Below, in pieces: positions 1 to 64,000 of a stretch of DNA of 64,000 nucleotides (position 1 is its first letter; each line of letters opens with the position of its first letter). Source of the stretch: Bifidobacterium sp. 7101 (GTDB lineage: Bacteria; Actinomycetota; Actinomycetes; Actinomycetales; Bifidobacteriaceae); the NCBI RefSeq assembly GCF_000499285.1, contig NZ_AWUN01000001.1, forward strand, positions 1-64,000, in the 5' to 3' direction. The notes under the pieces are model-generated. The model worked only from the letters and a program-made list of their open reading frames with translations, searched no databases and was not told where the DNA came from. Position numbers and translations under genes: made by a program.

Positions 1-103
1 GGCCACAGGCGATCGAACACGGAACACGCGTCCACCATCCGGTCCCCGAACCACCAGAAGACCCCATGCCCTTCGCCTGAAGGGGATGGATGAAATTGAA
101 GAT

Positions 104-221
104 TCGCGGCGGTCATGGCCTGGGGGAGACGCCCGGTCCCATTCCGAACCCGGAAGCTAAGACCCAGCACGGCAATGGTACTGCACCCGGAAGAGTGTGG
201 GAGAGTAGCACACCGCCGCCA
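104..221 (+). rRNA. rrf: 5S ribosomal RNA
   Basis: This is the 5S rRNA of the large ribosomal subunit. The terminal helix is visible: GCGGCGGT at 106-113 is the exact reverse complement of ACCGCCGC at 212-219. The core between them carries the conserved 5S blocks CCCATTCCGAAC and GAAGCTAAG and ends in GGGAGAGTAG. The gene lies at the 3' end of an rRNA operon whose 16S and 23S genes would be to the left of the window. The ends are accurate to about two bases. Bases 1-103 are the spacer before 5S, where I see no gene. Confidence 0.95.
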
Positions 222-236
222 CAACACGTGAATATG

Positions 237-278
237 GGAGGCATATTCAGGAGGAGATCCTGAATATGCCTCCTTTTT
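237..278 (+). terminator. Rho-independent terminator of the rRNA operon
   Basis: A perfect 16-bp stem (237-252 paired with 258-273, five-base loop GGAGA) is followed directly by TTTTT at 274-278. It sits 15 bases after the 5S gene and is a textbook intrinsic terminator. Confidence 0.95.
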
Positions 279-414
279 CATATTCGCATTCGATATTCAA
301 GGCAATAATGCGGAAATTGTGGCTTGCTTTGCCGCCTGTTGTTTATGGTCCGGGACACCTAGAATGAAAAAGCAGCCAAATCAGGTGTGCAAACACCGTA
401 TGCGAAGAAAGCGG

Positions 415-1080
415 ATGAGCATGGGCAAAAGAATCATTCTTGTAGGAGCCACCGGCAGGGTGGGTGCATCGGCCCTCGCGAACCTGGTCAAAGCCGGCCA
501 TGAAGTTGTCGCCTGCGCGCGGGGGGCCTCGAAGATTCAGGCAAGCCAGCAGGTGGAGCCTCTGACCTTGGATCTGCACAACCCGCTTTCCCAGGTAACC
601 GACGCATTCCGCAAGAGGCAAGCGGACGCTGTCGTCTTCACCGCAGGCTCACGCGGCAAGGACATCAACCAGATCGACGCCCTGGGAGCCATGAAGACCA
701 TAGAGGCCGCCAAAAAGGTCGGCATCACCAGGTACATCATGCTGGGGGCTATGTATGCAGCGGACTGGCTGCGCTGGGAGCAGCCACAGGTCAAACCAGC
801 CATCGACGCCCTGGCCGACTACTACGTGACCAAGAACATGGCCGACCAGTACCTGATCGGCTCCGGGCTGGACTACACCATCATCGAGCCGGGCAGCCTC
901 ACCGAGCAGAAGGGCACTGGAACCATCCAGGTGGAGCCGGACGGCCCCGGACCCATACCGATTCCCGACGTGGCGCAATGCCTGGCCGACTGCGTCGACC
1001 TCCCCCAGACCATAGGCCGGATCTACAACATCACCGGAGGCAGCACACCCATCACACAGGCCCTCACCGAAAAACGGTGA
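415..1080 (+). CDS. NAD(P)-binding atypical SDR / NmrA-like oxidoreductase
   Basis: The protein is about 221 aa with a Rossmann fold at the very N-terminus (GATGRVG at residues 11-17, preceded by the strand RIILV). It matches the atypical short-chain dehydrogenase group with NAD(P)H-binding domains (YwnB/NmrA-like). A later segment, YYVTKNMADQYL, fits the YxxxK region, and DYTIIEPGSLTE is typical of this group. The substrate cannot be read from sequence. The open frame extends upstream to 319, but the Rossmann strand begins right after 415, so I place the start at 415 (ATG 421 is also possible). No strong ribosome-binding site marks either. Confidence 0.75.
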   Translation: MSMGKRIILVGATGRVGASALANLVKAGHEVVACARGASKIQASQQVEPLTLDLHNPLSQVTDAFRKRQADAVVFTAGSRGKDINQIDALGAMKTIEAAKKVGITRYIMLGAMYAADWLRWEQPQVKPAIDALADYYVTKNMADQYLIGSGLDYTIIEPGSLTEQKGTGTIQVEPDGPGPIPIPDVAQCLADCVDLPQTIGRIYNITGGSTPITQALTEKR

Positions 1081-1265
1081 CGGAACTCGCTCATTCTTCA
1101 AGAGCAGTTCTGACGGTAAGCTACGGCGTGTATGTACAACAACGGCAATGGTACCTTAGTTGCAATGCATGTTGCCGCTAATCGCGCGTTGGCACGCTGC
1201 GTCCCTGTAATCTCGGTGAAGATGAGGTTGCCTTGGGGACCGGACGAATCCTAAGGAGGTCGTTA

Positions 1266-2018
1266 ATGAACATCACCAATTTCCGGGATCTGGGAGGCAT
1301 TCGGACCATCCATGGCCGCCGGGTCCGCCCCCAAAGGTTCATCCGGTCAGGGCAGCTGGTCGGCCTGGACGAAGATACGAAGAGGGAACTGGTCGACCGC
1401 TACCGGGTGACGCAGGTCGTGGACTTCCGCCGGCCCTTCGAGAGACAAGAAAGTCCGGACGACAGGATTGATGGTGTGACCTTTACCAACATTGATCTGC
1501 TGGAACAAAGTGGTACCAACGGCGCCAGCTTGGACGATTTCGCCTCGCTGGGTTTAGCGGATCAGGTCAACGGCCACATGTTGAATGTCTACCATGACCT
1601 GGTCATGAATCCCGCGGCCCAGCAGGGGTATGGGAAGTTCCTGCGCATCGTCGTGGACAACGCCCAGGGGGCCACGCTCTTCCACTGTTTCGCCGGCAAG
1701 GACCGGACCGGGTTCGCAGCAGCCCTGGTGCTCTGGCTGCTGGAGGTGGACGACGACCAGATATTCGCCGACTATCTGAAGACCAACCAGGAGAGGGTCG
1801 CGGCCAACAACCAGCTGCTGGACCAATTCAGGGCAAAAGGCTTCGACCAGGATTCACTGGATGCACTGCAGATTGCGCTCTGCGTCAAGAAAGAATACCT
1901 GGCTCATGCTCAACAGACCGTGCTCCAGGCATACGGGGATGTCTTCACTTACGCCCAGCAGGCTCTGGGGTTCGGGCCCGACCAGGTGGAGGTCCTGCGC
2001 CGCAACCTGCTGGAGTAA
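1266..2018 (+). CDS. Tyrosine-protein phosphatase, Cx5R type
   Basis: The protein is 250 aa. The catalytic P-loop HCFAGKDRTG is at residues 140-149, with nucleophile C141 and phosphate-binding R147. It begins with NFRDLGGIRT, the N-terminal signature of the bacterial tyrosine phosphatase family (Y_phosphatase3, as in LipA/MptpB-like enzymes). The start is set by AAGGAGG at about 1253-1259, ideally spaced before ATG 1266; an upstream in-frame start at 1233 lacks this. No signal peptide is seen, so it is cytoplasmic. The physiological target (phosphotyrosine, phosphoinositide or other) is unknown. Confidence 0.85.
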   Translation: MNITNFRDLGGIRTIHGRRVRPQRFIRSGQLVGLDEDTKRELVDRYRVTQVVDFRRPFERQESPDDRIDGVTFTNIDLLEQSGTNGASLDDFASLGLADQVNGHMLNVYHDLVMNPAAQQGYGKFLRIVVDNAQGATLFHCFAGKDRTGFAAALVLWLLEVDDDQIFADYLKTNQERVAANNQLLDQFRAKGFDQDSLDALQIALCVKKEYLAHAQQTVLQAYGDVFTYAQQALGFGPDQVEVLRRNLLE

Positions 2019-2086
2019 CCGCACAGGGCTTGAGCTGGCTGAGACGGGTAGACTCGAGCCTAGACGTCAATCACGAGGAGGACATT

Positions 2087-3025
2087 GTGCGATACATGAA
2101 TTTAGGACGGTCAGGATTCCGGGCCTCCCGTGTGGCCCTGGGGGTCATGCGGATCGATCAGAAGAGCCGCGAGGAAGCGCGGACCATTGTGGAGACGGCC
2201 ATGAATGCGGGCGTGGACTTCTTCGACACGGCAGACTGCTACCATGCCGGGGCCAGCAGTCGTGCCCTGGGACAAGCTTTGAAGGATCTGAGCGTAGATC
2301 GGAACAGCGTGGGCATCCAGACCAAGTTCGGCATCTTCCGCAACCCGGACAGCGACCAGATCACCCGCTACGACTTCTCCAAGGATCATCTGCTGAAGGC
2401 CCTGGATGAGGAGCTGGTCAACCTGCAGACTGACCATGTCGACTTCGTGCTGCTGCATCGACCCGATACTCTGGTCGACTTGGACGATCTGGCTGAGGCT
2501 TTCAATGAGCTGCAGTCCAGCGGGAAGGTTCGGCACTTCGGTGTCAGCAACGTCAACCCAATGCAGGTGGAGCTGTTGCAGAGCGCGGTAAGCCAGCGGC
2601 TGGAGGTCAACCAGCTGCAGTTCGGACTGGGGCACACCGGCATGGTCGACCAGGAGATTCACGTCAACATGGGCGATGATCCCAGCCTGGATCATGATGG
2701 CGGTCTTCTGGCCTATTCGCGGCTCAAGTCCATGACCATTCAGGCCTGGAGCCCCTTCCAGACTGGATACTTCGACGGTGTCTTCCTGGACAATCCCCAC
2801 TATCCCGAACTCAACGCCGAGCTGGACAAACTGGCCGAGCAGCATGGAGTGGCCAAGAGCGCTATTGCTGTGGCCTGGATCCTGCGGCACCCCGCTGGCA
2901 TACAGGTGCTCCTGGGATCCATGAACCCCGAGCGCATCACCCAGATGGCCGCTGGTGCGGATGTGGATCTGACAGCTCAGGAATGGTACGACCTCTACCT
3001 GAGCGCCGGTCACGACCTGCCCTGA
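2087..3025 (+). CDS. Aldo/keto reductase, YdhF-like
   Basis: This is an NADPH-dependent (beta/alpha)8 oxidoreductase of about 312 aa. The aldo/keto reductase catalytic tetrad can be placed at D47, Y52 (in FDTADCY), K80 (in IQTKFG) and H124 (in LLHRPD). The C-terminal ILRHPAG and LLGSMNPERI fit the cofactor-binding end. The opening NLGRSGFRASRVALG resembles the YdhF/COG4989 subgroup. The start is the GTG at 2087, preceded by AGGAGG at 2076-2081; M at 2096 is the alternative. The substrate is not predictable. It follows the phosphatase by 68 bases in the same direction. Confidence 0.88.
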   Translation: MRYMNLGRSGFRASRVALGVMRIDQKSREEARTIVETAMNAGVDFFDTADCYHAGASSRALGQALKDLSVDRNSVGIQTKFGIFRNPDSDQITRYDFSKDHLLKALDEELVNLQTDHVDFVLLHRPDTLVDLDDLAEAFNELQSSGKVRHFGVSNVNPMQVELLQSAVSQRLEVNQLQFGLGHTGMVDQEIHVNMGDDPSLDHDGGLLAYSRLKSMTIQAWSPFQTGYFDGVFLDNPHYPELNAELDKLAEQHGVAKSAIAVAWILRHPAGIQVLLGSMNPERITQMAAGADVDLTAQEWYDLYLSAGHDLP

Positions 3026-3233
3026 TCCCCGGCTGTAGGGTCGCTCGCGTCCGCATGGTTTCTGTTCAGTTTCACCGTTTCAGATTATGAAGGTTTGCGT
3101 CCTGCCAGTCTGATCTTGCATCAATCTTCTTGCGTCAGCTGGCAGGATCTGCCTGGTAGGGCATCGGACGCCGTGAGTGTATAAGATGCACAGAAGGATA
3201 GTCAGATTGGTTTCGAGGTAGTCGTACGCTGTC

Positions 3234-3485
3234 ATGCATTATTTCACCCCACGACGTTGCGCTGCTACGTCCAAGATCATGTATCACGATCGGGTCAAGG
3301 CCCAGCAGGCCGCCGACCGCAGCATGGTCGAACGCGACGTTCTTCTATGGGTCTACCGCTGTGACTACTGCGGAAGCTGGCATTTGACCAGCCATGAGCC
3401 GGGCTCCTATCAGCGCGTGAGAGCGGTCTCACGCGCTTCAAAACCACACAGTCGCAAACGTGGGTACAAGCCACGTCACAGGTGA
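3234..3485 (+). CDS. Small basic protein with CxxC-x3-H-x3-H motif
   Basis: The protein is 83 aa and strongly basic at the C-terminus (RASKPHSRKRGYKPRHR). The only recognisable element is YRCDYCGSWHLTSH near residues 41-54, a CxxC followed by two histidines, which could bind one zinc ion. Small actinobacterial proteins of unknown function carry similar YRCxxCGxWHLT cores. GAGGTA at 3215-3220 lies 13 bases before the ATG, a long spacing for a ribosome-binding site. No neighbour suggests a function. I do not assign one. Confidence 0.6.
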   Translation: MHYFTPRRCAATSKIMYHDRVKAQQAADRSMVERDVLLWVYRCDYCGSWHLTSHEPGSYQRVRAVSRASKPHSRKRGYKPRHR

Positions 3486-3645
3486 GGCAGTCATTGCCTA
3501 CCAAGTTAATTTGGATTGATTCTGCCGGCCCCAAGCAGCAAGATTGGATTCCGTTGATTTCGCTGCTCGGGGCCGATTGCACTCGTCTGTTCACTTAAAG
3601 CTGGTGAACTAGGCCGGTGAACTTATCGGGTGGCCGTTACGTTGT

Positions 3646-4464
3646 CTAGCAGGCTGGGTCGAAGCCCTGTCGGCGAATCGAATCAAGCATTGGTTCATGG
3701 CCGGAGGCAGGGTTACGAACCTTGTCGGCCATCATGGCGCTGAATGAGCGGTGGGGATCGTCCATGTGCCGGATGTCGCGATAATAGCGGGTGACCGTCT
3801 GGTCGAAGTCGGCCAGGGCATCCTTCATGTCTGCATCCTCATCGGCCAGCTGATAGGTGTTGGTAAAGATTTGCGCCTGACGAGGCATCCTGGGCTTGGG
3901 ATCCGGATCCTGGGCCGGGTGACCGATGGCGAGACCCAGCACCGGATAGACCAGTTTGGGCAGTTTCAGCAAATCAATCAACCTGTCTGTGTCATTGATG
4001 ACGCTGCCCAGAATGACTCCGCCAAGGCCCAGCGCGTTGGCCGCGGTCTCCATGGCGTGTAGGGCCAAGACAGCATCGTTCTGCGACTGCAGGAAGACAT
4101 AACCGGAGTTGAGCAGGGTGGTATCCGGGTCCAGATCATCGGCGAATCGTCGGACCAGGTCGGCATTGCGACGCTGGTCTGCCAGGAAGATGTAGAGCAA
4201 CGGGGCTTCGGCGACATAGCGCTGATGGGCCATGTCGGCAATGGCAAGCGCCTCATCATGGTCCGTCACTCTGATGGCCGACCATTCATGGAAGTACCGG
4301 CTGGTCGCTGCATGCTGGGCCGCCTGCTCCAGCAGGGCGACGGTCTGTTCGTCAACGGGTTCGTCTGTGAATCCGCGGATGGAGCGTCTCTCTAGCAAGG
4401 TCCGTATGGTGGGATTGTCGGCCGCATTCGTGGCCGGGGTTTTCTGTGCGTTTGATAAGGTCAT
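3646..4464 (-). CDS. FMN-dependent nitroreductase, NfrA-like
   Basis: The protein is about 272 aa, of the nitroreductase family of FMN-dependent NAD(P)H oxidoreductases. The N-terminal LLERRSIRGFTDEPVDEQ gives the arginine-rich FMN-phosphate motif (RRSIRGF). The central AMETAANALGLGGVILGS is the conserved helix near FMN, and LPKLVYPVLGLAIGHPAQDPDPKPRMP is the typical NfrA/Frp C-terminal stretch. Physiological substrates (flavins, quinones, nitro compounds) cannot be separated by sequence. The frame extends upstream with a TTG at 4494, but ATG 4464 is the more usual choice. The gene is monocistronic, convergent with the upstream plus-strand genes. Confidence 0.85.
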   Translation of the reverse strand: MTLSNAQKTPATNAADNPTIRTLLERRSIRGFTDEPVDEQTVALLEQAAQHAATSRYFHEWSAIRVTDHDEALAIADMAHQRYVAEAPLLYIFLADQRRNADLVRRFADDLDPDTTLLNSGYVFLQSQNDAVLALHAMETAANALGLGGVILGSVINDTDRLIDLLKLPKLVYPVLGLAIGHPAQDPDPKPRMPRQAQIFTNTYQLADEDADMKDALADFDQTVTRYYRDIRHMDDPHRSFSAMMADKVRNPASGHEPMLDSIRRQGFDPAC

Positions 4465-4570
4465 TTTGACATTCTGACCGTCAATGCCTTCCAATGCAAG
4501 ACCTTGTCGTCAAAATCACGCAATCAGCGTTATCTGGACCGGTCTGGTTATCAGTCAGCGTCCCTTGCTT

Positions 4571-4936
4571 TCAGCGCTGGTGACGACGGTCGATCAGAGC
4601 CTGGGAACCCCGCTCGGACAGACCTGTGACCAAGGCGATAACGGCTGCCGATAGAACGCCGAAGAGAAGACCGTCAGTAGCACTCTCCTGATCCTCTTCA
4701 GGGCTGTCCACGCCTCCGTTGCGCTTGCGGACCAGTCCGCTCCAGAAGGACTGGAAGAGCTTGCCCGCCAGCAGTGCGGCGATGCTGGGAAGAGCGAATT
4801 TGACCAGCTTGTCTGTCAGTGAGTCCGGATCCGATTCAATAGAGTTGCGCATGTCATTCACCTTGCCATCCACCTGATGAAGCATGCCGACCACTTGGTC
4901 GGCCATCCCGCCAGGTTCCCGTCCTGAGTCCGTCAT
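4571..4936 (-). CDS. DUF4235 small membrane protein
   Basis: The protein is about 121 aa. It has a hydrophilic N-terminal part (helical, MLHQVDGKVNDMRNSIES), a first hydrophobic segment KFALPSIAALLAGKLFQSFW, a charged loop (RKRNGGVDSPEEDQES) and a second hydrophobic segment LLFGVLSAAVIALVTGL before a basic tail. This matches the actinobacterial DUF4235 architecture. The start at 4936 (MTDSGREPGG) is preferred over the longer frame to 5005, because the longer version overlaps the start of the divergent phosphatase gene. Function unknown. Confidence 0.7.
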   Translation of the reverse strand: MTDSGREPGGMADQVVGMLHQVDGKVNDMRNSIESDPDSLTDKLVKFALPSIAALLAGKLFQSFWSGLVRKRNGGVDSPEEDQESATDGLLFGVLSAAVIALVTGLSERGSQALIDRRHQR

Positions 4937-4962
4937 AGGTCCATTATCCCACACGCATGGGG

Positions 4963-4977
4963 TTAAAATACCATGCA
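4963..4977 (+). promoter_or_regulatory. -10 element suggesting a leaderless transcript
   Basis: TAAAAT at 4964-4969 lies seven bases before the ATG at 4977, which places the expected transcription start at or next to the start codon. No ribosome-binding site precedes this ATG. The region also separates two divergent genes. Confidence 0.45.
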
Positions 4978-5687
4978 TGGATACTGAGAAAAACGCGGCG
5001 GGCAATGATGCCTCGGCTGAGAGTGAGGGCTACGCCGTGCTGTTACGGCATGGTCAGACTATTTGGAGCAAAACTGGACAGTATACGGGACGCACCGATA
5101 TTCCCTTGACTGACCAAGGATGTGAGCAAGCTAGAGAGGCTGGTCGGAAACTGGCCAAAGCCTTTCCTAAGGGGTTTGACGCTGGTTGTGTTTTTTCCAG
5201 CCCTCTACGACGTGCCAGGCAGACAGCCGAGCTGGCCGGCTTTCCTGATCCGACACCGATGGATGAGATTCTGGAGTGGGATTATGGTCCGGCTGAGGGG
5301 CATCGTCCTCAAGATGTGGTGGCTAGTCTCGGCCGTGACTGGAAATTGTGGGTCGACGGCCCGCGGGCCTTGGGCATCAAGGAACTGACTGGTGACCGAG
5401 TGGTCGTTCTGCCTTCAGGTAATCGTGTTCCAGTGCACGTGACCCGCGGTGAAAGTCTGGATCAGGTGGCCGCTCGTGCGCGAGAGATAGTCGAATGGCT
5501 TGAACCCCAGGTATGTGCTGGGCGGCATGTGCTCCTGGTGGCGCACGCTCATATTCTGCGCATCCTGACCACGCAGTGGTTAGCCTTAGACCCAAGCAAG
5601 GCACAGTTGTTCAGGATGAATACGGCGCATTACGGTGTTCTTGGCATCTACCAGGGGGAGCGCGTGCTCAGGCAGTGGAATGTGTGA
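4977..5687 (+). CDS. Histidine phosphatase family protein (phosphoglycerate mutase-like)
   Basis: The protein is 236 aa. The catalytic RHG motif is at residues 24-26 (LLRHGQTIWS, H25 as phospho-acceptor), with SSPLRRARQTAEL and the late VAHAHILR motif completing the phosphate pocket. TGRTDIPLTDQGCEQA is the usual substrate loop. It resembles broad-specificity acid phosphatases (GpmB/PhoE-like) rather than a glycolytic mutase. An unusual insert, GDRVVVLPSGNRVPVHV, lies before the GES segment. The start is taken at ATG 4977. It is divergent from the DUF4235 gene. Confidence 0.85.
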   Translation: MDTEKNAAGNDASAESEGYAVLLRHGQTIWSKTGQYTGRTDIPLTDQGCEQAREAGRKLAKAFPKGFDAGCVFSSPLRRARQTAELAGFPDPTPMDEILEWDYGPAEGHRPQDVVASLGRDWKLWVDGPRALGIKELTGDRVVVLPSGNRVPVHVTRGESLDQVAARAREIVEWLEPQVCAGRHVLLVAHAHILRILTTQWLALDPSKAQLFRMNTAHYGVLGIYQGERVLRQWNV

Positions 5688-5803
5688 CTCGACTCTTCAC
5701 CATTACCTTTGCTGATGGTGTAATACCTTGCCTCTAGGCAACAGTCTTTTATGTGCGTCAGCTGTTCCTTACTTGGTTGACTTGCTGCTTAGGAAACATT
5801 TGC

Positions 5804-5832
5804 GTGACAGGCCGTAGCACCGACGGTATTAT
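5804..5832 (+). promoter_or_regulatory. Promoter of the LacI gene at 5916
   Basis: GTGACA (5804-5809) and TATTAT (5827-5832) are separated by 17 bases, a good sigma-70 type arrangement about 80 bases before the LacI start codon. Confidence 0.5.
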
Positions 5833-5915
5833 CACAGGTATTAGGGGAATAGCAGCAGCTCCGAATAGTGCTTTTTGGTATTCACGAGCGGTCTGTGGCA
5901 TTAGGATTGGCATTT

Positions 5916-6971
5916 ATGGTCACACTGCAGGATGTCGCCCGCGAGGCTGGGGTGTCGATAGCTACGGCGTCTTGGGCCATTAATGATAATAGACATGTCA
6001 GGATTCCTGAAGCGACGCAGGAAAGGGTTCGCAAAGTAGCTCAGAAACTTGGGTATAGGCAGAATGCGCTGGCTCGTGGTCTGGCGCGAGGGCAGTCCGA
6101 TTTGATTGGTTTTATCAGCGATGGAGTTGCGACATCTCCATTTGCCGGTCAAGTTCTCCAAGGAGCGCAGGATGAAGCTTGGAGGAGTAATAAGCTGCTG
6201 CTCGTCATTGATACGAATGGAGATGATGAGATAGCAAGCAAAGCTTGTGCCTTCATGCTGGAACATCAAGTGGAGGGAATAGCATATTCCAGTTGGGTAC
6301 ATCATTTGGTTACTCCGCCAAATGAATTGTCCAAAGTGAATACTGTACTCATTAATTGTTTTGACTCAGCAATGCGATACCCAGCGGTAGTGCCGGATGA
6401 GGTGCAGGGGGGTGAGGCTGCCACAAATCTGTTGTTGGCTGCTGGACACACTCGAGTGGCATTTATAAATGACAAAGTCCGCACACCGGCTTCAGTTGGC
6501 AGGTTAAAAGGTTATAAGCAGGCTCTTGCTAAAGCAGGTATACCTTATGATCCCTCGTTGGTTATCCTGCGGACTGCTGATCAGGAGGGTGGCTACAGCG
6601 CAGCTGAAGCGGTTTTAGCAAGCGGCGCAGATTCGGTATTCTGCCATAATGATCGCACGGCAATGGGTTTGTATGATGCCTTGAAAAGTAGAGGGAAACG
6701 CATACCAGAAGACTTCTCGATTGTCGGATTTGATAATCAAGAAGTAATAGCGAATCACTTGCATCCTGCACTTTCAACGGTAGGGCTACCTCAATACGCG
6801 CTCGGAGTTCTCGGGATACGTTTATTGCTCGCAAACAATAGGCAAACGAAACAAAGTTCCGTCGCAAACGATAATAAAGAGTCTGCAAAAACCAATATGA
6901 GAATTGTATCCAGGCAAGAAACGTTGGTGCCGTGTCCAGTGGTGAAACGTCGATCGGTCAAACATGTTTGA
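5916..6971 (+). CDS. LacI-family transcriptional regulator
   Basis: The protein is 351 aa. The N-terminal helix-turn-helix VTLQDVAREAGVSIATASWAI is followed by the hinge helix RQNALARGLARGQS and a periplasmic-binding-protein-like sensor domain (FCHNDRTAMGLYDAL, SIVGFDNQE). The frame opens earlier, but ATG 5916 begins the HTH exactly. It precedes a sugar ABC importer operon by 167 bases, and the strong palindrome at 7056-7087 is its likely operator (inference). Base use is clearly AT-richer than in the genes before it. The ligand is presumably the sugar imported by the neighbouring transporter. Confidence 0.9.
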   Translation: MVTLQDVAREAGVSIATASWAINDNRHVRIPEATQERVRKVAQKLGYRQNALARGLARGQSDLIGFISDGVATSPFAGQVLQGAQDEAWRSNKLLLVIDTNGDDEIASKACAFMLEHQVEGIAYSSWVHHLVTPPNELSKVNTVLINCFDSAMRYPAVVPDEVQGGEAATNLLLAAGHTRVAFINDKVRTPASVGRLKGYKQALAKAGIPYDPSLVILRTADQEGGYSAAEAVLASGADSVFCHNDRTAMGLYDALKSRGKRIPEDFSIVGFDNQEVIANHLHPALSTVGLPQYALGVLGIRLLLANNRQTKQSSVANDNKESAKTNMRIVSRQETLVPCPVVKRRSVKHV

Positions 6972-7022
6972 CTGATAAGCATTAGATAACCGATGGCATT
7001 GCTGGCTTAACGGAATAGTGAG

Positions 7023-7052
7023 TTGACAAACATAAAACCACCGGTCTATATT
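7023..7052 (+). promoter_or_regulatory. Sigma-70 promoter of the sugar importer operon
   Basis: TTGACA (7023-7028) and TATATT (7047-7052) are separated by 18 bases. The predicted transcription start, near 7059, falls inside the palindrome at 7056-7087, so a bound repressor would block initiation. Confidence 0.75.
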
Positions 7053-7055
7053 AAT

Positions 7056-7087
7056 GCTTAATCGCTTAAATGTTTAAGCGATTAAGC
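7056..7087 (+). promoter_or_regulatory. LacI-type operator, 15-bp perfect inverted repeat
   Basis: The arms 7056-7070 and 7073-7087 are perfect reverse complements around a 2-base centre (TG). The central CGCTTAAATGTTTAAGCG resembles LacI-family operators. Each arm also contains a near-palindrome (TTAATCGCTTAA and its mirror). It overlaps the predicted transcription start of the importer operon. Confidence 0.8.
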
Positions 7088-7138
7088 AGTGTGATGGAGC
7101 CAGCTATAAGCCTCATCAATCTGATCAAGGAGGTTCAG

Positions 7139-8422
7139 ATGCAAGTCCGGATGAAGGCCATCGGAGCTCTTGCAAGCATAGCGTGCATGATCTCAATCGG
7201 TGGATGTGGCAGACAAAGCGATTCATCTTCGGCCCAGGACAATACTGCATTAAAGACGATTGATGCTAAACCAGCCAAAGGCGAAATAACAATGTGGGCT
7301 ATGGGTGCCGAGGGGGAGGCTATGCCCAAGTTCATTAAACAATTCGAACAGGAGAATCCCGATGTGAAAATCAAGCTCACCACTCTCCCCTGGAGCAGCT
7401 ATAGAGAGAAATTCCGTACTGCTGTTGCCTCAGGTACAGGTCCGGACATCTCGATGGCGGGCAATGCCGATCTAGCGGCATTTTCTGATGCATTCTCGCC
7501 TGCGCCATCGAATTTTGACCTAACGGATATTCCGATGTCATTGCGAAAAATCTCGAATGTCAACGGACGACAGATAGCAATACCCTTCTATGCTGATCCG
7601 CGAGTCATGTTCTACCGCACTGATATCGCCCAACAAGCCGGATGGAACCGCGCTCCCAAAACATGGGATGAACTGAAGCAAATGGCTTCAGACGTTCGGA
7701 AGGTAGATGGAGTCAGCTCTGGAATTTATATAGGACCGGCAGGTACTGACTCCTTCCAGAATTATCTCTTCTGGGCTTACTCCAACGGAGCTTCAATAAT
7801 GAATGCCGATCATTCGAAATATACCTTTGATACGCCTGAGTTCAAAGGAGCTTTGGAGTATACCACTGATCTATTTAAGACTGGTATCGCGGATCCGAAT
7901 GTAAGTATTGAAGCGGGAGCGGATTTGCAGCAGTTCGTAGCCGGGAAAATACCCATTATGTTCACCTCGCCATATGCGCTCACAGAGCTTAAAAAGCTAG
8001 GCGGCGAAGATTTTAATAATAGGTATGCAACTGCTGTTTTGCCAAAAAGCAAATCTTCAACTTCCTTCGTTGGCGGTGCCAATGTGGCTGTTTGGAAAAA
8101 TTCGAAGAACAAGCAGGCGGCTTGGAAGTATATTCAATGGTTCCTTAAGCCAGAGACACAAGTTGAATTCTATAAGGCATCCAGTGATTTGCCTGCGTCA
8201 ACCAAGGCTACTCAGAATAAGGTCCTGTCCGACAATCCAAAGATGGTCCCGTTCCTCGAACAGGTTAAGGATGTTAAGTCTGTGCCATATGCCTCTACTT
8301 GGCCCCAGCTTCTTGCATACTCTGATAAAGAGTTTGAACATATTTGCAAAGGTACGGTAACTGTTGATGTCGGACTAGCAGACATTCAAAAGCAAGCCGA
8401 CTCCTTGGGTGTAGGAAAGTGA
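7139..8422 (+). CDS. Sugar ABC transporter substrate-binding lipoprotein (CUT1)
   Basis: The protein is 427 aa. Its lipoprotein signal peptide ends in the lipobox IGGC (Cys23). The mature protein has the extracellular solute-binding family 1 hallmarks: GEITMWAMGAEGEAMPKFIKQFEQENPDVKIKL at the start, and later FVGGANVAVWKNSKNKQAAWKYIQWFLKPETQ. It captures an oligosaccharide for the two permeases that follow. The start is set by AAGGAGG at about 7127-7133 upstream of ATG 7139. The sugar is unknown; the neighbouring GH32-like and GH13 enzymes suggest a nectar-type glucose/fructose oligosaccharide (inference). No ATPase gene is present locally, as is usual for CUT1 systems sharing an MsmK-like ATPase. 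Confidence 0.9.
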   Translation: MQVRMKAIGALASIACMISIGGCGRQSDSSSAQDNTALKTIDAKPAKGEITMWAMGAEGEAMPKFIKQFEQENPDVKIKLTTLPWSSYREKFRTAVASGTGPDISMAGNADLAAFSDAFSPAPSNFDLTDIPMSLRKISNVNGRQIAIPFYADPRVMFYRTDIAQQAGWNRAPKTWDELKQMASDVRKVDGVSSGIYIGPAGTDSFQNYLFWAYSNGASIMNADHSKYTFDTPEFKGALEYTTDLFKTGIADPNVSIEAGADLQQFVAGKIPIMFTSPYALTELKKLGGEDFNNRYATAVLPKSKSSTSFVGGANVAVWKNSKNKQAAWKYIQWFLKPETQVEFYKASSDLPASTKATQNKVLSDNPKMVPFLEQVKDVKSVPYASTWPQLLAYSDKEFEHICKGTVTVDVGLADIQKQADSLGVGK

Positions 8423-8431
8423 ACTGGTTTT

Positions 8432-9355
8432 ATGCGTCGAGATAGGAACCAATCCTCTGACGTGAAGGCGATGACGGTTCTGCGTCGCCGCAGAACCGTC
8501 ATCGCCTGGGGGTTCTCTTTACCGTTCGTCATTGTTTTCGTGCTGTTTATGCTGGTGCCTCTGTTGTCATCGCTGGCGATGTCTTTCACGGACATAGGCT
8601 CTAGTGATATTCAGACGCCTTTCAACGTGAACTTCGTGGGATTCCATAATTTCATGTCTTTGTTCAGCGATAAGCAATTCTGGAGTTCCATGCGGGTTAC
8701 GGCCTTGTTTGTTTTGGTTGGTTTGCCCCTTACCATGGCTGTCGCTCTGGCTTTGGCTGTGGCTCTGAACAAGGGACTGCGCCGTGTTAATGCCTTTTTC
8801 CGGGCACTGTTCTATGCGCCAGTGGTGGCATCAACCATAGCCATAGCAGTCGTGTGGCGATACATTCTTCAGAACGATGGCTTACTTAATTCATTGCTTG
8901 CGATAATTAATGTGCAAGGTCCTGACTGGCTGCATGATACACGAACCGCGTTGCCTTCTTTGATCGTAATGGCAACCTGGCGGAATGTAGGAACCTTGAT
9001 GATTATCTTCATCGCAGGTTTGCAGGCCATACCAACTGAGGTTTTGGAAGCCGCATCTATGGATGGGGCTGGAGAATGGACAAAGTTCAGATGCATCGTG
9101 TTGCCGTTGCTGAAACCTACGCTTCTGCTTGGCGCGGTTCTGCAATCAGTCTCATATCTGCAATTCTTTGATGAACCGTTTGTGATGACTGAAGGAGGGC
9201 CTCTTGGGTCTACCTTGTCAGCTTCGTATTACATTTACGAAAAATTCGGATTCGGGCAATACGGTATTTCTTCCGCTGCCAGCTATGTCCTTTTTATCAT
9301 CATCGCCGCTGTCAGCGCTCTTCAATTCAGATTGATGAGGAATAAGGATGAGTGA
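8432..9355 (+). CDS. Sugar ABC transporter permease (MalF/LacF type)
   Basis: The protein is 307 aa with six predicted membrane segments. The EAA loop EAASMDGAGEWTKFRCIVLPLLKPT, which contacts the ATPase, is near residues 208-232. The first membrane segment, WGFSLPFVIVFVLFMLVPLL, follows an arginine-rich cytoplasmic start (RRRRTVIA). The start codon is uncertain: ATG 8432 has AGGAAAG 12 bases upstream, and ATG 8471 is inside a long hairpin (8466-8507). It starts 9 bases after the binding-protein gene and overlaps the next permease by 8 bases. Confidence 0.88.
   Translation: MRRDRNQSSDVKAMTVLRRRRTVIAWGFSLPFVIVFVLFMLVPLLSSLAMSFTDIGSSDIQTPFNVNFVGFHNFMSLFSDKQFWSSMRVTALFVLVGLPLTMAVALALAVALNKGLRRVNAFFRALFYAPVVASTIAIAVVWRYILQNDGLLNSLLAIINVQGPDWLHDTRTALPSLIVMATWRNVGTLMIIFIAGLQAIPTEVLEAASMDGAGEWTKFRCIVLPLLKPTLLLGAVLQSVSYLQFFDEPFVMTEGGPLGSTLSASYYIYEKFGFGQYGISSAASYVLFIIIAAVSALQFRLMRNKDE
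8466..8507 (+). promoter_or_regulatory. 19-bp perfect hairpin at the 5' end of the permease gene
   Basis: Bases 8466-8484 and 8489-8507 are exact reverse complements with a 4-base loop (TCGC). The hairpin lies at the junction of binding-protein and permease genes and includes the second candidate start codon, ATG 8471. It could slow permease translation or protect the upstream binding-protein mRNA from 3' decay (inference). Confidence 0.8.
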
Positions 9356-10271
9356 ATCAATGAAATCATCGGTAGCAGTTCCCTCTAGTCGACAGCGTCA
9401 ATCGAGAATGATGGACGCAATCGTCCCTGATAACCGCCCTTCGTTATGGAGAAGGTTTCGTAGAGCTCACGGTATTACATACACTGTTCTTACTCTCTTC
9501 GCTTGTATTTGGATCTTTCCTTTCTGTTGGATGATTTTGGGATCGTTGAAAACTCAACGCGAGATCATGCGAATACCTCCCACCTTTCTTCCTCAGAACC
9601 CGACTTTTAGTAACTTCACGCGTTGGTTTACCGAACTTGATTTCGGCACCTTCTTTATAAATAGTGCTATCGTTGCCGTCGTCACAACATTAGGGAATCT
9701 CGTATTCTGCTCAATGGTTGGGTATGCTCTGGCCAAAATCGATTTTGCCGGCAAGAACCTACTTTTCGGACTGGTAATGATAACTTTGATGGTGCCGAGC
9801 GTGGCAACTTTTGTGCCGCTGTTTGTCATCATTACGAACATGCACATGCTCAATACGTACATGTCTCTGATATTGCCCTTCTTGACACAGCCGCTAGGTG
9901 TCTTTTTGATGAGACAATTCATGATGGGTATTCCAGATGCCCTATTGGAGGCTGGAAGGATAGACGGGGCAGGCGAGTTGCGGATTTTCTTCCAGATCGT
10001 TCTTCCTCAATGCAAACCACCTATGGCGACTCTGGCTGTCTTAACATTTCTCTCTTCTTGGAATAACTTTCTTTGGCCGCTCGTTGCGGCGCAGTCAAAC
10101 AAGATGTATACGCTGCCTGTTGCCTTGTCTTTGTACTCCACGGGTCAGCAGGCTACGGACTATAGCATTCTTTTAGCAGGTGCGGTACTGGTTGTTACCC
10201 CGATTCTCTTGCTATTCATCTTCTTGCAGAAGTACTTCATCCAGGGGGTGACAATGAGCGGCATCAAATAA
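9348..10271 (+). CDS. Sugar ABC transporter permease (MalG/LacG type)
   Basis: The protein is 307 aa with a long N-terminal cytoplasmic extension (about 45 residues) before the first membrane segment, YTVLTLFACIWIFPFCWMILGSLK. The EAA loop reads LLEAGRIDGAGELRIFFQIVLPQCKPP. The C-terminal FLQKYFIQGVTMSGIK is the classic MalG-type ending. It forms the heteromeric channel with the preceding permease, whose stop it overlaps by 8 bases, indicating translational coupling. Confidence 0.9.
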   Translation: MSESMKSSVAVPSSRQRQSRMMDAIVPDNRPSLWRRFRRAHGITYTVLTLFACIWIFPFCWMILGSLKTQREIMRIPPTFLPQNPTFSNFTRWFTELDFGTFFINSAIVAVVTTLGNLVFCSMVGYALAKIDFAGKNLLFGLVMITLMVPSVATFVPLFVIITNMHMLNTYMSLILPFLTQPLGVFLMRQFMMGIPDALLEAGRIDGAGELRIFFQIVLPQCKPPMATLAVLTFLSSWNNFLWPLVAAQSNKMYTLPVALSLYSTGQQATDYSILLAGAVLVVTPILLLFIFLQKYFIQGVTMSGIK

Positions 10272-10393
10272 CCAAGTATTGGAATCGATTCTCGGTTTAA
10301 GTGGAGCCCAAACGTGTCGACTGCAACTGAATGTAAAGGTGTTGCTGTTTAGCCACGGAATTCGGTCCGCATCTCCGCAGATCGTAAATTCCT

Positions 10394-10407
10394 TTAATTG
10401 CAATTAA
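10394..10407 (+). promoter_or_regulatory. 14-bp perfect palindrome upstream of the GH32-like gene
   Basis: TTAATTGCAATTAA is a perfect palindrome 51 bases before the start at 10458. CATAAT at 10417-10422 could be the -10 element, with the palindrome over the -35 region, so it may be an operator for one of the two nearby LacI proteins. Confidence 0.5.
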
Positions 10408-10457
10408 CCTGTTGCGCATAATCGCCCAGCAGGTTGTGGCTCATGAAAGGGCGCATG

Positions 10458-11846
10458 ATGAACAAATTGTATTATCAATTTCCAGGCACTTGGTTCGGTG
10501 ACTGTATGCCGTTTGGCAAAGGTGATGAATTCTATCTATTCCACCAGAGGGATACGCGTAGGCCTGTTCCGTTTGGTGAGCCATTTGGGTGGAGCTTGGT
10601 AACGACCAAGGATTTTGTCCACTACCAGGATCACGGGGTGGTATTGCCCCCTGGAGGGAAGGATGATCAGGATCAGTTCATATATGCAGGGAGTGTGTGT
10701 GAGGCAGAAGGTCAATATCACATTTTCTATACTGGCTATAATCGTGACTATTCAGCCAAAAAGATGACTTCTCAAGTTCTCATGCATGCAACCAGTACGG
10801 ATCTGCTTCATTGGCATAAGACTAATGATGAGCTTACTTTCAAACCTCAGCCAGGATATGATGCAGATGACTGGCGTGACCCATGGATTATATGGGATCC
10901 TGACAATAAGCGGTATTTGCTGATCCTGGGGACTCGCTTGCAAGGGCCGAAAACTATGCAGACAGGTAGAACCGTTCAGTTTTCCTCTCAGGATTTGCAA
11001 CATTGGAATTTTGAAGGTGACTTCTGGGCTCCTGGAATGTATACCATGCATGAAATGCCAGACCTTTTTAAAATTGGGGATTGGTGGTATCACATTGTCA
11101 CTGAATACAGTGATCGGCATGGAATGACATATAGGATGTCCCATAGCTTGAAAGGTCCCTGGATTGCCAAATGGGATGATGCTTTTGATGGCAGTGCATA
11201 TTATGCGGGTCGTACTTTCGAGCTGAATGGCAAAAGAGTGCTATTTGGCTGGGTTGGTACCAAAGAGCATAATACGGATGATGGCAATTACGAATGGGGA
11301 GGTACTTTCGTGCCTCACCAAATATCTCAACGCGATGACGGAACACTTGCAGCCGCACCGGTTGATACCTTGTGGTCAGCTTTCGCTGAAGGAGAGTGTC
11401 TGCCGGATCGCACTTTAACTGGGGTTTATGAGCGCAGCGTTCAGACGCTCGCTTCAGAATGCGGCTCCCTATTCGCATTTGAAGCTGATTTGTCATATGA
11501 CAAGGAAACGAGCTCATTTGGTATTTTAATCAATGGTGATCCGAAAACTGGCGAAGCCTATAGATACATATTCAATGTGAGTGAGCAACGCGTTGAATTC
11601 GATGGTGTGCCTAATTATCCTTGGTTTACAGTTATGAATATAGGTTTGAATAGGCCTATCCAATTGGCGCCGGGGCGAGTTTGTCATCTTCAGGTGATTG
11701 TCGATGACACAATAGTTACAATATATGTTAACGGTGTGGCGTTGACCAGCAGAATGTACAGCCACCATGGCGGTACGCTCGGGGCTTTTGTGACGAACGG
11801 ATCAATTCATCTTTCGCATATGGAGTTGCATCGCGGATTACGCTAA
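10458..11846 (+). CDS. GH32-like glycoside hydrolase (clan GH-J)
   Basis: The protein is about 462 aa with no signal peptide. A five-bladed propeller is indicated by three clan GH-J motifs: WFGDCMPF near residue 12 (nucleophile Asp, in place of the usual NDPNG), WRDPWI (transition-state Asp) and HEMPDLF (acid/base Glu, usually ECPDL). The last 130 residues fit the C-terminal beta-sandwich (FEADLSYDKETSSFGILI ... DTIVTIYVNG). It is probably an intracellular fructosidase for sugars brought in by the upstream importer, but the altered nucleophile block makes the exact linkage uncertain. AAAGGG at about 10446-10451 supports ATG 10455 or 10458; TTG 10434 is less likely. It converges with the next gene, overlapping by 4 bases. 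Confidence 0.75.
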   Translation: MNKLYYQFPGTWFGDCMPFGKGDEFYLFHQRDTRRPVPFGEPFGWSLVTTKDFVHYQDHGVVLPPGGKDDQDQFIYAGSVCEAEGQYHIFYTGYNRDYSAKKMTSQVLMHATSTDLLHWHKTNDELTFKPQPGYDADDWRDPWIIWDPDNKRYLLILGTRLQGPKTMQTGRTVQFSSQDLQHWNFEGDFWAPGMYTMHEMPDLFKIGDWWYHIVTEYSDRHGMTYRMSHSLKGPWIAKWDDAFDGSAYYAGRTFELNGKRVLFGWVGTKEHNTDDGNYEWGGTFVPHQISQRDDGTLAAAPVDTLWSAFAEGECLPDRTLTGVYERSVQTLASECGSLFAFEADLSYDKETSSFGILINGDPKTGEAYRYIFNVSEQRVEFDGVPNYPWFTVMNIGLNRPIQLAPGRVCHLQVIVDDTIVTIYVNGVALTSRMYSHHGGTLGAFVTNGSIHLSHMELHRGLR

Positions 11847-12871
11847 TTGACCAGTATCGTATCAAGATTCTTCGGTGGAGCTGTACTGCTTCGCTCGATG
11901 AGAGCGGCAGTACAGCTTTCAAAAGGAGCATTCGTCTTTCCTGTACTGAGCAGGTCAAGTATTTTAGCGCCGGTGATCATACCCAGCTGAATCGGCAGTT
12001 GCCTTATGGTTGTCAATCCCGTTTCTCTGGCATAACGGCTATCGTCGAATCCGATTATGGAGAATTGACCAGGGACCGCAACGTTTCTACGTCGTAATTC
12101 CAATAACAATGGAATGGCAATTTCGTCGTCCTGACAAGCTACAGCTGTCGGTCGGCTCTTCATCGTCAAAAGTCTGTCAGATAGGACTTCTGCCATATTC
12201 GGCTTGCGCTCAGTCATTATTAGTCGCGGATTGATATCCTTGAGTTTACAAGTCCGAGCGAATGATTCCCAACGTCTATTTGCACTGAAGCGCAGTATAT
12301 GTTCTGCCGTTCGAGTTGCGACAAAAACGATGTTCTGGTGTCCTAATGACATGAGGTGATTGGCCATAATAGTTCCTCCGTGAAGATCATCCGTATTAAC
12401 GGAGGCGGCCATCCTTGAATCGATAGGCGAATTTATGCCGATTAGTGGGACACCCATAGTCGCTAATCGGTCGATTTCGCGGGTCTTAATATCGAATGAT
12501 GAGACAATGACGGCATCTACGTTGCGGCGCTCAGGCAGATCATCGAAAAAACATTGCTGTTCCCTGTAAGTTCCGATTTGCCAGATTGCGAGATCATACT
12601 CTGCTGGTCGAAGAACCGCATCCAATCCTTCCAGAATCGAAGCGTTGAACCATGAGCTGATTGGGCCGCTGACTAATAAAGCAATCCTGAATGCTCTGCC
12701 GGATTTTAGAGCTGTTGCTGATCGAAGAATAGTAAAGCCAAGTTTTCGAGCCATCTCTATAACGCGATGCCTGGTTTTCGCCGAGACGAGGTCGGGCCTG
12801 TTGAACGCTCTGGATACAGTTGATACAGAAACATGCGCAGCGGCGGCAACTTCTTGTATGGTTGCTCCCAT
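11843..12871 (-). CDS. LacI-family transcriptional regulator
   Basis: The protein is 342 aa. The N-terminal HTH is ATIQEVAAAAHVSVSTVSRAF (residues 3-23). The sensor domain contains VACQDDEIAIPLLLEL and SIIGFDDSRYARETGLTTIRQ, typical of GalR/LacI members. It is transcribed with the alpha-glucosidase gene 83 bases upstream and is therefore the likely local repressor of that gene, or of the whole island (inference). It is AT-rich like its neighbours. The effector is unknown. Confidence 0.9.
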   Translation of the reverse strand: MGATIQEVAAAAHVSVSTVSRAFNRPDLVSAKTRHRVIEMARKLGFTILRSATALKSGRAFRIALLVSGPISSWFNASILEGLDAVLRPAEYDLAIWQIGTYREQQCFFDDLPERRNVDAVIVSSFDIKTREIDRLATMGVPLIGINSPIDSRMAASVNTDDLHGGTIMANHLMSLGHQNIVFVATRTAEHILRFSANRRWESFARTCKLKDINPRLIMTERKPNMAEVLSDRLLTMKSRPTAVACQDDEIAIPLLLELRRRNVAVPGQFSIIGFDDSRYARETGLTTIRQLPIQLGMITGAKILDLLSTGKTNAPFESCTAALIERSSTAPPKNLDTILVN

Positions 12872-12954
12872 CGGTACCTTTCTATCAAGAATCCCAATGA
12901 AATGAATAAGGGCGAGTTGTCATATTCTTGCGGAAATGTAACCCGCCCTTGGAA

Positions 12955-14706
12955 TCATATGTTCAGGTTGACCCACGCTGTCGTATCTTTTGGTAGCTTT
13001 CCTCCAGGACAATCTGAGGAGGCAATGATGATTCTCCCGTCGGGTAGAGAGATGGGCGTTTCTCCAAAGTTGGTTATTACAGCTAATCTAGAGCCTTTAT
13101 GAATAGTTGGTCTGCTGTACGCTATGACATGTCTGCTATCGTATTTCCGTAGCCACGAAAGCTTAGTATCCCATGTTTTGGTGAGGAGCTTTTTCCTCAC
13201 CTCTATAACGCTCTTGTACAGCATCAACATAGAGGAGCTATCTTCGCGCTCGCCTTCGACGGTGAAATCTTTGAACCATAAAGGCTGTGGAAGATGGGGG
13301 TTAGAGGGAGTGCGACTTTCAGTATCCGAAAATCCGAAGGATGCGCCAGTACCAAAATGCTTGTTCCAAACGGCTGGATCTGGCATATCCCGAGAGGACC
13401 AGGGAAGTGGTACACGACATCCGTCACGTCCCTTTTCCTTTAAAGCCCCTTGTGATCGAACCGCAGTGGGGTCTTCTAGCATGTTCCATGGTATGTCTGC
13501 AACTTCGAACAAACCCAGTTCTTCGCCCTGATAAACATATACAGATCCTGGTAAACCCAGTTCAAGAAGAATAGCTGCTCGTGCTCTTTTAGTTCCAAGT
13601 GTTCTGTCCTCAAAATATGATTCACCGTTCCTGAGTACCCAGTCCTTGGCAATTTGATGCTGAGTCCTTGCGGGCACTTGTGGAAGCGCGTATCTGCTGG
13701 CATGGCGCACAATATCATGATTACTCATGACCCACGTAGCAGTTGATTTCGATCGCTCAGCCGACATCAGTCCAGTCAATATTGCGTGTTTCATCGACTC
13801 AGCCGTCCAGGCCGCTTTTGCAAATTCAAAATTGAAGACTTGGCCTAGTTCATCTTCAGAGGAATATAAGTATTGATGATCAGGGTCTACCCAAGCTTCC
13901 CCTACTGCAAACCTAGGAGGGGTATACTCATTGAAAACTTTCCGCCATTCCTTGTATATATCATGCACTTCTGGCCGGTCCCATAGAGGATTAGCACCGT
14001 CAGGATTATGTTTATTCTGCAAGCTCCATTTATCCAGATCATTTAGGTCACGAGTCAATACATCTTTAGCCAGTCCATGAGCAACATCGATACGGAATCC
14101 ATCGGTTCCATGATCAGACCAGAACCGCAGGGTCTCAAGAAAGTCCTTGCGCACATCTTGATTGAGCCAATTGAGGTCGGGCTGTTCTTTCGCGAAAGAA
14201 TGCATATACCACTCGCCATCGCCAACAAGCTCCCATGCTGAGCCGCCAAATTCTGCAATCCAGTCAGTCGGTGGTATCTCACCATTCTTGCCGCGGCCAT
14301 GACGGAATATGTATCTATCTCTGGCTGGTGAACCCTTTGGAGAAGCCAGCGCTTCCTTGAACCAAGGGTGTTGATTGGAGGTGTGGTTTGGGACGATGTC
14401 TACGATTACACGGATGTCAGCCTTATGCGCGGCGGCGACCATGTTATCGAAATCCGCTATTGTGCCCAAGCGTGAGTCAACATCACGGTAATTGATGACA
14501 TCGTATCCGCCATCAGCTAAGGCCGATGGGTAAAAAGGGGAAAGCCAGATGGCATCGATGCCCAAATCTGCGAGATAATCGATTTTTGAAGTGATTCCCG
14601 GAATGTCGCCGATACCGTCATTGTTTGAATCTTTGAAGCTGCGCGGATAAATCTGATATACGACAGCCTGTTTCCACCAATCGCTGCTGCTTTGATATGA
14701 ATGCAT
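12955..14706 (-). CDS. GH13 alpha-glucosidase / oligo-1,6-glucosidase
   Basis: The protein is 583 aa and cytoplasmic. The GH13 catalytic set is visible: GFRIDVAHG (nucleophile Asp near residue 205), GEAWVDPDH (acid/base Glu near 267) and SNHDIVRH (Asp near 331). The beginning, WWKQAVVYQIYPRSFKDSNNDGIGDI, and the FRIDVAHG region fit bifidobacterial AglA/AglB-type alpha-glucosidases. It releases glucose from short alpha-glucosides such as isomalto-oligosaccharides or sucrose-like sugars. The start at 14706 follows AAAGGAAG on the coding strand. The LacI gene lies downstream in the same transcript. Confidence 0.88.
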   Translation of the reverse strand: MHSYQSSSDWWKQAVVYQIYPRSFKDSNNDGIGDIPGITSKIDYLADLGIDAIWLSPFYPSALADGGYDVINYRDVDSRLGTIADFDNMVAAAHKADIRVIVDIVPNHTSNQHPWFKEALASPKGSPARDRYIFRHGRGKNGEIPPTDWIAEFGGSAWELVGDGEWYMHSFAKEQPDLNWLNQDVRKDFLETLRFWSDHGTDGFRIDVAHGLAKDVLTRDLNDLDKWSLQNKHNPDGANPLWDRPEVHDIYKEWRKVFNEYTPPRFAVGEAWVDPDHQYLYSSEDELGQVFNFEFAKAAWTAESMKHAILTGLMSAERSKSTATWVMSNHDIVRHASRYALPQVPARTQHQIAKDWVLRNGESYFEDRTLGTKRARAAILLELGLPGSVYVYQGEELGLFEVADIPWNMLEDPTAVRSQGALKEKGRDGCRVPLPWSSRDMPDPAVWNKHFGTGASFGFSDTESRTPSNPHLPQPLWFKDFTVEGEREDSSSMLMLYKSVIEVRKKLLTKTWDTKLSWLRKYDSRHVIAYSRPTIHKGSRLAVITNFGETPISLPDGRIIIASSDCPGGKLPKDTTAWVNLNI

Positions 14707-14831
14707 GTTCTTCCTTTTGCTGCTTCGCCTTAGAAGCGTCGTCGTTGACTCGTGTATGTGATTTTTCCTGTGTCTAGTGCTAATGCAAAGCGCATTGGTC
14801 CGCACTCGTCTTTTATCATATGAAGCATTGA

Positions 14832-14845
14832 TGACAACGTTTGCA
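14832..14845. promoter_or_regulatory. LacI-type operator candidate upstream of the alpha-glucosidase
   Basis: TGACAACGTTTGCA is an imperfect palindrome (10 of 14 positions symmetric) centred on AACGTT, the usual LacI-family core. It lies about 125 bases before the alpha-glucosidase start. A second imperfect palindrome, AATGCAAAGCGCATT, is at 14782-14796. The whole 14707-15151 interval is the divergent control region between the alpha-glucosidase and dnaK; I see no gene in it. Confidence 0.45.
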
Positions 14846-14990
14846 AATACTAACCATGCTGCGTCTCAAGTTGTGTCTGGTAAGTGGCGGAAACGGCATA
14901 TTAGAGGTCTGGCCGTTGTGGGATATGAAGTGTCTGACATGACTGAAGTCAAGATTGTCGTGAAAAAGGGAATAATATTTGCCAGAAGAA

Positions 14991-15011
14991 GTTGAGTGAT
15001 GTAGGCTCAAG
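14991..15011 (+). promoter_or_regulatory. HAIR element (HspR operator) upstream of dnaK
   Basis: GTTGAGT-N7-GCTCAAG matches the HspR inverted repeat CTTGAGT-N7-ACTCAAG except at the two outer or inner edge positions. It lies 140 bases before dnaK, and hspR is the last gene of the same cluster, so the operon is expected to be autorepressed. Confidence 0.8.
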
Positions 15012-15151
15012 TTTCGGAGTGGTCATGATGGCTGCTTGTCCGGGCCGACGGGAGCCGGCCATCGGGACCACGAACGAAGCGCGAGCGGAGAACGTGAACG
15101 ATGAGGTGCGGGCCAGAACCCACGCCTCGATTACATCAGGAGGTAACGAGT

Positions 15152-17050
<1,899 letters not shown>

Positions 17051-17051
17051 C

Positions 17052-17777
17052 ATGTCAGCCTTCGACAAGGATGATGCCGGGCCGCTGAAGGGCGACCCGG
17101 CCGCCGCCGGCGGACCGGACGGAAACGAGGCCAAGGCCTCTGACGCCGCCTCGACGCCCGACCAGGAAGCGGCTCGTGGCCGTCACGCCGACAAGACCGC
17201 TGCAGACGAGAGCCAGGCGGCCAGCCAGTCCTCGTCGGATTCCTCCTCCAAGGACGGGTCGTCATCGGATGCTCAGGCTGATGACAAGACTGATGCTGAC
17301 TCGGCCAAGGAAGACGGTGCCGACAAGGGATCAGGGGGGCTGACTCCTCTGGGCCGGGCCAAGAAGGAGGCCGCTGATTATCTGGAGGCCCTTCAGCGCG
17401 AGCGGGCCGAGTTCGTCAATTTCCGCAACCGCGCCAAGAAGGAGCAGGACATCTTCCGCCAGCATGGCATTGTGGATGTGCTGACCGCCCTCCTTCCGGC
17501 CCTTGATGACATTGACAGGATCAAGGAGCACGGGCAGATGGACGACTCCTTCCAGGCCGTGGCCAAGAAGATCGACAAGACCTTTGAGAAGTTCGGTGTC
17601 GAAAAGTTCGGTGAAAAAGGCGAGGATTTCGACCCCACCAAGCATGAGGCCATCCTGCACAAGCCGGACCCCGAGGCCAAGAAAGAGACAGTTGACACGG
17701 TTGTCGAGGCAGGCTATCGGATCGGCGACCGGGTGATCCGGGCCGCCAGGGTGGTGGTGACCTCGCCCGGGCAGTAG
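17052..17777 (+). CDS. grpE: Nucleotide exchange factor GrpE
   Basis: The protein is 241 aa. The first ~95 residues are low complexity and rich in Ala, Asp, Ser and Lys (likely disordered). The GrpE core follows: a long helix (AKKEAADYLEALQRERAEFVNFRNRAKKEQ), then DVLTALLPALDDIDR and the beta domain ending VVEAGYRIGDRVIRAARVVV. It releases ADP from DnaK. It starts 1 base after the dnaK stop codon, so it is co-transcribed and probably translationally coupled. Confidence 0.95.
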   Translation: MSAFDKDDAGPLKGDPAAAGGPDGNEAKASDAASTPDQEAARGRHADKTAADESQAASQSSSDSSSKDGSSSDAQADDKTDADSAKEDGADKGSGGLTPLGRAKKEAADYLEALQRERAEFVNFRNRAKKEQDIFRQHGIVDVLTALLPALDDIDRIKEHGQMDDSFQAVAKKIDKTFEKFGVEKFGEKGEDFDPTKHEAILHKPDPEAKKETVDTVVEAGYRIGDRVIRAARVVVTSPGQ

Positions 17778-17827
17778 CAGGGACGGTGATTGCGGACCTT
17801 CCGCAGGCTGAATCGACGCCTTCGCAT

Positions 17828-17865
17828 GCGGCGGCTGGGTGGGTTATGGTCCCGCCCGCCGCCGC
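17828..17865 (+). terminator. Stem-loop between grpE and dnaJ
   Basis: GCGGCGG (17828-17834) pairs with CCGCCGC (17859-17865), with further GGG/CCC pairing inside. No T-run follows, so this could be an attenuating or mRNA-processing hairpin rather than a full stop. dnaJ may also have its own AT-rich promoter at about 17885-17910. Confidence 0.4.
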
Positions 17866-17925
17866 ACGCGAAAAGGGCGGATTCCAATTCGATATATTCG
17901 TAGCTTATGAGGAAAGGAGACATGG

Positions 17926-18930
17926 ATGGCTGAGAATGAATGGCTGAGCAAGGACTATTACAAGGTCCTTGGTGTCTCCAAGGACGCCAGCGAAGCGGAG
18001 ATCACCAAGGCCTACCGCAAGCTTGCCCGCAAATACCATCCCGATCTCAATAAGACCAAGGAGGCTGAGGAGAAGTTCAAGGAAATCTCCGAGGCCTACG
18101 ACGTGCTCAGCAACAAGGAGCAACGTCAGAAGTACGATGCCATCCGCCAGTTCGGCATGGGGGGAGCCCGGTTCGCCGGAGGCTCCGGCCAGGGTGGCTT
18201 CAACACCGATGCGTTCTCGGACATCTTCGGCTCCATGTTCGGTGGGGCCGGGGCGCCGGGAGGCACCCGAATCCGTTTCGGCGACGGTTCGGGGCAGCCG
18301 GACTTTGCTGACATCTTCTCCTCCTTTGGCGGGGGTGCCGGCGGTGGCGGTCGGACCGCTTACCAGGAGAGCAGGCCCAGGCCTGTCAAGGGCGAGGATC
18401 GCAACTCGAAAATCGGGTTGTCCTTCCGTCAGGCGGTCAAGGGGGCCACGGTCTCCCTGAGCGTGGGCGGCAAGCGCTTCAAGACGCATATCCCCGCCGG
18501 GGTTCGCAACGGCCAGCGGATCAGGTTGGCTGGCAAGGGTCGGCCCGGCAGGGACGGAGGTGCCAATGGCGACCTCTACCTGCAGATCAGCGTCCAGCCC
18601 AGCCAGCGGTTCACCATGAAGGACAGGGACCTGGTTATGAACCTGCCAGTGACGGTCTCCGAGGCTGCCCTGGGGGCCAAGGTCCAGGCCCGGGACATCG
18701 ACGACCAGGTCGTCACCTTCAAGATCCCGGCTGGTTCCTCCAGCGGCGACGAGATCCGCATCGCCGGCAAGGGGGTTCAGGACCGTCGCGGCAAGGGAGA
18801 CCTGGTGGGGCGGCTTGAGATCCGCATGCCAGGCCGACTGGGTATGGCCCAGAAGAAGGCCATGCATGACTTTGCCAAGTCCAGTGGTGACTTCGACGAG
18901 CAGATTGCCGGGGAGCGCATGAAGATATGA
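17926..18930 (+). CDS. dnaJ: DnaJ-family co-chaperone lacking the zinc finger
   Basis: The protein is 334 aa. The J domain is at residues 8-72 with the invariant HPD (KYHPDL). A Gly/Phe-rich region follows (residues 80-145). The C-terminal substrate-binding domains follow directly, without the four CxxCxGxG repeats of classical DnaJ, as in the CbpA/DnaJ1-like type found in actinobacterial dnaK operons. It stimulates the DnaK ATPase. AGGAAAGGAG precedes ATG 17926. Confidence 0.93.
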
Positions 18931-18976
18931 CGATCCGGGTGCCGGATTAAGTCGGAACGAACAGCGGAGAGGAGTG

Positions 18977-19513
18977 ATGATCATGGTCAGGGTGGATCCC
19001 GAGACCAGGCGGATTTATCTGGCCTGTGCTCGCGGCCTGGTGGCCGGGCACATCAGCCTGGATGCTGCCGACGATGCCGGCTTGGACATCGAGTTGCCGG
19101 TCTTCAGCGTCGGCCAGGTCGGACAGTTGGCCAACATCCATCCGCAGACCCTGCGCCAATACGACCGGCTGGGTCTGATTGTGCCGGAACGGACCGAGGG
19201 GGGTGCGCGCCGATACTCTCTGCGGGATCTGGACCGGCTTGGTCAGGCCCAGCATCTGAGTCAGGACGAGTCCATCAACCTGGCCGGTGTGACCAGGATT
19301 CTGGCCCTGGCAGAGGAGAATCGCCAGCTGAGGCGTCAGCTGAGGCGCTCCCACCAGTCACAGGGGTCCAGTATGTTCGCAGCCGCTGCCGATGGTCGGG
19401 TTGTCGAAGTCAGGCGGTCCAGCAGGGCCAGGCTCTGGCGGCAGGACACGACGCATGACGAGGCCGATCCGACTGATTCCAAATCGCTGATCGTTTGGAG
19501 CGTACGCTCCTGA
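18977..19513 (+). CDS. hspR: Heat-shock repressor HspR (MerR family)
   Basis: The protein is 178 aa. The MerR-type winged HTH reads FSVGQVGQLANIHPQTLRQYDRLGLIVPERTEGGARRYSLRDLDRLGQAQHLSQ, which is the HspR signature, and a coiled-coil stretch follows (LALAEENRQLRRQLRR). There is a ~40-residue N-terminal extension and a variable tail. It represses the dnaK operon through the HAIR element, with DnaK as co-repressor in known systems. The start is ATG 18977 after GGAGAGGAG; the GTG immediately before it is an alternative. Confidence 0.93.
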   Translation: MIMVRVDPETRRIYLACARGLVAGHISLDAADDAGLDIELPVFSVGQVGQLANIHPQTLRQYDRLGLIVPERTEGGARRYSLRDLDRLGQAQHLSQDESINLAGVTRILALAEENRQLRRQLRRSHQSQGSSMFAAAADGRVVEVRRSSRARLWRQDTTHDEADPTDSKSLIVWSVRS

Positions 19514-19606
19514 GACAGGTGAGTGGCCTGTGCTATGGTGTACAGGTTGGTCGCTCGCCCAAGAGCTGCGGCTGATCGTCGCCTGAATGCTTTGAGTACG
19601 GGGAAA

Positions 19607-19669
19607 CCGCTTGCGCGAAATTCGTCATTCTCTGCTTTGCAAGCGGCCTGCGAACTGTCGACCGACAGT
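19607..19669 (+). promoter_or_regulatory. Structured 5' leader of the DEAD-box helicase gene
   Basis: Two consecutive inverted repeats lie just before the helicase start. CCGCTTGC (19607-19614) pairs with GCAAGCGG (19639-19646), and ACTGTCG (19654-19660) pairs with CGACAGT (19663-19669). A leader that folds could allow temperature-dependent or self-regulated expression, as known for cold-induced helicases (inference). Confidence 0.45.
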
Positions 19670-19699
19670 ACCGTTTCTTCCCTGTTGTGAAAGGTCATT

Positions 19700-21409
19700 G
19701 TGACTGCTTCATCCATGCCCGATTCTAATTCTTCTAATTCCGGCCAATCTGCCGTAGAAACTATGACTTTCGATCAGCTGGGTGTACCTGAACCCTTGGT
19801 CCGCGTGCTGCGCAAGGACGGCAAGACCAGCGCCTTCCCCATCCAGCGGGATACTCTGCCTGATGCCCTGGCTGGCCGTGACATCCTGGGACGGGGCCGG
19901 ACCGGTTCCGGCAAGACCCTGGCTTTCAGCATCCCTCTGGTGGCTCGACTTGCCGCCGACCAAGGAGGACAGGCCCGCCATGGTCGCGGTGGTGCTGCCG
20001 GTTCAGGCAGTCTGCCCCGCCCGCGTGGTCTTGTCCTGGCTCCTACACGCGAGCTGGCCAATCAGATCGACGAGGTTCTCAACCCCCTGGCTCAGGCCTA
20101 CGGCATGCGGACCTGCACCGTCTACGGTGGTGTTGGCCAGGGTCGTCAGGTCGATGCCCTTCGGCGCGGGGCCATGATTGTGGTGGCCTGCCCCGGTCGC
20201 CTGGAGGACCTGCTCCGCCAGCACAAGCTCAGCCTGGAGGACGTGGAGATCGCCGTGCTGGACGAGGCCGACGAGATGGCCGACATGGGCTTCCTCCCCG
20301 CCGTGGAGCGAATTCTGGCCCAGGTTCGTCCGGGCGGTCAGCGCATGCTCTTCTCAGCCACCCTTGATCATGGAGTGGATGCCGTGGTCAAGCGTTTCCT
20401 CAAGGATCCCAAAATTCACGAGGTGGATTCCGCCACCCAGCATGTGGACCTGATGACCCACCACATCTTCGAGACGACGCAGGCTGCCAAGCACGACCTG
20501 GTTCGCACCTTGGCCGCAGGGCAGGGCAAGAGGATCCTATTCACCAGGACCAAGTTCCAAGCCAAGAAGCTGGCAAAGAATCTGATTGACAACGGCATCC
20601 CTGCCGTCCAATTGCATGGCAACCTCTCCCAGAGGCAGAGGGATCGGAACCTCAAGGCCTTCTCGGAAGGTCTGGTCCGGGTCATGGTGGCCACTGATGT
20701 GGCGGCCAGGGGTATGGATGTCAGTGGGGTGGATCTGGTGGTCCAGGTGGACCCTCCAGCCGACTACAAGTCTTTCCTCCACCGTTCCGGGCGCACGGCG
20801 AGGGCTGGCCACTCCGGCGACGTGGTGACGGTCGTCCTACCCGATCAGCGGCGGGATACACGACGGATGCTGCGTATGGCCCATATAGATGCCAAGCCGA
20901 TTGGGGTCACGGCCAACTCCCAGGAGGTAGGCGATCTTGTGGGACCCCACGCCCCCTTGGTTGAGGGTTGGTCCTTGGAGGCCGCCATGGCTGGAAGCCG
21001 AGGGTCACAGGACGGCAAGCAGACCGGTTCTCGTGGCCGTCGATCCGGCGGCCCTGCCCGTAGGAGACGGAAATACGATCGGTTCGAAAGGCGGCCGAGG
21101 GGCTCTGGCCGAGGATCTGATGGTGATGGGAGGAATCCCTATCGCAAGTGGGCTGACGAGCTTGATGAGAATCGCCCCTTTGACGGGCGTAGGCGGCACG
21201 GCCATGCCGACTCTAATCATTCCGCTCAAGCCGGTAGCTACCGAGGCAGGGGCAATCGTGGCCGTGCGGGCGGAGCTCGTGGGCGGGGTCGTCACGATGA
21301 CGGTCGTTTCGATGACGGCGGTCGCACCTACCGCAACGGTAATCACAGGCATGGCGGAGGCAGGCGGAGGCGGGACGATAATCCTTTCCGTCAGGTCAAG
21401 TCCCACTGA
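19700..21409 (+). CDS. DEAD-box ATP-dependent RNA helicase
   Basis: The protein is 569 aa. The helicase motifs are in order: the Q-motif region (FPIQRDTLPDALAGRD), motif I GRTGSGKT, PTRELANQI, motif II DEAD (VLDEADEMADMGF), SAT (FSATLD) and motif VI HRSGRTARAG. The C-terminal ~150 residues are very rich in Arg and Gly (RGRGNRGRAGGARGRGRHDDGR), an RNA-binding tail as in RhlE/CsdA-type proteins. It remodels RNA, probably in ribosome assembly or mRNA decay. The GTG start follows GAAAGG. Confidence 0.92.
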   Translation: MTASSMPDSNSSNSGQSAVETMTFDQLGVPEPLVRVLRKDGKTSAFPIQRDTLPDALAGRDILGRGRTGSGKTLAFSIPLVARLAADQGGQARHGRGGAAGSGSLPRPRGLVLAPTRELANQIDEVLNPLAQAYGMRTCTVYGGVGQGRQVDALRRGAMIVVACPGRLEDLLRQHKLSLEDVEIAVLDEADEMADMGFLPAVERILAQVRPGGQRMLFSATLDHGVDAVVKRFLKDPKIHEVDSATQHVDLMTHHIFETTQAAKHDLVRTLAAGQGKRILFTRTKFQAKKLAKNLIDNGIPAVQLHGNLSQRQRDRNLKAFSEGLVRVMVATDVAARGMDVSGVDLVVQVDPPADYKSFLHRSGRTARAGHSGDVVTVVLPDQRRDTRRMLRMAHIDAKPIGVTANSQEVGDLVGPHAPLVEGWSLEAAMAGSRGSQDGKQTGSRGRRSGGPARRRRKYDRFERRPRGSGRGSDGDGRNPYRKWADELDENRPFDGRRRHGHADSNHSAQAGSYRGRGNRGRAGGARGRGRHDDGRFDDGGRTYRNGNHRHGGGRRRRDDNPFRQVKSH

Positions 21410-21466
21410 TCGCTCCCGCTGGGAGGATATACCTGTCGTGTTCATTGACCGGTCAGACCGCATGGG

Positions 21467-22579
21467 TCAGACCATGGTCCCCTCGCAGCTCTCCCGGAGT
21501 TGGACCTGTACAGGGAGTTCGGTGGAGATGGGCGGGCACTCCGGTGAGCCCAGGCGCCTGACCAGGGTGGAGACGGCGGCCCGGCCCAGATCAACCATGG
21601 GCTGGCGGACTGTGGTCAAGCGGGGTTGGGAGACGGAGGCCTCCTTGATTCCGTCGAACCCGGTGACGATGACCTGGTCGGGAACGCTGATACCCGCATC
21701 TGACAGGGCTCGCAGGACCCCAAGCGCCATCTGGTCGTTGGCGCACACCAGGGCTTGGGGGAGAGTGCCCTGCCTGGCCAGGCTGGCGGCGATCTGGTAA
21801 GCGACGGACTGGGAGAATTGCCCCCTGTAGATTGGCGCGGCGGAGGGCTCCAGCCCCTCTGACTTCAGACCCTCACAGAACCCTTCGTAGCGTTTGCCAT
21901 TGTCTGGAGAATCATCCATGCCCGTCATGTAAGCCATCTGCCGCACCTGGTGTTTCTCGAACAGGTGCCTGACCAGGGTGTACATGCCCTTGCGGTTGCT
22001 CACGCGGACCAAGTCGAATTCGCTTTCCTGGTTGACCGGGGCATTGGCGATCATGACCACGGGCAGGCGTTTGCGCAGGAAGGCCAGGACGCTGTCAGGC
22101 ACGGACCTTGCCAGGACAATCAGGCCGTCCACCTTTTCCGACATACTGTTGATCAGTTGGGGAATGTCGCCATCTTTCCCCTTCAATCCGATACTGACCA
22201 TGAGGCTGAGGCCCTGCCGCCAGGATTCCAGTTCGCACCCCCTCAAGACCTCGTCGAAGTAGAGGGAATCCGAATTATTCTCCTGGGCGTGGGGTGGGTC
22301 GACGACTATGTCGGCGGCATCCTCACTGACCAGTTCGAAGTCACCGATCTGGTCCAGCTGATCGATGTTGGGCAGGAAAAGACCTATGGTATTGGTTCGC
22401 CGGGCGGCCAGACTCCGTGCGCTGCCACTTGGGAGGTAGCCCAGGAGGTTTATGGCCTTGAGCACGGTCTGTCGGGTTTCGGGCCTTACCCTCTCCGGGG
22501 TGCGCAGGACCCTGGAGACGGTGGCTATGGACACGTCGGCCTCGCGGGCGACATCGTAGACGGTCGGTTTCCTTGCCAT
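21467..22579 (-). CDS. LacI-family transcriptional regulator
   Basis: The protein is 370 aa. The HTH is PTVYDVAREADVSIATVSRVL (residues 5-25) with the hinge LPSGSARSLAARRTNTIG. The sensor domain contains ALVCANDQMALGVLRAL and VTGFDGIKEASVSQPRLTTVRQP. It is divergent from the Opp-type importer operon, and the shared intergenic region contains two near-perfect LacI operators (22645-22658 and 22756-22769). It is therefore the likely repressor of the beta-glucan operon (inference). The start at 22579 begins MARKPTVYDV; a longer frame to 22618 is possible. Confidence 0.9.
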   Translation of the reverse strand: MARKPTVYDVAREADVSIATVSRVLRTPERVRPETRQTVLKAINLLGYLPSGSARSLAARRTNTIGLFLPNIDQLDQIGDFELVSEDAADIVVDPPHAQENNSDSLYFDEVLRGCELESWRQGLSLMVSIGLKGKDGDIPQLINSMSEKVDGLIVLARSVPDSVLAFLRKRLPVVMIANAPVNQESEFDLVRVSNRKGMYTLVRHLFEKHQVRQMAYMTGMDDSPDNGKRYEGFCEGLKSEGLEPSAAPIYRGQFSQSVAYQIAASLARQGTLPQALVCANDQMALGVLRALSDAGISVPDQVIVTGFDGIKEASVSQPRLTTVRQPMVDLGRAAVSTLVRRLGSPECPPISTELPVQVQLRESCEGTMV

Positions 22580-22644
22580 CCGCTTTCCCTCTTTCATACA
22601 TCTCATACAGCATATCATTGAAGCGTGCAGTTGATCGCAGGATT

Positions 22645-22658
22645 TGATAGCGCTAACA
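22645..22658. promoter_or_regulatory. LacI operator O2
   Basis: TGATAGCGCTAACA is symmetric at 12 of 14 positions around AGCGCT. It lies about 66 bases before the divergent LacI start, so it may serve autoregulation. Confidence 0.6.
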
Positions 22659-22742
22659 TTTTTGCTTTGATTCGGTAATATGGGTAGTTATATCTAGTAA
22701 TCTAAGGAAAGCATACGCTAAACTCCCATGACAAAAGCAGAT

Positions 22743-22771
22743 TTGCACATTTTAATGTAAGCGCATACACT
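22743..22771 (+). promoter_or_regulatory. Promoter of the Opp-type operon with overlapping LacI operator O1
   Basis: TTGCAC (22743-22748) and TACACT (22766-22771) are 17 bases apart. The operator TGTAAGCGCATACA (22756-22769, 12 of 14 positions symmetric) lies across the spacer and the -10 element, so repressor binding would exclude RNA polymerase. Confidence 0.7.
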
Positions 22772-22912
22772 AGAAAGCGCGATGGTTGATCCGGTCCGGT
22801 CACAGGAAGCCGTGCAGGTCCGGGAGCCCACTCGTGCATGCACGTGCCGACTGGATTCCAATAGCAGAGGACGGATTTGGCCCGTGAATGTCAATGCGGA
22901 CAAAGGAGACAT

Positions 22913-24559
22913 ATGAGACGGAAAACAGTGGCGGTGAGGATTCTCGCAACACTGGTTGCGGGGGCCACCCTCCTGGGACTGGGGGCGTGCGGCAGTAAGT
23001 CCGGGGAAACGCAGCAGGCTGCCGCAGGCAATCAGATCCTCTTCGGCGGTGACAGTGGCAGTCCAACTTTCACCCGTAATTTCAACCCATTCTCGACCAG
23101 CAAGAGGATAGGCATCAACTTCATCTACGAACCCCTCGAAGTGGTTAACAGCCTGGATGGGACCTCAACTCCCTTCCTGGCCAGCGAGCACAAGATCGTG
23201 GACCCCAAGACGGTCGAGTTCCAGATTCGTGACGGGGTCAAGTGGAGCGACGGCAAGCCCTTCTCGGCGCAGGACGTGGTCTTCACTTTCAACCTGGTCA
23301 AGAAGGATGCGGCCATGGACTCCCTGGGGGTCTGGCAACACATCTCCTCCCTTGAGGCCTCGGGATCCAAGGTGACCTTCCACTTCAAGGACAACGATGT
23401 GCCTGCAGTGTCGATCGTCAGTCAGCAGAACATCGTCCCGGAGCACATATGGAAGGGTGTGAAGGACCCTCTCAAGTGGACCAATGAGAATCCCGTCGGG
23501 ACGGGCCCCTACAAGTTGGACACCTTCAAGCCCAACCAGTACACCCTGACGAAGAACAAGAACTACTGGCAGGCCGAGAAGGTCGCGGCCGACACCATCG
23601 TCCTGCCCGCTTCCAACAAGCAGTTGGACCTGGTCAACAAGAAGTATGACTGGGCCTACTCCTTCATCAACAACGTGGACAAGACCTGGGTGGGTGCTGA
23701 CAAGCAGCACAACCACTACTGGTTCCCCCCGGGGGGCACAGTCTCCCTTTACCCGAACCTGACCAAGGCCCCCTTCAACGACGTGAACTTCCGCAAGGGC
23801 CTCAGCTATGCCCTTGACCGTGACAAGATCGCCAAGGATGCCGAGGAAGGTTACGTGGACGGTGCCACCCAGACCGGCCTCATCCTGCCCAACCACGACA
23901 AGTGGGTCAACGATTCCATTCCCAACAAGGGAAAGGTCTCCCAGGACGAGACCCAGTCCCTGGAGTACTTCGCCAAGGCCGGTTACAAGAAGCAGGGTGA
24001 CCAGTTGGTGGACTCCAACGGCAAGCAGCTCGAGGTCAATATCACCGTGCCCAGCGGCTACACTGACTGGCTGCGCGGCGTGCAGACCATGCAGGGCCAG
24101 CTGACCAAGCTGGGTATAGCCGTCAAGCTCACCCAGCCCCAGCCCGCCGCATACACACAGGCGCAGAACAATGGCGACTATGACCTCCTGATCTCCTCCT
24201 TCGGAGGTACCGGCAGCGTCTTCCAGGACTACAACGGCCTGCTCAACAGTGAGTTCGCGGTTCCTGTGGGTCAGTCGGCCAACGCCAACTTCGAGCGCTA
24301 CAAGAACCCCAAGGCTGATGAACTCCTGGCCCAGCTCAAGCAGGCGGCCGATGAGAAGTCCCAGAAGGCCATAGTCGACCAGCTTCAGCAGATCGTCTAC
24401 GACGACGTGCCTGTGATTGGTCTCTTCTACGGCGGTCTTTGGGGCCTGTTCAGCACACGGAACTACACCGGCTGGCCCAGTGAGGACGACCCCTATACCT
24501 CACCCAGCACCTGGACCCAGTCGGTCCTCATGGTGGTAACCCATATCAAGAAGGCCTGA
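22913..24559 (+). CDS. Family 5 (Opp/Dpp-type) ABC substrate-binding lipoprotein
   Basis: The protein is 548 aa. The signal peptide ends in the lipobox LGAC (Cys26). The mature protein has the SBP family 5 pattern FNPFSTSKRIGINFIYEPLEVVN, GVKWSDGKPFSAQDVVFTFNLVKK, VGTGPYKLD and FRKGLSYALDRDKIA. This family binds peptides but also beta-linked oligosaccharides. Here the operon ends in a GH94-type phosphorylase and a beta-glucosidase, so a beta-gluco-oligosaccharide ligand is inferred. AAAGGAGA before ATG 22913 sets the start. Confidence 0.88.
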   Translation: MRRKTVAVRILATLVAGATLLGLGACGSKSGETQQAAAGNQILFGGDSGSPTFTRNFNPFSTSKRIGINFIYEPLEVVNSLDGTSTPFLASEHKIVDPKTVEFQIRDGVKWSDGKPFSAQDVVFTFNLVKKDAAMDSLGVWQHISSLEASGSKVTFHFKDNDVPAVSIVSQQNIVPEHIWKGVKDPLKWTNENPVGTGPYKLDTFKPNQYTLTKNKNYWQAEKVAADTIVLPASNKQLDLVNKKYDWAYSFINNVDKTWVGADKQHNHYWFPPGGTVSLYPNLTKAPFNDVNFRKGLSYALDRDKIAKDAEEGYVDGATQTGLILPNHDKWVNDSIPNKGKVSQDETQSLEYFAKAGYKKQGDQLVDSNGKQLEVNITVPSGYTDWLRGVQTMQGQLTKLGIAVKLTQPQPAAYTQAQNNGDYDLLISSFGGTGSVFQDYNGLLNSEFAVPVGQSANANFERYKNPKADELLAQLKQAADEKSQKAIVDQLQQIVYDDVPVIGLFYGGLWGLFSTRNYTGWPSEDDPYTSPSTWTQSVLMVVTHIKKA

Positions 24560-24651
24560 GAGGCCGGGCCCATCAGGGTGGACGGGAGGACAGCCCCTCC
24601 CGGCCTCCCTGTCGGGCCGCCCCCCGCCCCTGACGGATGAAAGGTCGTCAC

Positions 24652-25632
24652 GTGCGATATTTTTTCGGGAAAATTGGTCTATTCTTCGTTACCCTCTGGG
24701 CGGCCATAACCGTCAACTTCATACTGCCCAGGATGATGCCTGGATCACCTGCCGACGCGGCCATAGCCAAATTGTCCCAGAACGGGCCGGTCACTCCTGA
24801 GGTCAGGGCTTCCATAGAAGCCCAGCTGGGCATGCCCAAGGGCAACCTGCTCAGCCAGTACTGGCAGTATCTGGGGGATGTGGTCCACCTGAACTTCGGC
24901 GTCTCGTACAGCAACTTCCCGCAGAACGTATCGGATCTGGTGGGAGCGGCCCTTCCTTGGACCCTGACACTGGTAGGGCTGGTCACGATTATCTCCTTCA
25001 TCATCGGGACTGCACTCGGGGCTCTCATGGCCTGGAAGCGGGGGACCGCCGTCGACGTGACTGGTACGATCTCCAGCTCCTTCCTCTCGGCCTTCCCTTC
25101 CTTCTGGCTGGCCCTCATGCTCCTCTTCTTCCTCGGTTACAAGGCCGGCATCTTCCCGACCTCCGGCGCCTACTCGTCCACCGCGATACCCAACTTCTCG
25201 ATGGACTTCATATCTGACGCCGTGGAGCACTCCATACTGCCGGCACTGACCATCCTGCTGACCTCCCTGGGCAGCTATGTGATGGGCATGCGCAACACCA
25301 TGATCAATACATTGGGTGATGACTACGTCACCTTCGCTGAAGCCAACGGCCTGCGTCAGCGGACGGTCATGCTCAAGTACGCGGCCAGGAACGCCCTCCT
25401 TCCCAACCTGACCTCCTTCGGTCTGGTGCTGGGCGGCGTGGTCGGCGGTTCCCTACTGGTCGAGCAGGTCTTCAACTATCCGGGGGTCGGCCTCCTCCTC
25501 TACCAGGCTGTGACCAACCAGGACTATCCCCTGATGCAGGCCATCTTCCTGATGATCACCATCAGCGTGCTGGTGGCCAACTTCATCGTGGACATTCTTT
25601 ACGGGGTCCTTGACCCGAGGACGAGGAGGTGA
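24652..25632 (+). CDS. Opp/Dpp-type ABC permease (DppB-like)
   Basis: The protein is about 326 aa with six membrane segments. The N-terminal domain (RYFFGKIGLFFVTLWAAITVNFILPRMMPGSPAD) is characteristic of DppB/OppB. The EAA-type loop is AEANGLRQRTVMLKYAARNALLPNLTSFG. GAAAGG seven bases before GTG 24652 favours that start; an ATG at 24637 would add five residues. It pairs with the next permease. The spacing of about 90 bases after the binding protein allows higher expression of the latter. Confidence 0.88.
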   Translation: MRYFFGKIGLFFVTLWAAITVNFILPRMMPGSPADAAIAKLSQNGPVTPEVRASIEAQLGMPKGNLLSQYWQYLGDVVHLNFGVSYSNFPQNVSDLVGAALPWTLTLVGLVTIISFIIGTALGALMAWKRGTAVDVTGTISSSFLSAFPSFWLALMLLFFLGYKAGIFPTSGAYSSTAIPNFSMDFISDAVEHSILPALTILLTSLGSYVMGMRNTMINTLGDDYVTFAEANGLRQRTVMLKYAARNALLPNLTSFGLVLGGVVGGSLLVEQVFNYPGVGLLLYQAVTNQDYPLMQAIFLMITISVLVANFIVDILYGVLDPRTRR

Positions 25633-25637
25633 GGGCG

Positions 25638-26606
25638 ATGACGAACAGCATCGTCAGCACAGGGATGCAGACTTCCGCACAAGGGGACGGGAATGACCCT
25701 CAAGGGCCGCAGGTCCGTACAGCCAGAGGCCAGAACCCCGTCCTCCGGGCCCTGGAGGTGATAGGCAAGGGGTTCAGGACGGTCTGGGAGGTGCCCAAGG
25801 CCAGGTTCGGCCTGATCCTGTTGGCCTTGATTGTCCTTTCGACCCTGTTTGCCCCTTGGCTCAGCCCCTATGATCCCAAGGCGGGTGATTTCGAGGCCAG
25901 TATAGGACCCAGCGCCCAGCACTGGCTCGGCACCACCAGCAACGGGCAGGACGTCCTCTCCCAGCTCCTGTGGGGCGGGAGGGTCTCCGTCATGGTGGCC
26001 ATGGTCTCCGGCCTCCTATCCACCTGCATAGCCGTGTTGGTGGGCCTGAGCTGGGGCTACATCCGTTCCTTCGCCGGGGAGTTCGTCGGTTTCATCGTCA
26101 ACCTATTCCTGGTCATCCCATCCCTCCCTCTGATGATCATCATCGCTGCCTACCTCCAGAACGGAGGCATGAGCGTGATCATACTGGTCATCGTCCTGAC
26201 CGGGTGGGCCTGGGGGTCCCGGGTCCTGCGCTCGCAGACCCAGTCCCTGCGTTCCAGGGACTTCGTCACTGCAGCGGCCTTCAGCGGGGACAGCTCTTGG
26301 CGGATCATCTTCCATGAGATCTTCCCCAACATGCTCTCCCTGATCATCAACAACTTCTTCGGTGCGGCCACCTCCGGCGCCCTGTCGGAAGCAGGCCTGG
26401 AATTCCTGGGCCTGGGCGACTCGACCACGGTCAGCTGGGGCACCATGCTCTACTGGGCCCAGAACAACAATGTTATCCTGACCGGTCAGTGGGCACTCCT
26501 GCTGGCGCCCGGTCTCATGGTCGCCCTCCTGGCGGTCTCCATGACCTTCATCAACTTCGGTGTGGACCGCCTGAGCAACCCCCGTCTGCGTGAAGGGAAG
26601 GCATGA
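25638..26606 (+). CDS. Opp/Dpp-type ABC permease (DppC-like)
   Basis: The protein is about 322 aa with a ~50-residue cytoplasmic extension, then PKARFGLILLALIVLSTLFAPWLSPYDP and the DppC signature HWLGTTSNGQDVLSQLLWGGRVSVMV. The EAA loop is FSGDSSWRIIFHEIFPNMLSLIINN. GAGGAGG at 25622-25628 lies before ATG 25638; GTG 25629 overlapping the previous stop is the alternative. The 3' end overlaps the ATPase gene start. Confidence 0.88.
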   Translation: MTNSIVSTGMQTSAQGDGNDPQGPQVRTARGQNPVLRALEVIGKGFRTVWEVPKARFGLILLALIVLSTLFAPWLSPYDPKAGDFEASIGPSAQHWLGTTSNGQDVLSQLLWGGRVSVMVAMVSGLLSTCIAVLVGLSWGYIRSFAGEFVGFIVNLFLVIPSLPLMIIIAAYLQNGGMSVIILVIVLTGWAWGSRVLRSQTQSLRSRDFVTAAAFSGDSSWRIIFHEIFPNMLSLIINNFFGAATSGALSEAGLEFLGLGDSTTVSWGTMLYWAQNNNVILTGQWALLLAPGLMVALLAVSMTFINFGVDRLSNPRLREGKA

Positions 26607-28273
26607 TGGAACTGCTACGTGTCGAGAATCTGTCCGTCGAATATGACAGCCCCGACCAGGAACCGGTCAAGGCGGTCGAGGATGTGAGTTTTTCGCTGGA
26701 TCAGGGTGAATTCGTGGGCCTGGTCGGGGAGTCGGGGTCGGGCAAGTCCACCCTGGGATTTGCCGTCACACGACTTTCCAAGCCGCCGGCCCGGATCAGC
26801 AAGGGGCGTGTGCTCTTCGGTGGCAAGGACATTACCACCCTCAGCCAGGAGGAGCTTCGCAGGCAACGGTGCGGCGGATTCGCCATGGTCCTCCAGTCGG
26901 GCATGAACGCCTTGAACCCGGTGCGGACCGTCCGCAAGCACTTCGTGGACATCTACAAGGCCCACGGGAACGTGGAGAAGAAGGATTACGAGGCCCATTC
27001 CAGGCAGCTGGTAGAGAAGGTAGGTCTGCAGGACTCCGTTCTCAACGCCTACCCGGGCGAACTGTCGGGCGGCATGAGGCAGAGGGTCTCCATATCCCTG
27101 GCACTGGCCTTGGAGCCCAAGCTCATGGTCTTCGACGAGCCGACCACCGCTCTGGACGTCCTGGTCCAACATGAGGTGATGGGGACCATCCGAGAGCTGC
27201 AGAAACAGGAGGGCTTCACCGCCATTCTGATCAGCCACGACCTCGGTGTGGTCCTCGAGTCCACCCAGAGGGTCCTGGTCATGCACAACGGGCGGATTGT
27301 GGAGGATGCCCCCAGCGAGCGGATCCTGACCGATCCCCAGGACGACTACACCAAGATGCTTCTCAGCCATTATGGCGACCCCAGAGCCGAGCACGTTTCA
27401 GTGCCCGGCTTGAAGCCGCGCGATGAGGCCGCCGCCTCCGGCTCGGTTGGCGGAACCCCCTCACAGGCCGACGATGAGGAAGACATGACGGTCACGGTGA
27501 CCGGCGTCTCCAAAATCTATCCCGCCCGCAAGCGGGGTGAGGATTCAGTGACCGCCGTCAACAATGTCACCTTCACCCTCTCCCCGGGCCAGTCCTTGGC
27601 CCTGGTGGGGGCATCCGGATCAGGCAAGTCCACGATAGCCAAAATGCTCACCGGTGTGGAAAGGCCCACCTCAGGCAACATCACCCTGGGTGGCAGGCGT
27701 GTGGATCAGATGAAACGGCGCAAGGATCTGAGGTCACTGCGTTCCGACATCCAGATGATCTTCCAGGATCCCTATTCGGCACTCAACCCCCTCCACACGG
27801 TGGAGTACACGCTGACCAGGCCCATCCTCAATTACACGGACCTGAGGGGGGACGATGCCCGCAGGCGGATGTTGGAACTCCTGGACACGGTAGGTCTGAC
27901 CCCTGTGGAACAGTATGCCGCCAAACTCCCCCACCAGTTGTCGGGAGGACAGCGTCAGAGGGTGGTCATAGCCCGGGCGCTGGCCAGCAATCCCCACGTC
28001 CTGGTGGCCGATGAACCGGTCTCCATGTTGGACATGACCCTGAGAGCCGGAATTCTGGCCCTCCTTGACGACTTGAGGGTCCGGTTGAATGTGAGCATGC
28101 TCTACATTACCCACGATCTCTTGTCGGCCCGACTGATCACCGATTCGATCATGGTCCTCAACAAGGGCACCGTGGTGGAGCGGGGACAGACGGCCCAGGT
28201 CCTTCAGCACCCTGAGAACGACTATACGATCAAGCTGCTCGACGCCATCCCCAGCCTGCGCACGCAGGCCTGA
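26603..28273 (+). CDS. Fused double ATP-binding subunit (DppD-DppF type)
   Basis: The protein is 556 aa and contains two complete ABC ATPase domains in one chain. The first has Walker A GESGSGKS (residues 42-49), LSGGMRQR near 154 and VFDEPTTALD. The second has GASGSGKS near 335-342, LSGGQRQR near 446 and VADEPVSMLD. They are joined by an acidic linker (about residues 255-295). This powers the DppB/C channel without other partners. The gene overlaps the preceding permease by 4 bases. Both halves keep their catalytic motifs, so both sites could be active. Confidence 0.92.
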   Translation: MMELLRVENLSVEYDSPDQEPVKAVEDVSFSLDQGEFVGLVGESGSGKSTLGFAVTRLSKPPARISKGRVLFGGKDITTLSQEELRRQRCGGFAMVLQSGMNALNPVRTVRKHFVDIYKAHGNVEKKDYEAHSRQLVEKVGLQDSVLNAYPGELSGGMRQRVSISLALALEPKLMVFDEPTTALDVLVQHEVMGTIRELQKQEGFTAILISHDLGVVLESTQRVLVMHNGRIVEDAPSERILTDPQDDYTKMLLSHYGDPRAEHVSVPGLKPRDEAAASGSVGGTPSQADDEEDMTVTVTGVSKIYPARKRGEDSVTAVNNVTFTLSPGQSLALVGASGSGKSTIAKMLTGVERPTSGNITLGGRRVDQMKRRKDLRSLRSDIQMIFQDPYSALNPLHTVEYTLTRPILNYTDLRGDDARRRMLELLDTVGLTPVEQYAAKLPHQLSGGQRQRVVIARALASNPHVLVADEPVSMLDMTLRAGILALLDDLRVRLNVSMLYITHDLLSARLITDSIMVLNKGTVVERGQTAQVLQHPENDYTIKLLDAIPSLRTQA

Positions 28274-28297
28274 AGGCGGAAATCTACAGGAGAAACA

Positions 28298-29191
28298 ATG
28301 ATATCCCACCATGCCGTGGACAGGGGTGTGCCCTTTGGGGATCTACCCCTGCCGGAGAACATCGAGGCCATGGTCATACATGCCCCCGTGGGTGACCTTA
28401 CCGCCCTCCATGCCCCCAAGGGGGTAAGGGGAAAGCGGGGAGTGGTCATGATGATTCCCGGTTTCACCGGTTCCAAGGAGGACTTCTACCAGATCAGCTC
28501 CATCCTGGGAGAGGATGGTTGGGATGTCTGGTCCTACTCGCAGAGGGGGCAGGCAGATTCGGTGGCCCCTGAAGGGAGGATGGCCTACGACAGGCGGTCC
28601 ACGGCCGGTGATGCCGTGGACGTGGCCCGTATCCTTATCGAGCACACCGGGGCCAAACGGGTCCACCTTCTGGGCCACAGCTTCGGCGGGGTGGTTGCCC
28701 AGGCGGCCCTCCTGGCCGACCCTGACCTCTTTGCCAGCCTCACCCTCATGTCGTCCGGCCCCCACGGTTGGCCGGGCCGGAAGGCGGACCTGCGCCAGCG
28801 ACTCCTGGACCACCCTGGCGGGGACCTGTGGAGGCTGGACAATCCGGACAGGGCCAGCCTGCCGGACGAGGAGCTGAATCCGCAGGACAGGTTCCAGCGC
28901 CTTCGGGCAGAGCGGACCAGCCGAGACCAGCTCATCGGAGCCATAGACCAGCTGGCCGACCTGCATGACAGGACCGAACAGCTGGCTGCCACCGGCCTGC
29001 CCATGATGGTTTTCCATGGCGAGCACGACGATTTCTCCTGGCCCCAGGACTGGCAGGCCCGGATGGCCCGCCTGCTGGGTGCCCGCTATGAGGTGATTAC
29101 GGATGCGGGTCACTGCCCCAACATCGACAGGCCTGAGGAGACGGCGGCCCTCCTGGACGACTTCTGGGCTTCTGCGCAAGACAAACGGTGA
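28298..29191 (+). CDS. Alpha/beta hydrolase (probable esterase)
   Basis: The protein is 297 aa. The oxyanion strand reads VVMMIPGFTGSKEDFY, the nucleophile elbow is GHSFGG, the catalytic Asp is probably in HGEHDDFSW and the His in TDAGHCPNID. There is no signal peptide. Located between an oligosaccharide importer and its processing enzymes, it may remove acyl groups from imported sugars, but the substrate is not determined by sequence. AGGAGAAAC precedes ATG 28298. Confidence 0.8.
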   Translation: MISHHAVDRGVPFGDLPLPENIEAMVIHAPVGDLTALHAPKGVRGKRGVVMMIPGFTGSKEDFYQISSILGEDGWDVWSYSQRGQADSVAPEGRMAYDRRSTAGDAVDVARILIEHTGAKRVHLLGHSFGGVVAQAALLADPDLFASLTLMSSGPHGWPGRKADLRQRLLDHPGGDLWRLDNPDRASLPDEELNPQDRFQRLRAERTSRDQLIGAIDQLADLHDRTEQLAATGLPMMVFHGEHDDFSWPQDWQARMARLLGARYEVITDAGHCPNIDRPEETAALLDDFWASAQDKR

Positions 29192-29233
29192 ATTTCAGCA
29201 GGAACAAGCCTATTAGCAACGAAAGCGGAGAAG

Positions 29234-32200
29234 ATGAACACAGACACTCCACGCAGCAAGTCTCCCGATCAGGATGCAGGTGACGGCGAGGGAGACGGGG
29301 GCAGGATGCGACAGCCCAAAGGCATGACCGTCGAGAGGGGGGACTTCTCGGCTTCGTTCAACTTCAACGGGGACCTGACACTGATTGATGCAGGAGGCAT
29401 CCAGATCAACCAGTTCAGGCCCGGCATCCATGACTGTCCCCTGGCTGGTCTCTGGCTGCGCCGCCATCGGGAGGGGCGGATCGACTCCATCCGACTGACC
29501 GGATCAGGTTCCCAGGCCTCTTTCGATCCGGTAGCCGACAGCCCCGTCTGGGAGGGGAGGGACCTGGGCGTCCGCTGGCGGGTTCGACTTGTTCCAAGCG
29601 CCATATCTCCTGCACTTTCCCGGGCTCTTCCATCTGGCGGCGAAAGCGGAGGGTCTGGCAGGGGGGCGTCCTGGACCTGGGAGGTATCGGTCACGATCGA
29701 CCAGGGTGGCTCGACTGCCGATAGCGAGAGGCGGGAATGGGATGATGCCGCCTTGTCTGACGATCTGTGGGACCTGGTTTCCGCCCAGGATCTGGCCCTG
29801 GTGGAGCCGGCCATGGCTGCCGGTGCCGAGTCCTACATCTCCCAGTACATCGCCTATCATGTGCAGGACGTCCCCAATTTAGGCAGCGTCCTGTCAGCCC
29901 GGCAGACGATGGGTTGTGCCCCTCGACTCCCCTTGTACGTTACGGGAATCTCACAGGGATGCAGGGCATTCATGACCGACGGTTACGACTTTTACGGGCT
30001 AGGTGCCCGTCTGGGCGGTCAGCCTGCGGCCCTCGCCGATGCCGACTGGGACCGGGGGGGCATAGACCAATATGAGTTCGCCATGGCCTGCCTGCTCTCC
30101 CCCAGGGTTCCGCTGACCCAGAAAGGCCTCACCTGGCAGGTGTGGAACATGGCACTGTCAGATTACAGGGGTGACCTGGGCAAGGCCTGCGTCTCCTGCG
30201 CAGAGGCCTCTGAGGAAAGTCGGGGTCGGGCGGGCAAGACCGAGGCCGATGACGGTCCGTCCACCGGCTCCCACGACACCTCGCCTGCCTCTCCCGTTGC
30301 CTCTCAGGCTCAGTCAGCAACCTCACTCCTGATCTCTTCCGCACTGTTGAATGGCGACCCCCTGCCTGAGGATGAGTTCGGCCAACTGGGCGGAGGGCCC
30401 ATCCGCCAGCCAGAGGCGGACCAGACAGGCCATCTGCTTTCTTACTTCGGAAATGATGCCTGCCATGTGGTAAGCACACGCAAGGAACTGGAGGTGGCCC
30501 GCTCCCACGGACAGATTCTCCTGTCCGGCAACCCAGATACCGACCCGTCACAGCCCACCATGGCAGCCACCAGCTATGCCGGGGGTGTCTTCGCATCCCA
30601 GGTGGTCCTGGGCAACACCAACATGAACCAGCTGATTTCAGTCCAAAAGACCGGTTTGGGCCTCCTGCGCTCGCGGGGGGTCCGCATCCTGGTCCAGGTG
30701 GACGGGCCCTGGCGTCTCCTGGGCCTTCCCTCGGCCTACATCATGGATCTGGGTGGATCCCGCTGGGTCTATCGTCTGGGTGATCGGACCCTGACGGTGT
30801 CCACCATCGCCCACCTGGACAGGGCCGCCATCGATATTCATCTGGAGGCCGATGGTCCGATCCGGGCCCTGTTGACTATCAGCCTGGAAGATCCGTCCAC
30901 CTGGCTCCGAAAGTTCGCTCCTGCCGAGCCCGCCCGGGGGATAGGAGGGTCCGTTTCCTTTACCCCTGCATCGGGCAGCCTGGCAGCTGAACGTTGTCCG
31001 GGGCTGAAATACGTCATCTCATCGCCCGACGCAAGGGTCGGAGATGACGGCCCCCTCTTCGATCCAGACGCAGGGGTACACACTACCGATCCGGCCATGG
31101 TCACCTTCTTGTCGAACGGGGGCCATACCCTGTCCGTCACCATCGCCGGATCCATGGATGGCGGCGCAATCGAGGAGAGCTCACCCGATGCGGCTTCCGC
31201 CGCCTCCGAGCGGGAGCTACTTCATGCCCATTACCTGGCTATGACATCCTTTATGCAAGGTCTGCATGTGGCAGGGGAGGGAAGATTCGCCGAATTCAAT
31301 GACCTCCTGCCCTGGCTGGTGCAGAACGCCCTGGTTCATTTTCTGTCACCCCATGGGCTGGAACAGTACGGGGGCGCCGCCTGGGGTACACGTGACGTCT
31401 GTCAGGGGCCCCTGGAACTGGCCCTGACCTTCGGTCATACCGACCTGGCACGGACCATCCTTCTCAAGGTCTTCGCCCACCAGAACCCCGATGGTTCCCT
31501 GCCGCAGTGGTTCATGTTCGACCAGTATGCGGACCTCTACCAGCACGATTCCCATGGGGACATCCCAGTCTGGCCCCTGCTGGCGCTGGCTGAGTACATC
31601 GAGGCGGGCGGTAGGCCGGACCTCTTGGATGAGCGCGTGGCTTTTTGGCGAGATGATGCTCTTCGCCCCTCCGCATCAGTCGGACAGGTCGAAGCTAAAA
31701 GCCCGGTCACACACGGTAGCCGCTCATCCGACCTGCCTACGGTGGCCGACCATCTGGCTCGGACGTTGGACTATATCCAGTCGCATAGGGTCCCGGACAC
31801 CGACCTCTTCTGTTATGGCGAGGGGGACTGGGACGACACCCTTCAGCCGGCCCAGGAGTCCATGAAAAGCCAGATGGCCTCCACATGGACCATCGCCCTC
31901 CTCTACCAGGCCTGTTGCGGATTGCAACCGCTCCTTGAGGCCGCCGGCCGCACCGACCTGGCCTCCCGCTTTGCGGGTGAGGCTGGCAGAATCAAGGCTG
32001 ACTTCGCCGATAACTTTATCTTCCAAGGGGTCCTGGCCGGATACGTCAACTTCGTTGATGGCCAACCCCTCCCGGTCATACACCCCTCGGATACCAGGAC
32101 CGGCATACGGTACAGGTTGATTCCCATGACTCGCTCCATCATCGCCGGTCTGCTCACACCCGACCAGGAGGTGGACCACGAGAGAATCATCGAAGGCAAT

Positions 32201-32950
32201 CTCCATTATCCGGACGGAGTGAGGCTCATGGACCGCCCGGCCTCCTTCCATGATGGGGTGACCAGGGTCTTCAAGAGAGCCGAACAGGCCGCCAACGTGG
32301 GCCGGGAGATCGGCCTGATGTATACGCACGCCCATGTGCGTTACACGGAGGCCCTGGGCCTGCTGGGCAGGACCCGCCTGGGCCAGGAGCTCCTAAGAAT
32401 CAGTCCGGTGGGCCAATTCCGCCGCCTGACCACCAGCGAGCCCAGGCAACGCAACTGCTACTTCGCCTCGTCGGACGCCGACTTCCCCGACAGGTACACG
32501 GCAGCCTCCCAATGGTCGAGACTCAAAGAGGGGTCCAAGGACCCCGTAGGCGTGAGGGGAGGGTGGAGGATTTATTCCTCCGGTCCGGGCATCTACTGCC
32601 GACAGGTGGTCCAGCACCTCTTCGGCCTCCAGTTGCGCGATGGGCGGGTTGTCTTCGACCCGGTCCTGTCCCAGGAAGATGACGGACTGGAGGTGACCAT
32701 GACCATATTCGGCCAGCTGCGTACCATTCGCTACCATGTGGCTGGTGGGCCGGTCGCTGGACCAGGAGACACCGGTTCAGAGGGTACAGGTTCGGACCGC
32801 TTGAGGGTTGAGGCTGATGGACGCAGGCTTGAGGGCCGGATTCTGGATCTGCCTTACCGCAAGGGCGGGTTGGAAGTGACCCAGAGCCAGTTGGCCGATG
32901 CCGCCCATATCGACATATTCCTCACAGTCGACGGACAGACTGTACAGTAA
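29234..32950 (+). CDS. Large GH94-type beta-oligoglucan phosphorylase
   Basis: The protein is 1238 aa. The (alpha/alpha)6 catalytic region contains GAAWGTRDVCQGPLEL and GEGDWDDTLQP (catalytic Asp near residues 863-865), which fit GH94-related inverting phosphorylases, closest in style to 1,2-beta-oligoglucan (sophoro-oligosaccharide) phosphorylase. Members of GH149/GH161 (beta-1,3-oligoglucan phosphorylases) are alternatives. The N-terminal ~550 residues form the beta-sandwich part. A low-complexity insertion of about 45 residues (SEESRGRAGKTEADDGPSTG onward, near residues 318-362) is unusual. It would convert imported beta-glucan oligosaccharides to glucose 1-phosphate. It lies between the hydrolase and the GH1 gene in the same operon. 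Confidence 0.65.
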   Translation: MNTDTPRSKSPDQDAGDGEGDGGRMRQPKGMTVERGDFSASFNFNGDLTLIDAGGIQINQFRPGIHDCPLAGLWLRRHREGRIDSIRLTGSGSQASFDPVADSPVWEGRDLGVRWRVRLVPSAISPALSRALPSGGESGGSGRGASWTWEVSVTIDQGGSTADSERREWDDAALSDDLWDLVSAQDLALVEPAMAAGAESYISQYIAYHVQDVPNLGSVLSARQTMGCAPRLPLYVTGISQGCRAFMTDGYDFYGLGARLGGQPAALADADWDRGGIDQYEFAMACLLSPRVPLTQKGLTWQVWNMALSDYRGDLGKACVSCAEASEESRGRAGKTEADDGPSTGSHDTSPASPVASQAQSATSLLISSALLNGDPLPEDEFGQLGGGPIRQPEADQTGHLLSYFGNDACHVVSTRKELEVARSHGQILLSGNPDTDPSQPTMAATSYAGGVFASQVVLGNTNMNQLISVQKTGLGLLRSRGVRILVQVDGPWRLLGLPSAYIMDLGGSRWVYRLGDRTLTVSTIAHLDRAAIDIHLEADGPIRALLTISLEDPSTWLRKFAPAEPARGIGGSVSFTPASGSLAAERCPGLKYVISSPDARVGDDGPLFDPDAGVHTTDPAMVTFLSNGGHTLSVTIAGSMDGGAIEESSPDAASAASERELLHAHYLAMTSFMQGLHVAGEGRFAEFNDLLPWLVQNALVHFLSPHGLEQYGGAAWGTRDVCQGPLELALTFGHTDLARTILLKVFAHQNPDGSLPQWFMFDQYADLYQHDSHGDIPVWPLLALAEYIEAGGRPDLLDERVAFWRDDALRPSASVGQVEAKSPVTHGSRSSDLPTVADHLARTLDYIQSHRVPDTDLFCYGEGDWDDTLQPAQESMKSQMASTWTIALLYQACCGLQPLLEAAGRTDLASRFAGEAGRIKADFADNFIFQGVLAGYVNFVDGQPLPVIHPSDTRTGIRYRLIPMTRSIIAGLLTPDQEVDHERIIEGNLHYPDGVRLMDRPASFHDGVTRVFKRAEQAANVGREIGLMYTHAHVRYTEALGLLGRTRLGQELLRISPVGQFRRLTTSEPRQRNCYFASSDADFPDRYTAASQWSRLKEGSKDPVGVRGGWRIYSSGPGIYCRQVVQHLFGLQLRDGRVVFDPVLSQEDDGLEVTMTIFGQLRTIRYHVAGGPVAGPGDTGSEGTGSDRLRVEADGRRLEGRILDLPYRKGGLEVTQSQLADAAHIDIFLTVDGQTVQ

Positions 32951-33189
32951 GTGCCGACGCCCATGCTTACAACTGTCCGCCAGCCCGTGTCGGCAAGGAA
33001 GATAGCCGGGCAGCCAGCTGTCTGAAAGTGCTGGAAGTTTCCGATTGGCTGCATTGCATTCCGAGTGCAAGTGCGTGCAACATGGCCAGGGGAGGGCTGG
33101 CACCCCCGCCGGAAAGGTGCAAACAGACCGGTTCAACGTGGGTTCCGGCAGGGGCCGCCCACCAAATCCAACAAGGAAGGTACATTCTC

Positions 33190-34377
33190 ATGCCAAAGCC
33201 TACATACATCTTTCCAAAGGACTTCCTCTGGGGAGCGGCCACGGCTGCCCATCAGATAGAGGGCAACAATGTCAACGCGGACTGGTGGGAGCGTGAGCAC
33301 CGGCCGGACAGCGACCTCAGCGAGCCCTCGGGAGATGCCGACGACAGCTACAACCGTTATAGGGAAGACATATCCCTCCTGGCCGACAGCGGGTTGAACA
33401 CCTACCGCTTCTCAGTGGAGTGGGCCAGGGTGGAGCCTGAGGAGGGGTTCTTCTCCCAGGCCCAGCTCCTGCACTACCGAGCCATGATCGACGCCTGCCT
33501 CCAGGCCGGAGTGACCCCCATGGTCACTCTGAACCACATGACCCTGCCCCGCTGGTTGGCCAGGCGAGGGGGCTGGCGCGATCCTGCCTCCGCAGACCTC
33601 TTCGGCCGGTACGTGGAGCACCTCATCCCCATTCTGGAAGGTGTCACCTGGGTCTGCACGATCAACGAGCCAAATATGGTGGCTCTGACCCAAGGGGGGC
33701 GGGAGGGCAGCGACATGGCTGCCGCCTCCCTGCCCACCCCTGACCCGGTCATCTCCGAATCCTTGGTCAAGGCCCACAGGAAGGCTCGTGCAGTCCTTTC
33801 CCGCCGACCGGGAATCAAGTCCGGTTGGACCATTGCCTGCCAGGATTTCCAGGCCTTGCCGGGCTGTGAGCAAGACATGGAGGAGTATCGCTACCCTCGT
33901 GAGGACTTTTTCACCCAGGCTGCACGAGGTGACGACTTCATAGGGGTGCAGGCCTACCTGCGCACCTTCATCGGCCACGATGGCCCCCGACCGGTCCCGG
34001 AGGATGTGGAGAAGACCCTGACCGGCTGGGAGTATTACCCTGCCGCCCTGGGCGAGGCCGTGCGCCACACCTGGCAGACCGCCGAGCACACCCCCATCGT
34101 GGTCACCGAGAATGGAATCGCCACAGCCGATGACAGACGGAGGATCGACTACACCTTCGACGCCCTGGTCGGCCTTCGCCAGGCCATGGAGGAAGGCGTG
34201 CATGTGGAGGGCTACCTCCACTGGTCCCTCCTGGACAACTACGAGTGGGGGTCCTACAAACCCACCTTCGGTCTAGTCTCCGTGGACCGCGAGACTTTCG
34301 AGCGTCACCCCAAGCCCTCCTTGGCTTGGTTGGGGCAGGTGGCCCGTTCCGGCCTCCTTGCCCATCCCCGGGGCTAA
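33190..34377 (+). CDS. GH1 beta-glucosidase, short form
   Basis: The protein is 395 aa, shorter than typical GH1 enzymes (440-490). The start FPKDFLWGAATAAHQIEG is the GH1 N-terminal signature. The acid/base is E160 (TINEPN) and the nucleophile is E307 (VVTENGIA). The C-terminal WSLLDNYEWGSYKPTFGLVSVD is intact, so the length difference lies in internal loops. It is cytoplasmic and probably acts on disaccharides left by the phosphorylase. AAGGAAGG before ATG 33190 sets the start; the frame upstream to 33028 does not look coding. Confidence 0.88.
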   Translation: MPKPTYIFPKDFLWGAATAAHQIEGNNVNADWWEREHRPDSDLSEPSGDADDSYNRYREDISLLADSGLNTYRFSVEWARVEPEEGFFSQAQLLHYRAMIDACLQAGVTPMVTLNHMTLPRWLARRGGWRDPASADLFGRYVEHLIPILEGVTWVCTINEPNMVALTQGGREGSDMAAASLPTPDPVISESLVKAHRKARAVLSRRPGIKSGWTIACQDFQALPGCEQDMEEYRYPREDFFTQAARGDDFIGVQAYLRTFIGHDGPRPVPEDVEKTLTGWEYYPAALGEAVRHTWQTAEHTPIVVTENGIATADDRRRIDYTFDALVGLRQAMEEGVHVEGYLHWSLLDNYEWGSYKPTFGLVSVDRETFERHPKPSLAWLGQVARSGLLAHPRG

Positions 34378-34395
34378 TACAGGCACAAGCAGAAA

Positions 34396-34438
34396 CGTCC
34401 GGCCCCGAACCGACTTTGTATCGGTCCGGGGCCGGACG
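34396..34438. terminator. Bidirectional stem-loop between convergent genes
   Basis: Bases 34396-34413 pair with 34421-34438 (17 of 18 positions) around a 7-base loop. It lies 19 bases after the GH1 stop and 22 bases before the end of the convergent GH5 gene, a typical place for a shared terminator. No long T-run is present. Confidence 0.65.
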
Positions 34439-34460
34439 CTGCCACATACCGCCCTTGTGC

Positions 34461-36350
34461 TTACTGGTCGGCCGGGCGCGATGCCCCTGCCTGCACGGAT
34501 CCAGATGAAATGGTCATTGGGACCACGATCGAGGACCCGTTGAAGAACTCGATGGTCACTTCTACTGTTCCATCAGCCACGCTGGGGTCGGAGAAGAAGT
34601 TTCCGTTCAGGGTGAAGGTGTCGGCCCTCCTGTCACTGGAGAAGGCGGAACCGGCCTGCAGATAGGACCACCAGGAGGAGTTGGGGCCGATGGCTCGCCC
34701 GTATTCCTTGGCGGAGACCCTGCGGACGGCGTTTCCCTCATAGTTCATGGGGATTGTGATTCCGCTGCGCTGGCCAACGGCGGGCGAGGAGGTGGCCTGC
34801 CCGGCACGAACCAGATACTCATGCCAGTCGGCGCCGGCGGTGAATGTGAGGGTCAGATCGGCCAGCTGACCGTAGGCCGGTGCCTTAGGGGCAGACAGAA
34901 TCCGGTTCAGGTAGGAGGCGGTCAGGGTCACCGTCTGGGAGGAGGCGTCGTAGGTGTAGTCGGAACCGGCCTTGAGACCCTTGATCGAGTTGAAGGAGTT
35001 CCCGTTCAGGGCCAGGGGAATGGTCAGTCCAGATTGAGTCTTGGAAGCAAGATAAATAGTGTCGGGGCCTGTGGCATAGGAGGAAGTGGCACTCATGGCC
35101 GCCTGGAGTTCGGAGCCGATCCGAGCGCTCTTCCACCCATATGGGGCCTGACGTGAAATCATGGAGCCGTTGTCCCAGAGCATGAGCCCAATTCCGCCCT
35201 GGCGGGCCATCTGGTTCATGTAGTCGTAGTACTTGAGTTCCTCGCCCTCCTGGAGCACGTCGCTGCCTGTGTCATAGCCCAGGAGGCCGTATTCGCCAAT
35301 CACTGTCCCGATGCCTTGACTGGTCAGGTTGTCCTGGATGGTCTTGAAGGTGGCGGCGGCCGAGGTTCTGGCCGTGGTCGGGCGGCCCTGGTTGTCGGTG
35401 CCGATCCTCTCGTCGAAGCCGGTGATCCCAAGGTTGGCGCTGTAGAGCCACTCACTGTAGTAGTGAACCGTGGCAGCGAGGTACGGGTCGTTGAAGCCCT
35501 TGATCAGGGAGGCCAGATGCCTGGTGTACTCGTCAGAAGGGGTGGTGGAAGGGGTGGGCATGACGATCATGCGGTGCTCGTTGCCGGGCACGGAGCGGAT
35601 GATGGAGCGTGCTTCCGTGTTCAATCTGTCCAACTTCTCCTGGGCGGACGGGTAGTCCCAGGTGTTGAACTGGGGTTCGTTGATGGTTTCGAAGGCCACC
35701 TTGTCCGACTCGTCGGCGAAGGTTCTGGCCAGCCGTTTCCAGAAATCCGAGAACATGACCTCCTCCTTGGCCCCGACCTGACCATTCCACTGCTTCAGCC
35801 AGATCCAGGAGTCATGATGGATGTTGACCAGAACGTGCATCCCCAGTCCGGTCGCCTGGTCGACCACCTGGCGATACCGATTGAGCCAATCCTGATTGAT
35901 CAGGTAACGGTAGCCGTCCTTGTTGGTCGAGCCCAGATCCTGGTATCGCCGGTAGACGGTCATTGGAATCCGGATGCTGGTGTAGCCCTTGTCCTTGACG
36001 GCCTTGAGCAGGTCGGGGGTCACCTTGGGATTCCCCCAGGCCTGTTCGCCCTGATCGGGGGAGGACCAGTTGGTGTCCACCGCATCGAAGGAATTGCCCA
36101 GGTTCCATCCCCTGCCCATCTCCTTGGCGAACTGGAGAGAGGGTGTCTGCCCGGTCTTCGGCAGGATGGTAGTCGAGGCAGCGGCAGTCTCTGGGTCGGT
36201 TCCAGATCGGATTTGGGTGTCTGCGCTCGCCGCAGGTGCCAGGACCAGCCCCATGGCGGTCAGGGCTGTCGTGGCCGCGGTCAGGGCCGGACCCCAACCG
36301 TTCGTTCTCGTCTTGCCTGTCTTCGTGATAAATAATCTGAATCGCTTCAT
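34461..36350 (-). CDS. Secreted GH5 endo-beta-glucanase / xyloglucanase with CBM_X2 and CBM46-like modules
   Basis: The protein is 629 aa. A signal peptide is clear (basic start, hydrophobic TALTAMGLVLAPAASA). The GH5 domain covers about residues 60-400 with GRGWNLGNSFDA (GH5 subfamily 4 style), acid/base E225 (TINEPQ) and nucleophile E353 (VIGEYG). A CBM_X2/Ig-like module follows (PLALNGNSFNSIKGL, GSDYTYDASSQTVTLTASYL), then a CBM46-like module. This is the architecture of the Bacillus BhCel5B/BlCel5B enzymes, which act on xyloglucan and mixed-linkage glucan. No sortase motif or membrane anchor is seen, so it is probably released. It could generate oligosaccharides for the operon starting at 38770 (inference). 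Confidence 0.85.
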   Translation of the reverse strand: MKRFRLFITKTGKTRTNGWGPALTAATTALTAMGLVLAPAASADTQIRSGTDPETAAASTTILPKTGQTPSLQFAKEMGRGWNLGNSFDAVDTNWSSPDQGEQAWGNPKVTPDLLKAVKDKGYTSIRIPMTVYRRYQDLGSTNKDGYRYLINQDWLNRYRQVVDQATGLGMHVLVNIHHDSWIWLKQWNGQVGAKEEVMFSDFWKRLARTFADESDKVAFETINEPQFNTWDYPSAQEKLDRLNTEARSIIRSVPGNEHRMIVMPTPSTTPSDEYTRHLASLIKGFNDPYLAATVHYYSEWLYSANLGITGFDERIGTDNQGRPTTARTSAAATFKTIQDNLTSQGIGTVIGEYGLLGYDTGSDVLQEGEELKYYDYMNQMARQGGIGLMLWDNGSMISRQAPYGWKSARIGSELQAAMSATSSYATGPDTIYLASKTQSGLTIPLALNGNSFNSIKGLKAGSDYTYDASSQTVTLTASYLNRILSAPKAPAYGQLADLTLTFTAGADWHEYLVRAGQATSSPAVGQRSGITIPMNYEGNAVRRVSAKEYGRAIGPNSSWWSYLQAGSAFSSDRRADTFTLNGNFFSDPSVADGTVEVTIEFFNGSSIVVPMTISSGSVQAGASRPADQ

Positions 36351-36510
36351 TGTCAATTCAATCCCCCGTTCCGTAACTGGGCAGGCTCTGCCTGCAGGGC
36401 AGGGCCTGCCAGATGTTTCCTGTGTGCTGCGCTGAGTATGCAGCTGCACGGCACAACCGTACTGTGCCGTCTCAGTGAGCCCGCCAACCGTGGCAGAATC
36501 TCATACAGAT

Positions 36511-36516
36511 ATTATA
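36511..36516 (-). promoter_or_regulatory. -10 element of the secreted GH5 gene
   Basis: On the minus strand this reads TATAAT, a perfect -10 hexamer, about 160 bases upstream of the GH5 start. No good -35 is seen. The surrounding 36351-36595 region is otherwise empty of genes. Confidence 0.4.
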
Positions 36517-36595
36517 GTTCAATCATTAGAATAAATAGCGGAGGCTGAACCAGCTGACGGGCCAGGCATGCATGCCCGGAATCACTAGCGAAAAG

Positions 36596-36668
36596 TGGAG
36601 CTGAGGGTAGTCGAAACCCCGACCTCTTCGATGCGAACGAAGCGCTCTACCAACTGAGCTACAGCCCC
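36596..36668 (-). tRNA. tRNA-Ala (anticodon CGC)
   Basis: The 73-base cloverleaf reads from 36668 downwards: acceptor arm GGGGCTG paired with CAGCTCC (one G-U pair), D-arm GCTCAGTTGGTAGAGC, anticodon stem CTTCG/CGAAG around the loop TTCGCAT with anticodon CGC, then a TTCGACT T-loop and discriminator A. CGC reads the alanine codon GCG. CCA is not encoded. It is flanked by the GH5 and DedA genes. Confidence 0.95.
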
Positions 36669-36808
36669 ATTCGTTGCCCGACCGTAGCCGAACAACAGAC
36701 TGTACTGTATCGCACGGTGGGCACAAACGCAATCCGGACGGTCTGTGCCATGGCTCCGTGTTACAAACCAATGGCGCGGTTTCCGCGGCTGCCGGATGGT
36801 TGTCATGT

Positions 36809-37534
36809 TCAGTCGCTGAGGTTCCCGTCCTGCTTGATTTCCTGGAGCTCGTCCCGGTCACCGGTCGCCTGCTTCGATTCGGCCTTTTTGCCCTTGCCTG
36901 CCCTGGCCTTGATCAGCCCGATGATGGTCGGCATGACGGATATGAGCAGGATGAGGATGATGACCAGTTCGAAATGCTCCTGGACGGCCGGGATGCCGCC
37001 GAAGAAGTAACCCAGGAGGGTGAAGAGGGTGGACCAGACCAGGCCCCCCAGAACACTGAAGGGGGTGAACCGGCTCCACTTCATCCCCGAGATTCCCGAG
37101 ATGAAGGGCATGAAGGTTCTGATGAAGGGGAAGAAACGTCCCAGGAATACGGCCAAGGGCCCCCACTTGTCTATCATTCCCTCTGTTTTGGCCAGCCGTT
37201 CCGGGGTCAGGGCCTTCACCCTGCCTGACCTGATGATGGCCCGTCCGAAAAAGTGCCCTATGAAGTAGTTGCTCTGGTCGCCGAGGATTGGGGCCAGCCA
37301 GACGACCGGCAGGAGGATGTCCAATGTCATCCCGCTGGTGGGGTCGTGTGCGAAGACGCCGGCAGCGAATAGGAGGGAGTCACCGGGCAGAAAGGGCATG
37401 AAGACCACGCCCGTCTCGATGAAGATGATCAGGAAGATGAATGCATATGTGGGCACCAGTCCCATGGCAATCCACCCCGCGATGGCGCTGCGCGGATCCT
37501 TGAGTAGGTTGATGAGCCAGTGTATGAATCCCAT
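36809..37534 (-). CDS. DedA-family membrane protein
   Basis: The protein is 241 aa. The DedA/VTT (SNARE-associated) fold is indicated by FIETGVVFMPFLPGDSLLFAAG, LAPILGDQSNYFIGHFFGR and FLGRFFPFIRTFMPFISGISGM, which contain the conserved acidic and arginine residues. Several hydrophobic helices and a charged C-terminal tail (KARAGKGKKAESK) are present. DedA proteins are linked to membrane lipid flipping and proton-motive-force homeostasis. The start codon ATG 37534 begins MGFIHWLINLL. Confidence 0.92.
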   Translation of the reverse strand: MGFIHWLINLLKDPRSAIAGWIAMGLVPTYAFIFLIIFIETGVVFMPFLPGDSLLFAAGVFAHDPTSGMTLDILLPVVWLAPILGDQSNYFIGHFFGRAIIRSGRVKALTPERLAKTEGMIDKWGPLAVFLGRFFPFIRTFMPFISGISGMKWSRFTPFSVLGGLVWSTLFTLLGYFFGGIPAVQEHFELVIILILLISVMPTIIGLIKARAGKGKKAESKQATGDRDELQEIKQDGNLSD

Positions 37535-37720
37535 TTGCCAAAGACCGTCCTGTTACGTCGAAACACGAACCGTTCCAAACTGTAGCAAGCCTCGTCCACA
37601 GCAGGTCGGTCTTCATCAGACCCTTGCGAGGAAGACACAACCGTTGTACATCTCGGGTCTTGCCCTATGCCTATTTCGTGTGAAAGGGGGTACCAGCCAT
37701 ACGCCTACTTCCATACGACC

Positions 37721-38371
37721 TCACAGGGAACCGTTCTTGTAGGTGGTCTTGGTGTCTCCCTTGGTTCCGCGTTCGAAACGATCGAAGGCCCGCAGATAGA
37801 TCAGTGACTTGGCGTATGCCAGCCAGGAGAAGCCGAAGATGATGACCAGGACCCGCAGGAAGGGCACGGAGTAGATGAGGAAGGCGAAGGCCACGTCGAT
37901 GGCCAGAAGGCAGATGGCGTAGAGGGGAATCCCCATGGGAACCCCCACGGAAAGCTTGAAGAAACCCCAGACCGTATTGGTATAGCGGGATTGCAAGGGG
38001 TAGAAGAACTCGTATGAGAGAACCAGTAGGACGGTCCCGATAATCAGGATGATGAGGGCCGGGTAGGTCGCCGCCCCCTTCATGTTCAACCAAAAGGCCA
38101 GTGAGTAAATGATGATGGCCCCCAGCGCCACGTGGATGATGAAAGCGACGATGGATTGTTTGAACTCCCGGATGAAACGTTGCAGGTACTGCCTGCAGAG
38201 GGGGATGTCCTCATGGTCGTCATAGGCGAAGACCGTACCGTAGAGGGCGCTGCGGGCGGGGCCTATCGTGACCAGGGGTATGCAGGTGACGACGAAGAGC
38301 AGGTTCAAGGCTGTGAATCTGAGCAGGGTGTTCACGAACTGCCAGAAGGGGCTTTCGAGGTTGAAGTGCAT
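37721..38371 (-). CDS. YesL-like (DUF624) membrane protein
   Basis: The protein is 216 aa with about five membrane helices (LNLLFVVTCIPLVTIGPARSAL, SIVAFIIHVALGAIIIYSLAF, YPALIILIIGTVLLVLSYEF and two more). LVTIGPARSALYGTVFAYDD is the DUF624 signature. Genes of this type accompany Lpl/Yes-type oligosaccharide importers, and here the gene is divergent from lplB/lplC-like permeases at 38770. Its role in transport is not established. An inverted repeat (38396-38418) lies 25 bases before its start. Confidence 0.82.
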   Translation of the reverse strand: MHFNLESPFWQFVNTLLRFTALNLLFVVTCIPLVTIGPARSALYGTVFAYDDHEDIPLCRQYLQRFIREFKQSIVAFIIHVALGAIIIYSLAFWLNMKGAATYPALIILIIGTVLLVLSYEFFYPLQSRYTNTVWGFFKLSVGVPMGIPLYAICLLAIDVAFAFLIYSVPFLRVLVIIFGFSWLAYAKSLIYLRAFDRFERGTKGDTKTTYKNGSL

Positions 38372-38395
38372 GATCCGCCTTTCCTCTTCGACTCT

Positions 38396-38418
38396 ACCTG
38401 CCGGTCCTCCCGGCAGGT
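38396..38418. repeat. 9-bp perfect inverted repeat in the YesL leader
   Basis: ACCTGCCGG (38396-38404) and CCGGCAGGT (38410-38418) are exact reverse complements around a 5-base loop. On the minus strand this is just upstream of the yesL-like start and may form a leader hairpin. The rest of the 38372-38617 interval is GC-rich and shows no convincing gene. Confidence 0.55.
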
Positions 38419-38617
38419 GCGGTGACGCGGACAGAAGAGTGGGTCCGGCAACCCCCGTGTCGTGCTGTCCTCTGCCCCGTCGGCTGCAGGACCGTTTGCC
38501 GGACGGGCTTGTCGGGAAAGTGCCCGGTCCTGACCCAGTCTGGCCAATCTGTCGGATTGGAGTGCCGACGGTCTGGTCCTGCCTCGCGTGGTGACATGCC
38601 TGGCGGGGGAATGCGGC

Positions 38618-38646
38618 TTGACAGCTTAGTAAAATCGGTGTACTAA
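38618..38646 (+). promoter_or_regulatory. Promoter of the lplBC operon with TTAGTA/TACTAA inverted repeat
   Basis: TTGACA (38618-38623) and TACTAA (38641-38646) are 17 bases apart. TTAGTA (38626-38631) and TACTAA (38641-38646) form an inverted repeat with a 9-base gap, overlapping the spacer and -10, so it may be an operator. Confidence 0.65.
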
Positions 38647-38649
38647 TCT

Positions 38650-38671
38650 ATTTACAAACATATAAATAAGC
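38650..38671 (+). promoter_or_regulatory. Shared promoter element, copy 1
   Basis: A 22-base AT-rich element ends in TATAAATAAGC, just downstream of the -10 at 38641. It matches copy 2 (60878-60899) at 18 of 22 positions and more loosely copy 3 (63618-63638). All three end in ATAAGC on the plus strand. Confidence 0.5.
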
Positions 38672-38769
38672 CGACTACGATCTACGCGGCGCCGAGATGT
38701 AGCGGATACATACGGCGCATGGCTGGCAACGCAAGGGAGCGGGCTTATGGGAAAAGACAGGAGGGCAGG

Positions 38770-39741
38770 ATGTCAACTGGCGACATTCCGTTGAAGGTCA
38801 CCCGGCGGGGTAAGACTAAACGCCAAGGGGGCATAAGCGGTAGGAAGAAACATAGCATCAACCTCTTCCTCTTGACCATCCCCTTTCTGATACTGGTCAT
38901 CCTATTCAGTTACTATCCCCTGCTCGGCTGGGTATATGCCTTCTATGACTACCAGCCCCCAATCCCACTGTCGGAGAGCCAGTTCGTCGGCTTCCAGTGG
39001 TTCAAGATGATTGTCCAGAACCCTGCCCAGCTGCATACGGTCGGTCAGGTCCTGGTCAATACTTTCGTGATGAGCGGCCTGGGCATTCTGACCTCGTTCT
39101 TCCCGCTGTTCTTCGCCATCGGCCTCAATGAGATTCGCAATAAACACTTCAAGAACGTCATCCAGACACTGACCACCCTGCCCAACTTCATCAGCTGGGT
39201 CCTGGTCTACGCCGTGGCATTCGCCATGTTCTCCTCCACCGGCATGGTCAACCAGCTCCTGCAGAACATCCACCTGATTTCACAGCCCATCCACTTCCTG
39301 GATTCCGACAGCGGGACCTACTTCAAGATGCTCCTGTGGAGCCTGTGGAAGGGTCTGGGCTGGGGGTCCATCCTCTACCTGGCTGGCATATCCGGCATCG
39401 ACCCCGAACTCTACGAAGCCGCCCAGGTGGATGGTGCTAACCGCTTCCAGCAGATCATCCACGTCACGGTTCCGCAACTCATGCCCACCTACCTGGTCAT
39501 GCTGATGCTGAGCGTCTCCAACTTCCTCAACAACGGGATGGATCAGTACTTCGTCTTCCAGAACGCCTTCAACCTCAAGCACATTCAGGTGCTTGACCTC
39601 TACGTCTACAACGTGGGCATGGGTCAGAACAGCCTCTCTCTGGCAACGGCCATATCCATGCTGAAATCCTTGGTCAGCGTGGTCCTCCTGTTCCTGGTCA
39701 ATTGGGCCTCCAAGCGGACCCGTGGCGAGTCAATTATCTGA
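38770..39741 (+). CDS. LplB-type oligosaccharide ABC permease
   Basis: The protein is 323 aa with six membrane segments. The LplB/YtcP hallmark is FLLTIPFLILVILFSYYPLLGWVYAFYDYQP followed by FVGFQWFKMIV. The EAA loop is LYEAAQVDGANRFQQIIHVTVPQLMPT. These CUT1 permeases import large plant-derived oligosaccharides. AGGAGGGCAGG before ATG 38770 sets the start. It heads a gene series that runs without strong terminators to about 44.7 kb. No ATPase is encoded nearby. Confidence 0.9.
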   Translation: MSTGDIPLKVTRRGKTKRQGGISGRKKHSINLFLLTIPFLILVILFSYYPLLGWVYAFYDYQPPIPLSESQFVGFQWFKMIVQNPAQLHTVGQVLVNTFVMSGLGILTSFFPLFFAIGLNEIRNKHFKNVIQTLTTLPNFISWVLVYAVAFAMFSSTGMVNQLLQNIHLISQPIHFLDSDSGTYFKMLLWSLWKGLGWGSILYLAGISGIDPELYEAAQVDGANRFQQIIHVTVPQLMPTYLVMLMLSVSNFLNNGMDQYFVFQNAFNLKHIQVLDLYVYNVGMGQNSLSLATAISMLKSLVSVVLLFLVNWASKRTRGESII

Positions 39742-39760
39742 GCGTGAGGGGAAAGCAATC

Positions 39761-40702
39761 ATGAGCGACAGCATGGCAATCGAATCGAAGGGCGTTTCTC
39801 CCCTCCTGCAGCGGACCAAGGGCGAGAAGGTGTTCAATGTCTTCAACATCGCCTTCTTCATCCTCTTCGCCTTCATCTGCGTCTACCCGTTCTACTATCT
39901 GATCATCAACAGCATCTCCGACAACACCCTGAGTGCCGCCGGCAAGATCACCGTCCTGCCCAAGGGAGTCCACTGGAGCAACTATGTGGAGGTCTTCAAG
40001 CTGGAGGGTCTGGGCACGGCGGCCATGGTCTCCCTGGGACGTACCGTGATCGGCGCCACCCTGACCGTACTGGCCAGTGCCTTCCTGGGCTTCCTCTTCA
40101 CCCAGCAGGGCATGTGGCACCGCAAGTTCTGGTACCGCTTCATCATCGTGACCATGTACTTCAACGCCGGGCTGATCCCCATGTTCATCACGATGAAGAA
40201 CCTGGGCCTGACCAACAACTTCTGGGTGTACATCCTGCCGGCCATCGTGCAGCCCTTCAACATCATCCTGGTGAAGACCTACATCGAGTCCATTCCCTCC
40301 TCCCTCCAGGAGGCGGCCGAAGTGGACGGCGCCGGCACACTGACGGTCTTCTTCAAGATCGTCCTGCCCATGTGCACGCCGATTCTGGCCACGGTGGCCA
40401 TCTTCTCGGCCGTGGGGCAGTGGAACTCCTTCCAGGACACCTTGATCTACATGACTGACTCCAAGCTCTACTCCCTGCAGTACCTGCTCTATCAGTACAT
40501 CAACCAGGCAAGCTCCCTGGCCAGTGCAGTCAAGGCCAGCGCTGGTGGGGCCCTGAACATGGCGGCCCTGGCCACCCAGCAGACCCCGTCGTCGATCAGG
40601 ATGACCGTCTCGGTCATCGTGGTCCTGCCCATCCTCTTCATCTACCCGCTCTTCCAGCGCTACTTCGTCAAGGGCATGATGCTCGGCGCCGTCAAGGGCT
40701 GA
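39761..40702 (+). CDS. LplC-type oligosaccharide ABC permease
   Basis: The protein is 313 aa. FNIAFFILFAFICVYPFYYLIINSISD opens the membrane part. YFNAGLIPMFITMKNLGLTNNFWVYILP is typical of LplC/YtcP. The EAA loop is LQEAAEVDGAGTLTVFFKIVLPMCTP, and the end, YFVKGMMLGAVKG, is the conserved C-terminus. It forms the channel with the LplB-type protein 19 bases upstream. GAGGGGA before ATG 39761 sets the start. Confidence 0.9.
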   Translation: MSDSMAIESKGVSPLLQRTKGEKVFNVFNIAFFILFAFICVYPFYYLIINSISDNTLSAAGKITVLPKGVHWSNYVEVFKLEGLGTAAMVSLGRTVIGATLTVLASAFLGFLFTQQGMWHRKFWYRFIIVTMYFNAGLIPMFITMKNLGLTNNFWVYILPAIVQPFNIILVKTYIESIPSSLQEAAEVDGAGTLTVFFKIVLPMCTPILATVAIFSAVGQWNSFQDTLIYMTDSKLYSLQYLLYQYINQASSLASAVKASAGGALNMAALATQQTPSSIRMTVSVIVVLPILFIYPLFQRYFVKGMMLGAVKG

Positions 40703-41064
40703 TCGAGAGGGGGTACAATCTCGCCGCCGTGTGGGCCTGGTTCCACGCGGCGGCCAGGAAGCGTCCATGTCGATTCATCAAGGAGGACAAATCGATGACA
40801 GGTGCAAGACCGGCAGTGGCCCCGCCGGTCCGAAGGAGATCAATCACTGGGTTGACCATCACCGCTCACGGAGTCGTCGGCGGTGGGCAGGGGCTGAAGG
40901 CCGGGCGTATGGACCGAGAAGGGCCCTGCAGGCCGTTGAGACAGTCGTATAAGCCACAAGGATGTAAGCGGAAGTCAGAACCCTCCCGATGACCTGCGGT
41001 CCGCCGACCTGCCGAAGGTGACAGGACGGGCCCAGGAACCGGACGGTGTCTGGAAAGGGGAAAC
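40703..41064 (+). other. Intergenic interval with hairpin and one doubtful small ORF
   Basis: The 362 bases separate the permeases from the first binding-protein gene. A hairpin GACCGGC/GCCGGTC lies at 40808-40830. An ATG at 40795 has a strong ribosome-binding site (AAGGAGG) and opens a 65-codon frame to 40992 with no recognisable domain. The interval may help set a higher level of binding protein than permease (inference). Confidence 0.4.
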
Positions 41065-42813
41065 ATGCAAGCCAAGAAGCTGACGGCGGTGGCTGCCGCT
41101 GTCATAACCGTGTCCATGGCCTTGGCGGGCTGTGGTGGTGGCGGTAACTCCGCCAACGAAAAGGACGACGGGTCGCTCATGCAGGTGGACGTCTTCGATG
41201 GCCTGGCCAACTATCAGGGAATCCAGAAGGGCTGGTTCGCCAAGATGGTCAAGGACAAGTTCAACCTCAAGCTGAACATAGTGGCCCCCAATGTTGCGGG
41301 CGGGGGCAATACCCTCTTCGATACCCGTTCGGCAGCTGGGAACCTGGGCGACATCGTCATTACCGGCTCAGGCTCCGGGCAGGCGGCCAAGTTGGTCAAG
41401 GCCCATTTAATTGACGACATGACGCCGTACATGAAGAATGCCAAGAACATCAAGAAGTACAAGTCCGCCACCGACGCCTTCAACAAGGTGGCCGGGCAGA
41501 CCAGCGGGGTCTGGGGAGTGCCTGGGTCGGTCACTTCCCTGCCGCCCACGGAGCCCTCCGAGGGGCTGGAGCCCACCTTCGGCCCCTACGTGCGGTGGGA
41601 CATCTACAAGGAGGTAGGCTATCCCAGGATCGCCGATATGGATGACCTGGTCAATGTCCTCAAGCAGATGCAGGACAAGGCCCGGGCAGATACCGGCGAC
41701 AAGAACATCTACGCCATGTCCCTCTTCAAGGACTGGGATGGCAACATGATGAACAACGCCAAGCAGCCCACCTGCTACTACGGTTATGACGAGATGGGCT
41801 TCGTCCTGGCCAAGGCCGACGGCTCCGACTACCAGTCGGTCACCCAAAAGGGCGGAATGTATGAGAAGGCCCTCCAGTTCTTCAACAAGGCATCGCAGGC
41901 CGGCCTGGTCGACCCCGAGTCGACCACCCAGAACTACGACACCATGTATGCCAAGTACCAGCAGGGCAAGATTCTCTTCTCCTTCTGGCCCTGGCTGGGG
42001 CAGGCAGCCTACAACACCACGGATAACAAGGCCCAGGGCAAGGGCTTCATGATCGCTCCCCTGGAGGATATGAAGATCTTCTCCTACGGCGCCACGCCTG
42101 ACGGGGGCAGCACCTTCATCGCTCTGGGTTCCAAGGCCAAGAACAAGCAACGCCTGGTCAACTTCATCGACTGGCTCTACTCGCCTGAGGGGGTCTACGC
42201 CTCCGGTGCCCAGACCGGCGGGTCCGCTGGTCCCAAGAACCTGAACTGGACGGTCAAGGACGGCAAGCCCGAGCTGACCGATTTCGGCGAGAAGGTCCTC
42301 TTCGGCAACGGTGCCAACGTACCGGCCGATTGGGGCGGCGGCACATACAAGGACGGGGTCTCGGCCTTGAACTACCCGACTGTGATCGTCCAGGACAAGG
42401 ATCCCTCCACAGGCTATCCCTACAACGCCAGCATGTGGCCCTCGCAGCTGGCCAAGAACACGGACCCGCTGAGCACCGACTGGTCCGCCCACATGGGCGG
42501 GGCCAAGACCACCATGGAATATCTGAAGAAGAACGACAAGATCATGGTGGCCCCCGGTTCCAGCTACGTGACTCCTGATGAGTCCTCCCAGATCAAGACC
42601 CTCCGCGGCCAGGTGAAGACCGAGATCGTCAACGCCTCCTGGAAGGCCTCCTTCGCCAAGGATGACAACGAGTTCAATGCCCTCCTCGATGAGATGCGCT
42701 CCAAGGTTGACGGGATGGGCTACAAGCAGGTTCTCGATGTGGACATGAAGGACGCCAAGGATCAGAACACGGCCCGGGTGGACATCAAGAAGCAGTTCGA
42801 AGACAAGAAGTGA
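41065..42813 (+). CDS. LplA-type substrate-binding lipoprotein, paralogue 1
   Basis: The protein is 582 aa. The signal peptide ends in LAGC (lipobox, near residue 22) followed by GGGGNSANEKDDGS. It belongs to the large (~550-600 aa) solute-binding proteins that work with LplB/LplC permeases. Characteristic stretches are NYQGIQKGWFAKMVKDKFNLKLNIV, VRWDIYKEVGYP and KGFMIAPLEDMKIFSYG. It is closely similar along its length to the next gene and to the protein at 55350. The ligand is inferred to be decorated beta-glucan (xyloglucan) oligosaccharide from the downstream enzymes. GGAAAGGGGAAAC precedes the ATG. Confidence 0.88.
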   Translation: MQAKKLTAVAAAVITVSMALAGCGGGGNSANEKDDGSLMQVDVFDGLANYQGIQKGWFAKMVKDKFNLKLNIVAPNVAGGGNTLFDTRSAAGNLGDIVITGSGSGQAAKLVKAHLIDDMTPYMKNAKNIKKYKSATDAFNKVAGQTSGVWGVPGSVTSLPPTEPSEGLEPTFGPYVRWDIYKEVGYPRIADMDDLVNVLKQMQDKARADTGDKNIYAMSLFKDWDGNMMNNAKQPTCYYGYDEMGFVLAKADGSDYQSVTQKGGMYEKALQFFNKASQAGLVDPESTTQNYDTMYAKYQQGKILFSFWPWLGQAAYNTTDNKAQGKGFMIAPLEDMKIFSYGATPDGGSTFIALGSKAKNKQRLVNFIDWLYSPEGVYASGAQTGGSAGPKNLNWTVKDGKPELTDFGEKVLFGNGANVPADWGGGTYKDGVSALNYPTVIVQDKDPSTGYPYNASMWPSQLAKNTDPLSTDWSAHMGGAKTTMEYLKKNDKIMVAPGSSYVTPDESSQIKTLRGQVKTEIVNASWKASFAKDDNEFNALLDEMRSKVDGMGYKQVLDVDMKDAKDQNTARVDIKKQFEDKK

Positions 42814-42972
42814 ACAGGAAGATGAGCGTCCGGCCCCCATCGGGATTCCCGGGGGATTCGGACCTCACATGAAGACTTGACCACCTTGGTCGGCCTGTGT
42901 CGTACGACCGGCCCGAGCCGACCAAGGGAGTCTGAAAACCAGACTATGGCAGAGAAAGGTAACAAGGAAACC

Positions 42973-44724
42973 ATGAAGAAAAGCAAACTCGCAGTGGTGA
43001 CGGCAGCGGTGCTGTCAGCCTCGCTGGCCCTGGCCGGCTGTGGCGGCGGCGGAGGCAACTCCGCCAATGAGAAGGACGACGGCTCCCTGATGAAGGTGGA
43101 CGTCTACGACGACCTCGCCAACTACCAGGGCGTCCAAAAGGGCTGGTTCGCCAAGATGGTCAAGGACAAGTTCAACATTAAATTGAACATGATCTCGCCC
43201 AATGTGGCCGGTGGTGGCAGCACCCTCTTCGACACCCGTTCAGCAGCCGGGAACCTGGGCGATCTGGTCATCACCGGAGCCGGCAATGGCAGACTGACCA
43301 AGTTGATCAAGGCTCACCTGATCGAGGACATGACGCCGTACCTGAAGAATGCCAAGAACATCAAGAAGTACAAGACCGCCACCGACTCCCTCAACAAACT
43401 GTCGGGTCAGAGCAGCGGGGTCTGGGGGGTGCCGCAGAGCGTCTCCACCAAGAGCCCGACCGACCCCTCCGAGGGTAACGAGCCCGTTTTCGGCCCCTAC
43501 ATCCGCTGGGACTACTACCGTGAGCTCGGCTACCCCAAGTTCAACAACCTGGATGACTTCCTGCAGGTGCTCAAGCAGATGCAGGACAAGGCCCGGGCCG
43601 AGACCGGTGACAAGAACGTCTACGCCTTCTCCCTCTTCAAGGATTGGGACGGCAACATGATGAACAACGCCAAGCAGCCTACAACCTACTTCGGTTATGA
43701 CGAGATGGGCTTTGTCCTGGCCAAGGCCGACGGCTCCGACTACCAGTCGGTCACCCAGAAGGGCGGGATGTACGAGAAGGCCCTCCAGTTCTTCAACAAG
43801 GCCAACCAGATGGGTCTGGTCGACCCTGAGTCTTCTACCCAGAACTACGACACCATGTCGGCCAAGTACCAGCAGGGCAAGATTCTCTTCTCCTTCTGGA
43901 GCTATCTGGGGCCCGCTGCTTACAACACCACGGAAAACAAGGCCCAGGGCAAGGGCTACATGCTGGCCCCCATGGGTGACATGAAGATCTTCTCCTACGG
44001 AGCCACCCCTAATGGCGGGGCAGCCATCATCGCCGTCGGATCCAAGGCCAAGAACAAGCAACGCCTGGTCAACTTCATCGACTGGCTCTACTCCAAGGAA
44101 GGCGTCTATGCCATGGCCGGCAGTGTCAAGGGCATGAACTTCGACATCAAGGACGGCAAGCCCGAGCTGACCGACTTCGGCAAGAAGCTCCAGAGCAACA
44201 AGTCCTCCAAGGTCCCCGCCCAGTTCGGTGGCGGTTCTTACTCCGACGGTGTATCGGCCCTGAACTTCACCACCGAGCTGGCCACTGATATCGATCCCGA
44301 CACCAAGGAGCCCTATGACTCCAGCATGTGGCAGTCCACCATCGACCAGTTCAGCAACTCCGCCCTGGACAAGGATTGGTCCGAGCACATGGATGGGGCC
44401 AAGACCTCCATGCAGTACCTGGAGAAGGCGAACAAGCTCATGATCGCCCCTGGCTCCAGCTTCATCCAGCCCGATGAGTCCTCCCAGATCTCCACCCTTC
44501 GTGGTCAGGTGAAGACCGAAATCGTCAACACCTCCTGGAAGGCAGTCTTTGCCAAGGACGACAACGAGTTCAACAGCCTGATGGACGAGATGCGTTCCAA
44601 GGTCGACGGACTGGGCTTCAAGCAGGTCCTGGATGTGGACATGAAGAACGCCAAGGATCAGAACACGGCCCGTGTCAACATCAAGAAGCAGTTCGCCAAC
44701 CGCGAGAAGGCGGAAGGCAACTGA
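42973..44724 (+). CDS. LplA-type substrate-binding lipoprotein, paralogue 2
   Basis: The protein is 583 aa. The lipobox is LAGC after KLAVVTAAVLSASLALAG. It is a tandem duplicate of the preceding gene: long stretches are identical (DWDGNMMNNAKQPT, YGYDEMGFVLAKADGSDYQS-type blocks, LRGQVKTEIVN). It differs at many surface positions and lacks part of the segment after EGVYA, so it may bind a different oligosaccharide. AAGGAAACC before ATG 42973 sets the start; the frame upstream to 42877 is not needed. A stem-loop follows at 44791. Confidence 0.88.
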   Translation: MKKSKLAVVTAAVLSASLALAGCGGGGGNSANEKDDGSLMKVDVYDDLANYQGVQKGWFAKMVKDKFNIKLNMISPNVAGGGSTLFDTRSAAGNLGDLVITGAGNGRLTKLIKAHLIEDMTPYLKNAKNIKKYKTATDSLNKLSGQSSGVWGVPQSVSTKSPTDPSEGNEPVFGPYIRWDYYRELGYPKFNNLDDFLQVLKQMQDKARAETGDKNVYAFSLFKDWDGNMMNNAKQPTTYFGYDEMGFVLAKADGSDYQSVTQKGGMYEKALQFFNKANQMGLVDPESSTQNYDTMSAKYQQGKILFSFWSYLGPAAYNTTENKAQGKGYMLAPMGDMKIFSYGATPNGGAAIIAVGSKAKNKQRLVNFIDWLYSKEGVYAMAGSVKGMNFDIKDGKPELTDFGKKLQSNKSSKVPAQFGGGSYSDGVSALNFTTELATDIDPDTKEPYDSSMWQSTIDQFSNSALDKDWSEHMDGAKTSMQYLEKANKLMIAPGSSFIQPDESSQISTLRGQVKTEIVNTSWKAVFAKDDNEFNSLMDEMRSKVDGLGFKQVLDVDMKNAKDQNTARVNIKKQFANREKAEGN

Positions 44725-44790
44725 TTCCGCACCGGACGGTAAGGCGGGGGAGCTCTGGTGACCCTGCCCATCGTCAGGCATGTACCGGTG

Positions 44791-44841
44791 GGGGAGCGTT
44801 AGCCGGGCGGGTGGTCAACCACCCTCCGTCGCGCTCCCCTT
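44791..44841 (+). terminator. Compound stem-loop after the binding-protein genes
   Basis: GGGGAGCG (44791-44798) pairs with CGCTCCCC (44832-44839), enclosing a second hairpin, GGGTGGT/ACCACCC. Only a short T stretch follows, so it may be partial, leaving read-through into the enzyme genes. Confidence 0.5.
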
Positions 44842-44870
44842 GCCATGTCGGTGACACGGTGGATGTGTTT

Positions 44871-44891
44871 CCGGTTACCGGTTACCGGTTA
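44871..44891 (+). repeat. Three tandem copies of CCGGTTA
   Basis: CCGGTTA is repeated three times without interruption, 80 bases before the SGNH hydrolase start. Overlapping GGTTACC palindromes arise from it, so it could be a regulator binding site or a slippage-prone spot. Confidence 0.6.
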
Positions 44892-44971
44892 TGAATGTGG
44901 CCTTTGTTCCAATCAGGGGCCGTGCCGCGAATGATGGAAAACAGAGAAGGAAAACGAGGTGCGAGAGCTGC

Positions 44972-45649
44972 ATGCTCCCATTTGAAAAGAATTCAAGAAT
45001 TGTCTTCTGCGGAGACTCGGTCACTGACGTCAACCGTGATTACAAGGCCATTCCCGCCGGCTGGGGCTCCTTCGGTGATGGCTATGTCAACCTGGTTCAC
45101 GCCCTTCTTACCGCCGTCTACCCTGACCGGGAGCTCATGATCATGAACGAGGGAGTCAGCGGGGACGACATCAAGTTGATGGCAGCCCGGTGGGACAGGG
45201 ATGTGCTCGACATGAAGCCCGACTACGTCTCGGTCATGATAGGGATCAACGACGTCTGGCGTCACTTCGACGGTCCCTTCCGCCAGGCGGACCTGGTCTC
45301 CCTGGATGAATTCGAACACACTTACGAAGATCTGTTGGGCAGAACCGAGCCCCGGGTCAGGGGTCTGATTGTCATGAGTCCTTTCATGATGGAGCCAAAC
45401 AAGGATGATCCGATGAGGGCCATGGTCGACCGTTATGCCGAAGTAGCCAGGAAGGTGGCGGACCGACATAAGGCCATCTACGTGGACGTCCAGGCTGCCA
45501 TGGACCACTTCCTCGAGAAACAGAGCAGCTACATACTCAGCATGGACCGTTGCCACCCCGGGATCGAGGGGCATATGCTGGTGGCCCGGACCTGGCTTCA
45601 AGCCGTCGGCTTCGACTGGGAAAGGACCACATTCGATGACGAAAAGTGA
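44972..45649 (+). CDS. SGNH/GDSL-type carbohydrate esterase
   Basis: The protein is 225 aa. The four SGNH blocks are present: FCGDSVTD (nucleophile Ser), NEGVSGDD (Gly), IGINDVW (Asn) and DRCHPGIEGH (Asp and His). There is no signal peptide, so it acts in the cytoplasm, probably removing acetyl groups from imported hemicellulose oligosaccharides (inference from the neighbouring glycosidases). ATG 44972 is chosen because it directly precedes the first block region. It overlaps the next gene by 14 bases. Confidence 0.85.
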   Translation: MLPFEKNSRIVFCGDSVTDVNRDYKAIPAGWGSFGDGYVNLVHALLTAVYPDRELMIMNEGVSGDDIKLMAARWDRDVLDMKPDYVSVMIGINDVWRHFDGPFRQADLVSLDEFEHTYEDLLGRTEPRVRGLIVMSPFMMEPNKDDPMRAMVDRYAEVARKVADRHKAIYVDVQAAMDHFLEKQSSYILSMDRCHPGIEGHMLVARTWLQAVGFDWERTTFDDEK

Positions 45650-47159
45650 ACAGGAGCCTCGTCCCCTGCGTGAAGACGTGGTCGGGGCCGATGACCTTTC
45701 GCGGGTGGATGCCGAGATCAGCCGGGGTGCCTTCAAGGCCGATTGGGCCTCCCTGTGCGCCATGGAGCTCCCCACCTGGTTCGCCGATGCCAAGTTTGGC
45801 ATCTTCACCCACTGGGGCCTGTACAGCGTGCCCGCTTACCGTAACGAGTGGTACTCGCGCAACATGTACATCAAGGGGTACCCGGAGTTCGACCACCACG
45901 TGAAGACCTACGGACCCCAGAAGGAGTTCGGCTACAAGGACTTCATCCCCATGTTCAAGGCGGAGCGTTTCGACCCCGACCAGTGGCTGGACCTCTTCCG
46001 TCGGGCCGGCGCCCGCTACTACATGCCTGTGGCCGAGCACCACGACGGATTCCAGATGTACCGCAGTGACCTGTCGGAATGGAATGCCTTCGACAAGGGG
46101 CCCCACCGCGACCTGATCGGTGAGCTGCGGCGGGCCACTCTGGATGAGGGCCTTCACTTCGCCCTGTCCGACCACCGGGCTGAGCACTGGTGGTTCATGG
46201 GTCACGGGCAGGAGTTCGACAGCGATGTGCATCAGCCCATGAAGAGGGGCGACTTCTACTGGCCTGCCATGCCCGAGCCCGACAACCAGGACCTCTTCAG
46301 CAAGCCCTATCCCACCAAGGAGTACCTGGATGACTGGCTCCTGCGGGTTTGCGAGGTGATCGACGCCTATCGGCCCGAACTCCTCTACTTCGACTGGTGG
46401 GTTCAGCACGAGGCCTTCAAGCCCTATTTGCAGCGCCTGGCTGCTTACTACTACGATCGGTCCGTCGAGTGGGGGATTCCGACCGCCATCTGTTACAAGA
46501 TGGATGGCATGGCCTGGGGTTCGGGCATCGTGGACGTGGAGCGCGGCGGCTTCGCCAATCCCACTCCCTTCGTCTGGCAGACTGACACTGCCATTGCCCG
46601 CAACTCCTGGTGCCACACAACCACCCTGGAGCACAAGTCGGTGGCTGAAATCCTGGCTGCCCTCCTCGACGCGGTCAGCAAGAACGGCAACCTCATGCTC
46701 AACGTGGGTCCTTGCGCCGACGGGTCCATTGACCCCGAGGAGGAGGAGATGTTGGAATCCATCGGTCGTTGGATGGATGTGAACGGGGAGGGGATTTACG
46801 GGTCCCGCCCCTGGTGGGCCGCTCAGGAGGGGCCCACCCACCCGGCAGCGGGGTCCTTCGCGGACCAGACCGAGGCCGTCTTCACCCCTGAGGATTTCCG
46901 GTTCACCTCGGCGTCAGGCGCTATCTACGCCTACCAGCTCAAGCCGTCCACAGACGGACGGGCCCTGATCAAGGCCTTTGCTCCACGAGGCAAGGAGGGG
47001 TCGGTCTTTCAGGGTATCGTCCGCCAGGTCAGTCAGTTGGGTGCAGGACCGGTCAGCTACGAGCTGACGGACCGGGGACTGTTGGTTCAGGGTCTCAAGG
47101 ATTCCGTTGGGACCACGGCCACCGGCCTGCCTCTGGGCATCCGGATTGATGTGGAGTGA
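45636..47159 (+). CDS. GH29 alpha-L-fucosidase
   Basis: The protein is 507 aa and cytoplasmic. The GH29 signature is WFADAKFGIFTHWGLYSVPAY, with YYMPVAEHHDGFQMY and ALSDHRAEHWW following. The expected nucleophile is D253 in LLYFDWWVQH, where most GH29 enzymes have WFDG. The C-terminal LMLNVGPCADGSIDPEEEEMLESIGRWMDVNGEGIYG is typical. It would release terminal L-fucose from fucosylated side chains. It overlaps the esterase gene by 14 bases, suggesting coupling. Confidence 0.9.
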   Translation: MTKSEQEPRPLREDVVGADDLSRVDAEISRGAFKADWASLCAMELPTWFADAKFGIFTHWGLYSVPAYRNEWYSRNMYIKGYPEFDHHVKTYGPQKEFGYKDFIPMFKAERFDPDQWLDLFRRAGARYYMPVAEHHDGFQMYRSDLSEWNAFDKGPHRDLIGELRRATLDEGLHFALSDHRAEHWWFMGHGQEFDSDVHQPMKRGDFYWPAMPEPDNQDLFSKPYPTKEYLDDWLLRVCEVIDAYRPELLYFDWWVQHEAFKPYLQRLAAYYYDRSVEWGIPTAICYKMDGMAWGSGIVDVERGGFANPTPFVWQTDTAIARNSWCHTTTLEHKSVAEILAALLDAVSKNGNLMLNVGPCADGSIDPEEEEMLESIGRWMDVNGEGIYGSRPWWAAQEGPTHPAAGSFADQTEAVFTPEDFRFTSASGAIYAYQLKPSTDGRALIKAFAPRGKEGSVFQGIVRQVSQLGAGPVSYELTDRGLLVQGLKDSVGTTATGLPLGIRIDVE

Positions 47160-47233
47160 GATTCGGCCCTGCAGGATTTCTGTCACCGGCCGAGGACGTA
47201 GTGATCGACAATAACAAGGAAAGATAGGAAAAC

Positions 47234-49261
47234 ATGAAGTTCCTCAACGGAGAATGGCTTGTGCGCGACGGTTTTGACGTCAAATATGCGGCCAACATCT
47301 ACAGCGCGGACGTCGAAGAGAAGAGACTGACCCTCTACGCCCCCTTCCAGGTGATCAGGAACCCGGGCATGACCCTGGACGGAGGACTGCTCACCATCGA
47401 AGTCACCTCTCCTCGTCCGGACATCATCACCACCCGGATCATCAACTATAGGCAGGATCACAGCCATGACCCCCAATTCACACTGAACCGAACTGATCCC
47501 CCGGTGAAGATTGAGGAGGATGAGAAGGGATGGACCTTCACCAGTGGCAGGCTGGCCCTGAAGATCGCCAAGGGTGACGCCATCGACTTCGAGTACGAGT
47601 ATGAGGGCCGTCCGCTGACCAAGTCGGCGTGGAGGGGCAAGGCCTTGGTAACCGATGACGATGGCATGCCACACGTGGTCGAGTCCCTCAACCTGGGCGT
47701 GGGAGAGAAGATCTACGGCCTGGGCGAGCGTTTCACCAACTTCGTCAAGAACGGGCAGACGGTCACCATCTGGAATCAGGATGGTGGTACAGGCACGGCC
47801 CAGGCCTACAAGAACGTCCCCTTCTATATGAGCAACCGGGGGTATGGAGTCTTCGTGGATTCCACTGACAAGGTGGAGTTCGAGATCGGTTCCGACGAGG
47901 TCTCCAAGGTCCAGTTCTCCGTCCCCGGCCAGGAGCTGACATACTCGGTGATCGGCGGCCAGGACCTCAAAGGGGTGCTGAACACCTATACCGATCTGAC
48001 CGGTAAGCCCCCTCTGGTCCCCGACTGGAGCTTCGGCTTGTGGCTGTCGACCTCCTTCACCACCGACTATGACGAGAAGACCGTCAACGAGTTCGTCGAC
48101 GGTATGGCGGAGCGGGACATCCCCCTGTCGGTCTTCCACTTCGACTGCCGTTGGATGGACGACCTGGAATGGTGCAACTTCGAGTGGAAACACTCCGCCT
48201 TCCCGGACCCCGAAGGGATGCTGGCCCGCCTCCACCAGAAGGGTCTCAAGGTCTGTGCCTGGATCAACCCCTATATCGCCCAGAAGTCCAAGCTCTTCAA
48301 GGAAGGGGCCGAGAAGGGGTACTTCATCAAGCGTACCGACGGCCAGGTCTGGCAGTGGGACAAGTGGCAGGCAGGCATGGCCATCGTCGACTTCACCAAC
48401 CCCGAGGCGACGGCCTGGTACCAGAGTAAGCTCAGGCACCTGCTGGACCAGGGCGTGGACTGCTTCAAGACCGACTTCGGCGAACGCATCCCCACCGAGG
48501 GCGTCGTCTATTACGACGGTTCCGACCCGGTCAAGATGCACAACTATTACACCCTCCTATACAACAAGGCCGTCTATGACCTCCTGGTCGAGGTGAAAGG
48601 GGCCGACCAGGCCATCCTCTTCGCCCGTTCGGCGACGGTGGGCGGACAGTGCTACCCGGTCCACTGGGGCGGGGACTGCACCTCCAACTACCCCTCCATG
48701 GCCGAAAGCCTGAGGGCCGGTCTCTCCTTCGGTATGAGCGGATTCGGCTACTGGAGTCACGACATCGCCGGCTTCGAGGACCAGCCCACCCCCGACATCT
48801 ACAAGCGCTGGACCCAGTTCGGCCTCCTTTCCTCGCACTCCCGCTACCACGGGTCCACTGCCTACAAGGTTCCCTGGCTATACGGGGATGAGGCCGTCGA
48901 GGTCACCCGTGAGTTCGCCAAGCTCAAGCAGCGTCTTGTGCCCTATCTGATAAAGATGTCGCATGAGACCCATGAGACGGGCCTGCCCATGATGAGGGCC
49001 ATGGTCCTGGAGTTCCCCAGCGACCCGACCTGCGAGGACATCGACACCCAGTACATGTTGGGGGACGACATCCTGGTGGCCCCAATCTTCAATGAGGACG
49101 GGACCGCACGCTTCTACGTTCCTGATGAGGGCACGGGCCGACCCTGGGCCAACATGCTGACAGGAAAGACCTATGAGCCCGGACGCTGGTACCAGGAGAC
49201 CTACGACTACCACACCCTGCCGGTCCTGGTCAGACCAGGTACCGACCCCCTCCACGTGTGA
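47234..49261 (+). CDS. GH31 alpha-xylosidase, C-terminally short
   Basis: The protein is 675 aa. It follows the YicI-type alpha-xylosidase pattern: LGVGEKIYGLGERFTNFVKNGQ, then nucleophile D414 in CFKTDFGER and acid/base D481 in HWGGDCTSNY. FGYWSHDIAGFE completes the active site. It would remove alpha-1,6-xylose from the non-reducing end of xyloglucan oligosaccharides. The chain stops at LPVLVRPGTDPLHV, whereas YicI relatives continue for about 95 more residues (distal beta-sandwich). The ATG follows AAGGAAAGATAGGAAAAC. Confidence 0.9.
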   Translation: MKFLNGEWLVRDGFDVKYAANIYSADVEEKRLTLYAPFQVIRNPGMTLDGGLLTIEVTSPRPDIITTRIINYRQDHSHDPQFTLNRTDPPVKIEEDEKGWTFTSGRLALKIAKGDAIDFEYEYEGRPLTKSAWRGKALVTDDDGMPHVVESLNLGVGEKIYGLGERFTNFVKNGQTVTIWNQDGGTGTAQAYKNVPFYMSNRGYGVFVDSTDKVEFEIGSDEVSKVQFSVPGQELTYSVIGGQDLKGVLNTYTDLTGKPPLVPDWSFGLWLSTSFTTDYDEKTVNEFVDGMAERDIPLSVFHFDCRWMDDLEWCNFEWKHSAFPDPEGMLARLHQKGLKVCAWINPYIAQKSKLFKEGAEKGYFIKRTDGQVWQWDKWQAGMAIVDFTNPEATAWYQSKLRHLLDQGVDCFKTDFGERIPTEGVVYYDGSDPVKMHNYYTLLYNKAVYDLLVEVKGADQAILFARSATVGGQCYPVHWGGDCTSNYPSMAESLRAGLSFGMSGFGYWSHDIAGFEDQPTPDIYKRWTQFGLLSSHSRYHGSTAYKVPWLYGDEAVEVTREFAKLKQRLVPYLIKMSHETHETGLPMMRAMVLEFPSDPTCEDIDTQYMLGDDILVAPIFNEDGTARFYVPDEGTGRPWANMLTGKTYEPGRWYQETYDYHTLPVLVRPGTDPLHV

Positions 49262-49445
49262 GGCGGATTCTGGTATCACGCGGCCGGCACTTCCCTGTGC
49301 CCGGTGTGGTCCTCCCCGGATCGCATAAATGAAAACTCCAGTGGATGCATGTGTCCGTCGGCTTCCCTCCGTTCGGCGGCCCTGTCTGTCAGGCGGTGCA
49401 TCCCTTATCAATACAGCCTTATCGGCAGAAAGAAGTGGACGGTTT

Positions 49446-50525
49446 ATGACGACCGCTCTTGAATTCGTCAGACAGTTGGGCCTGGGATGGAACCTGGGCA
49501 ACACCTTCGATGCTTTCCCGCTCCAAGGGGAGCATGAAAGGGCCATAAAGGAGGGTCGGACCTGGACCCCGGAGGATCAGGAGAAACTCTGGTTCAATCA
49601 GCCCTTCACCCCTGGGTGCGCCCGTCTGGTCAAGCAGGCCGGGTTCGACACCATCCGCATCCCGGTCACTTGGGTGGAATGGATTGACGAGGAGGGACAC
49701 GTGGACTCCATCTGGATGAACGCGGTCCGCCGGGCCGTCGACTGGAGCCTGGATGCCGGGCTCAAGGTGATCGTCAACGTCCATCACGATGGTGGTGAGG
49801 GCGACCTCCCTTGGATCCGCAAGGCGGACAAGGACCCGGATGGGGTCTGCAGGCGATTCGCCGGTCTCTGGCGTGAGATCGCCGACACGTTCAAGGATTA
49901 CGGGCAGGACCTCATCCTGGAGGGCGGCAACGAGATCGGTTTCGATGACATGGACCGGGATCAGGCCTATGTCCTCCTGGAAAGGCTCAACCAGATCTTC
50001 GTCGACACGGTCAGGGCCAGCGGATCGCACAACGCCGACCGTTTCCTGCTGATTCCCGGTTACAACACCGACACGGCCATGACCTGTGATTCCCGTTACC
50101 ACCTGCCCAAGGACAGCGCAGCGGACCGGCTGATCGTATCCATCCACTATTACTCACCGGCCGATTTCGCCCTGGCCACACACGACACCACCTGGTGCAA
50201 ACCCAGGCAGGAGTGGGGCAGTGAGGCGGACATCAAGGCGGTGGAGGCGGATTTCGCCACTCAGCGCCGCCGTTTTGTCGATGCCGGCATCCCCGTGATC
50301 ATCGGAGAGTATGGTCTGCTGACCGAGGCCGTGGACGGGAAGGACCACGCCAGCAACCTCAAGTGGATATCGACCGTTCTGAACTGCTGCCGCGAGAACG
50401 GATCCTGCCCGGTCCTCTGGGATACCTCCACCAAGGAGATGTGTTTCCTGGATCGGGCCACTGGCCGTTTCTTCGACCCGGACATGGCCTCCTTATTCGC
50501 CCAGGCCAGGGCGGACCGCCGGTAG
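49446..50525 (+). CDS. Cytoplasmic GH5 endo-beta-glucanase-like enzyme
   Basis: The protein is 359 aa and has no signal peptide. The start LGLGWNLGNTFDAFPLQ is the GH5 (subfamily 4-like) N-terminus. The candidate acid/base is E163 in EGGNEIGFDD, where a NEP triplet is normal. The nucleophile is E288 in VIIGEYGLL. It probably cleaves the backbone of imported oligosaccharides inside the cell. The start at 49446 begins MTTALEFVRQLG; the frame to 49329 does not look coding. A gap of 184 bases without recognisable coding follows the GH31 gene. Confidence 0.85.
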   Translation: MTTALEFVRQLGLGWNLGNTFDAFPLQGEHERAIKEGRTWTPEDQEKLWFNQPFTPGCARLVKQAGFDTIRIPVTWVEWIDEEGHVDSIWMNAVRRAVDWSLDAGLKVIVNVHHDGGEGDLPWIRKADKDPDGVCRRFAGLWREIADTFKDYGQDLILEGGNEIGFDDMDRDQAYVLLERLNQIFVDTVRASGSHNADRFLLIPGYNTDTAMTCDSRYHLPKDSAADRLIVSIHYYSPADFALATHDTTWCKPRQEWGSEADIKAVEADFATQRRRFVDAGIPVIIGEYGLLTEAVDGKDHASNLKWISTVLNCCRENGSCPVLWDTSTKEMCFLDRATGRFFDPDMASLFAQARADRR

Positions 50526-50537
50526 GGAGGTGCCGCG

Positions 50538-52040
50538 ATGACCCTGTTCAACTGCAAACCCGCCCGTCGGATCGCGTCGGGATTCCACCCGGACCCGACT
50601 ATCTGCCGGGCCCCTTCGGGCCGCTACTTCCTGGTCAACAGCTCCTTCGAGTATTTCCCGGGCTTGCCCATATACGAGAGTGGCGACGGGAAGCATTGGG
50701 CCCTGGTGGGGAACGCCATGGACCGCCCCTCCCAGTTCCCCTGCGAGGGCATGGGCAACAGCGGGGGCATCTATGCTCCCACCCTGCGCTGGCATGACGG
50801 CCTGTTCTACCTGATCGTCACCAACGTCAACAAGGGGACCATGATCATGACCACGCCGGATCCCCACCAGGGATGGTCCGATCCTCTGTGGATCAAGGGG
50901 TGGCCTGGTATCGACCCCACCCTGCTCTTCGATGACGATGGAACCGTCTACATCTGCGGCAATGAAAGCGACCAGGTTGACCAGGAAGGCAGGAGGGAGG
51001 TCCCCGGTATCTACCTGTCCCGCCTGGATGTGGGTACGGGGACCGTCCTGACTAAGAGGGAGAGGATTTGCGGAGGGACCACCGGGGCAAACCCTGAGGG
51101 GCCTCACATGTACAAGAGGGATGGCCTCTACTATCTGATGTGGGCGGAGGGGGGCACCGAGGCTGGCCACATGGAGAACATGGCCCGTTCCGCCTCCCCC
51201 ACAGGCCCCTACGAGATGTGTCCGGGCAACCCACTGATCACCAACCGGAGTACCCACCTGACCCTTCAGGCCATCGGCCACTGCGACTGCGCCGGATTCG
51301 ATGAGGACCGCACCCTGATGGTCTTCCACGGAACGCGGAACAACCATGAGTATCCTGCCCAGGGCTGGCTGGGCAGGGAGTCCTATGCGGTCTGGTTCGA
51401 TTGGCAGGATGGCTGGCCCACCTTGGCCGATCAATCCTACGATGTGCCCCTTCTGGGCAAGGGGGATGCACTTGAGGATCAGATTGACTGGATCACCCCC
51501 TCCCTGGACAGCGCCGGTCGTTTCAGCGTGACCGGTTCGAGTGACCCGACGGCGGCCCGCATACGCGTGGAGGCCGCCGGCCATGACTTCGGCCTGGATG
51601 ACGGGGCGCCCATGATCGGAACCCGGCAGACAGATTTCCGCTGCAGCTTCGAGGCCGCCCTCCCCGATCCGGCCCAGTTGACTTATGGCCAGGCCGGATT
51701 GGCCGTCTACGCCAATGCCGGCCATTACATGGATCTGTCGGTGGAACCTGCGCGGGATGGTCTGGTGCATGTCCAGGTCCAGGTACACAACGCCGGCCTG
51801 GTCAGCCTGGTGGGGTCCGCAGACCTGCCTGCTGGGGCACCCATAGGTCTTCAGATCAGGGGGGACGAGATGGGCTACGCCTTTCGTGCTGTGGGTCGGG
51901 ACGGGGGTCACGACCTGGGTCATGCCCCGGGCAAGGTCCTCAGCTTCACCAATGCCGGTGGCTTCACCGGAATCCTTCTGGGGGTCTACGCCCACGGATC
52001 CGGACGGGTCACCTTCGATCCGGTGGCCTACCGGGTCTGA
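50538..52040 (+). CDS. GH43 beta-xylosidase / alpha-L-arabinofuranosidase
   Basis: The protein is 500 aa and cytoplasmic. The propeller carries the three GH43 acids: D19 in GFHPDPTI (base), the Asp in GIDPTLLFDDDGT (pKa modulator) and E187 in NPEGPHMY (acid). The C-terminal ~170 residues are a beta-sandwich typical of GH43 subfamilies 11/12 (QTDFRCSFEAALPDPAQ, GQAGLAVYANAGHYMDL). It would cleave terminal xylose or arabinofuranose. AGGGAGG before ATG 50538 sets the start, 12 bases after the GH5 stop. Confidence 0.88.
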   Translation: MTLFNCKPARRIASGFHPDPTICRAPSGRYFLVNSSFEYFPGLPIYESGDGKHWALVGNAMDRPSQFPCEGMGNSGGIYAPTLRWHDGLFYLIVTNVNKGTMIMTTPDPHQGWSDPLWIKGWPGIDPTLLFDDDGTVYICGNESDQVDQEGRREVPGIYLSRLDVGTGTVLTKRERICGGTTGANPEGPHMYKRDGLYYLMWAEGGTEAGHMENMARSASPTGPYEMCPGNPLITNRSTHLTLQAIGHCDCAGFDEDRTLMVFHGTRNNHEYPAQGWLGRESYAVWFDWQDGWPTLADQSYDVPLLGKGDALEDQIDWITPSLDSAGRFSVTGSSDPTAARIRVEAAGHDFGLDDGAPMIGTRQTDFRCSFEAALPDPAQLTYGQAGLAVYANAGHYMDLSVEPARDGLVHVQVQVHNAGLVSLVGSADLPAGAPIGLQIRGDEMGYAFRAVGRDGGHDLGHAPGKVLSFTNAGGFTGILLGVYAHGSGRVTFDPVAYRV

Positions 52041-52130
52041 GCAATCTGTACATTCGCAAAAAAACGACAAGAGAAGTCGCCCGCTACGAGGTCACTTGGT
52101 GCCCGTCGGACGACCTGAAGGAGATCGATC

Positions 52131-54170
52131 ATGAAACCCACATTCAGCAGCTTCCTGTTCGGAGGCGATTGGAATCCGGAACAGTGGCCGGAGGACACCT
52201 GGGAACAGGACATCGAGAAACTCGAGGATGCCCGCATCAATGAGGCCACCATCAACGTCTTCTCCTGGGCTCTTCTGCAACCTTCGGAAGACAAATATGA
52301 TTTCTCCATGCTGGATAAGATTGTGGCCCTCCTGGTCAAGCACCGGTTCAACATCGTCATGGCGACGGGGACGGCGGCCCTGCCTGCCTGGATGGTCAGG
52401 ACCCACCCAGAGGTGATCCGGACCGACCAGGAGGGCAGGCATCGCGTTTTCGGTGGGCGACACAACTTCTGCCCCACCAGTGAATACTTCCGGCAGGCCT
52501 CCGGGGCTTTGGCAGGCCATCTGGCCGAACGCTACGCCGGCACCCCGGGCCTGGTGGCCTGGCATGTGGGCAACGAGTACGGCGGTGGAGGCGGCTTGTG
52601 TTACTGCGAGGGCTGTGCCCGGGCCTTCCGTATCTGGCTGAAGGACAAGTACGGTACGATCCAGGCCCTCAACCAGGCCTGGTACGCCAACTTCTGGAGC
52701 CACACCATCTACGACTGGGATGACGTGGTTCCACCTGTGACCTACGGGGATGGGATCGGTGAGAACAAGTGTGTGATCTCCGGGTTGCAGATGGATTACC
52801 GCCGCTTCCAGGAGCAGGCACAGCTGGCCTGCTTCACCAATGAGCGCGACGCCATCCGCCGCCACGACGGTTCCACGCCGATCACCACCAACCTGATGGG
52901 GACTTTCAAGGACCTGGACTACTTCGAGTGGGCCCAGCAGATGGACCTGGTCAGTTGGGACAACTATCCGGGCATGGACACCCCACCCAGCTTCACCGCA
53001 ATGTCCCACGACCTTATGCGGGGGGTGGGCGGTGGCCGTCCCTTCATGCTGATGGAGCAGACGCCCAATCAACAGGGCTGGTTCCCCTTCTGCAAGGTCA
53101 AGCGGCCCGGCGAGGTCCGCAAGCTCAGTTGGCAGGCCGTGGCTCATGGGGCCGACACGGTGCAGTTCTTCCAGATGAAACAGTCCCTGGGCGGCTGTGA
53201 GCGCACCCATGGGGCCGTCATAGACCACAGCGGCAGTGAGCAATCCCGAGTCTTCAAGGAGACCACTGCCCTGGGTGCCGAGCTGGATCGGGTGGGGGCC
53301 CGTCTCATGGGTAGCCGAGTGGTGGCCAGGGTGGCCATCATGTTCGACTGGCAGAGCTACTGGTCCCTGGAAGGTTGCGTGGGCCCCACGACAGGCTTTT
53401 CCTACCCCCAGGAGGTCCACCGCTTCTACCGCCCTCTCTACCGCCGCAACCTGGCCGTGGACTTCATACCCAGCACGTCCTCGGTCGAGACCCTGAAGAA
53501 GTATGACCTGGTCCTGGCCCCGGCCCTGATCTCCCTATTGCCCGATGTGGCAGACCACCTAGAGTCCTATGTGTCCGATGGGGGCACCTTCGTCACCGGC
53601 TATATGGCCGGTATCCATGACGAACGCGACCTGGTGGTCCCAGGTGGGTACCCGGGTGTTCTAAGGAGGCTGACCGGGGTCTGGGTCGAGGAGATCGATG
53701 CCCTGGCGCCTGATGAAACCATACCGGTGGAAGGTCTGGCAGCTGTTGACGGCCAGCCTGCCGGTCAGATCGTGGCCAGCCTGATCCATTGCGAGGGAGC
53801 CAAGCCCCTTGCCTCCTACGGGGGTGGCGACTTCTACGCCGGTAGTCCGGCCTTGACGGTGAACGATTTCGGCAGGGGGAAGGCCTACTTCGTTGGCACC
53901 CCCCTGGACGAGGCTGGCATGGATGCCTTCATGGATCCCATTGTTGACAGCCTGGGGCTTCCTGCGGTCGACACTCCCAAGGATGTCAGCCTTTCCGTCC
54001 GCCAATCGGATGACGGGACCCGGTATGCCATCGTGATCAACTCGGCCCGCTCGCCAATTACCGCCGACCTTCCCCTCCTGAGGGGCGGTGAGGACCTCCT
54101 TGCAGGCGGTCGGGTGTCTGGCCCACTGGATCTGCCCCCCTACGGGGTGGCTCTGGTCGCGCTGGCCTGA
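52131..54170 (+). CDS. GH42 beta-galactosidase
   Basis: The protein is 679 aa and cytoplasmic. The beginning, FLFGGDWNPEQWPEDTWEQDI, is typical. The acid/base is E149 (WHVGNEYGG) and the nucleophile is E309 (LMEQTPNQ). The zinc-site-like cysteines of GH42 are present (CYCEGCARAF). The trimerisation and C-terminal domains follow to the normal length. It would remove beta-linked galactose from oligosaccharides. AAGGAGATCGATC before ATG 52131 sets the start. Confidence 0.95.
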   Translation: MKPTFSSFLFGGDWNPEQWPEDTWEQDIEKLEDARINEATINVFSWALLQPSEDKYDFSMLDKIVALLVKHRFNIVMATGTAALPAWMVRTHPEVIRTDQEGRHRVFGGRHNFCPTSEYFRQASGALAGHLAERYAGTPGLVAWHVGNEYGGGGGLCYCEGCARAFRIWLKDKYGTIQALNQAWYANFWSHTIYDWDDVVPPVTYGDGIGENKCVISGLQMDYRRFQEQAQLACFTNERDAIRRHDGSTPITTNLMGTFKDLDYFEWAQQMDLVSWDNYPGMDTPPSFTAMSHDLMRGVGGGRPFMLMEQTPNQQGWFPFCKVKRPGEVRKLSWQAVAHGADTVQFFQMKQSLGGCERTHGAVIDHSGSEQSRVFKETTALGAELDRVGARLMGSRVVARVAIMFDWQSYWSLEGCVGPTTGFSYPQEVHRFYRPLYRRNLAVDFIPSTSSVETLKKYDLVLAPALISLLPDVADHLESYVSDGGTFVTGYMAGIHDERDLVVPGGYPGVLRRLTGVWVEEIDALAPDETIPVEGLAAVDGQPAGQIVASLIHCEGAKPLASYGGGDFYAGSPALTVNDFGRGKAYFVGTPLDEAGMDAFMDPIVDSLGLPAVDTPKDVSLSVRQSDDGTRYAIVINSARSPITADLPLLRGGEDLLAGGRVSGPLDLPPYGVALVALA

Positions 54171-54206
54171 CCGGCTAACGGCGAACCTGAGTATCCAGGT
54201 CCTGTT

Positions 54207-55253
54207 ATGGCTGGCATCAAGGAGGTGGCCGCACGAGTCGGCGTCTCCATCAGCACCGTCTCCTATGCCATAAGTGGGAAACGGTCGGTTAGCGCCTCTA
54301 CCAGGGCCAGGGTCATGCAGGCCGCCCGCGAACTGGGCTATGCCCCCCGGTCGCATGGACGCCTGGCCCGGGGTGGAGAGACCAGGATCCTTGCCCTGAG
54401 CTCACCCATGGACGAGCGGACGGTCTACGGGGATTGGTCGCCTTACTTCTTCGGGGTGGCCCGGCGTTCCCATCTGCGCGGGTATGACATCCTGGCCCTT
54501 ATGGGTGAGGATGAGGACCTGGCTGGTCTGGCGGATTCAGGCCAAGTGGACGGAATCCTCCTGATGGATGTGACGGTGGACGACCCACGTACCGCACTGG
54601 CCGCTTACTCACGGGTTCCCGTGGTGTCCCTCGGTTGTCCGGACAGCCTGGACGGGGCCTACGCGGTGGATCTGGACTTCGAGCAGATGGGCCGTCTGGC
54701 CGTCCACCGTATGGTCGCGGCCGGCCACACCCACCTCCTCTTCCTAGGGGCCGACCCCGATGCCTACGAGGAGGGCGTTAATTTCCTGGTTCGGACCAGG
54801 AAGGCGGTCAGGTCATCGGCCGCCGGTGCCCATGTAGCTGTGACGGAGGAGTACCTCGACGGTGAGGGGGCTCGTCCCATGAAAAGCCTTGTATGTCGCG
54901 CTCTGGCCGTTGATCCGGAGATCTCGGCCGTTCTGGGACAGGTGGACACTATGGGAATGTTCAACCTGACAAGAGCCCTGGCTGCTGTCGGCAGACCAGT
55001 TGGATCGGCCATGTCGGTCATCCAGTTGGGCTCCTTCGGCAAAGGGGCCGTGTTGGACCCGCCTCTGGACGAAATCCCCCTGCGCCCTTACCTGGCGTGC
55101 GGCCGTGCCGTCGATGTCCTGGTCGAGATGGTGGAGGGAAGACGCCCCAGGCCAGGCAGGGGAATCAAGGAGTTGATCCCGGTCACATACCTGGACCGGG
55201 GTTCGGTCAGGTCTCCGGTCAGGTCCGGGAACTGTCGAAATCCTTCGAAATGA
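54207..55253 (+). CDS. LacI-family regulator of the hemicellulose cluster
   Basis: The protein is 348 aa. The HTH is AGIKEVAARVGVSISTVSYAI (residues 2-22). The sensor domain is less conserved than usual in the DxxA region (AVLGQVDTMGMFNLTRAL), with a gap where many family members carry the DNDxxA motif. The gene comes 36 bases after the beta-galactosidase gene, so it is probably part of the same transcript. It likely responds to a sugar from the pathway. No strong ribosome-binding site precedes the ATG. Confidence 0.88.
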   Translation: MAGIKEVAARVGVSISTVSYAISGKRSVSASTRARVMQAARELGYAPRSHGRLARGGETRILALSSPMDERTVYGDWSPYFFGVARRSHLRGYDILALMGEDEDLAGLADSGQVDGILLMDVTVDDPRTALAAYSRVPVVSLGCPDSLDGAYAVDLDFEQMGRLAVHRMVAAGHTHLLFLGADPDAYEEGVNFLVRTRKAVRSSAAGAHVAVTEEYLDGEGARPMKSLVCRALAVDPEISAVLGQVDTMGMFNLTRALAAVGRPVGSAMSVIQLGSFGKGAVLDPPLDEIPLRPYLACGRAVDVLVEMVEGRRPRPGRGIKELIPVTYLDRGSVRSPVRSGNCRNPSK

Positions 55254-55349
55254 TTCGTTCCCACGCTTCAGTCCCTTTTATGCTAATCAGTGCGTTCTTG
55301 CATGGCGATGAGGCCATGGCGTATGGCTCGTGATGGAAGCGAGGTAGAT

Positions 55350-57128
55350 ATGCACAGTCAAAAGACGAGGAAGTCGAAGATGTGGACCAGGCCGATGGCC
55401 CTTCAGGCCACCCTGGCAATCTCGATGACCGTGGGGGCCTGTGGATCGGGTGGCGAATCGGAGGCCGAGGGAGTTGACGACGGAGCATCGATGACGGTGG
55501 AGGTCTTCGACCAACTGGCCAACTATCAGGGCAAGCAAAAGGGTTGGTTCGCCAAACTGGTAAAGGACAAGTTCAACATCACCCTCAATATCGTGGCCCC
55601 CAACGTGGCAGGCGGTGGCAACACGCTTTTCGACACCCGTTCTGCTGCTGGCAATTTGGGTGACCTGGTGGTCATAGGCTCCAACGGCGGTCAGGCCAAG
55701 AAGGTGGTCAAGGCGGGCCTGGTGGCCGATCTGACCCCTTATATGAAAGATGCCAAACACCTTAAGGCCTATCAGGGGGCCATGGATCAGCTCAGGGCCG
55801 ATGTCGGCCGTAAGGACGGTACCTGGGGAATCCCTATCTCCGTCTCGGCCCTCTCGCCTACGGAGCCCAGTGAGGGGGTGGAGCCCACCTTCGGCCCCTT
55901 CGTCAGATGGGACTACTACAAGGAGGTCGGCTACCCCAAGGTCGCCACCCTGGAGGATCTTCTGCCTGTCCTTGAGAAGATGCAGGAGAGAGCCCGTCAG
56001 GAGACCGGCCGCAAGGACATCTACGCCCTGAGTCTCTTCAAGGACTGGGACGATCAAGCCATGCAAAACGGCTTCCAGTTGCCAGCCTTCTACGGTTATG
56101 CCGAGGGAACCGGATATGTGATGAGCAATGCCGACGGGTCGGATGCCCAGTCCCTAATCGCCCCGGACGGGATTTATGTCAGGGCCCTGAAATTCTTCAA
56201 CAAGGCGCAGAGGATGGGCCTGGTCGATCCCGATTCCACCACGCAGAACTACGACACCATGTTCGCCAAGTACCAGCAGGGCAAGATTCTCTTCTCCTTC
56301 TGGCCCTGGCTGGGGCAGGCAGCCTACAACACCGAGACCCACAGGCAAGAGGGGAAGGGGTTCATGATGCTCTCCATAGACGACATGAAGATCGCCTCCA
56401 AGGGGGCGCAGCCCAACGGGACCTCTACTTTCATCGGGGTTGGGGCCAAGGCGAAGAACAAGGCCCGCCTGGTTAGATTCATCGACTGGCTTTATTCACC
56501 GGATGGCATACAGGCCTCCGGCTCCCAGACCAACGGAGCCGCCGGGCTCAAGGGGCTGACCTGGAAGGTAGAGGGAGGCCGACCGGTCCTGACGGATTTC
56601 GGTGTCAAAGCTCTGTCCGGTGAGAAGGTAAACGTCCCCGAGGAATACGGGGGAGGGGGCTACACGGATGGGGCCTCCCAACTCAATGTCAACACGGTCC
56701 TGAACAAGGGGTTGGATCCCGCCACTAAAGCCCCCTACAACTATCAGATGTGGGATTCGGAACTGGACAAGCGGACCACGGCCCTCGACAGGGACTGGCA
56801 GGCGCACATGGGCGGTGCCCGCACCACGATGGAGTATTTGGAGAAAGCGAAGAAGCTGGCTGTGATACCCGGGGCCAGCTATTCCACCCCCAAGGAGTCC
56901 TCCGTTATCTCGACCATCCGGGGACAGGTCAAGACCGCAGTGGTTAACGGCTGCTGGCAGGCCGTCTTCGCCAAGGATGACGAAGGGTTCGACTCGGTCT
57001 GGTCCTCCATGGTGAAGAACGTGGACGGGCTGGGCTTCCAGAAGGTCTATCAAGTGGACATGGATAACACCCATAGTCTCTTCTCGGCGCGCAAGGCGAT
57101 CGAGAAGCAGTATGCCGATCGGAAGTAA
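55350..57128 (+). CDS. LplA-type substrate-binding lipoprotein, paralogue 3
   Basis: The protein is 592 aa. The lipobox is VGAC after MALQATLAISMTVGAC. It shares the blocks NYQGKQKGWFAKLVKDKFN, NVAGGGNTLFDTRSAAGNLGDL and YQQGKILFSFWPWLGQAAYNTE with the proteins at 41065 and 42973, but is more divergent. No permease gene is beside it; it may use the LplB/LplC pair at 38770-40702 (inference). GAGGTAGAT before ATG 55350 sets the start. It lies 96 bases after the LacI gene. Confidence 0.88.
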   Translation: MHSQKTRKSKMWTRPMALQATLAISMTVGACGSGGESEAEGVDDGASMTVEVFDQLANYQGKQKGWFAKLVKDKFNITLNIVAPNVAGGGNTLFDTRSAAGNLGDLVVIGSNGGQAKKVVKAGLVADLTPYMKDAKHLKAYQGAMDQLRADVGRKDGTWGIPISVSALSPTEPSEGVEPTFGPFVRWDYYKEVGYPKVATLEDLLPVLEKMQERARQETGRKDIYALSLFKDWDDQAMQNGFQLPAFYGYAEGTGYVMSNADGSDAQSLIAPDGIYVRALKFFNKAQRMGLVDPDSTTQNYDTMFAKYQQGKILFSFWPWLGQAAYNTETHRQEGKGFMMLSIDDMKIASKGAQPNGTSTFIGVGAKAKNKARLVRFIDWLYSPDGIQASGSQTNGAAGLKGLTWKVEGGRPVLTDFGVKALSGEKVNVPEEYGGGGYTDGASQLNVNTVLNKGLDPATKAPYNYQMWDSELDKRTTALDRDWQAHMGGARTTMEYLEKAKKLAVIPGASYSTPKESSVISTIRGQVKTAVVNGCWQAVFAKDDEGFDSVWSSMVKNVDGLGFQKVYQVDMDNTHSLFSARKAIEKQYADRK

Positions 57129-57148
57129 GCCCGGCTCATCCGATGCGG

Positions 57149-57191
57149 CCCCAGAATTCCGGTTCTTGATTGCAGGATCGGAATCCTGGGG
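57149..57191. terminator. Bidirectional stem-loop between convergent genes
   Basis: CCCCAGAATTCCG (57149-57161) pairs with 57179-57191 at 12 of 13 positions. It lies 20 bases after the binding-protein stop and before the end of the minus-strand esterase. No clear T-run. Confidence 0.55.
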
Positions 57192-57238
57192 AATGTGGAT
57201 GGCAGGGACTTGTCACCTTCTTGGGGTGTGAGCAAAAG

Positions 57239-58078
57239 TCAGACGGTCGGCTCCTCCTGCCCCCTGAAGGTCCGCTTGATCCAGGCAGCCGCGAGACGGG
57301 GCCAGATCTGCACGCAGGGCTCGATTCCATTGGTTCCCTGCCAGGCGGTCTCTTCGGTCCCCAGGCCCAGACCGTGGCCTCCATGGGGGAAGAGGTGGGC
57401 TTCCACGCTGACCCCGGCCTGCTTGCATGCTTCTACCAGCATGAGGGTGTTCTCCGGAGGGACCAGACCATCCTCCATGGTGTGCCAGACGAATACGGGT
57501 GGGGTCTTGCTGTCTATGTGCGTCTCGATGGAGACCGCCTCCAGGGCCGTAGGGTCCTCCTTCTTGTCGCCCAGGAGGTGGTCGATGCTCCCTCGGTGAG
57601 CGAGGGGACCGGAGGTGATGACCGGATAGCCCAGCATGAGGCCGTCGGGGCGGACGGCATCGGGGTCGTAGCCGTGGGCCCGGAGGTCCTGGTCTCCGGC
57701 GGTTGTGGCCAGGTTGGCTGCCAGGTGGCCACCGGCTGAGAAGCCCATGATGCTGATGGCCTTGGGGTCCACGTGCCACTGGTCGGCGTGCTCACGGATG
57801 CGCTTCATGGCTTCGGCCGCTTCGACCAGGGCTGTCGGGTACACGGAGGGCCAGCAGGAATAGCGTAGGACGAAGGCATTGCAACCAGCCGCCAGGAACT
57901 GTACGGCGATGGGTTCGGCCTCCCTGTCCGAGGTCATTTCATAGCCGCCTCCGGGGATGACCAGGACTGATGGGCGAACCCGGTCCGGCAATACCTCCTC
58001 GCTGTTGTCCAAGCTGTAGCCGACGAATTTGGCCCGGCTGCCGTCAATCCCCTCAATCTCCTGCTCAAAATACTGCAT
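57239..58078 (-). CDS. Alpha/beta hydrolase, acetyl-xylan-esterase-like
   Basis: The protein is 279 aa and cytoplasmic. VLVIPGGGYEMTSDREAEPIA gives the oxyanion hole, GFSAGGHLAANLA the nucleophile Ser, and WHTMEDGLVP and FPHGGHGLGLG the probable Asp and His. This matches the hydrolase family that includes feruloyl and acetyl esterases of plant polysaccharide loci. It is in the same transcript as cellobiose phosphorylase, 76 bases downstream of it. It may deacylate imported oligosaccharides (inference). Confidence 0.82.
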   Translation of the reverse strand: MQYFEQEIEGIDGSRAKFVGYSLDNSEEVLPDRVRPSVLVIPGGGYEMTSDREAEPIAVQFLAAGCNAFVLRYSCWPSVYPTALVEAAEAMKRIREHADQWHVDPKAISIMGFSAGGHLAANLATTAGDQDLRAHGYDPDAVRPDGLMLGYPVITSGPLAHRGSIDHLLGDKKEDPTALEAVSIETHIDSKTPPVFVWHTMEDGLVPPENTLMLVEACKQAGVSVEAHLFPHGGHGLGLGTEETAWQGTNGIEPCVQIWPRLAAAWIKRTFRGQEEPTV

Positions 58079-58154
58079 CTGCTCTCATCCTCTTCGATAG
58101 TTAGGGCCCTCAGGCCATGGCTCATTGTAAATCACCAGGTGACTCGGCGACCCC

Positions 58155-60656
58155 TCAGAAGGTCACGGTCACGTTCACCGGATTCTCGCTTGTCTGGGGT
58201 GGTACCATCCCGCTACTCAGTTCGTGGCCGTCCAGGCTGACCGAACGCCTTCCAGTCCGCTTCATGGAAATTCGATAGGTGACCCCCCTCCAGGTCCTGC
58301 CGACGGTCAGTTCGTTGAATTCGGCGGGCAGGTGGGGTTCGATAACCAGTCCGTCCAAGGTGGGCCTGACCCCCAGCAGATACTGGGAGACATCCACGAA
58401 GGACCAGGCGGCCGTGCCTGTCAGCCATGAGTTCTTTCCCTCGCCGGGGGTGGGGGACTCAGGACCGGCCACCATCTGGCAGTAGACGTAGGGCTCCACC
58501 TTGCGGATGTCGGACTTCTTCTCCAGGTAGGCGGGGCAGGTGCGTCTGTAGACCGCGAAGGCCTCTTCGTCATCGCCGACCATGGCGTTGGCTATGGAGA
58601 TCCAGGGGTTGACGTGGCAGAAGACGCCACCATTCTCCTTGTACCCCCTGGGGTAGGAAGAGATCTCGCCTAGTTCGATTCGGTAGGTGGAATAGGCGGG
58701 GGCCAGAATGGCCGTACCCCAGGAGGAGGTCAGCCTCTCCTTGACCGAGGTCAGGGCCTGTCGGGCCTTGCCGTCATCGAGACCGATACCGGCCATTACA
58801 CACATCCCCTGGGGTTCGATGTAGATCTGCCCTTCGGTGTCAGTGTGGGAGCCGACGGGACGGGAGTAAGCGTCGTAGGCCCTGAGGAACCACTGGCCGT
58901 CCCAGCCGGCCTCCTCCACGGTATGGGTCATCTTCTCGATGGCCTGGCGGACCGAGGCGGTCTCCTGGGCCACAGCATCCCTGTCCATCCCGCAATCCGT
59001 CCCGTAATGGTCCAGGATGTCGGCGTAGTGGCCGGCATAGAGGACGAACATGCCTCCGATCAGGACCGACTCAGCCACACCTGTGTCATTGTTTTCGACA
59101 GTCTGGAAACTCTCTCCTGGTGTATCGGAGAAGCAGTTGAGGTCAAGGCAGTCGTTCCAGTCGGCCCGTCCAATCAGGGGGAGGTCATGCGGGCCCATGT
59201 GGTTCATTGTGAACCCGATCGACCGGCGCAGGTGCTCCAGGAGGGGTTTCTCGGTCCCTGCCACATTGTTGAAGGGGACGGGCTCCTTCAGGATGGAGGA
59301 ATCCCCGGTCTCGGCCAGGTAGGCGTAGGTGCCGGCCACCAGCCAGAGGGGGTCGTCGTTGAAGCCGCCGCCAATGTCGGCGTTCCCCCTTTTGGTCAGA
59401 GGCTGGTACTGGTGCCAGGCCGACCCATCCTCCAGCTGGGTTGAGGCGATGTCGATGATGCGCTGACGGGCGCGGTCGGGGATCAGGTGGACAAAGCCCA
59501 GGAGATCCTGGTTGGAGTCGCGGAAGCCCATCCCCCTCCCTGTGCCTGATTCGAAATAGGAGGCCGAACGCGAAAGGTTGAAGGTGACCATGCACTGGTA
59601 CTGGTGCCATATGTTGACCATCCGATCCAGGCGGGGGTCGCCGCTGTCCAGGGTGAACCGGCCCAGGAGATCGGCCCAGTAGGCCTTGAGGTCGGCGAAG
59701 GCCTGGTCGACCTGGTCGTCCCTTCTGAATCGGTCGAAGAGGGCGTGTGCGGGCTTCTTGTTGATGATTCCCACCTTGGCAGGGTCATCGGGGTCCTCCC
59801 ACTTGTCCTCCTTGGGCAGCTGGACATAGCCCAGGATGAATACCAGGCTCTCCTCCTGGCCGGGGTCCAGGGATAGCCTGACCCTGTTGGCGGCTATAGG
59901 GAACCATCCGTGTGCCACGGAGTTGCGGGCTCTGCCCTCGGTGATGGCTTCGGGGGTATCCCAGCCGTTGAACTTACCCAGGAACTCGTCCCGGCTGGTG
60001 TCGAACCCGCAGGTGGGCTGGTTGACCCCGAAGAAGGCGTAATGGTTTCGGCGTTCCTTGTACTCGGTCTTGTGGTAGAGAAGGGTGGCTTCCGATCCCT
60101 GCTCGACCTCCACTTCGCCCGTAGACAGGTTGCGCTGGAAGTTGCTGGAGTCGTCCACGGCGTTCCACAGGCACCACTCAACACAGCCGGTCACATCCAG
60201 AAGGATGGGGGAGCCGGTGGTGTTCCTGATTTTCAAACGGTTGATTTCGGCATCGGCATCCACGGGGACGAAGGCGGTCATGACTGTATCGATGCCCTTA
60301 TATGAGGATTCGAAAATGGTATATCCGATCCCCTGACGGCAGCTGTACCGGTCCAGGGGAGTCCTGGAGGGCAGGAAGGTGGGCGACCAGGTGGCCAGGG
60401 GGGCGGACTCTGGGTTGTCCCGATCCATAAGGCTCAGGTAGTAGCTGCGGCTGCCGTTGTCGGCAGGTACCCCGTTATAGCGGTAGCGGGTTATCCTCTG
60501 GAGCTTGGCATCTTTGTAGAAGGAATAGCCACCGCCTGTATTGGAGATGAGGGAGAAGAAGTCCTGGTTGCCCAGATAGTTGATCCAGGGCAGCGGGGTG
60601 GCGGGTGTGTCGATGACATACTCTCTGGCTGCGTCGTCAAAATGACCGTATTGCAT
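58155..60656 (-). CDS. Cellobiose phosphorylase (GH94)
   Basis: The protein is 833 aa, the usual length. The signature GMGFRDSNQDLLGFVHLIP and the catalytic GRADWNDCLDLNCFSDTPGESFQ (Asp in the DWND segment, residues 499-502) are typical of cellobiose phosphorylases. QYGHFDDAAREYVIDTPATPLPWINYLGNQDFFSLIS is the standard N-terminus. It converts cellobiose and phosphate to glucose 1-phosphate and glucose, saving ATP. The start at 60656 follows AGGGAGAAC on the coding strand; the frame to 60755 is not needed. Confidence 0.95.
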   Translation of the reverse strand: MQYGHFDDAAREYVIDTPATPLPWINYLGNQDFFSLISNTGGGYSFYKDAKLQRITRYRYNGVPADNGSRSYYLSLMDRDNPESAPLATWSPTFLPSRTPLDRYSCRQGIGYTIFESSYKGIDTVMTAFVPVDADAEINRLKIRNTTGSPILLDVTGCVEWCLWNAVDDSSNFQRNLSTGEVEVEQGSEATLLYHKTEYKERRNHYAFFGVNQPTCGFDTSRDEFLGKFNGWDTPEAITEGRARNSVAHGWFPIAANRVRLSLDPGQEESLVFILGYVQLPKEDKWEDPDDPAKVGIINKKPAHALFDRFRRDDQVDQAFADLKAYWADLLGRFTLDSGDPRLDRMVNIWHQYQCMVTFNLSRSASYFESGTGRGMGFRDSNQDLLGFVHLIPDRARQRIIDIASTQLEDGSAWHQYQPLTKRGNADIGGGFNDDPLWLVAGTYAYLAETGDSSILKEPVPFNNVAGTEKPLLEHLRRSIGFTMNHMGPHDLPLIGRADWNDCLDLNCFSDTPGESFQTVENNDTGVAESVLIGGMFVLYAGHYADILDHYGTDCGMDRDAVAQETASVRQAIEKMTHTVEEAGWDGQWFLRAYDAYSRPVGSHTDTEGQIYIEPQGMCVMAGIGLDDGKARQALTSVKERLTSSWGTAILAPAYSTYRIELGEISSYPRGYKENGGVFCHVNPWISIANAMVGDDEEAFAVYRRTCPAYLEKKSDIRKVEPYVYCQMVAGPESPTPGEGKNSWLTGTAAWSFVDVSQYLLGVRPTLDGLVIEPHLPAEFNELTVGRTWRGVTYRISMKRTGRRSVSLDGHELSSGMVPPQTSENPVNVTVTF

Positions 60657-61070
60657 GTTCTCCCTATCCTCAATGCAACCTTGGCCCAGCCCCGTCGGGT
60701 TGGGGCCGGTTGGGCAGGCCGTAGGCGGCCCTTCCGGACTGTCCCGAGGCGTCACAACCCCTTGAAAGCAGCAGTGCCTGATCGGAATAGCTGCCGGAAT
60801 CGTGCCCCATTTCGGGAAAGACTGCTAAGGCTGGCGACCCGCGTTTGTATTATCGTTTGACTAAGATGATAGCATTAATTAATAAACCTATAGATAAGCG
60901 TGTGCGGATTCCCTATAATGGTTGAACTCATGTGGCTTCCAATAGGCCGGAACCCCAAAGGTTGGGCAGATTGGAGCCGTCTGCAGTCATGATGGGGACC
61001 CGCAGGGGCGGGCGGCACTGTAAAGAGACAGGATCCCACCACCCGCCAAGTGCCTGAGTAAGGGGGGTTC
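60657..61070. other. Divergent control region between cellobiose phosphorylase and TetR genes
   Basis: This 414-base interval has no recognisable gene. It contains a plus-strand promoter (TTGACT at 60857-60862, 17 bases, TAATAA at 60880-60885), an AT-rich block around 60865-60905 and a shared element at 60878-60899. The minus-strand promoter for the phosphorylase is not clear to me. Confidence 0.5.
60878..60899 (+). promoter_or_regulatory. Shared promoter element, copy 2
   Basis: A 22-base element ending in TATAGATAAGC overlaps the -10 at 60880. It matches copy 1 at 38650-38671 at 18 of 22 positions. Confidence 0.5.
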
Positions 61071-61973
61071 ATGACTGGCGTAGAGGATTGGAACCAGTAC
61101 CGGGCAGGAAAAAGTGTCACCGGATCCGGTCCGACGGTCGGGTCCACCTTCTCGGAGAACCCTCGTGCCCGTCAGGTCTTTACTGGCAAGGGCTTCCCCC
61201 GGCGCAAGCGCATGACCGCCGATGAGCGCAAGGAACAGATTGTCAAGGCGGCCGTCAAGGTGATTGCTGCCAAGGGCTTTTGGGGGATGTCCCTGCAGGA
61301 CGTGGCCGATCAGGTGGGCATCACCGAGGCCGCCCTCTATCATTACATCGACTCCAAGAACGACCTGTTCAGGATGGTCATGGAGCAGGCCTATGACTCC
61401 CCTGAGGCCGACGAGTTCATCTACACGACCTGCACGGGGACGGATGCGGACGGACACAACCTTCTCTTCTTCCCTCGGTTCTGCGCCAACAACGTCATTT
61501 TCAATGCCCGCAGGCCGGAGATGGTCAAGCTCTTCTCCATCTTGAACGGAGAGGCTCTCAGCCCCTCGCACCCGGCCCACCGCTATTTCATAGGCCGAAA
61601 CCAGAAGTTTTGGCAGACCATCAAGTCACTGAACTGGTGCCTGCCCAGAGGGTACGACCTTGACCGCTTCCACCACATGTGGGTGCTGTGCATGTCGGCC
61701 ATGGATGGCCTGCAATACCGCTGGCTGGCGGACGGGTCAGCCGACCTGGTGGCCGAGTGGCTCGCCTTCTCCGATGAGCTCTTCCCTCAGGAGAAGTGGC
61801 ATGGGTTCATGGACCCCAGTGACATCGACCCGGACTCGGAAGAATGCCTGGCCTCCTACGGCCTTATTACGGGTGGAGGACCGGCGGTGCAGGACCAGCG
61901 GCTACGTCCAGACGACCCCTCCGGTGGGACAGCGGCCACCGAGGACGTCCAACGGCCGGGGGACAGCAAATGA
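61071..61973 (+). CDS. TetR-family transcriptional regulator
   Basis: The protein is 300 aa, long for this family. A ~45-residue N-terminal extension precedes the HTH: TADERKEQIVKAAVKVIAAKGFWGMSLQDVADQVGITEAALYHYIDSKNDLF. The ligand-binding part follows and the tail is variable. AAGGGGGG before ATG 61071 strongly supports the long start. Its stop overlaps a possible ATG of the beta-glucosidase gene by 4 bases, so the two are one operon. It may control the cellobiose/xyloglucan genes around it (inference). Confidence 0.88.
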   Translation: MTGVEDWNQYRAGKSVTGSGPTVGSTFSENPRARQVFTGKGFPRRKRMTADERKEQIVKAAVKVIAAKGFWGMSLQDVADQVGITEAALYHYIDSKNDLFRMVMEQAYDSPEADEFIYTTCTGTDADGHNLLFFPRFCANNVIFNARRPEMVKLFSILNGEALSPSHPAHRYFIGRNQKFWQTIKSLNWCLPRGYDLDRFHHMWVLCMSAMDGLQYRWLADGSADLVAEWLAFSDELFPQEKWHGFMDPSDIDPDSEECLASYGLITGGGPAVQDQRLRPDDPSGGTAATEDVQRPGDSK

Positions 61974-61993
61974 CTGCAGGAGAGAATAGCGCC

Positions 61994-63466
61994 ATGGATA
62001 TGAAAGAAACGAAAGAGAGGATTGGCATGGGCCAAGAGAGCAAGTTCATCTTCCCGTCCGATTTCACTTGGGGAACGGCCACGGCAGCCTTCCAGGTGGA
62101 AGGGGCGGCACATGAGGATGGCAGGACGGATTCCATCTGGGACACATATTGCGCCCGGCCGGGCGTGGTAGTCGACGGGTCCAACGGTGATGTGGCCTGC
62201 GATCAGTATCATCGCTACCCGCAGGACATAGCCCTGATGAAGCAGATGGGTGTCGGTGCCTACCGCATGTCCATATCCTGGTCCCGTATTTTTCCCACGG
62301 CTGGTGGTCCGGTGAACCAGGCCGGGCTGGATCACTACCTGAAGGTCCTTGATATGCTGCGCGACAATGGAATCAGGCCCGTCGTCACCCTGTATCACTG
62401 GGATCTTCCCCAGTACCTACAGGATGAAGGCGGCTGGCCCAGCAGGGACACAGCCCTCCGTTTTGGCGACTACGCCTCCGCTCTGGCGGCCTCCTTCGGC
62501 GACCGGGTGGACACCTGGACCACCTTGAACGAGCCCTGGTGTGCGGCCTATCTGGGCTATGGGAACGGGGCCCATGCCCCAGGGATCAAGGACTACGACC
62601 AGGCCCTGGCCGCCGTCCACCATCTGAGCCTGGCCCATGGCCTGGCCTGTCAAGCCATCAGGGCCCAGGTCGGGCAGGGTGCCCAGCTCTCGGTCACCCT
62701 CAACCTTCAGGTGACCCGGGCGGCTTCTGACAGCCCGGAGGACCTCGCCGCCAAGAAGAGGGCCGATCTCTTCGCCAACGAGGTCTTTCTGGCCCCCATG
62801 CTGGAAGGTGTCTATCCGGAAGGTGTCAGTCAGGCGGCAGGGGAGGATACCGACTGGCGCTTCGTGCAGGACGGTGACCTGGAGACCATTCATCAGCCCC
62901 TTGATGTCCTGGGACTGAACTACTACGCCACCACCTATGTCAAGGCCAGGAAGGCTGATGATGAATCCGCCGATGCGTCGGTCGGTCCCGAGGGCAAGCT
63001 GGTCGATCGTCATGCCAACGCCATGCCGGCCCAGGATGGCGTGGAGGGACTGGCCCCGCAGGGGGAGCTGACAGGGATGGGCTGGAATCAGGAACCTAAG
63101 GGTTTGACTGATGTGCTGGTCGAGCTGGGCCGACGTTTCCCCGACATAGAACTCATGGTGACCGAGAACGGTTCCGCCTGGGATGATCAGGTCAGTCGGG
63201 ATCCGGACGCGCCCAGCGGGAAGATCGTTCACGACCCCAAGCGGGTAGCCTATCTGGAAGAGCATGTCAAGGCCGTGGCCAGGGCCATTCAGGCCGGGGC
63301 TCGGGTTACCGGCTACTTCGCCTGGTCCCTGCTGGACAACTTTGAGTGGGCCCTGGGCTACACCAAGCGCTTTGGGCTGATCAGGGTCGACTATGACACT
63401 CAGGAGCGGATCTGGAAGGATTCGGGAAAGCGCTACTCCCAGATTGTGCAGGCCAATGCCATCTGA
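61994..63466 (+). CDS. GH1 beta-glucosidase
   Basis: The protein is about 490 aa. The signature FPSDFTWGTATAAFQVEGAAHEDGRTDSIWD opens the barrel. The acid/base is E180 (LNEPWCAAYLGYG) and the nucleophile is E391 (MVTENGSAWDD). The C-terminal WSLLDNFEWALGYTKRFGLIRVDY is typical. It is a full-length cytoplasmic enzyme for cello-oligosaccharides or other beta-glucosides. AGGAGA 9 bases before ATG 61994 favours this start; ATG 61970, 62000 and 62027 are alternatives. It follows the TetR gene directly. Confidence 0.92.
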   Translation: MDMKETKERIGMGQESKFIFPSDFTWGTATAAFQVEGAAHEDGRTDSIWDTYCARPGVVVDGSNGDVACDQYHRYPQDIALMKQMGVGAYRMSISWSRIFPTAGGPVNQAGLDHYLKVLDMLRDNGIRPVVTLYHWDLPQYLQDEGGWPSRDTALRFGDYASALAASFGDRVDTWTTLNEPWCAAYLGYGNGAHAPGIKDYDQALAAVHHLSLAHGLACQAIRAQVGQGAQLSVTLNLQVTRAASDSPEDLAAKKRADLFANEVFLAPMLEGVYPEGVSQAAGEDTDWRFVQDGDLETIHQPLDVLGLNYYATTYVKARKADDESADASVGPEGKLVDRHANAMPAQDGVEGLAPQGELTGMGWNQEPKGLTDVLVELGRRFPDIELMVTENGSAWDDQVSRDPDAPSGKIVHDPKRVAYLEEHVKAVARAIQAGARVTGYFAWSLLDNFEWALGYTKRFGLIRVDYDTQERIWKDSGKRYSQIVQANAI

Positions 63467-63560
63467 AAGAGCTCTGATATCGATTGGTCTGCGATCGGTA
63501 ATGGCTCCGCGTGCGATTGGTGGTCCGCACTGCCGATCCTGACCATTTAATCAGGTTGAT

Positions 63561-63600
63561 CATGCCGACGGAGGGGGGGGGTGCTCTTCTCGTCGGCATG
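63561..63600 (+). terminator. Stem-loop after the GH1 gene, with a nine-G loop run
   Basis: CATGCCGACG (63561-63570) pairs perfectly with CGTCGGCATG (63591-63600) around a 20-base loop that includes nine consecutive G (63573-63581). It lies about 95 bases after the beta-glucosidase stop. There is no T-run directly after the stem. Confidence 0.6.
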
Positions 63601-63610
63601 TAGGGCTGAA

Positions 63611-63639
63611 TTGACATTTTTTACAACGTTAGATAAGCT
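63611..63639 (+). promoter_or_regulatory. Promoter of the last permease gene with shared element, copy 3
   Basis: TTGACA (63611-63616) is followed after 17 bases by TAAGCT (63634-63639). A related 21-base element ending in TTAGATAAGC (63618-63638) overlaps it, similar to copies at 38650 and 60878 with small length differences. Confidence 0.5.
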
Positions 63640-63734
63640 TGCGTTGTCATAGCGGCATAGTCGCCGGATATGGATTCCCCCAGGTTCAAGGATTGAGCCG
63701 GATGGGAACGAAACTAGTCATAGAAGGGCAGAGC

Positions 63735-64000
63735 ATGACCGGAACCGATGAAGAAGTCGACCGTCAGGTCAAGACTTCCGGTAAAACCGCGCGCCTCGCC
63801 TCCTCCAAACCCGCCAAGGCGCATAAGACCCTTTCTCGCGGGGGGGGGGGGGTATAAATCTTCCCTGAAGCGCTGTTGGCCTTTATGGGTCATGGTGCTT
63901 CCAGCTATGCTGTTTGTGGCCGTATTCAACTACGGCCCCATGTACGGCATTCAACTGGCATTCAGGAAGTATGATTTCACCAAGGGCCTCACCGGAGGCG
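63735..64000 (+). CDS. LplB-type ABC permease, partial, frame interrupted by a run of 13 G
   Basis: ATG 63735 follows AGAAGGG and opens MTGTDEEVDRQVKTSG..., a basic cytoplasmic leader. After 35 codons the frame meets 13 consecutive G (63840-63852) and stops at TAA 63855-63857. In the frame reached by losing one G (or gaining two), the protein continues YKSSLKRCWPLWVMVLPA then MLFVAVFNYGPMYGIQLAFRK, the N-terminus of an LplB-type permease, open to the window end. As written the gene is off; with 12 G it would be on. This could be phase variation by slippage, a true mutation, or a sequencing error. The gene continues beyond the window. Confidence 0.75.

Follow-up and report, generated by a model that had tools for sequence, protein, structure and literature searches.

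A probable xyloglucan-oligosaccharide utilization locus of bee-gut bifidobacteria and its candidate shared operator

Known Xyloglucan Systems

In Bacteroides ovatus, xyloglucan is handled by a locus with a GH5, GH31 and GH43 arabinofuranosidase set, uptake being of the outer-membrane Sus type and dismantling periplasmic. The locus considered here differs by Gram-positive ABC uptake and a phosphorylase, and the PDB matches of its products include BoGH31A (5jou), BoGH43A/B and the B. ovatus GH5 xyloglucanase 3zmr. Among systems shown by experiment, the nearest is that of Ruminiclostridium cellulolyticum, with Ccel_2451-2458 (PMC4780118) and CbpA, Ccel_2109 (PMC8576529). According to the available parts of both papers, Xyl31A, Glu3A and Gal42A (GH42) together with an ABC importer dismantle xyloglucan pieces, cellobiose being among the end products (PMC4780118; PMC8576529). 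In bifidobacteria, xyloglucan islands named XG-1 have already been predicted in B. myosotis, B. hapali and MARM_A1 from marmosets (PMC8406136). In the available part of that source, compared by description, no endo-glucanase, phosphorylase or operator is mentioned and bee hosts are not the subject. The literature accessible, largely without subscription papers, yielded no description of the present locus in bee bifidobacteria.

The locus spans positions 34461-63466 of the window (the whole stretch of 64,000 nucleotides analyzed) in Bifidobacterium sp. 7101, a strain of honey-bee-gut type. Of the named relatives found, B. choladohabitans and B. mellis of the bee-gut group are the nearest, and their loci match this one. 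It is quite probably a xyloglucan-oligosaccharide utilization locus of bee-gut bifidobacteria. Its gene set, apparently under one switch, looks built for extracellular cutting of xyloglucan, uptake of the fragments and their dismantling inside. The reading draws on gene families, a crude leader test, gene-order conservation and operator sites; the catalytic, transport and regulatory steps are predictions throughout.

Clostridia are known to have a similar route, and one has been predicted for bifidobacteria of monkeys; the gene set here looks unusually full. As in the published parts consulted for R. cellulolyticum, there is an importer of two permeases and a solute-binding protein (SBP) in the cluster, with cytosolic GH31, GH42 and beta-glucosidase, and cellobiose open to phosphorolysis. 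R. cellulolyticum has, for its part, cellulosomal enzymes outside, a two-component/AraC system among its cluster genes and a phosphorylase gene located elsewhere, whereas a secreted and a leaderless GH5, GH29, GH43, two esterases, a TetR regulator and a GH1 rather than a GH3 are proper to the present locus, in which GH94 lies, unlike in R. cellulolyticum, under the same candidate operator. An earlier note on this DNA suggested comparison with known xyloglucan loci. The likeness to R. cellulolyticum extends to the importer, GH31 and GH42 but not to a cluster GH3; since GH3 is absent from the bee-clade cluster, the locus would work like the R. cellulolyticum system with a different gene set.

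Gene Content of the Locus

34461-36449, minus strand: secreted GH5 endo-glucanase with CBM_X2 and CBM46 (Pfam)
36514-36534, no strand: weak third operator copy (3 mismatches) preceding the gene of the secreted GH5
Between the secreted GH5 and the importer: tRNA-Ala and a VTT/DedA gene
37721-38371, minus strand: DUF624 membrane protein, divergent from the importer (Pfam)
38626-38646, no strand: candidate operator TTAGTAAAATCGGTGTACTAA ahead of the importer-hydrolase genes, two bases past a TTGACA
38719-39741, plus strand: ABC importer permease B, PF00528 (BPD_transp_1)
39722-40702, plus strand: ABC importer permease C, PF00528 (BPD_transp_1)
41065-42813, plus strand: solute-binding lipoprotein SBP1, lipobox LAGC
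42877-44724, plus strand: solute-binding lipoprotein SBP2, start probably downstream of 42877
44891-45649, plus strand: SGNH esterase without leader (Pfam), nearest solved relative acetyl xylan esterase 4oap (E 3.3e-61)
45636-47159, plus strand: GH29 alpha-L-fucosidase or alpha-L-galactosidase without leader (Pfam)
47234-49261, plus strand: GH31 alpha-xylosidase of YicI type, NCBIfam PRK10658 (1149 bits, cut-off 606)
49329-50525, plus strand: leaderless GH5, close to GH5_4 enzymes (Pfam)
50538-52040, plus strand: GH43 with C-terminal sandwich (Pfam), relatives beta-xylosidase 5z5d and BoGH43A/B
52131-54170, plus strand: GH42 beta-galactosidase (Pfam), 3tts (E 4.9e-214)
54207-55253, plus strand: LacI regulator (Pfam)
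55290-57128, plus strand: third solute-binding protein SBP3 (Pfam)
57239-58078, minus strand: second esterase, BD-FAE-like alpha/beta hydrolase without leader (family match)
58155-60755, minus strand: GH94 cellobiose phosphorylase (Pfam), probable start near 60656
60844-60864, no strand: candidate operator TTTGTATTATCGTTTGACTAA, GH94/TetR divergent region
61071-61973, plus strand: TetR-family regulator (Pfam)
61844-63466, plus strand: GH1 beta-glucosidase, TIGR03356 (558 bits, cut-off 478.5), true start probably 61970, overlapping the TetR stop

All gene families named by the earlier note are present; of these genes, the secreted GH5, second esterase and GH94 lie on the minus strand and the others on the plus strand. 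The second esterase was confirmed on the opposite strand: the plus-strand ORF 57170-57739 was dropped, having no family match, and the gene is the minus-strand ORF.

The secreted GH5, with a probable start near 36350, a signal-type N-terminus (MKRFRL...) and no LPXTG motif, is of the broad beta-glucanase type. Its PDB relatives are 5xrc, 5e09 and 4v2x (BhCel5B), with E 8.2e-81 to 2.3e-76, and all three modules match in the order of the trimodular GH5_4 type (BhCel5B/BlCel5B), query residues 106-651 aligning on 60-579 of 4v2x. Cutting specific to xyloglucan, as formerly proposed, is not upheld: in the available part of the source, the substrates of a trimodular GH5_4 relative include beta-glucan, lichenan and CMC as well (PMC4817029).

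Regarding uptake, permease B shares 73-79% identity with its copies in four loci of another genus. SBP1 is 74% identical to SBP2 and 59% to SBP3, and all three N-termini are lipobox-like. SBP1 and SBP2 have no Pfam match at E<=1e-3; SBP1 gives a weak partial match to solved structures (E 8.5e-4), and its AlphaFold2 model (six sequences; mean pLDDT 47.7, pTM 0.40) was too poor for fold search. No ATPase occurs among the cluster proteins scanned, so that one encoded elsewhere is presumably used.

Apart from the secreted GH5, the hydrolases lack a hydrophobic leader by a crude test, consistent with import preceding dismantling as the earlier note had it; for GH31 and GH42 this matches R. cellulolyticum (leader judged by hydrophobicity only). 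GH31 aligns with YicI (1we5) over residues 1-670 (E 6.3e-244), the last ~100 residues of YicI being absent. The GH29 has a family match at E 3.2e-94 and a top group of solved relatives (7ljj, 7snk, 7lnp; E 3e-125 to 1e-124, the next at 5e-59) with nearly equal scores, two of them named exo-alpha-L-galactosidase and one alpha-L-fucosidase, and the fucosidase role taken as certain before has to be loosened. In L079, a distant relative cluster, the same GH29 (56% identity) is paired with a protein carrying an L-fucose isomerase C-domain, which favors fucose over L-galactose. A DUF624 gene adjoins the L079 cluster too. The GH43 scores E 1.2e-70 against BoGH43B and E 6.3e-70 against BoGH43A; its best solved relative is a beta-xylosidase, which counts against the arabinofuranose/xyloglucan reading. 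The true start of the leaderless GH5 is probably near 49446; the upstream frame contains a stop in G011.

At the end of the pathway, GH94 matches the cellobiose phosphorylases 2cqs and 3rrs over its full length (E 0), and the alignment to characterized enzymes contains the motif ADWNDCL, which we take to hold the catalytic Asp. Together with the shared candidate operator, this bears out phosphorolysis as the predicted last step. GH94 need not be essential, given that an R. cellulolyticum mutant without the phosphorylase grows nearly as well on xyloglucan, according to the available part of that study (PMC8576529). A GH3 gene stands between GH29 and GH31 in all four loci of the other genus and is absent from that place in the five bee-clade loci, where GH1 follows TetR; four GH3 matches lie elsewhere, outside the bee-clade cluster. 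Our guess is that GH1 stands in for GH3. A xylose isomerase is present. "Complete", the term first applied to the pathway, is too strong, since neither of the two L-fucose catabolic markers searched was found: the L-fucose isomerase C-domain PF02952 has no match in the strain's genome, and PF13378 (MR_MLE_C) has a single one, under its cut-off.

Conservation across Genomes

Nine loci from two genera of Bifidobacteriaceae, as classed by the search tool, were compared, five of them bee-clade and four from the other genus. Permeases B and C, at least one SBP, GH29, GH31, the leaderless GH5 and GH42 are kept in all nine, with TetR within the fetched stretch; GH43 is found in eight, the SGNH esterase in seven and the secreted GH5 in six, while GH94 accompanies the second esterase in eight and is absent from the stretch fetched for G091. 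The cluster is more than a chance neighborhood, the same genes recurring in nine loci of two genera. Among 189 genomes of the family, the secreted GH5 occurs in 11, the leaderless one in 10 and both in 6 (P 1.5e-6 if genomes are independent; four of the six belong to one genus). Outside Bifidobacterium, 75 relatives of the leaderless GH5 are listed, 30 of these sequences being under 15 kb. At E<=1e-10, 60 of their loci have nothing else of the set in common with the present one, 14 have one to three further genes and only L079 has more.

Candidate Operator and Regulators

The candidate operator shared by the core and GH94/TetR is what is new here. At one mismatch or fewer, the 21-bp sequence has two sites in the 2.12-Mb genome and none in the reversed control; 100 window shuffles gave a mean of 0.0 at two mismatches or fewer and of 0.17 at three or fewer, against three sites seen. 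Given the two strong sites, GH94, the second esterase and GH1 probably share a regulon with the core genes. The weak copy before the secreted GH5 lies at the same place in G010, G011 and G019, making up all four bee-clade genomes with this enzyme, and its tie to the regulon is suggestive only. A strong site is missing from three of the nine loci. The distant G051 has a 0-mismatch site between TetR and GH94 and none before permease B, the TetR site is the sole one in G022, a 3-mismatch site before permease B is all that G067 and G091 have near these genes (G091 also has a 2-mismatch one upstream of a LacI-like gene), and G069 has none near the cluster genes. A promoter scan lists none at the permease B operator. 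The one it gives for TetR-GH1 (60891-60919) is not under the operator but lies downstream. Other palindromes upstream of permease B (e.g., CTTATTTATT...) repeat in G067 and G091 and are not common to the bee-clade loci.

In the available part of the literature on BgrT regulators, a TetR gene likewise stands beside beta-glucosidase and phosphorylase genes (compared by context only), with a palindromic site of 18-22 nt, against 21 here (compared by length; PMC4746261); the word "xyloglucan" is absent from that text. Of the nine loci, the present one and G067 alone have the LacI-SBP3 pair. Since the four further bee-clade loci lack it, LacI was set aside as master regulator, although it may have a role in this strain. 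G067 (45%) and G091 (32%) show weaker matches of the LacI family.

Proposed Route

The secreted trimodular GH5 would cut xyloglucan, and probably other beta-glucans, outside the cell, after which SBP1-3 would bind decorated oligosaccharides for import through permeases B and C, presumably powered by an ATPase encoded elsewhere. In the cytosol, the two esterases would deacetylate the pieces, which would then lose their alpha-1,2-L-fucosyl (or L-galactosyl) cap to GH29, beta-1,2-galactose to GH42 and, where present, arabinofuranose to GH43. GH31 would remove non-reducing alpha-xylose by turns with a beta-glucosidase, which is GH1 here and GH3 in the other genus, and the leaderless GH5 would cut the backbone. 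From the cellobiose that is left, GH94 would form glucose-1-phosphate and glucose. Control by TetR via the one 21-bp operator probably covers the importer-hydrolase genes, GH94 with the esterase, and TetR-GH1, and perhaps the secreted GH5 as well. As every one of the nine loci keeps the leaderless GH5 in the importer's same-strand gene run, it is proposed, tentatively and at rather less than even chances, that pieces larger than one repeat (e.g., two XXXG units) are imported and backbone cutting is finished in the cytosol, one TetR switch governing uptake, cutting and phosphorolysis.

Alternative Readings

Xyloglucan as the common substrate, the core of the earlier interpretation, agrees with the joint retention of alpha-xylosidase, GH5, GH42, GH43, GH29 and importer and with the experimental R. 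cellulolyticum module, as far as its source is available (PMC4780118); taken as a whole, that interpretation is supported in part. The genes could instead form neighboring pathways for several hemicelluloses, with a beta-glucan/cellodextrin unit (secreted GH5, GH94, esterase, TetR, GH1) beside a glycan-trimming unit (importer, GH29, GH31, GH43, GH42). Such a division would suit the distance of GH94 and the second esterase from the nearest core gene (about 18 kb in G067, about 5 kb in G069) and, in the available parts of the sources, the preference of the secreted-GH5 relative for beta-glucan (PMC4817029) and the link that other bifidobacteria show between BgrT-type TetR and beta-glucosides or beta-galactosides (PMC4746261). 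It is improbable, however, as the genome's two strong operator sites join both parts, the leaderless GH5 (with the secreted one beside it in G067 and G051) lies inside the importer-hydrolase run, and TetR accompanies every locus. Still less probable, to the point of being a slim chance, is that the imported substrate is a different acetylated plant glycan with fucosyl or L-galactosyl groups, GH31 acting on another alpha-linkage. The galactosidase names among the GH29 relatives would fit it, as would the Arg after the Cys of FHFDC in GH31, where YicI has Phe (10 of 10 bifidobacterial copies read), but GH31 reaches only 246 bits on two alpha-glucosidase models (cut-offs 800 and 553) against its alpha-xylosidase score, it is accompanied by two GH5 of beta-1,4-glucanase type, and L079 pairs the same GH29 with the L-fucose isomerase domain.

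A reading compatible with the preferred one, doubtful yet carrying more weight than either of these, is that the cell mainly imports xyloglucan pieces released by other gut bacteria, the secreted GH5 being optional. This enzyme is missing in G022, G069 and G091, the first having no GH5 match besides the leaderless one and the other two having some elsewhere. On the other hand, it is kept in the remaining six loci, inside the cluster in two, adjoining it in three and about 21 kb upstream in G010, and all four bee-clade genomes with this enzyme carry the weak operator copy in front of its gene.

Significance for Bee-Gut Bifidobacteria

Much of the polysaccharide in the pollen coat is held to be metabolized by gut bacteria and not by the bee, according to the available part of the source (PMC10198554). 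With sugar, importer and regulator assigned, part of this metabolism could be tested gene by gene. The locus suggests that a few Bifidobacterium species possess a fuller counterpart of the clostridial intracellular xyloglucan route. The split between genomes with and without a secreted cutter predicts cross-feeding. If pieces larger than one repeat are indeed imported, bee bifidobacteria would use fucosylated xyloglucan of the pollen type in an "import large, cut inside" manner.

Gene Content and Cellular Location

The locus is real and conserved, and it is probably a xyloglucan locus under a single regulon. All enzyme and importer families that an earlier note had named here have Pfam matches, and its several binding proteins correspond to three solute-binding lipoproteins (SBP1-SBP3), SBP1 being 74% identical to SBP2 and 59% to SBP3. 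The second esterase of that note is likewise present, with its strand corrected to minus. Genes with short names are as follows.

34461..36449, minus: GH5sec, secreted GH5 with CBM_X2 and CBM46
38719-40702, plus: permB and permC, ABC importer permeases
44891..45649, plus: SGNH, first esterase
49329..50525, plus: GH5cyt, leaderless GH5
57239-58078, minus: esterase 2, BD-FAE-like alpha/beta hydrolase
58155..60755, minus: GH94, cellobiose phosphorylase
61071..61973, plus: TetR, regulator divergent from GH94

The source genome comprises 2.12 Mb in 16 contigs. In a search that may omit the window's own record, its GH5cyt shares 93-95% identity with its counterparts in B. choladohabitans and B. mellis, species of the bee gut. 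Bee isolates are described as a deep separate branch (PMC8074910).

Behind an internal Met, GH5sec has an N-terminus of the signal type; the SBPs carry lipobox-like motifs. Leaders were assessed by the highest 15-residue Kyte-Doolittle stretch in the first 70 residues, a crude measure and not a signal-peptide predictor, by which SBP1 and SBP2 score 2.2-2.3, GH5sec and SBP3 about 1.5, and two cytosolic control proteins 0.5 and 1.0. No stretch above 1.1 is present in GH29, GH31, GH5cyt, GH43, GH42, SGNH, esterase 2, GH94, or GH1.

A separate sugar locus lies beside the main one (22877-34377), with an SBP_bac_5 protein, two Opp-type permeases, a double ABC ATPase, an alpha/beta hydrolase, a SOGP-type phosphorylase (1238 aa), and a GH1. 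It probably serves beta-glucoside phosphorolysis, perhaps of the beta-1,2 linkage.

Enzyme Relationships and Fate of Released Sugars

GH31 aligns with E. coli YicI over residues 1-670 and scores 1149 bits on the alpha-xylosidase equivalog model. The motif FKTDFGER occurs in all 10 copies read and HWGGDC in nine of them, the string not being found in G051. The residue after the Cys of FHFDC, a position that matters for specificity, is Arg in 10/10 copies read and Phe in YicI. For GH29, the three best solved sequences are near-equal (422, 422, and 420 bits; next one at E 5e-59), two of them carrying the name exo-alpha-L-galactosidase (7ljj and 7lnp) and one alpha-L-fucosidase (7snk); 7ljj is presumably BpGH29. 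The exo-alpha-L-galactosidase BpGH29 is reported to share a similarity cluster with the alpha-1,2-preferring RiGH29, and fucose release from xyloglucan is ascribed to fucosidases of this and one other cluster (PMC11189522).

The solved relatives of GH5sec are 5xrc, 5e09, and 4v2x, with alignment covering CBM_X2 and CBM46, while those of GH5cyt are 6xrk, then 3zmr and other GH5_4-type enzymes, among them the xyloglucanase 2jep. For BlCel5B, the reported activity covers beta-glucan, lichenan, xyloglucan, and CMC; BhCel5B is cited there from others as acting on xyloglucan when its CBM46 is missing (PMC4817029). GH43 resembles the beta-xylosidase 5z5d, then BoGH43B and BoGH43A; GH42 resembles 3tts, SGNH the acetyl xylan esterase 4oap, and esterase 2 the structure 6a6o; GH94 matches cellobiose phosphorylases at E 0.

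Xylose isomerase is present in the genome, as are four GH3 matches elsewhere. An L-fucose isomerase C-domain was not found in the source genome, where the MR_MLE_C search gave a single match below cut-off; released fucose may therefore leave the cell.

Conservation in and Beyond the Bifidobacteriaceae

GH5cyt occurs in 5/27 genomes of the tool-defined genus and in 10/189 of the family; GH5sec occurs in 11 of these 189, together with GH5cyt in six. The window and 18 stretches around eight other GH5cyt-carrying genomes were mapped with 22 query proteins, the bee-clade loci (window, G010, G011, G019, G022) belonging to the window's genus and G051, G067, G069, and G091 to another.

Genes of the set in the nine loci
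permB, permC, at least one SBP, GH29, GH31, GH5cyt, GH42, TetR: 9/9
GH43: 8/9; absent from G069
GH94 with esterase 2: 8/9; missing in the G091 stretch
SGNH: 7/9; absent from G051 and G069
GH5sec: 6/9; absent from G022, G069, and G091

TetR lies about 14-16 kb from the importer-hydrolase core in G067 and G091. GH1 follows TetR in all five bee-clade loci, a GH3 stands between GH29 and GH31 in 4/4 loci of the other genus and 0/5 of the bee clade, and a LacI-SBP3 pair occurs in the window and G067 only. A partial locus (L015) holds SBP, SGNH, GH29, GH3, GH31, and GH5cyt. As GH5cyt is the sole GH5 match in G022, this genome would rely on others' pieces or on another enzyme family.

Several local differences were also observed. 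A tRNA-Ala (CGC) lies between GH5sec and the importer (36595-36668), and in G022, without GH5sec, just ~1.7 kb separates GH1 from permB, so that the segment looks gained or lost. The GH5sec relative of G051 (L099, G051:C4:16240-17763) has a reading frame that starts within the catalytic domain, which might reflect damage to the gene or a fault in the assembly. Ahead of its importer, G010 has a second locus (L103 10315-20000 and L104 1-9417; G010:C1 232-251 kb) with IclR, MFS, alpha-L-rhamnosidase, GH1, a short GH31 (77% identical), a GH3 of permuted domain order, permeases, and two SBPs.

GH31 relatives (E<=1e-100) are found in 18/27 genus genomes, so that alpha-xylosidase alone is common in the genus. 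YicI-type GH31 in these 18 falls into two length classes (open frames of 677-711 and 805-817 aa), found together in G003 and G010. Of the 75 listed GH5cyt loci, 60 of those outside Bifidobacterium (30 of the 75 being shorter than 15 kb) have no further gene of the set (E<=1e-10), and the system is thus marked by the gene combination, not by GH5cyt alone. Fourteen have one to three set genes, mostly GH94 or permeases, at the same threshold, and the remaining one, L079 from a Bacillota MAG, shares permB/C, SBP, GH29, GH43, and an esterase. L079 also carries an AraC-type regulator and, beside its related GH29/importer cluster, an L-fucose isomerase C-domain protein (438-2075).

A Candidate Operator

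The 21-bp pattern TTWGTNNNATCGNTNNACTAA was derived from inverted repeats, one upstream of permB and others like it near TetR. Because the pattern was fitted on the same sites later found with it, the evidence is limited to how rare it is and where else it occurs. At <=1 mismatch, two sites occur in the whole genome (38626 and 60844) and none with the reversed control. With one extra fixed base and <=3 mismatches, the window has three sites, the third (36514) upstream of GH5sec; 100 window shuffles at <=3 mismatches gave a mean of 0.17 sites and a maximum of 1.

Candidate operator in the relatives
G010, G011, G019: all three places
G022: TetR place only
G051: 0-mismatch site between TetR and GH94; none before permB
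G067, G091: 3-mismatch sites before permB
G069: single distant 3-mismatch site

TetR of G051 is 64% identical to the window's, and the surroundings of the predicted DNA-reading helix are much alike across the nine TetR proteins. The permB site begins two bases after TTGACA, where the promoter scan listed no promoter; before TetR the scan gave one promoter (60891-60919), downstream of the 60844 site. Bifidobacterial TetR regulators (BgrT) are reported to govern beta-glucoside genes (PMC4746261). In G091, an operator-like palindrome with 2 mismatches precedes a LacI-like gene (L113, G091:C2:207765) and may be a LacI site.

Comparison With Known Xyloglucan Systems

R. cellulolyticum is described as importing oligosaccharides of up to 9 sugars through an SBP that binds XXXG (Kd 3.65 nM) and whose mutant shows no xyloglucan growth, cytosolic Gal42A, Xyl31A, and Glu3A then yielding galactose, xylose, glucose, and cellobiose (PMC4780118). 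Its cellobiose phosphorylase CbpA is encoded at a separate locus, and xyloglucan still supported the CbpA mutant, with the doubling time lengthened 1.22-fold and biomass lower by 20% (PMC8576529). Xyloglucan islands have been predicted for B. myosotis, B. hapali, and MARM_A1 (PMC8406136). The present locus is an unusually full example of this already known type of xyloglucan system, and the leaderless GH5 and the shared candidate operator are the parts unexpected from the published systems compared.
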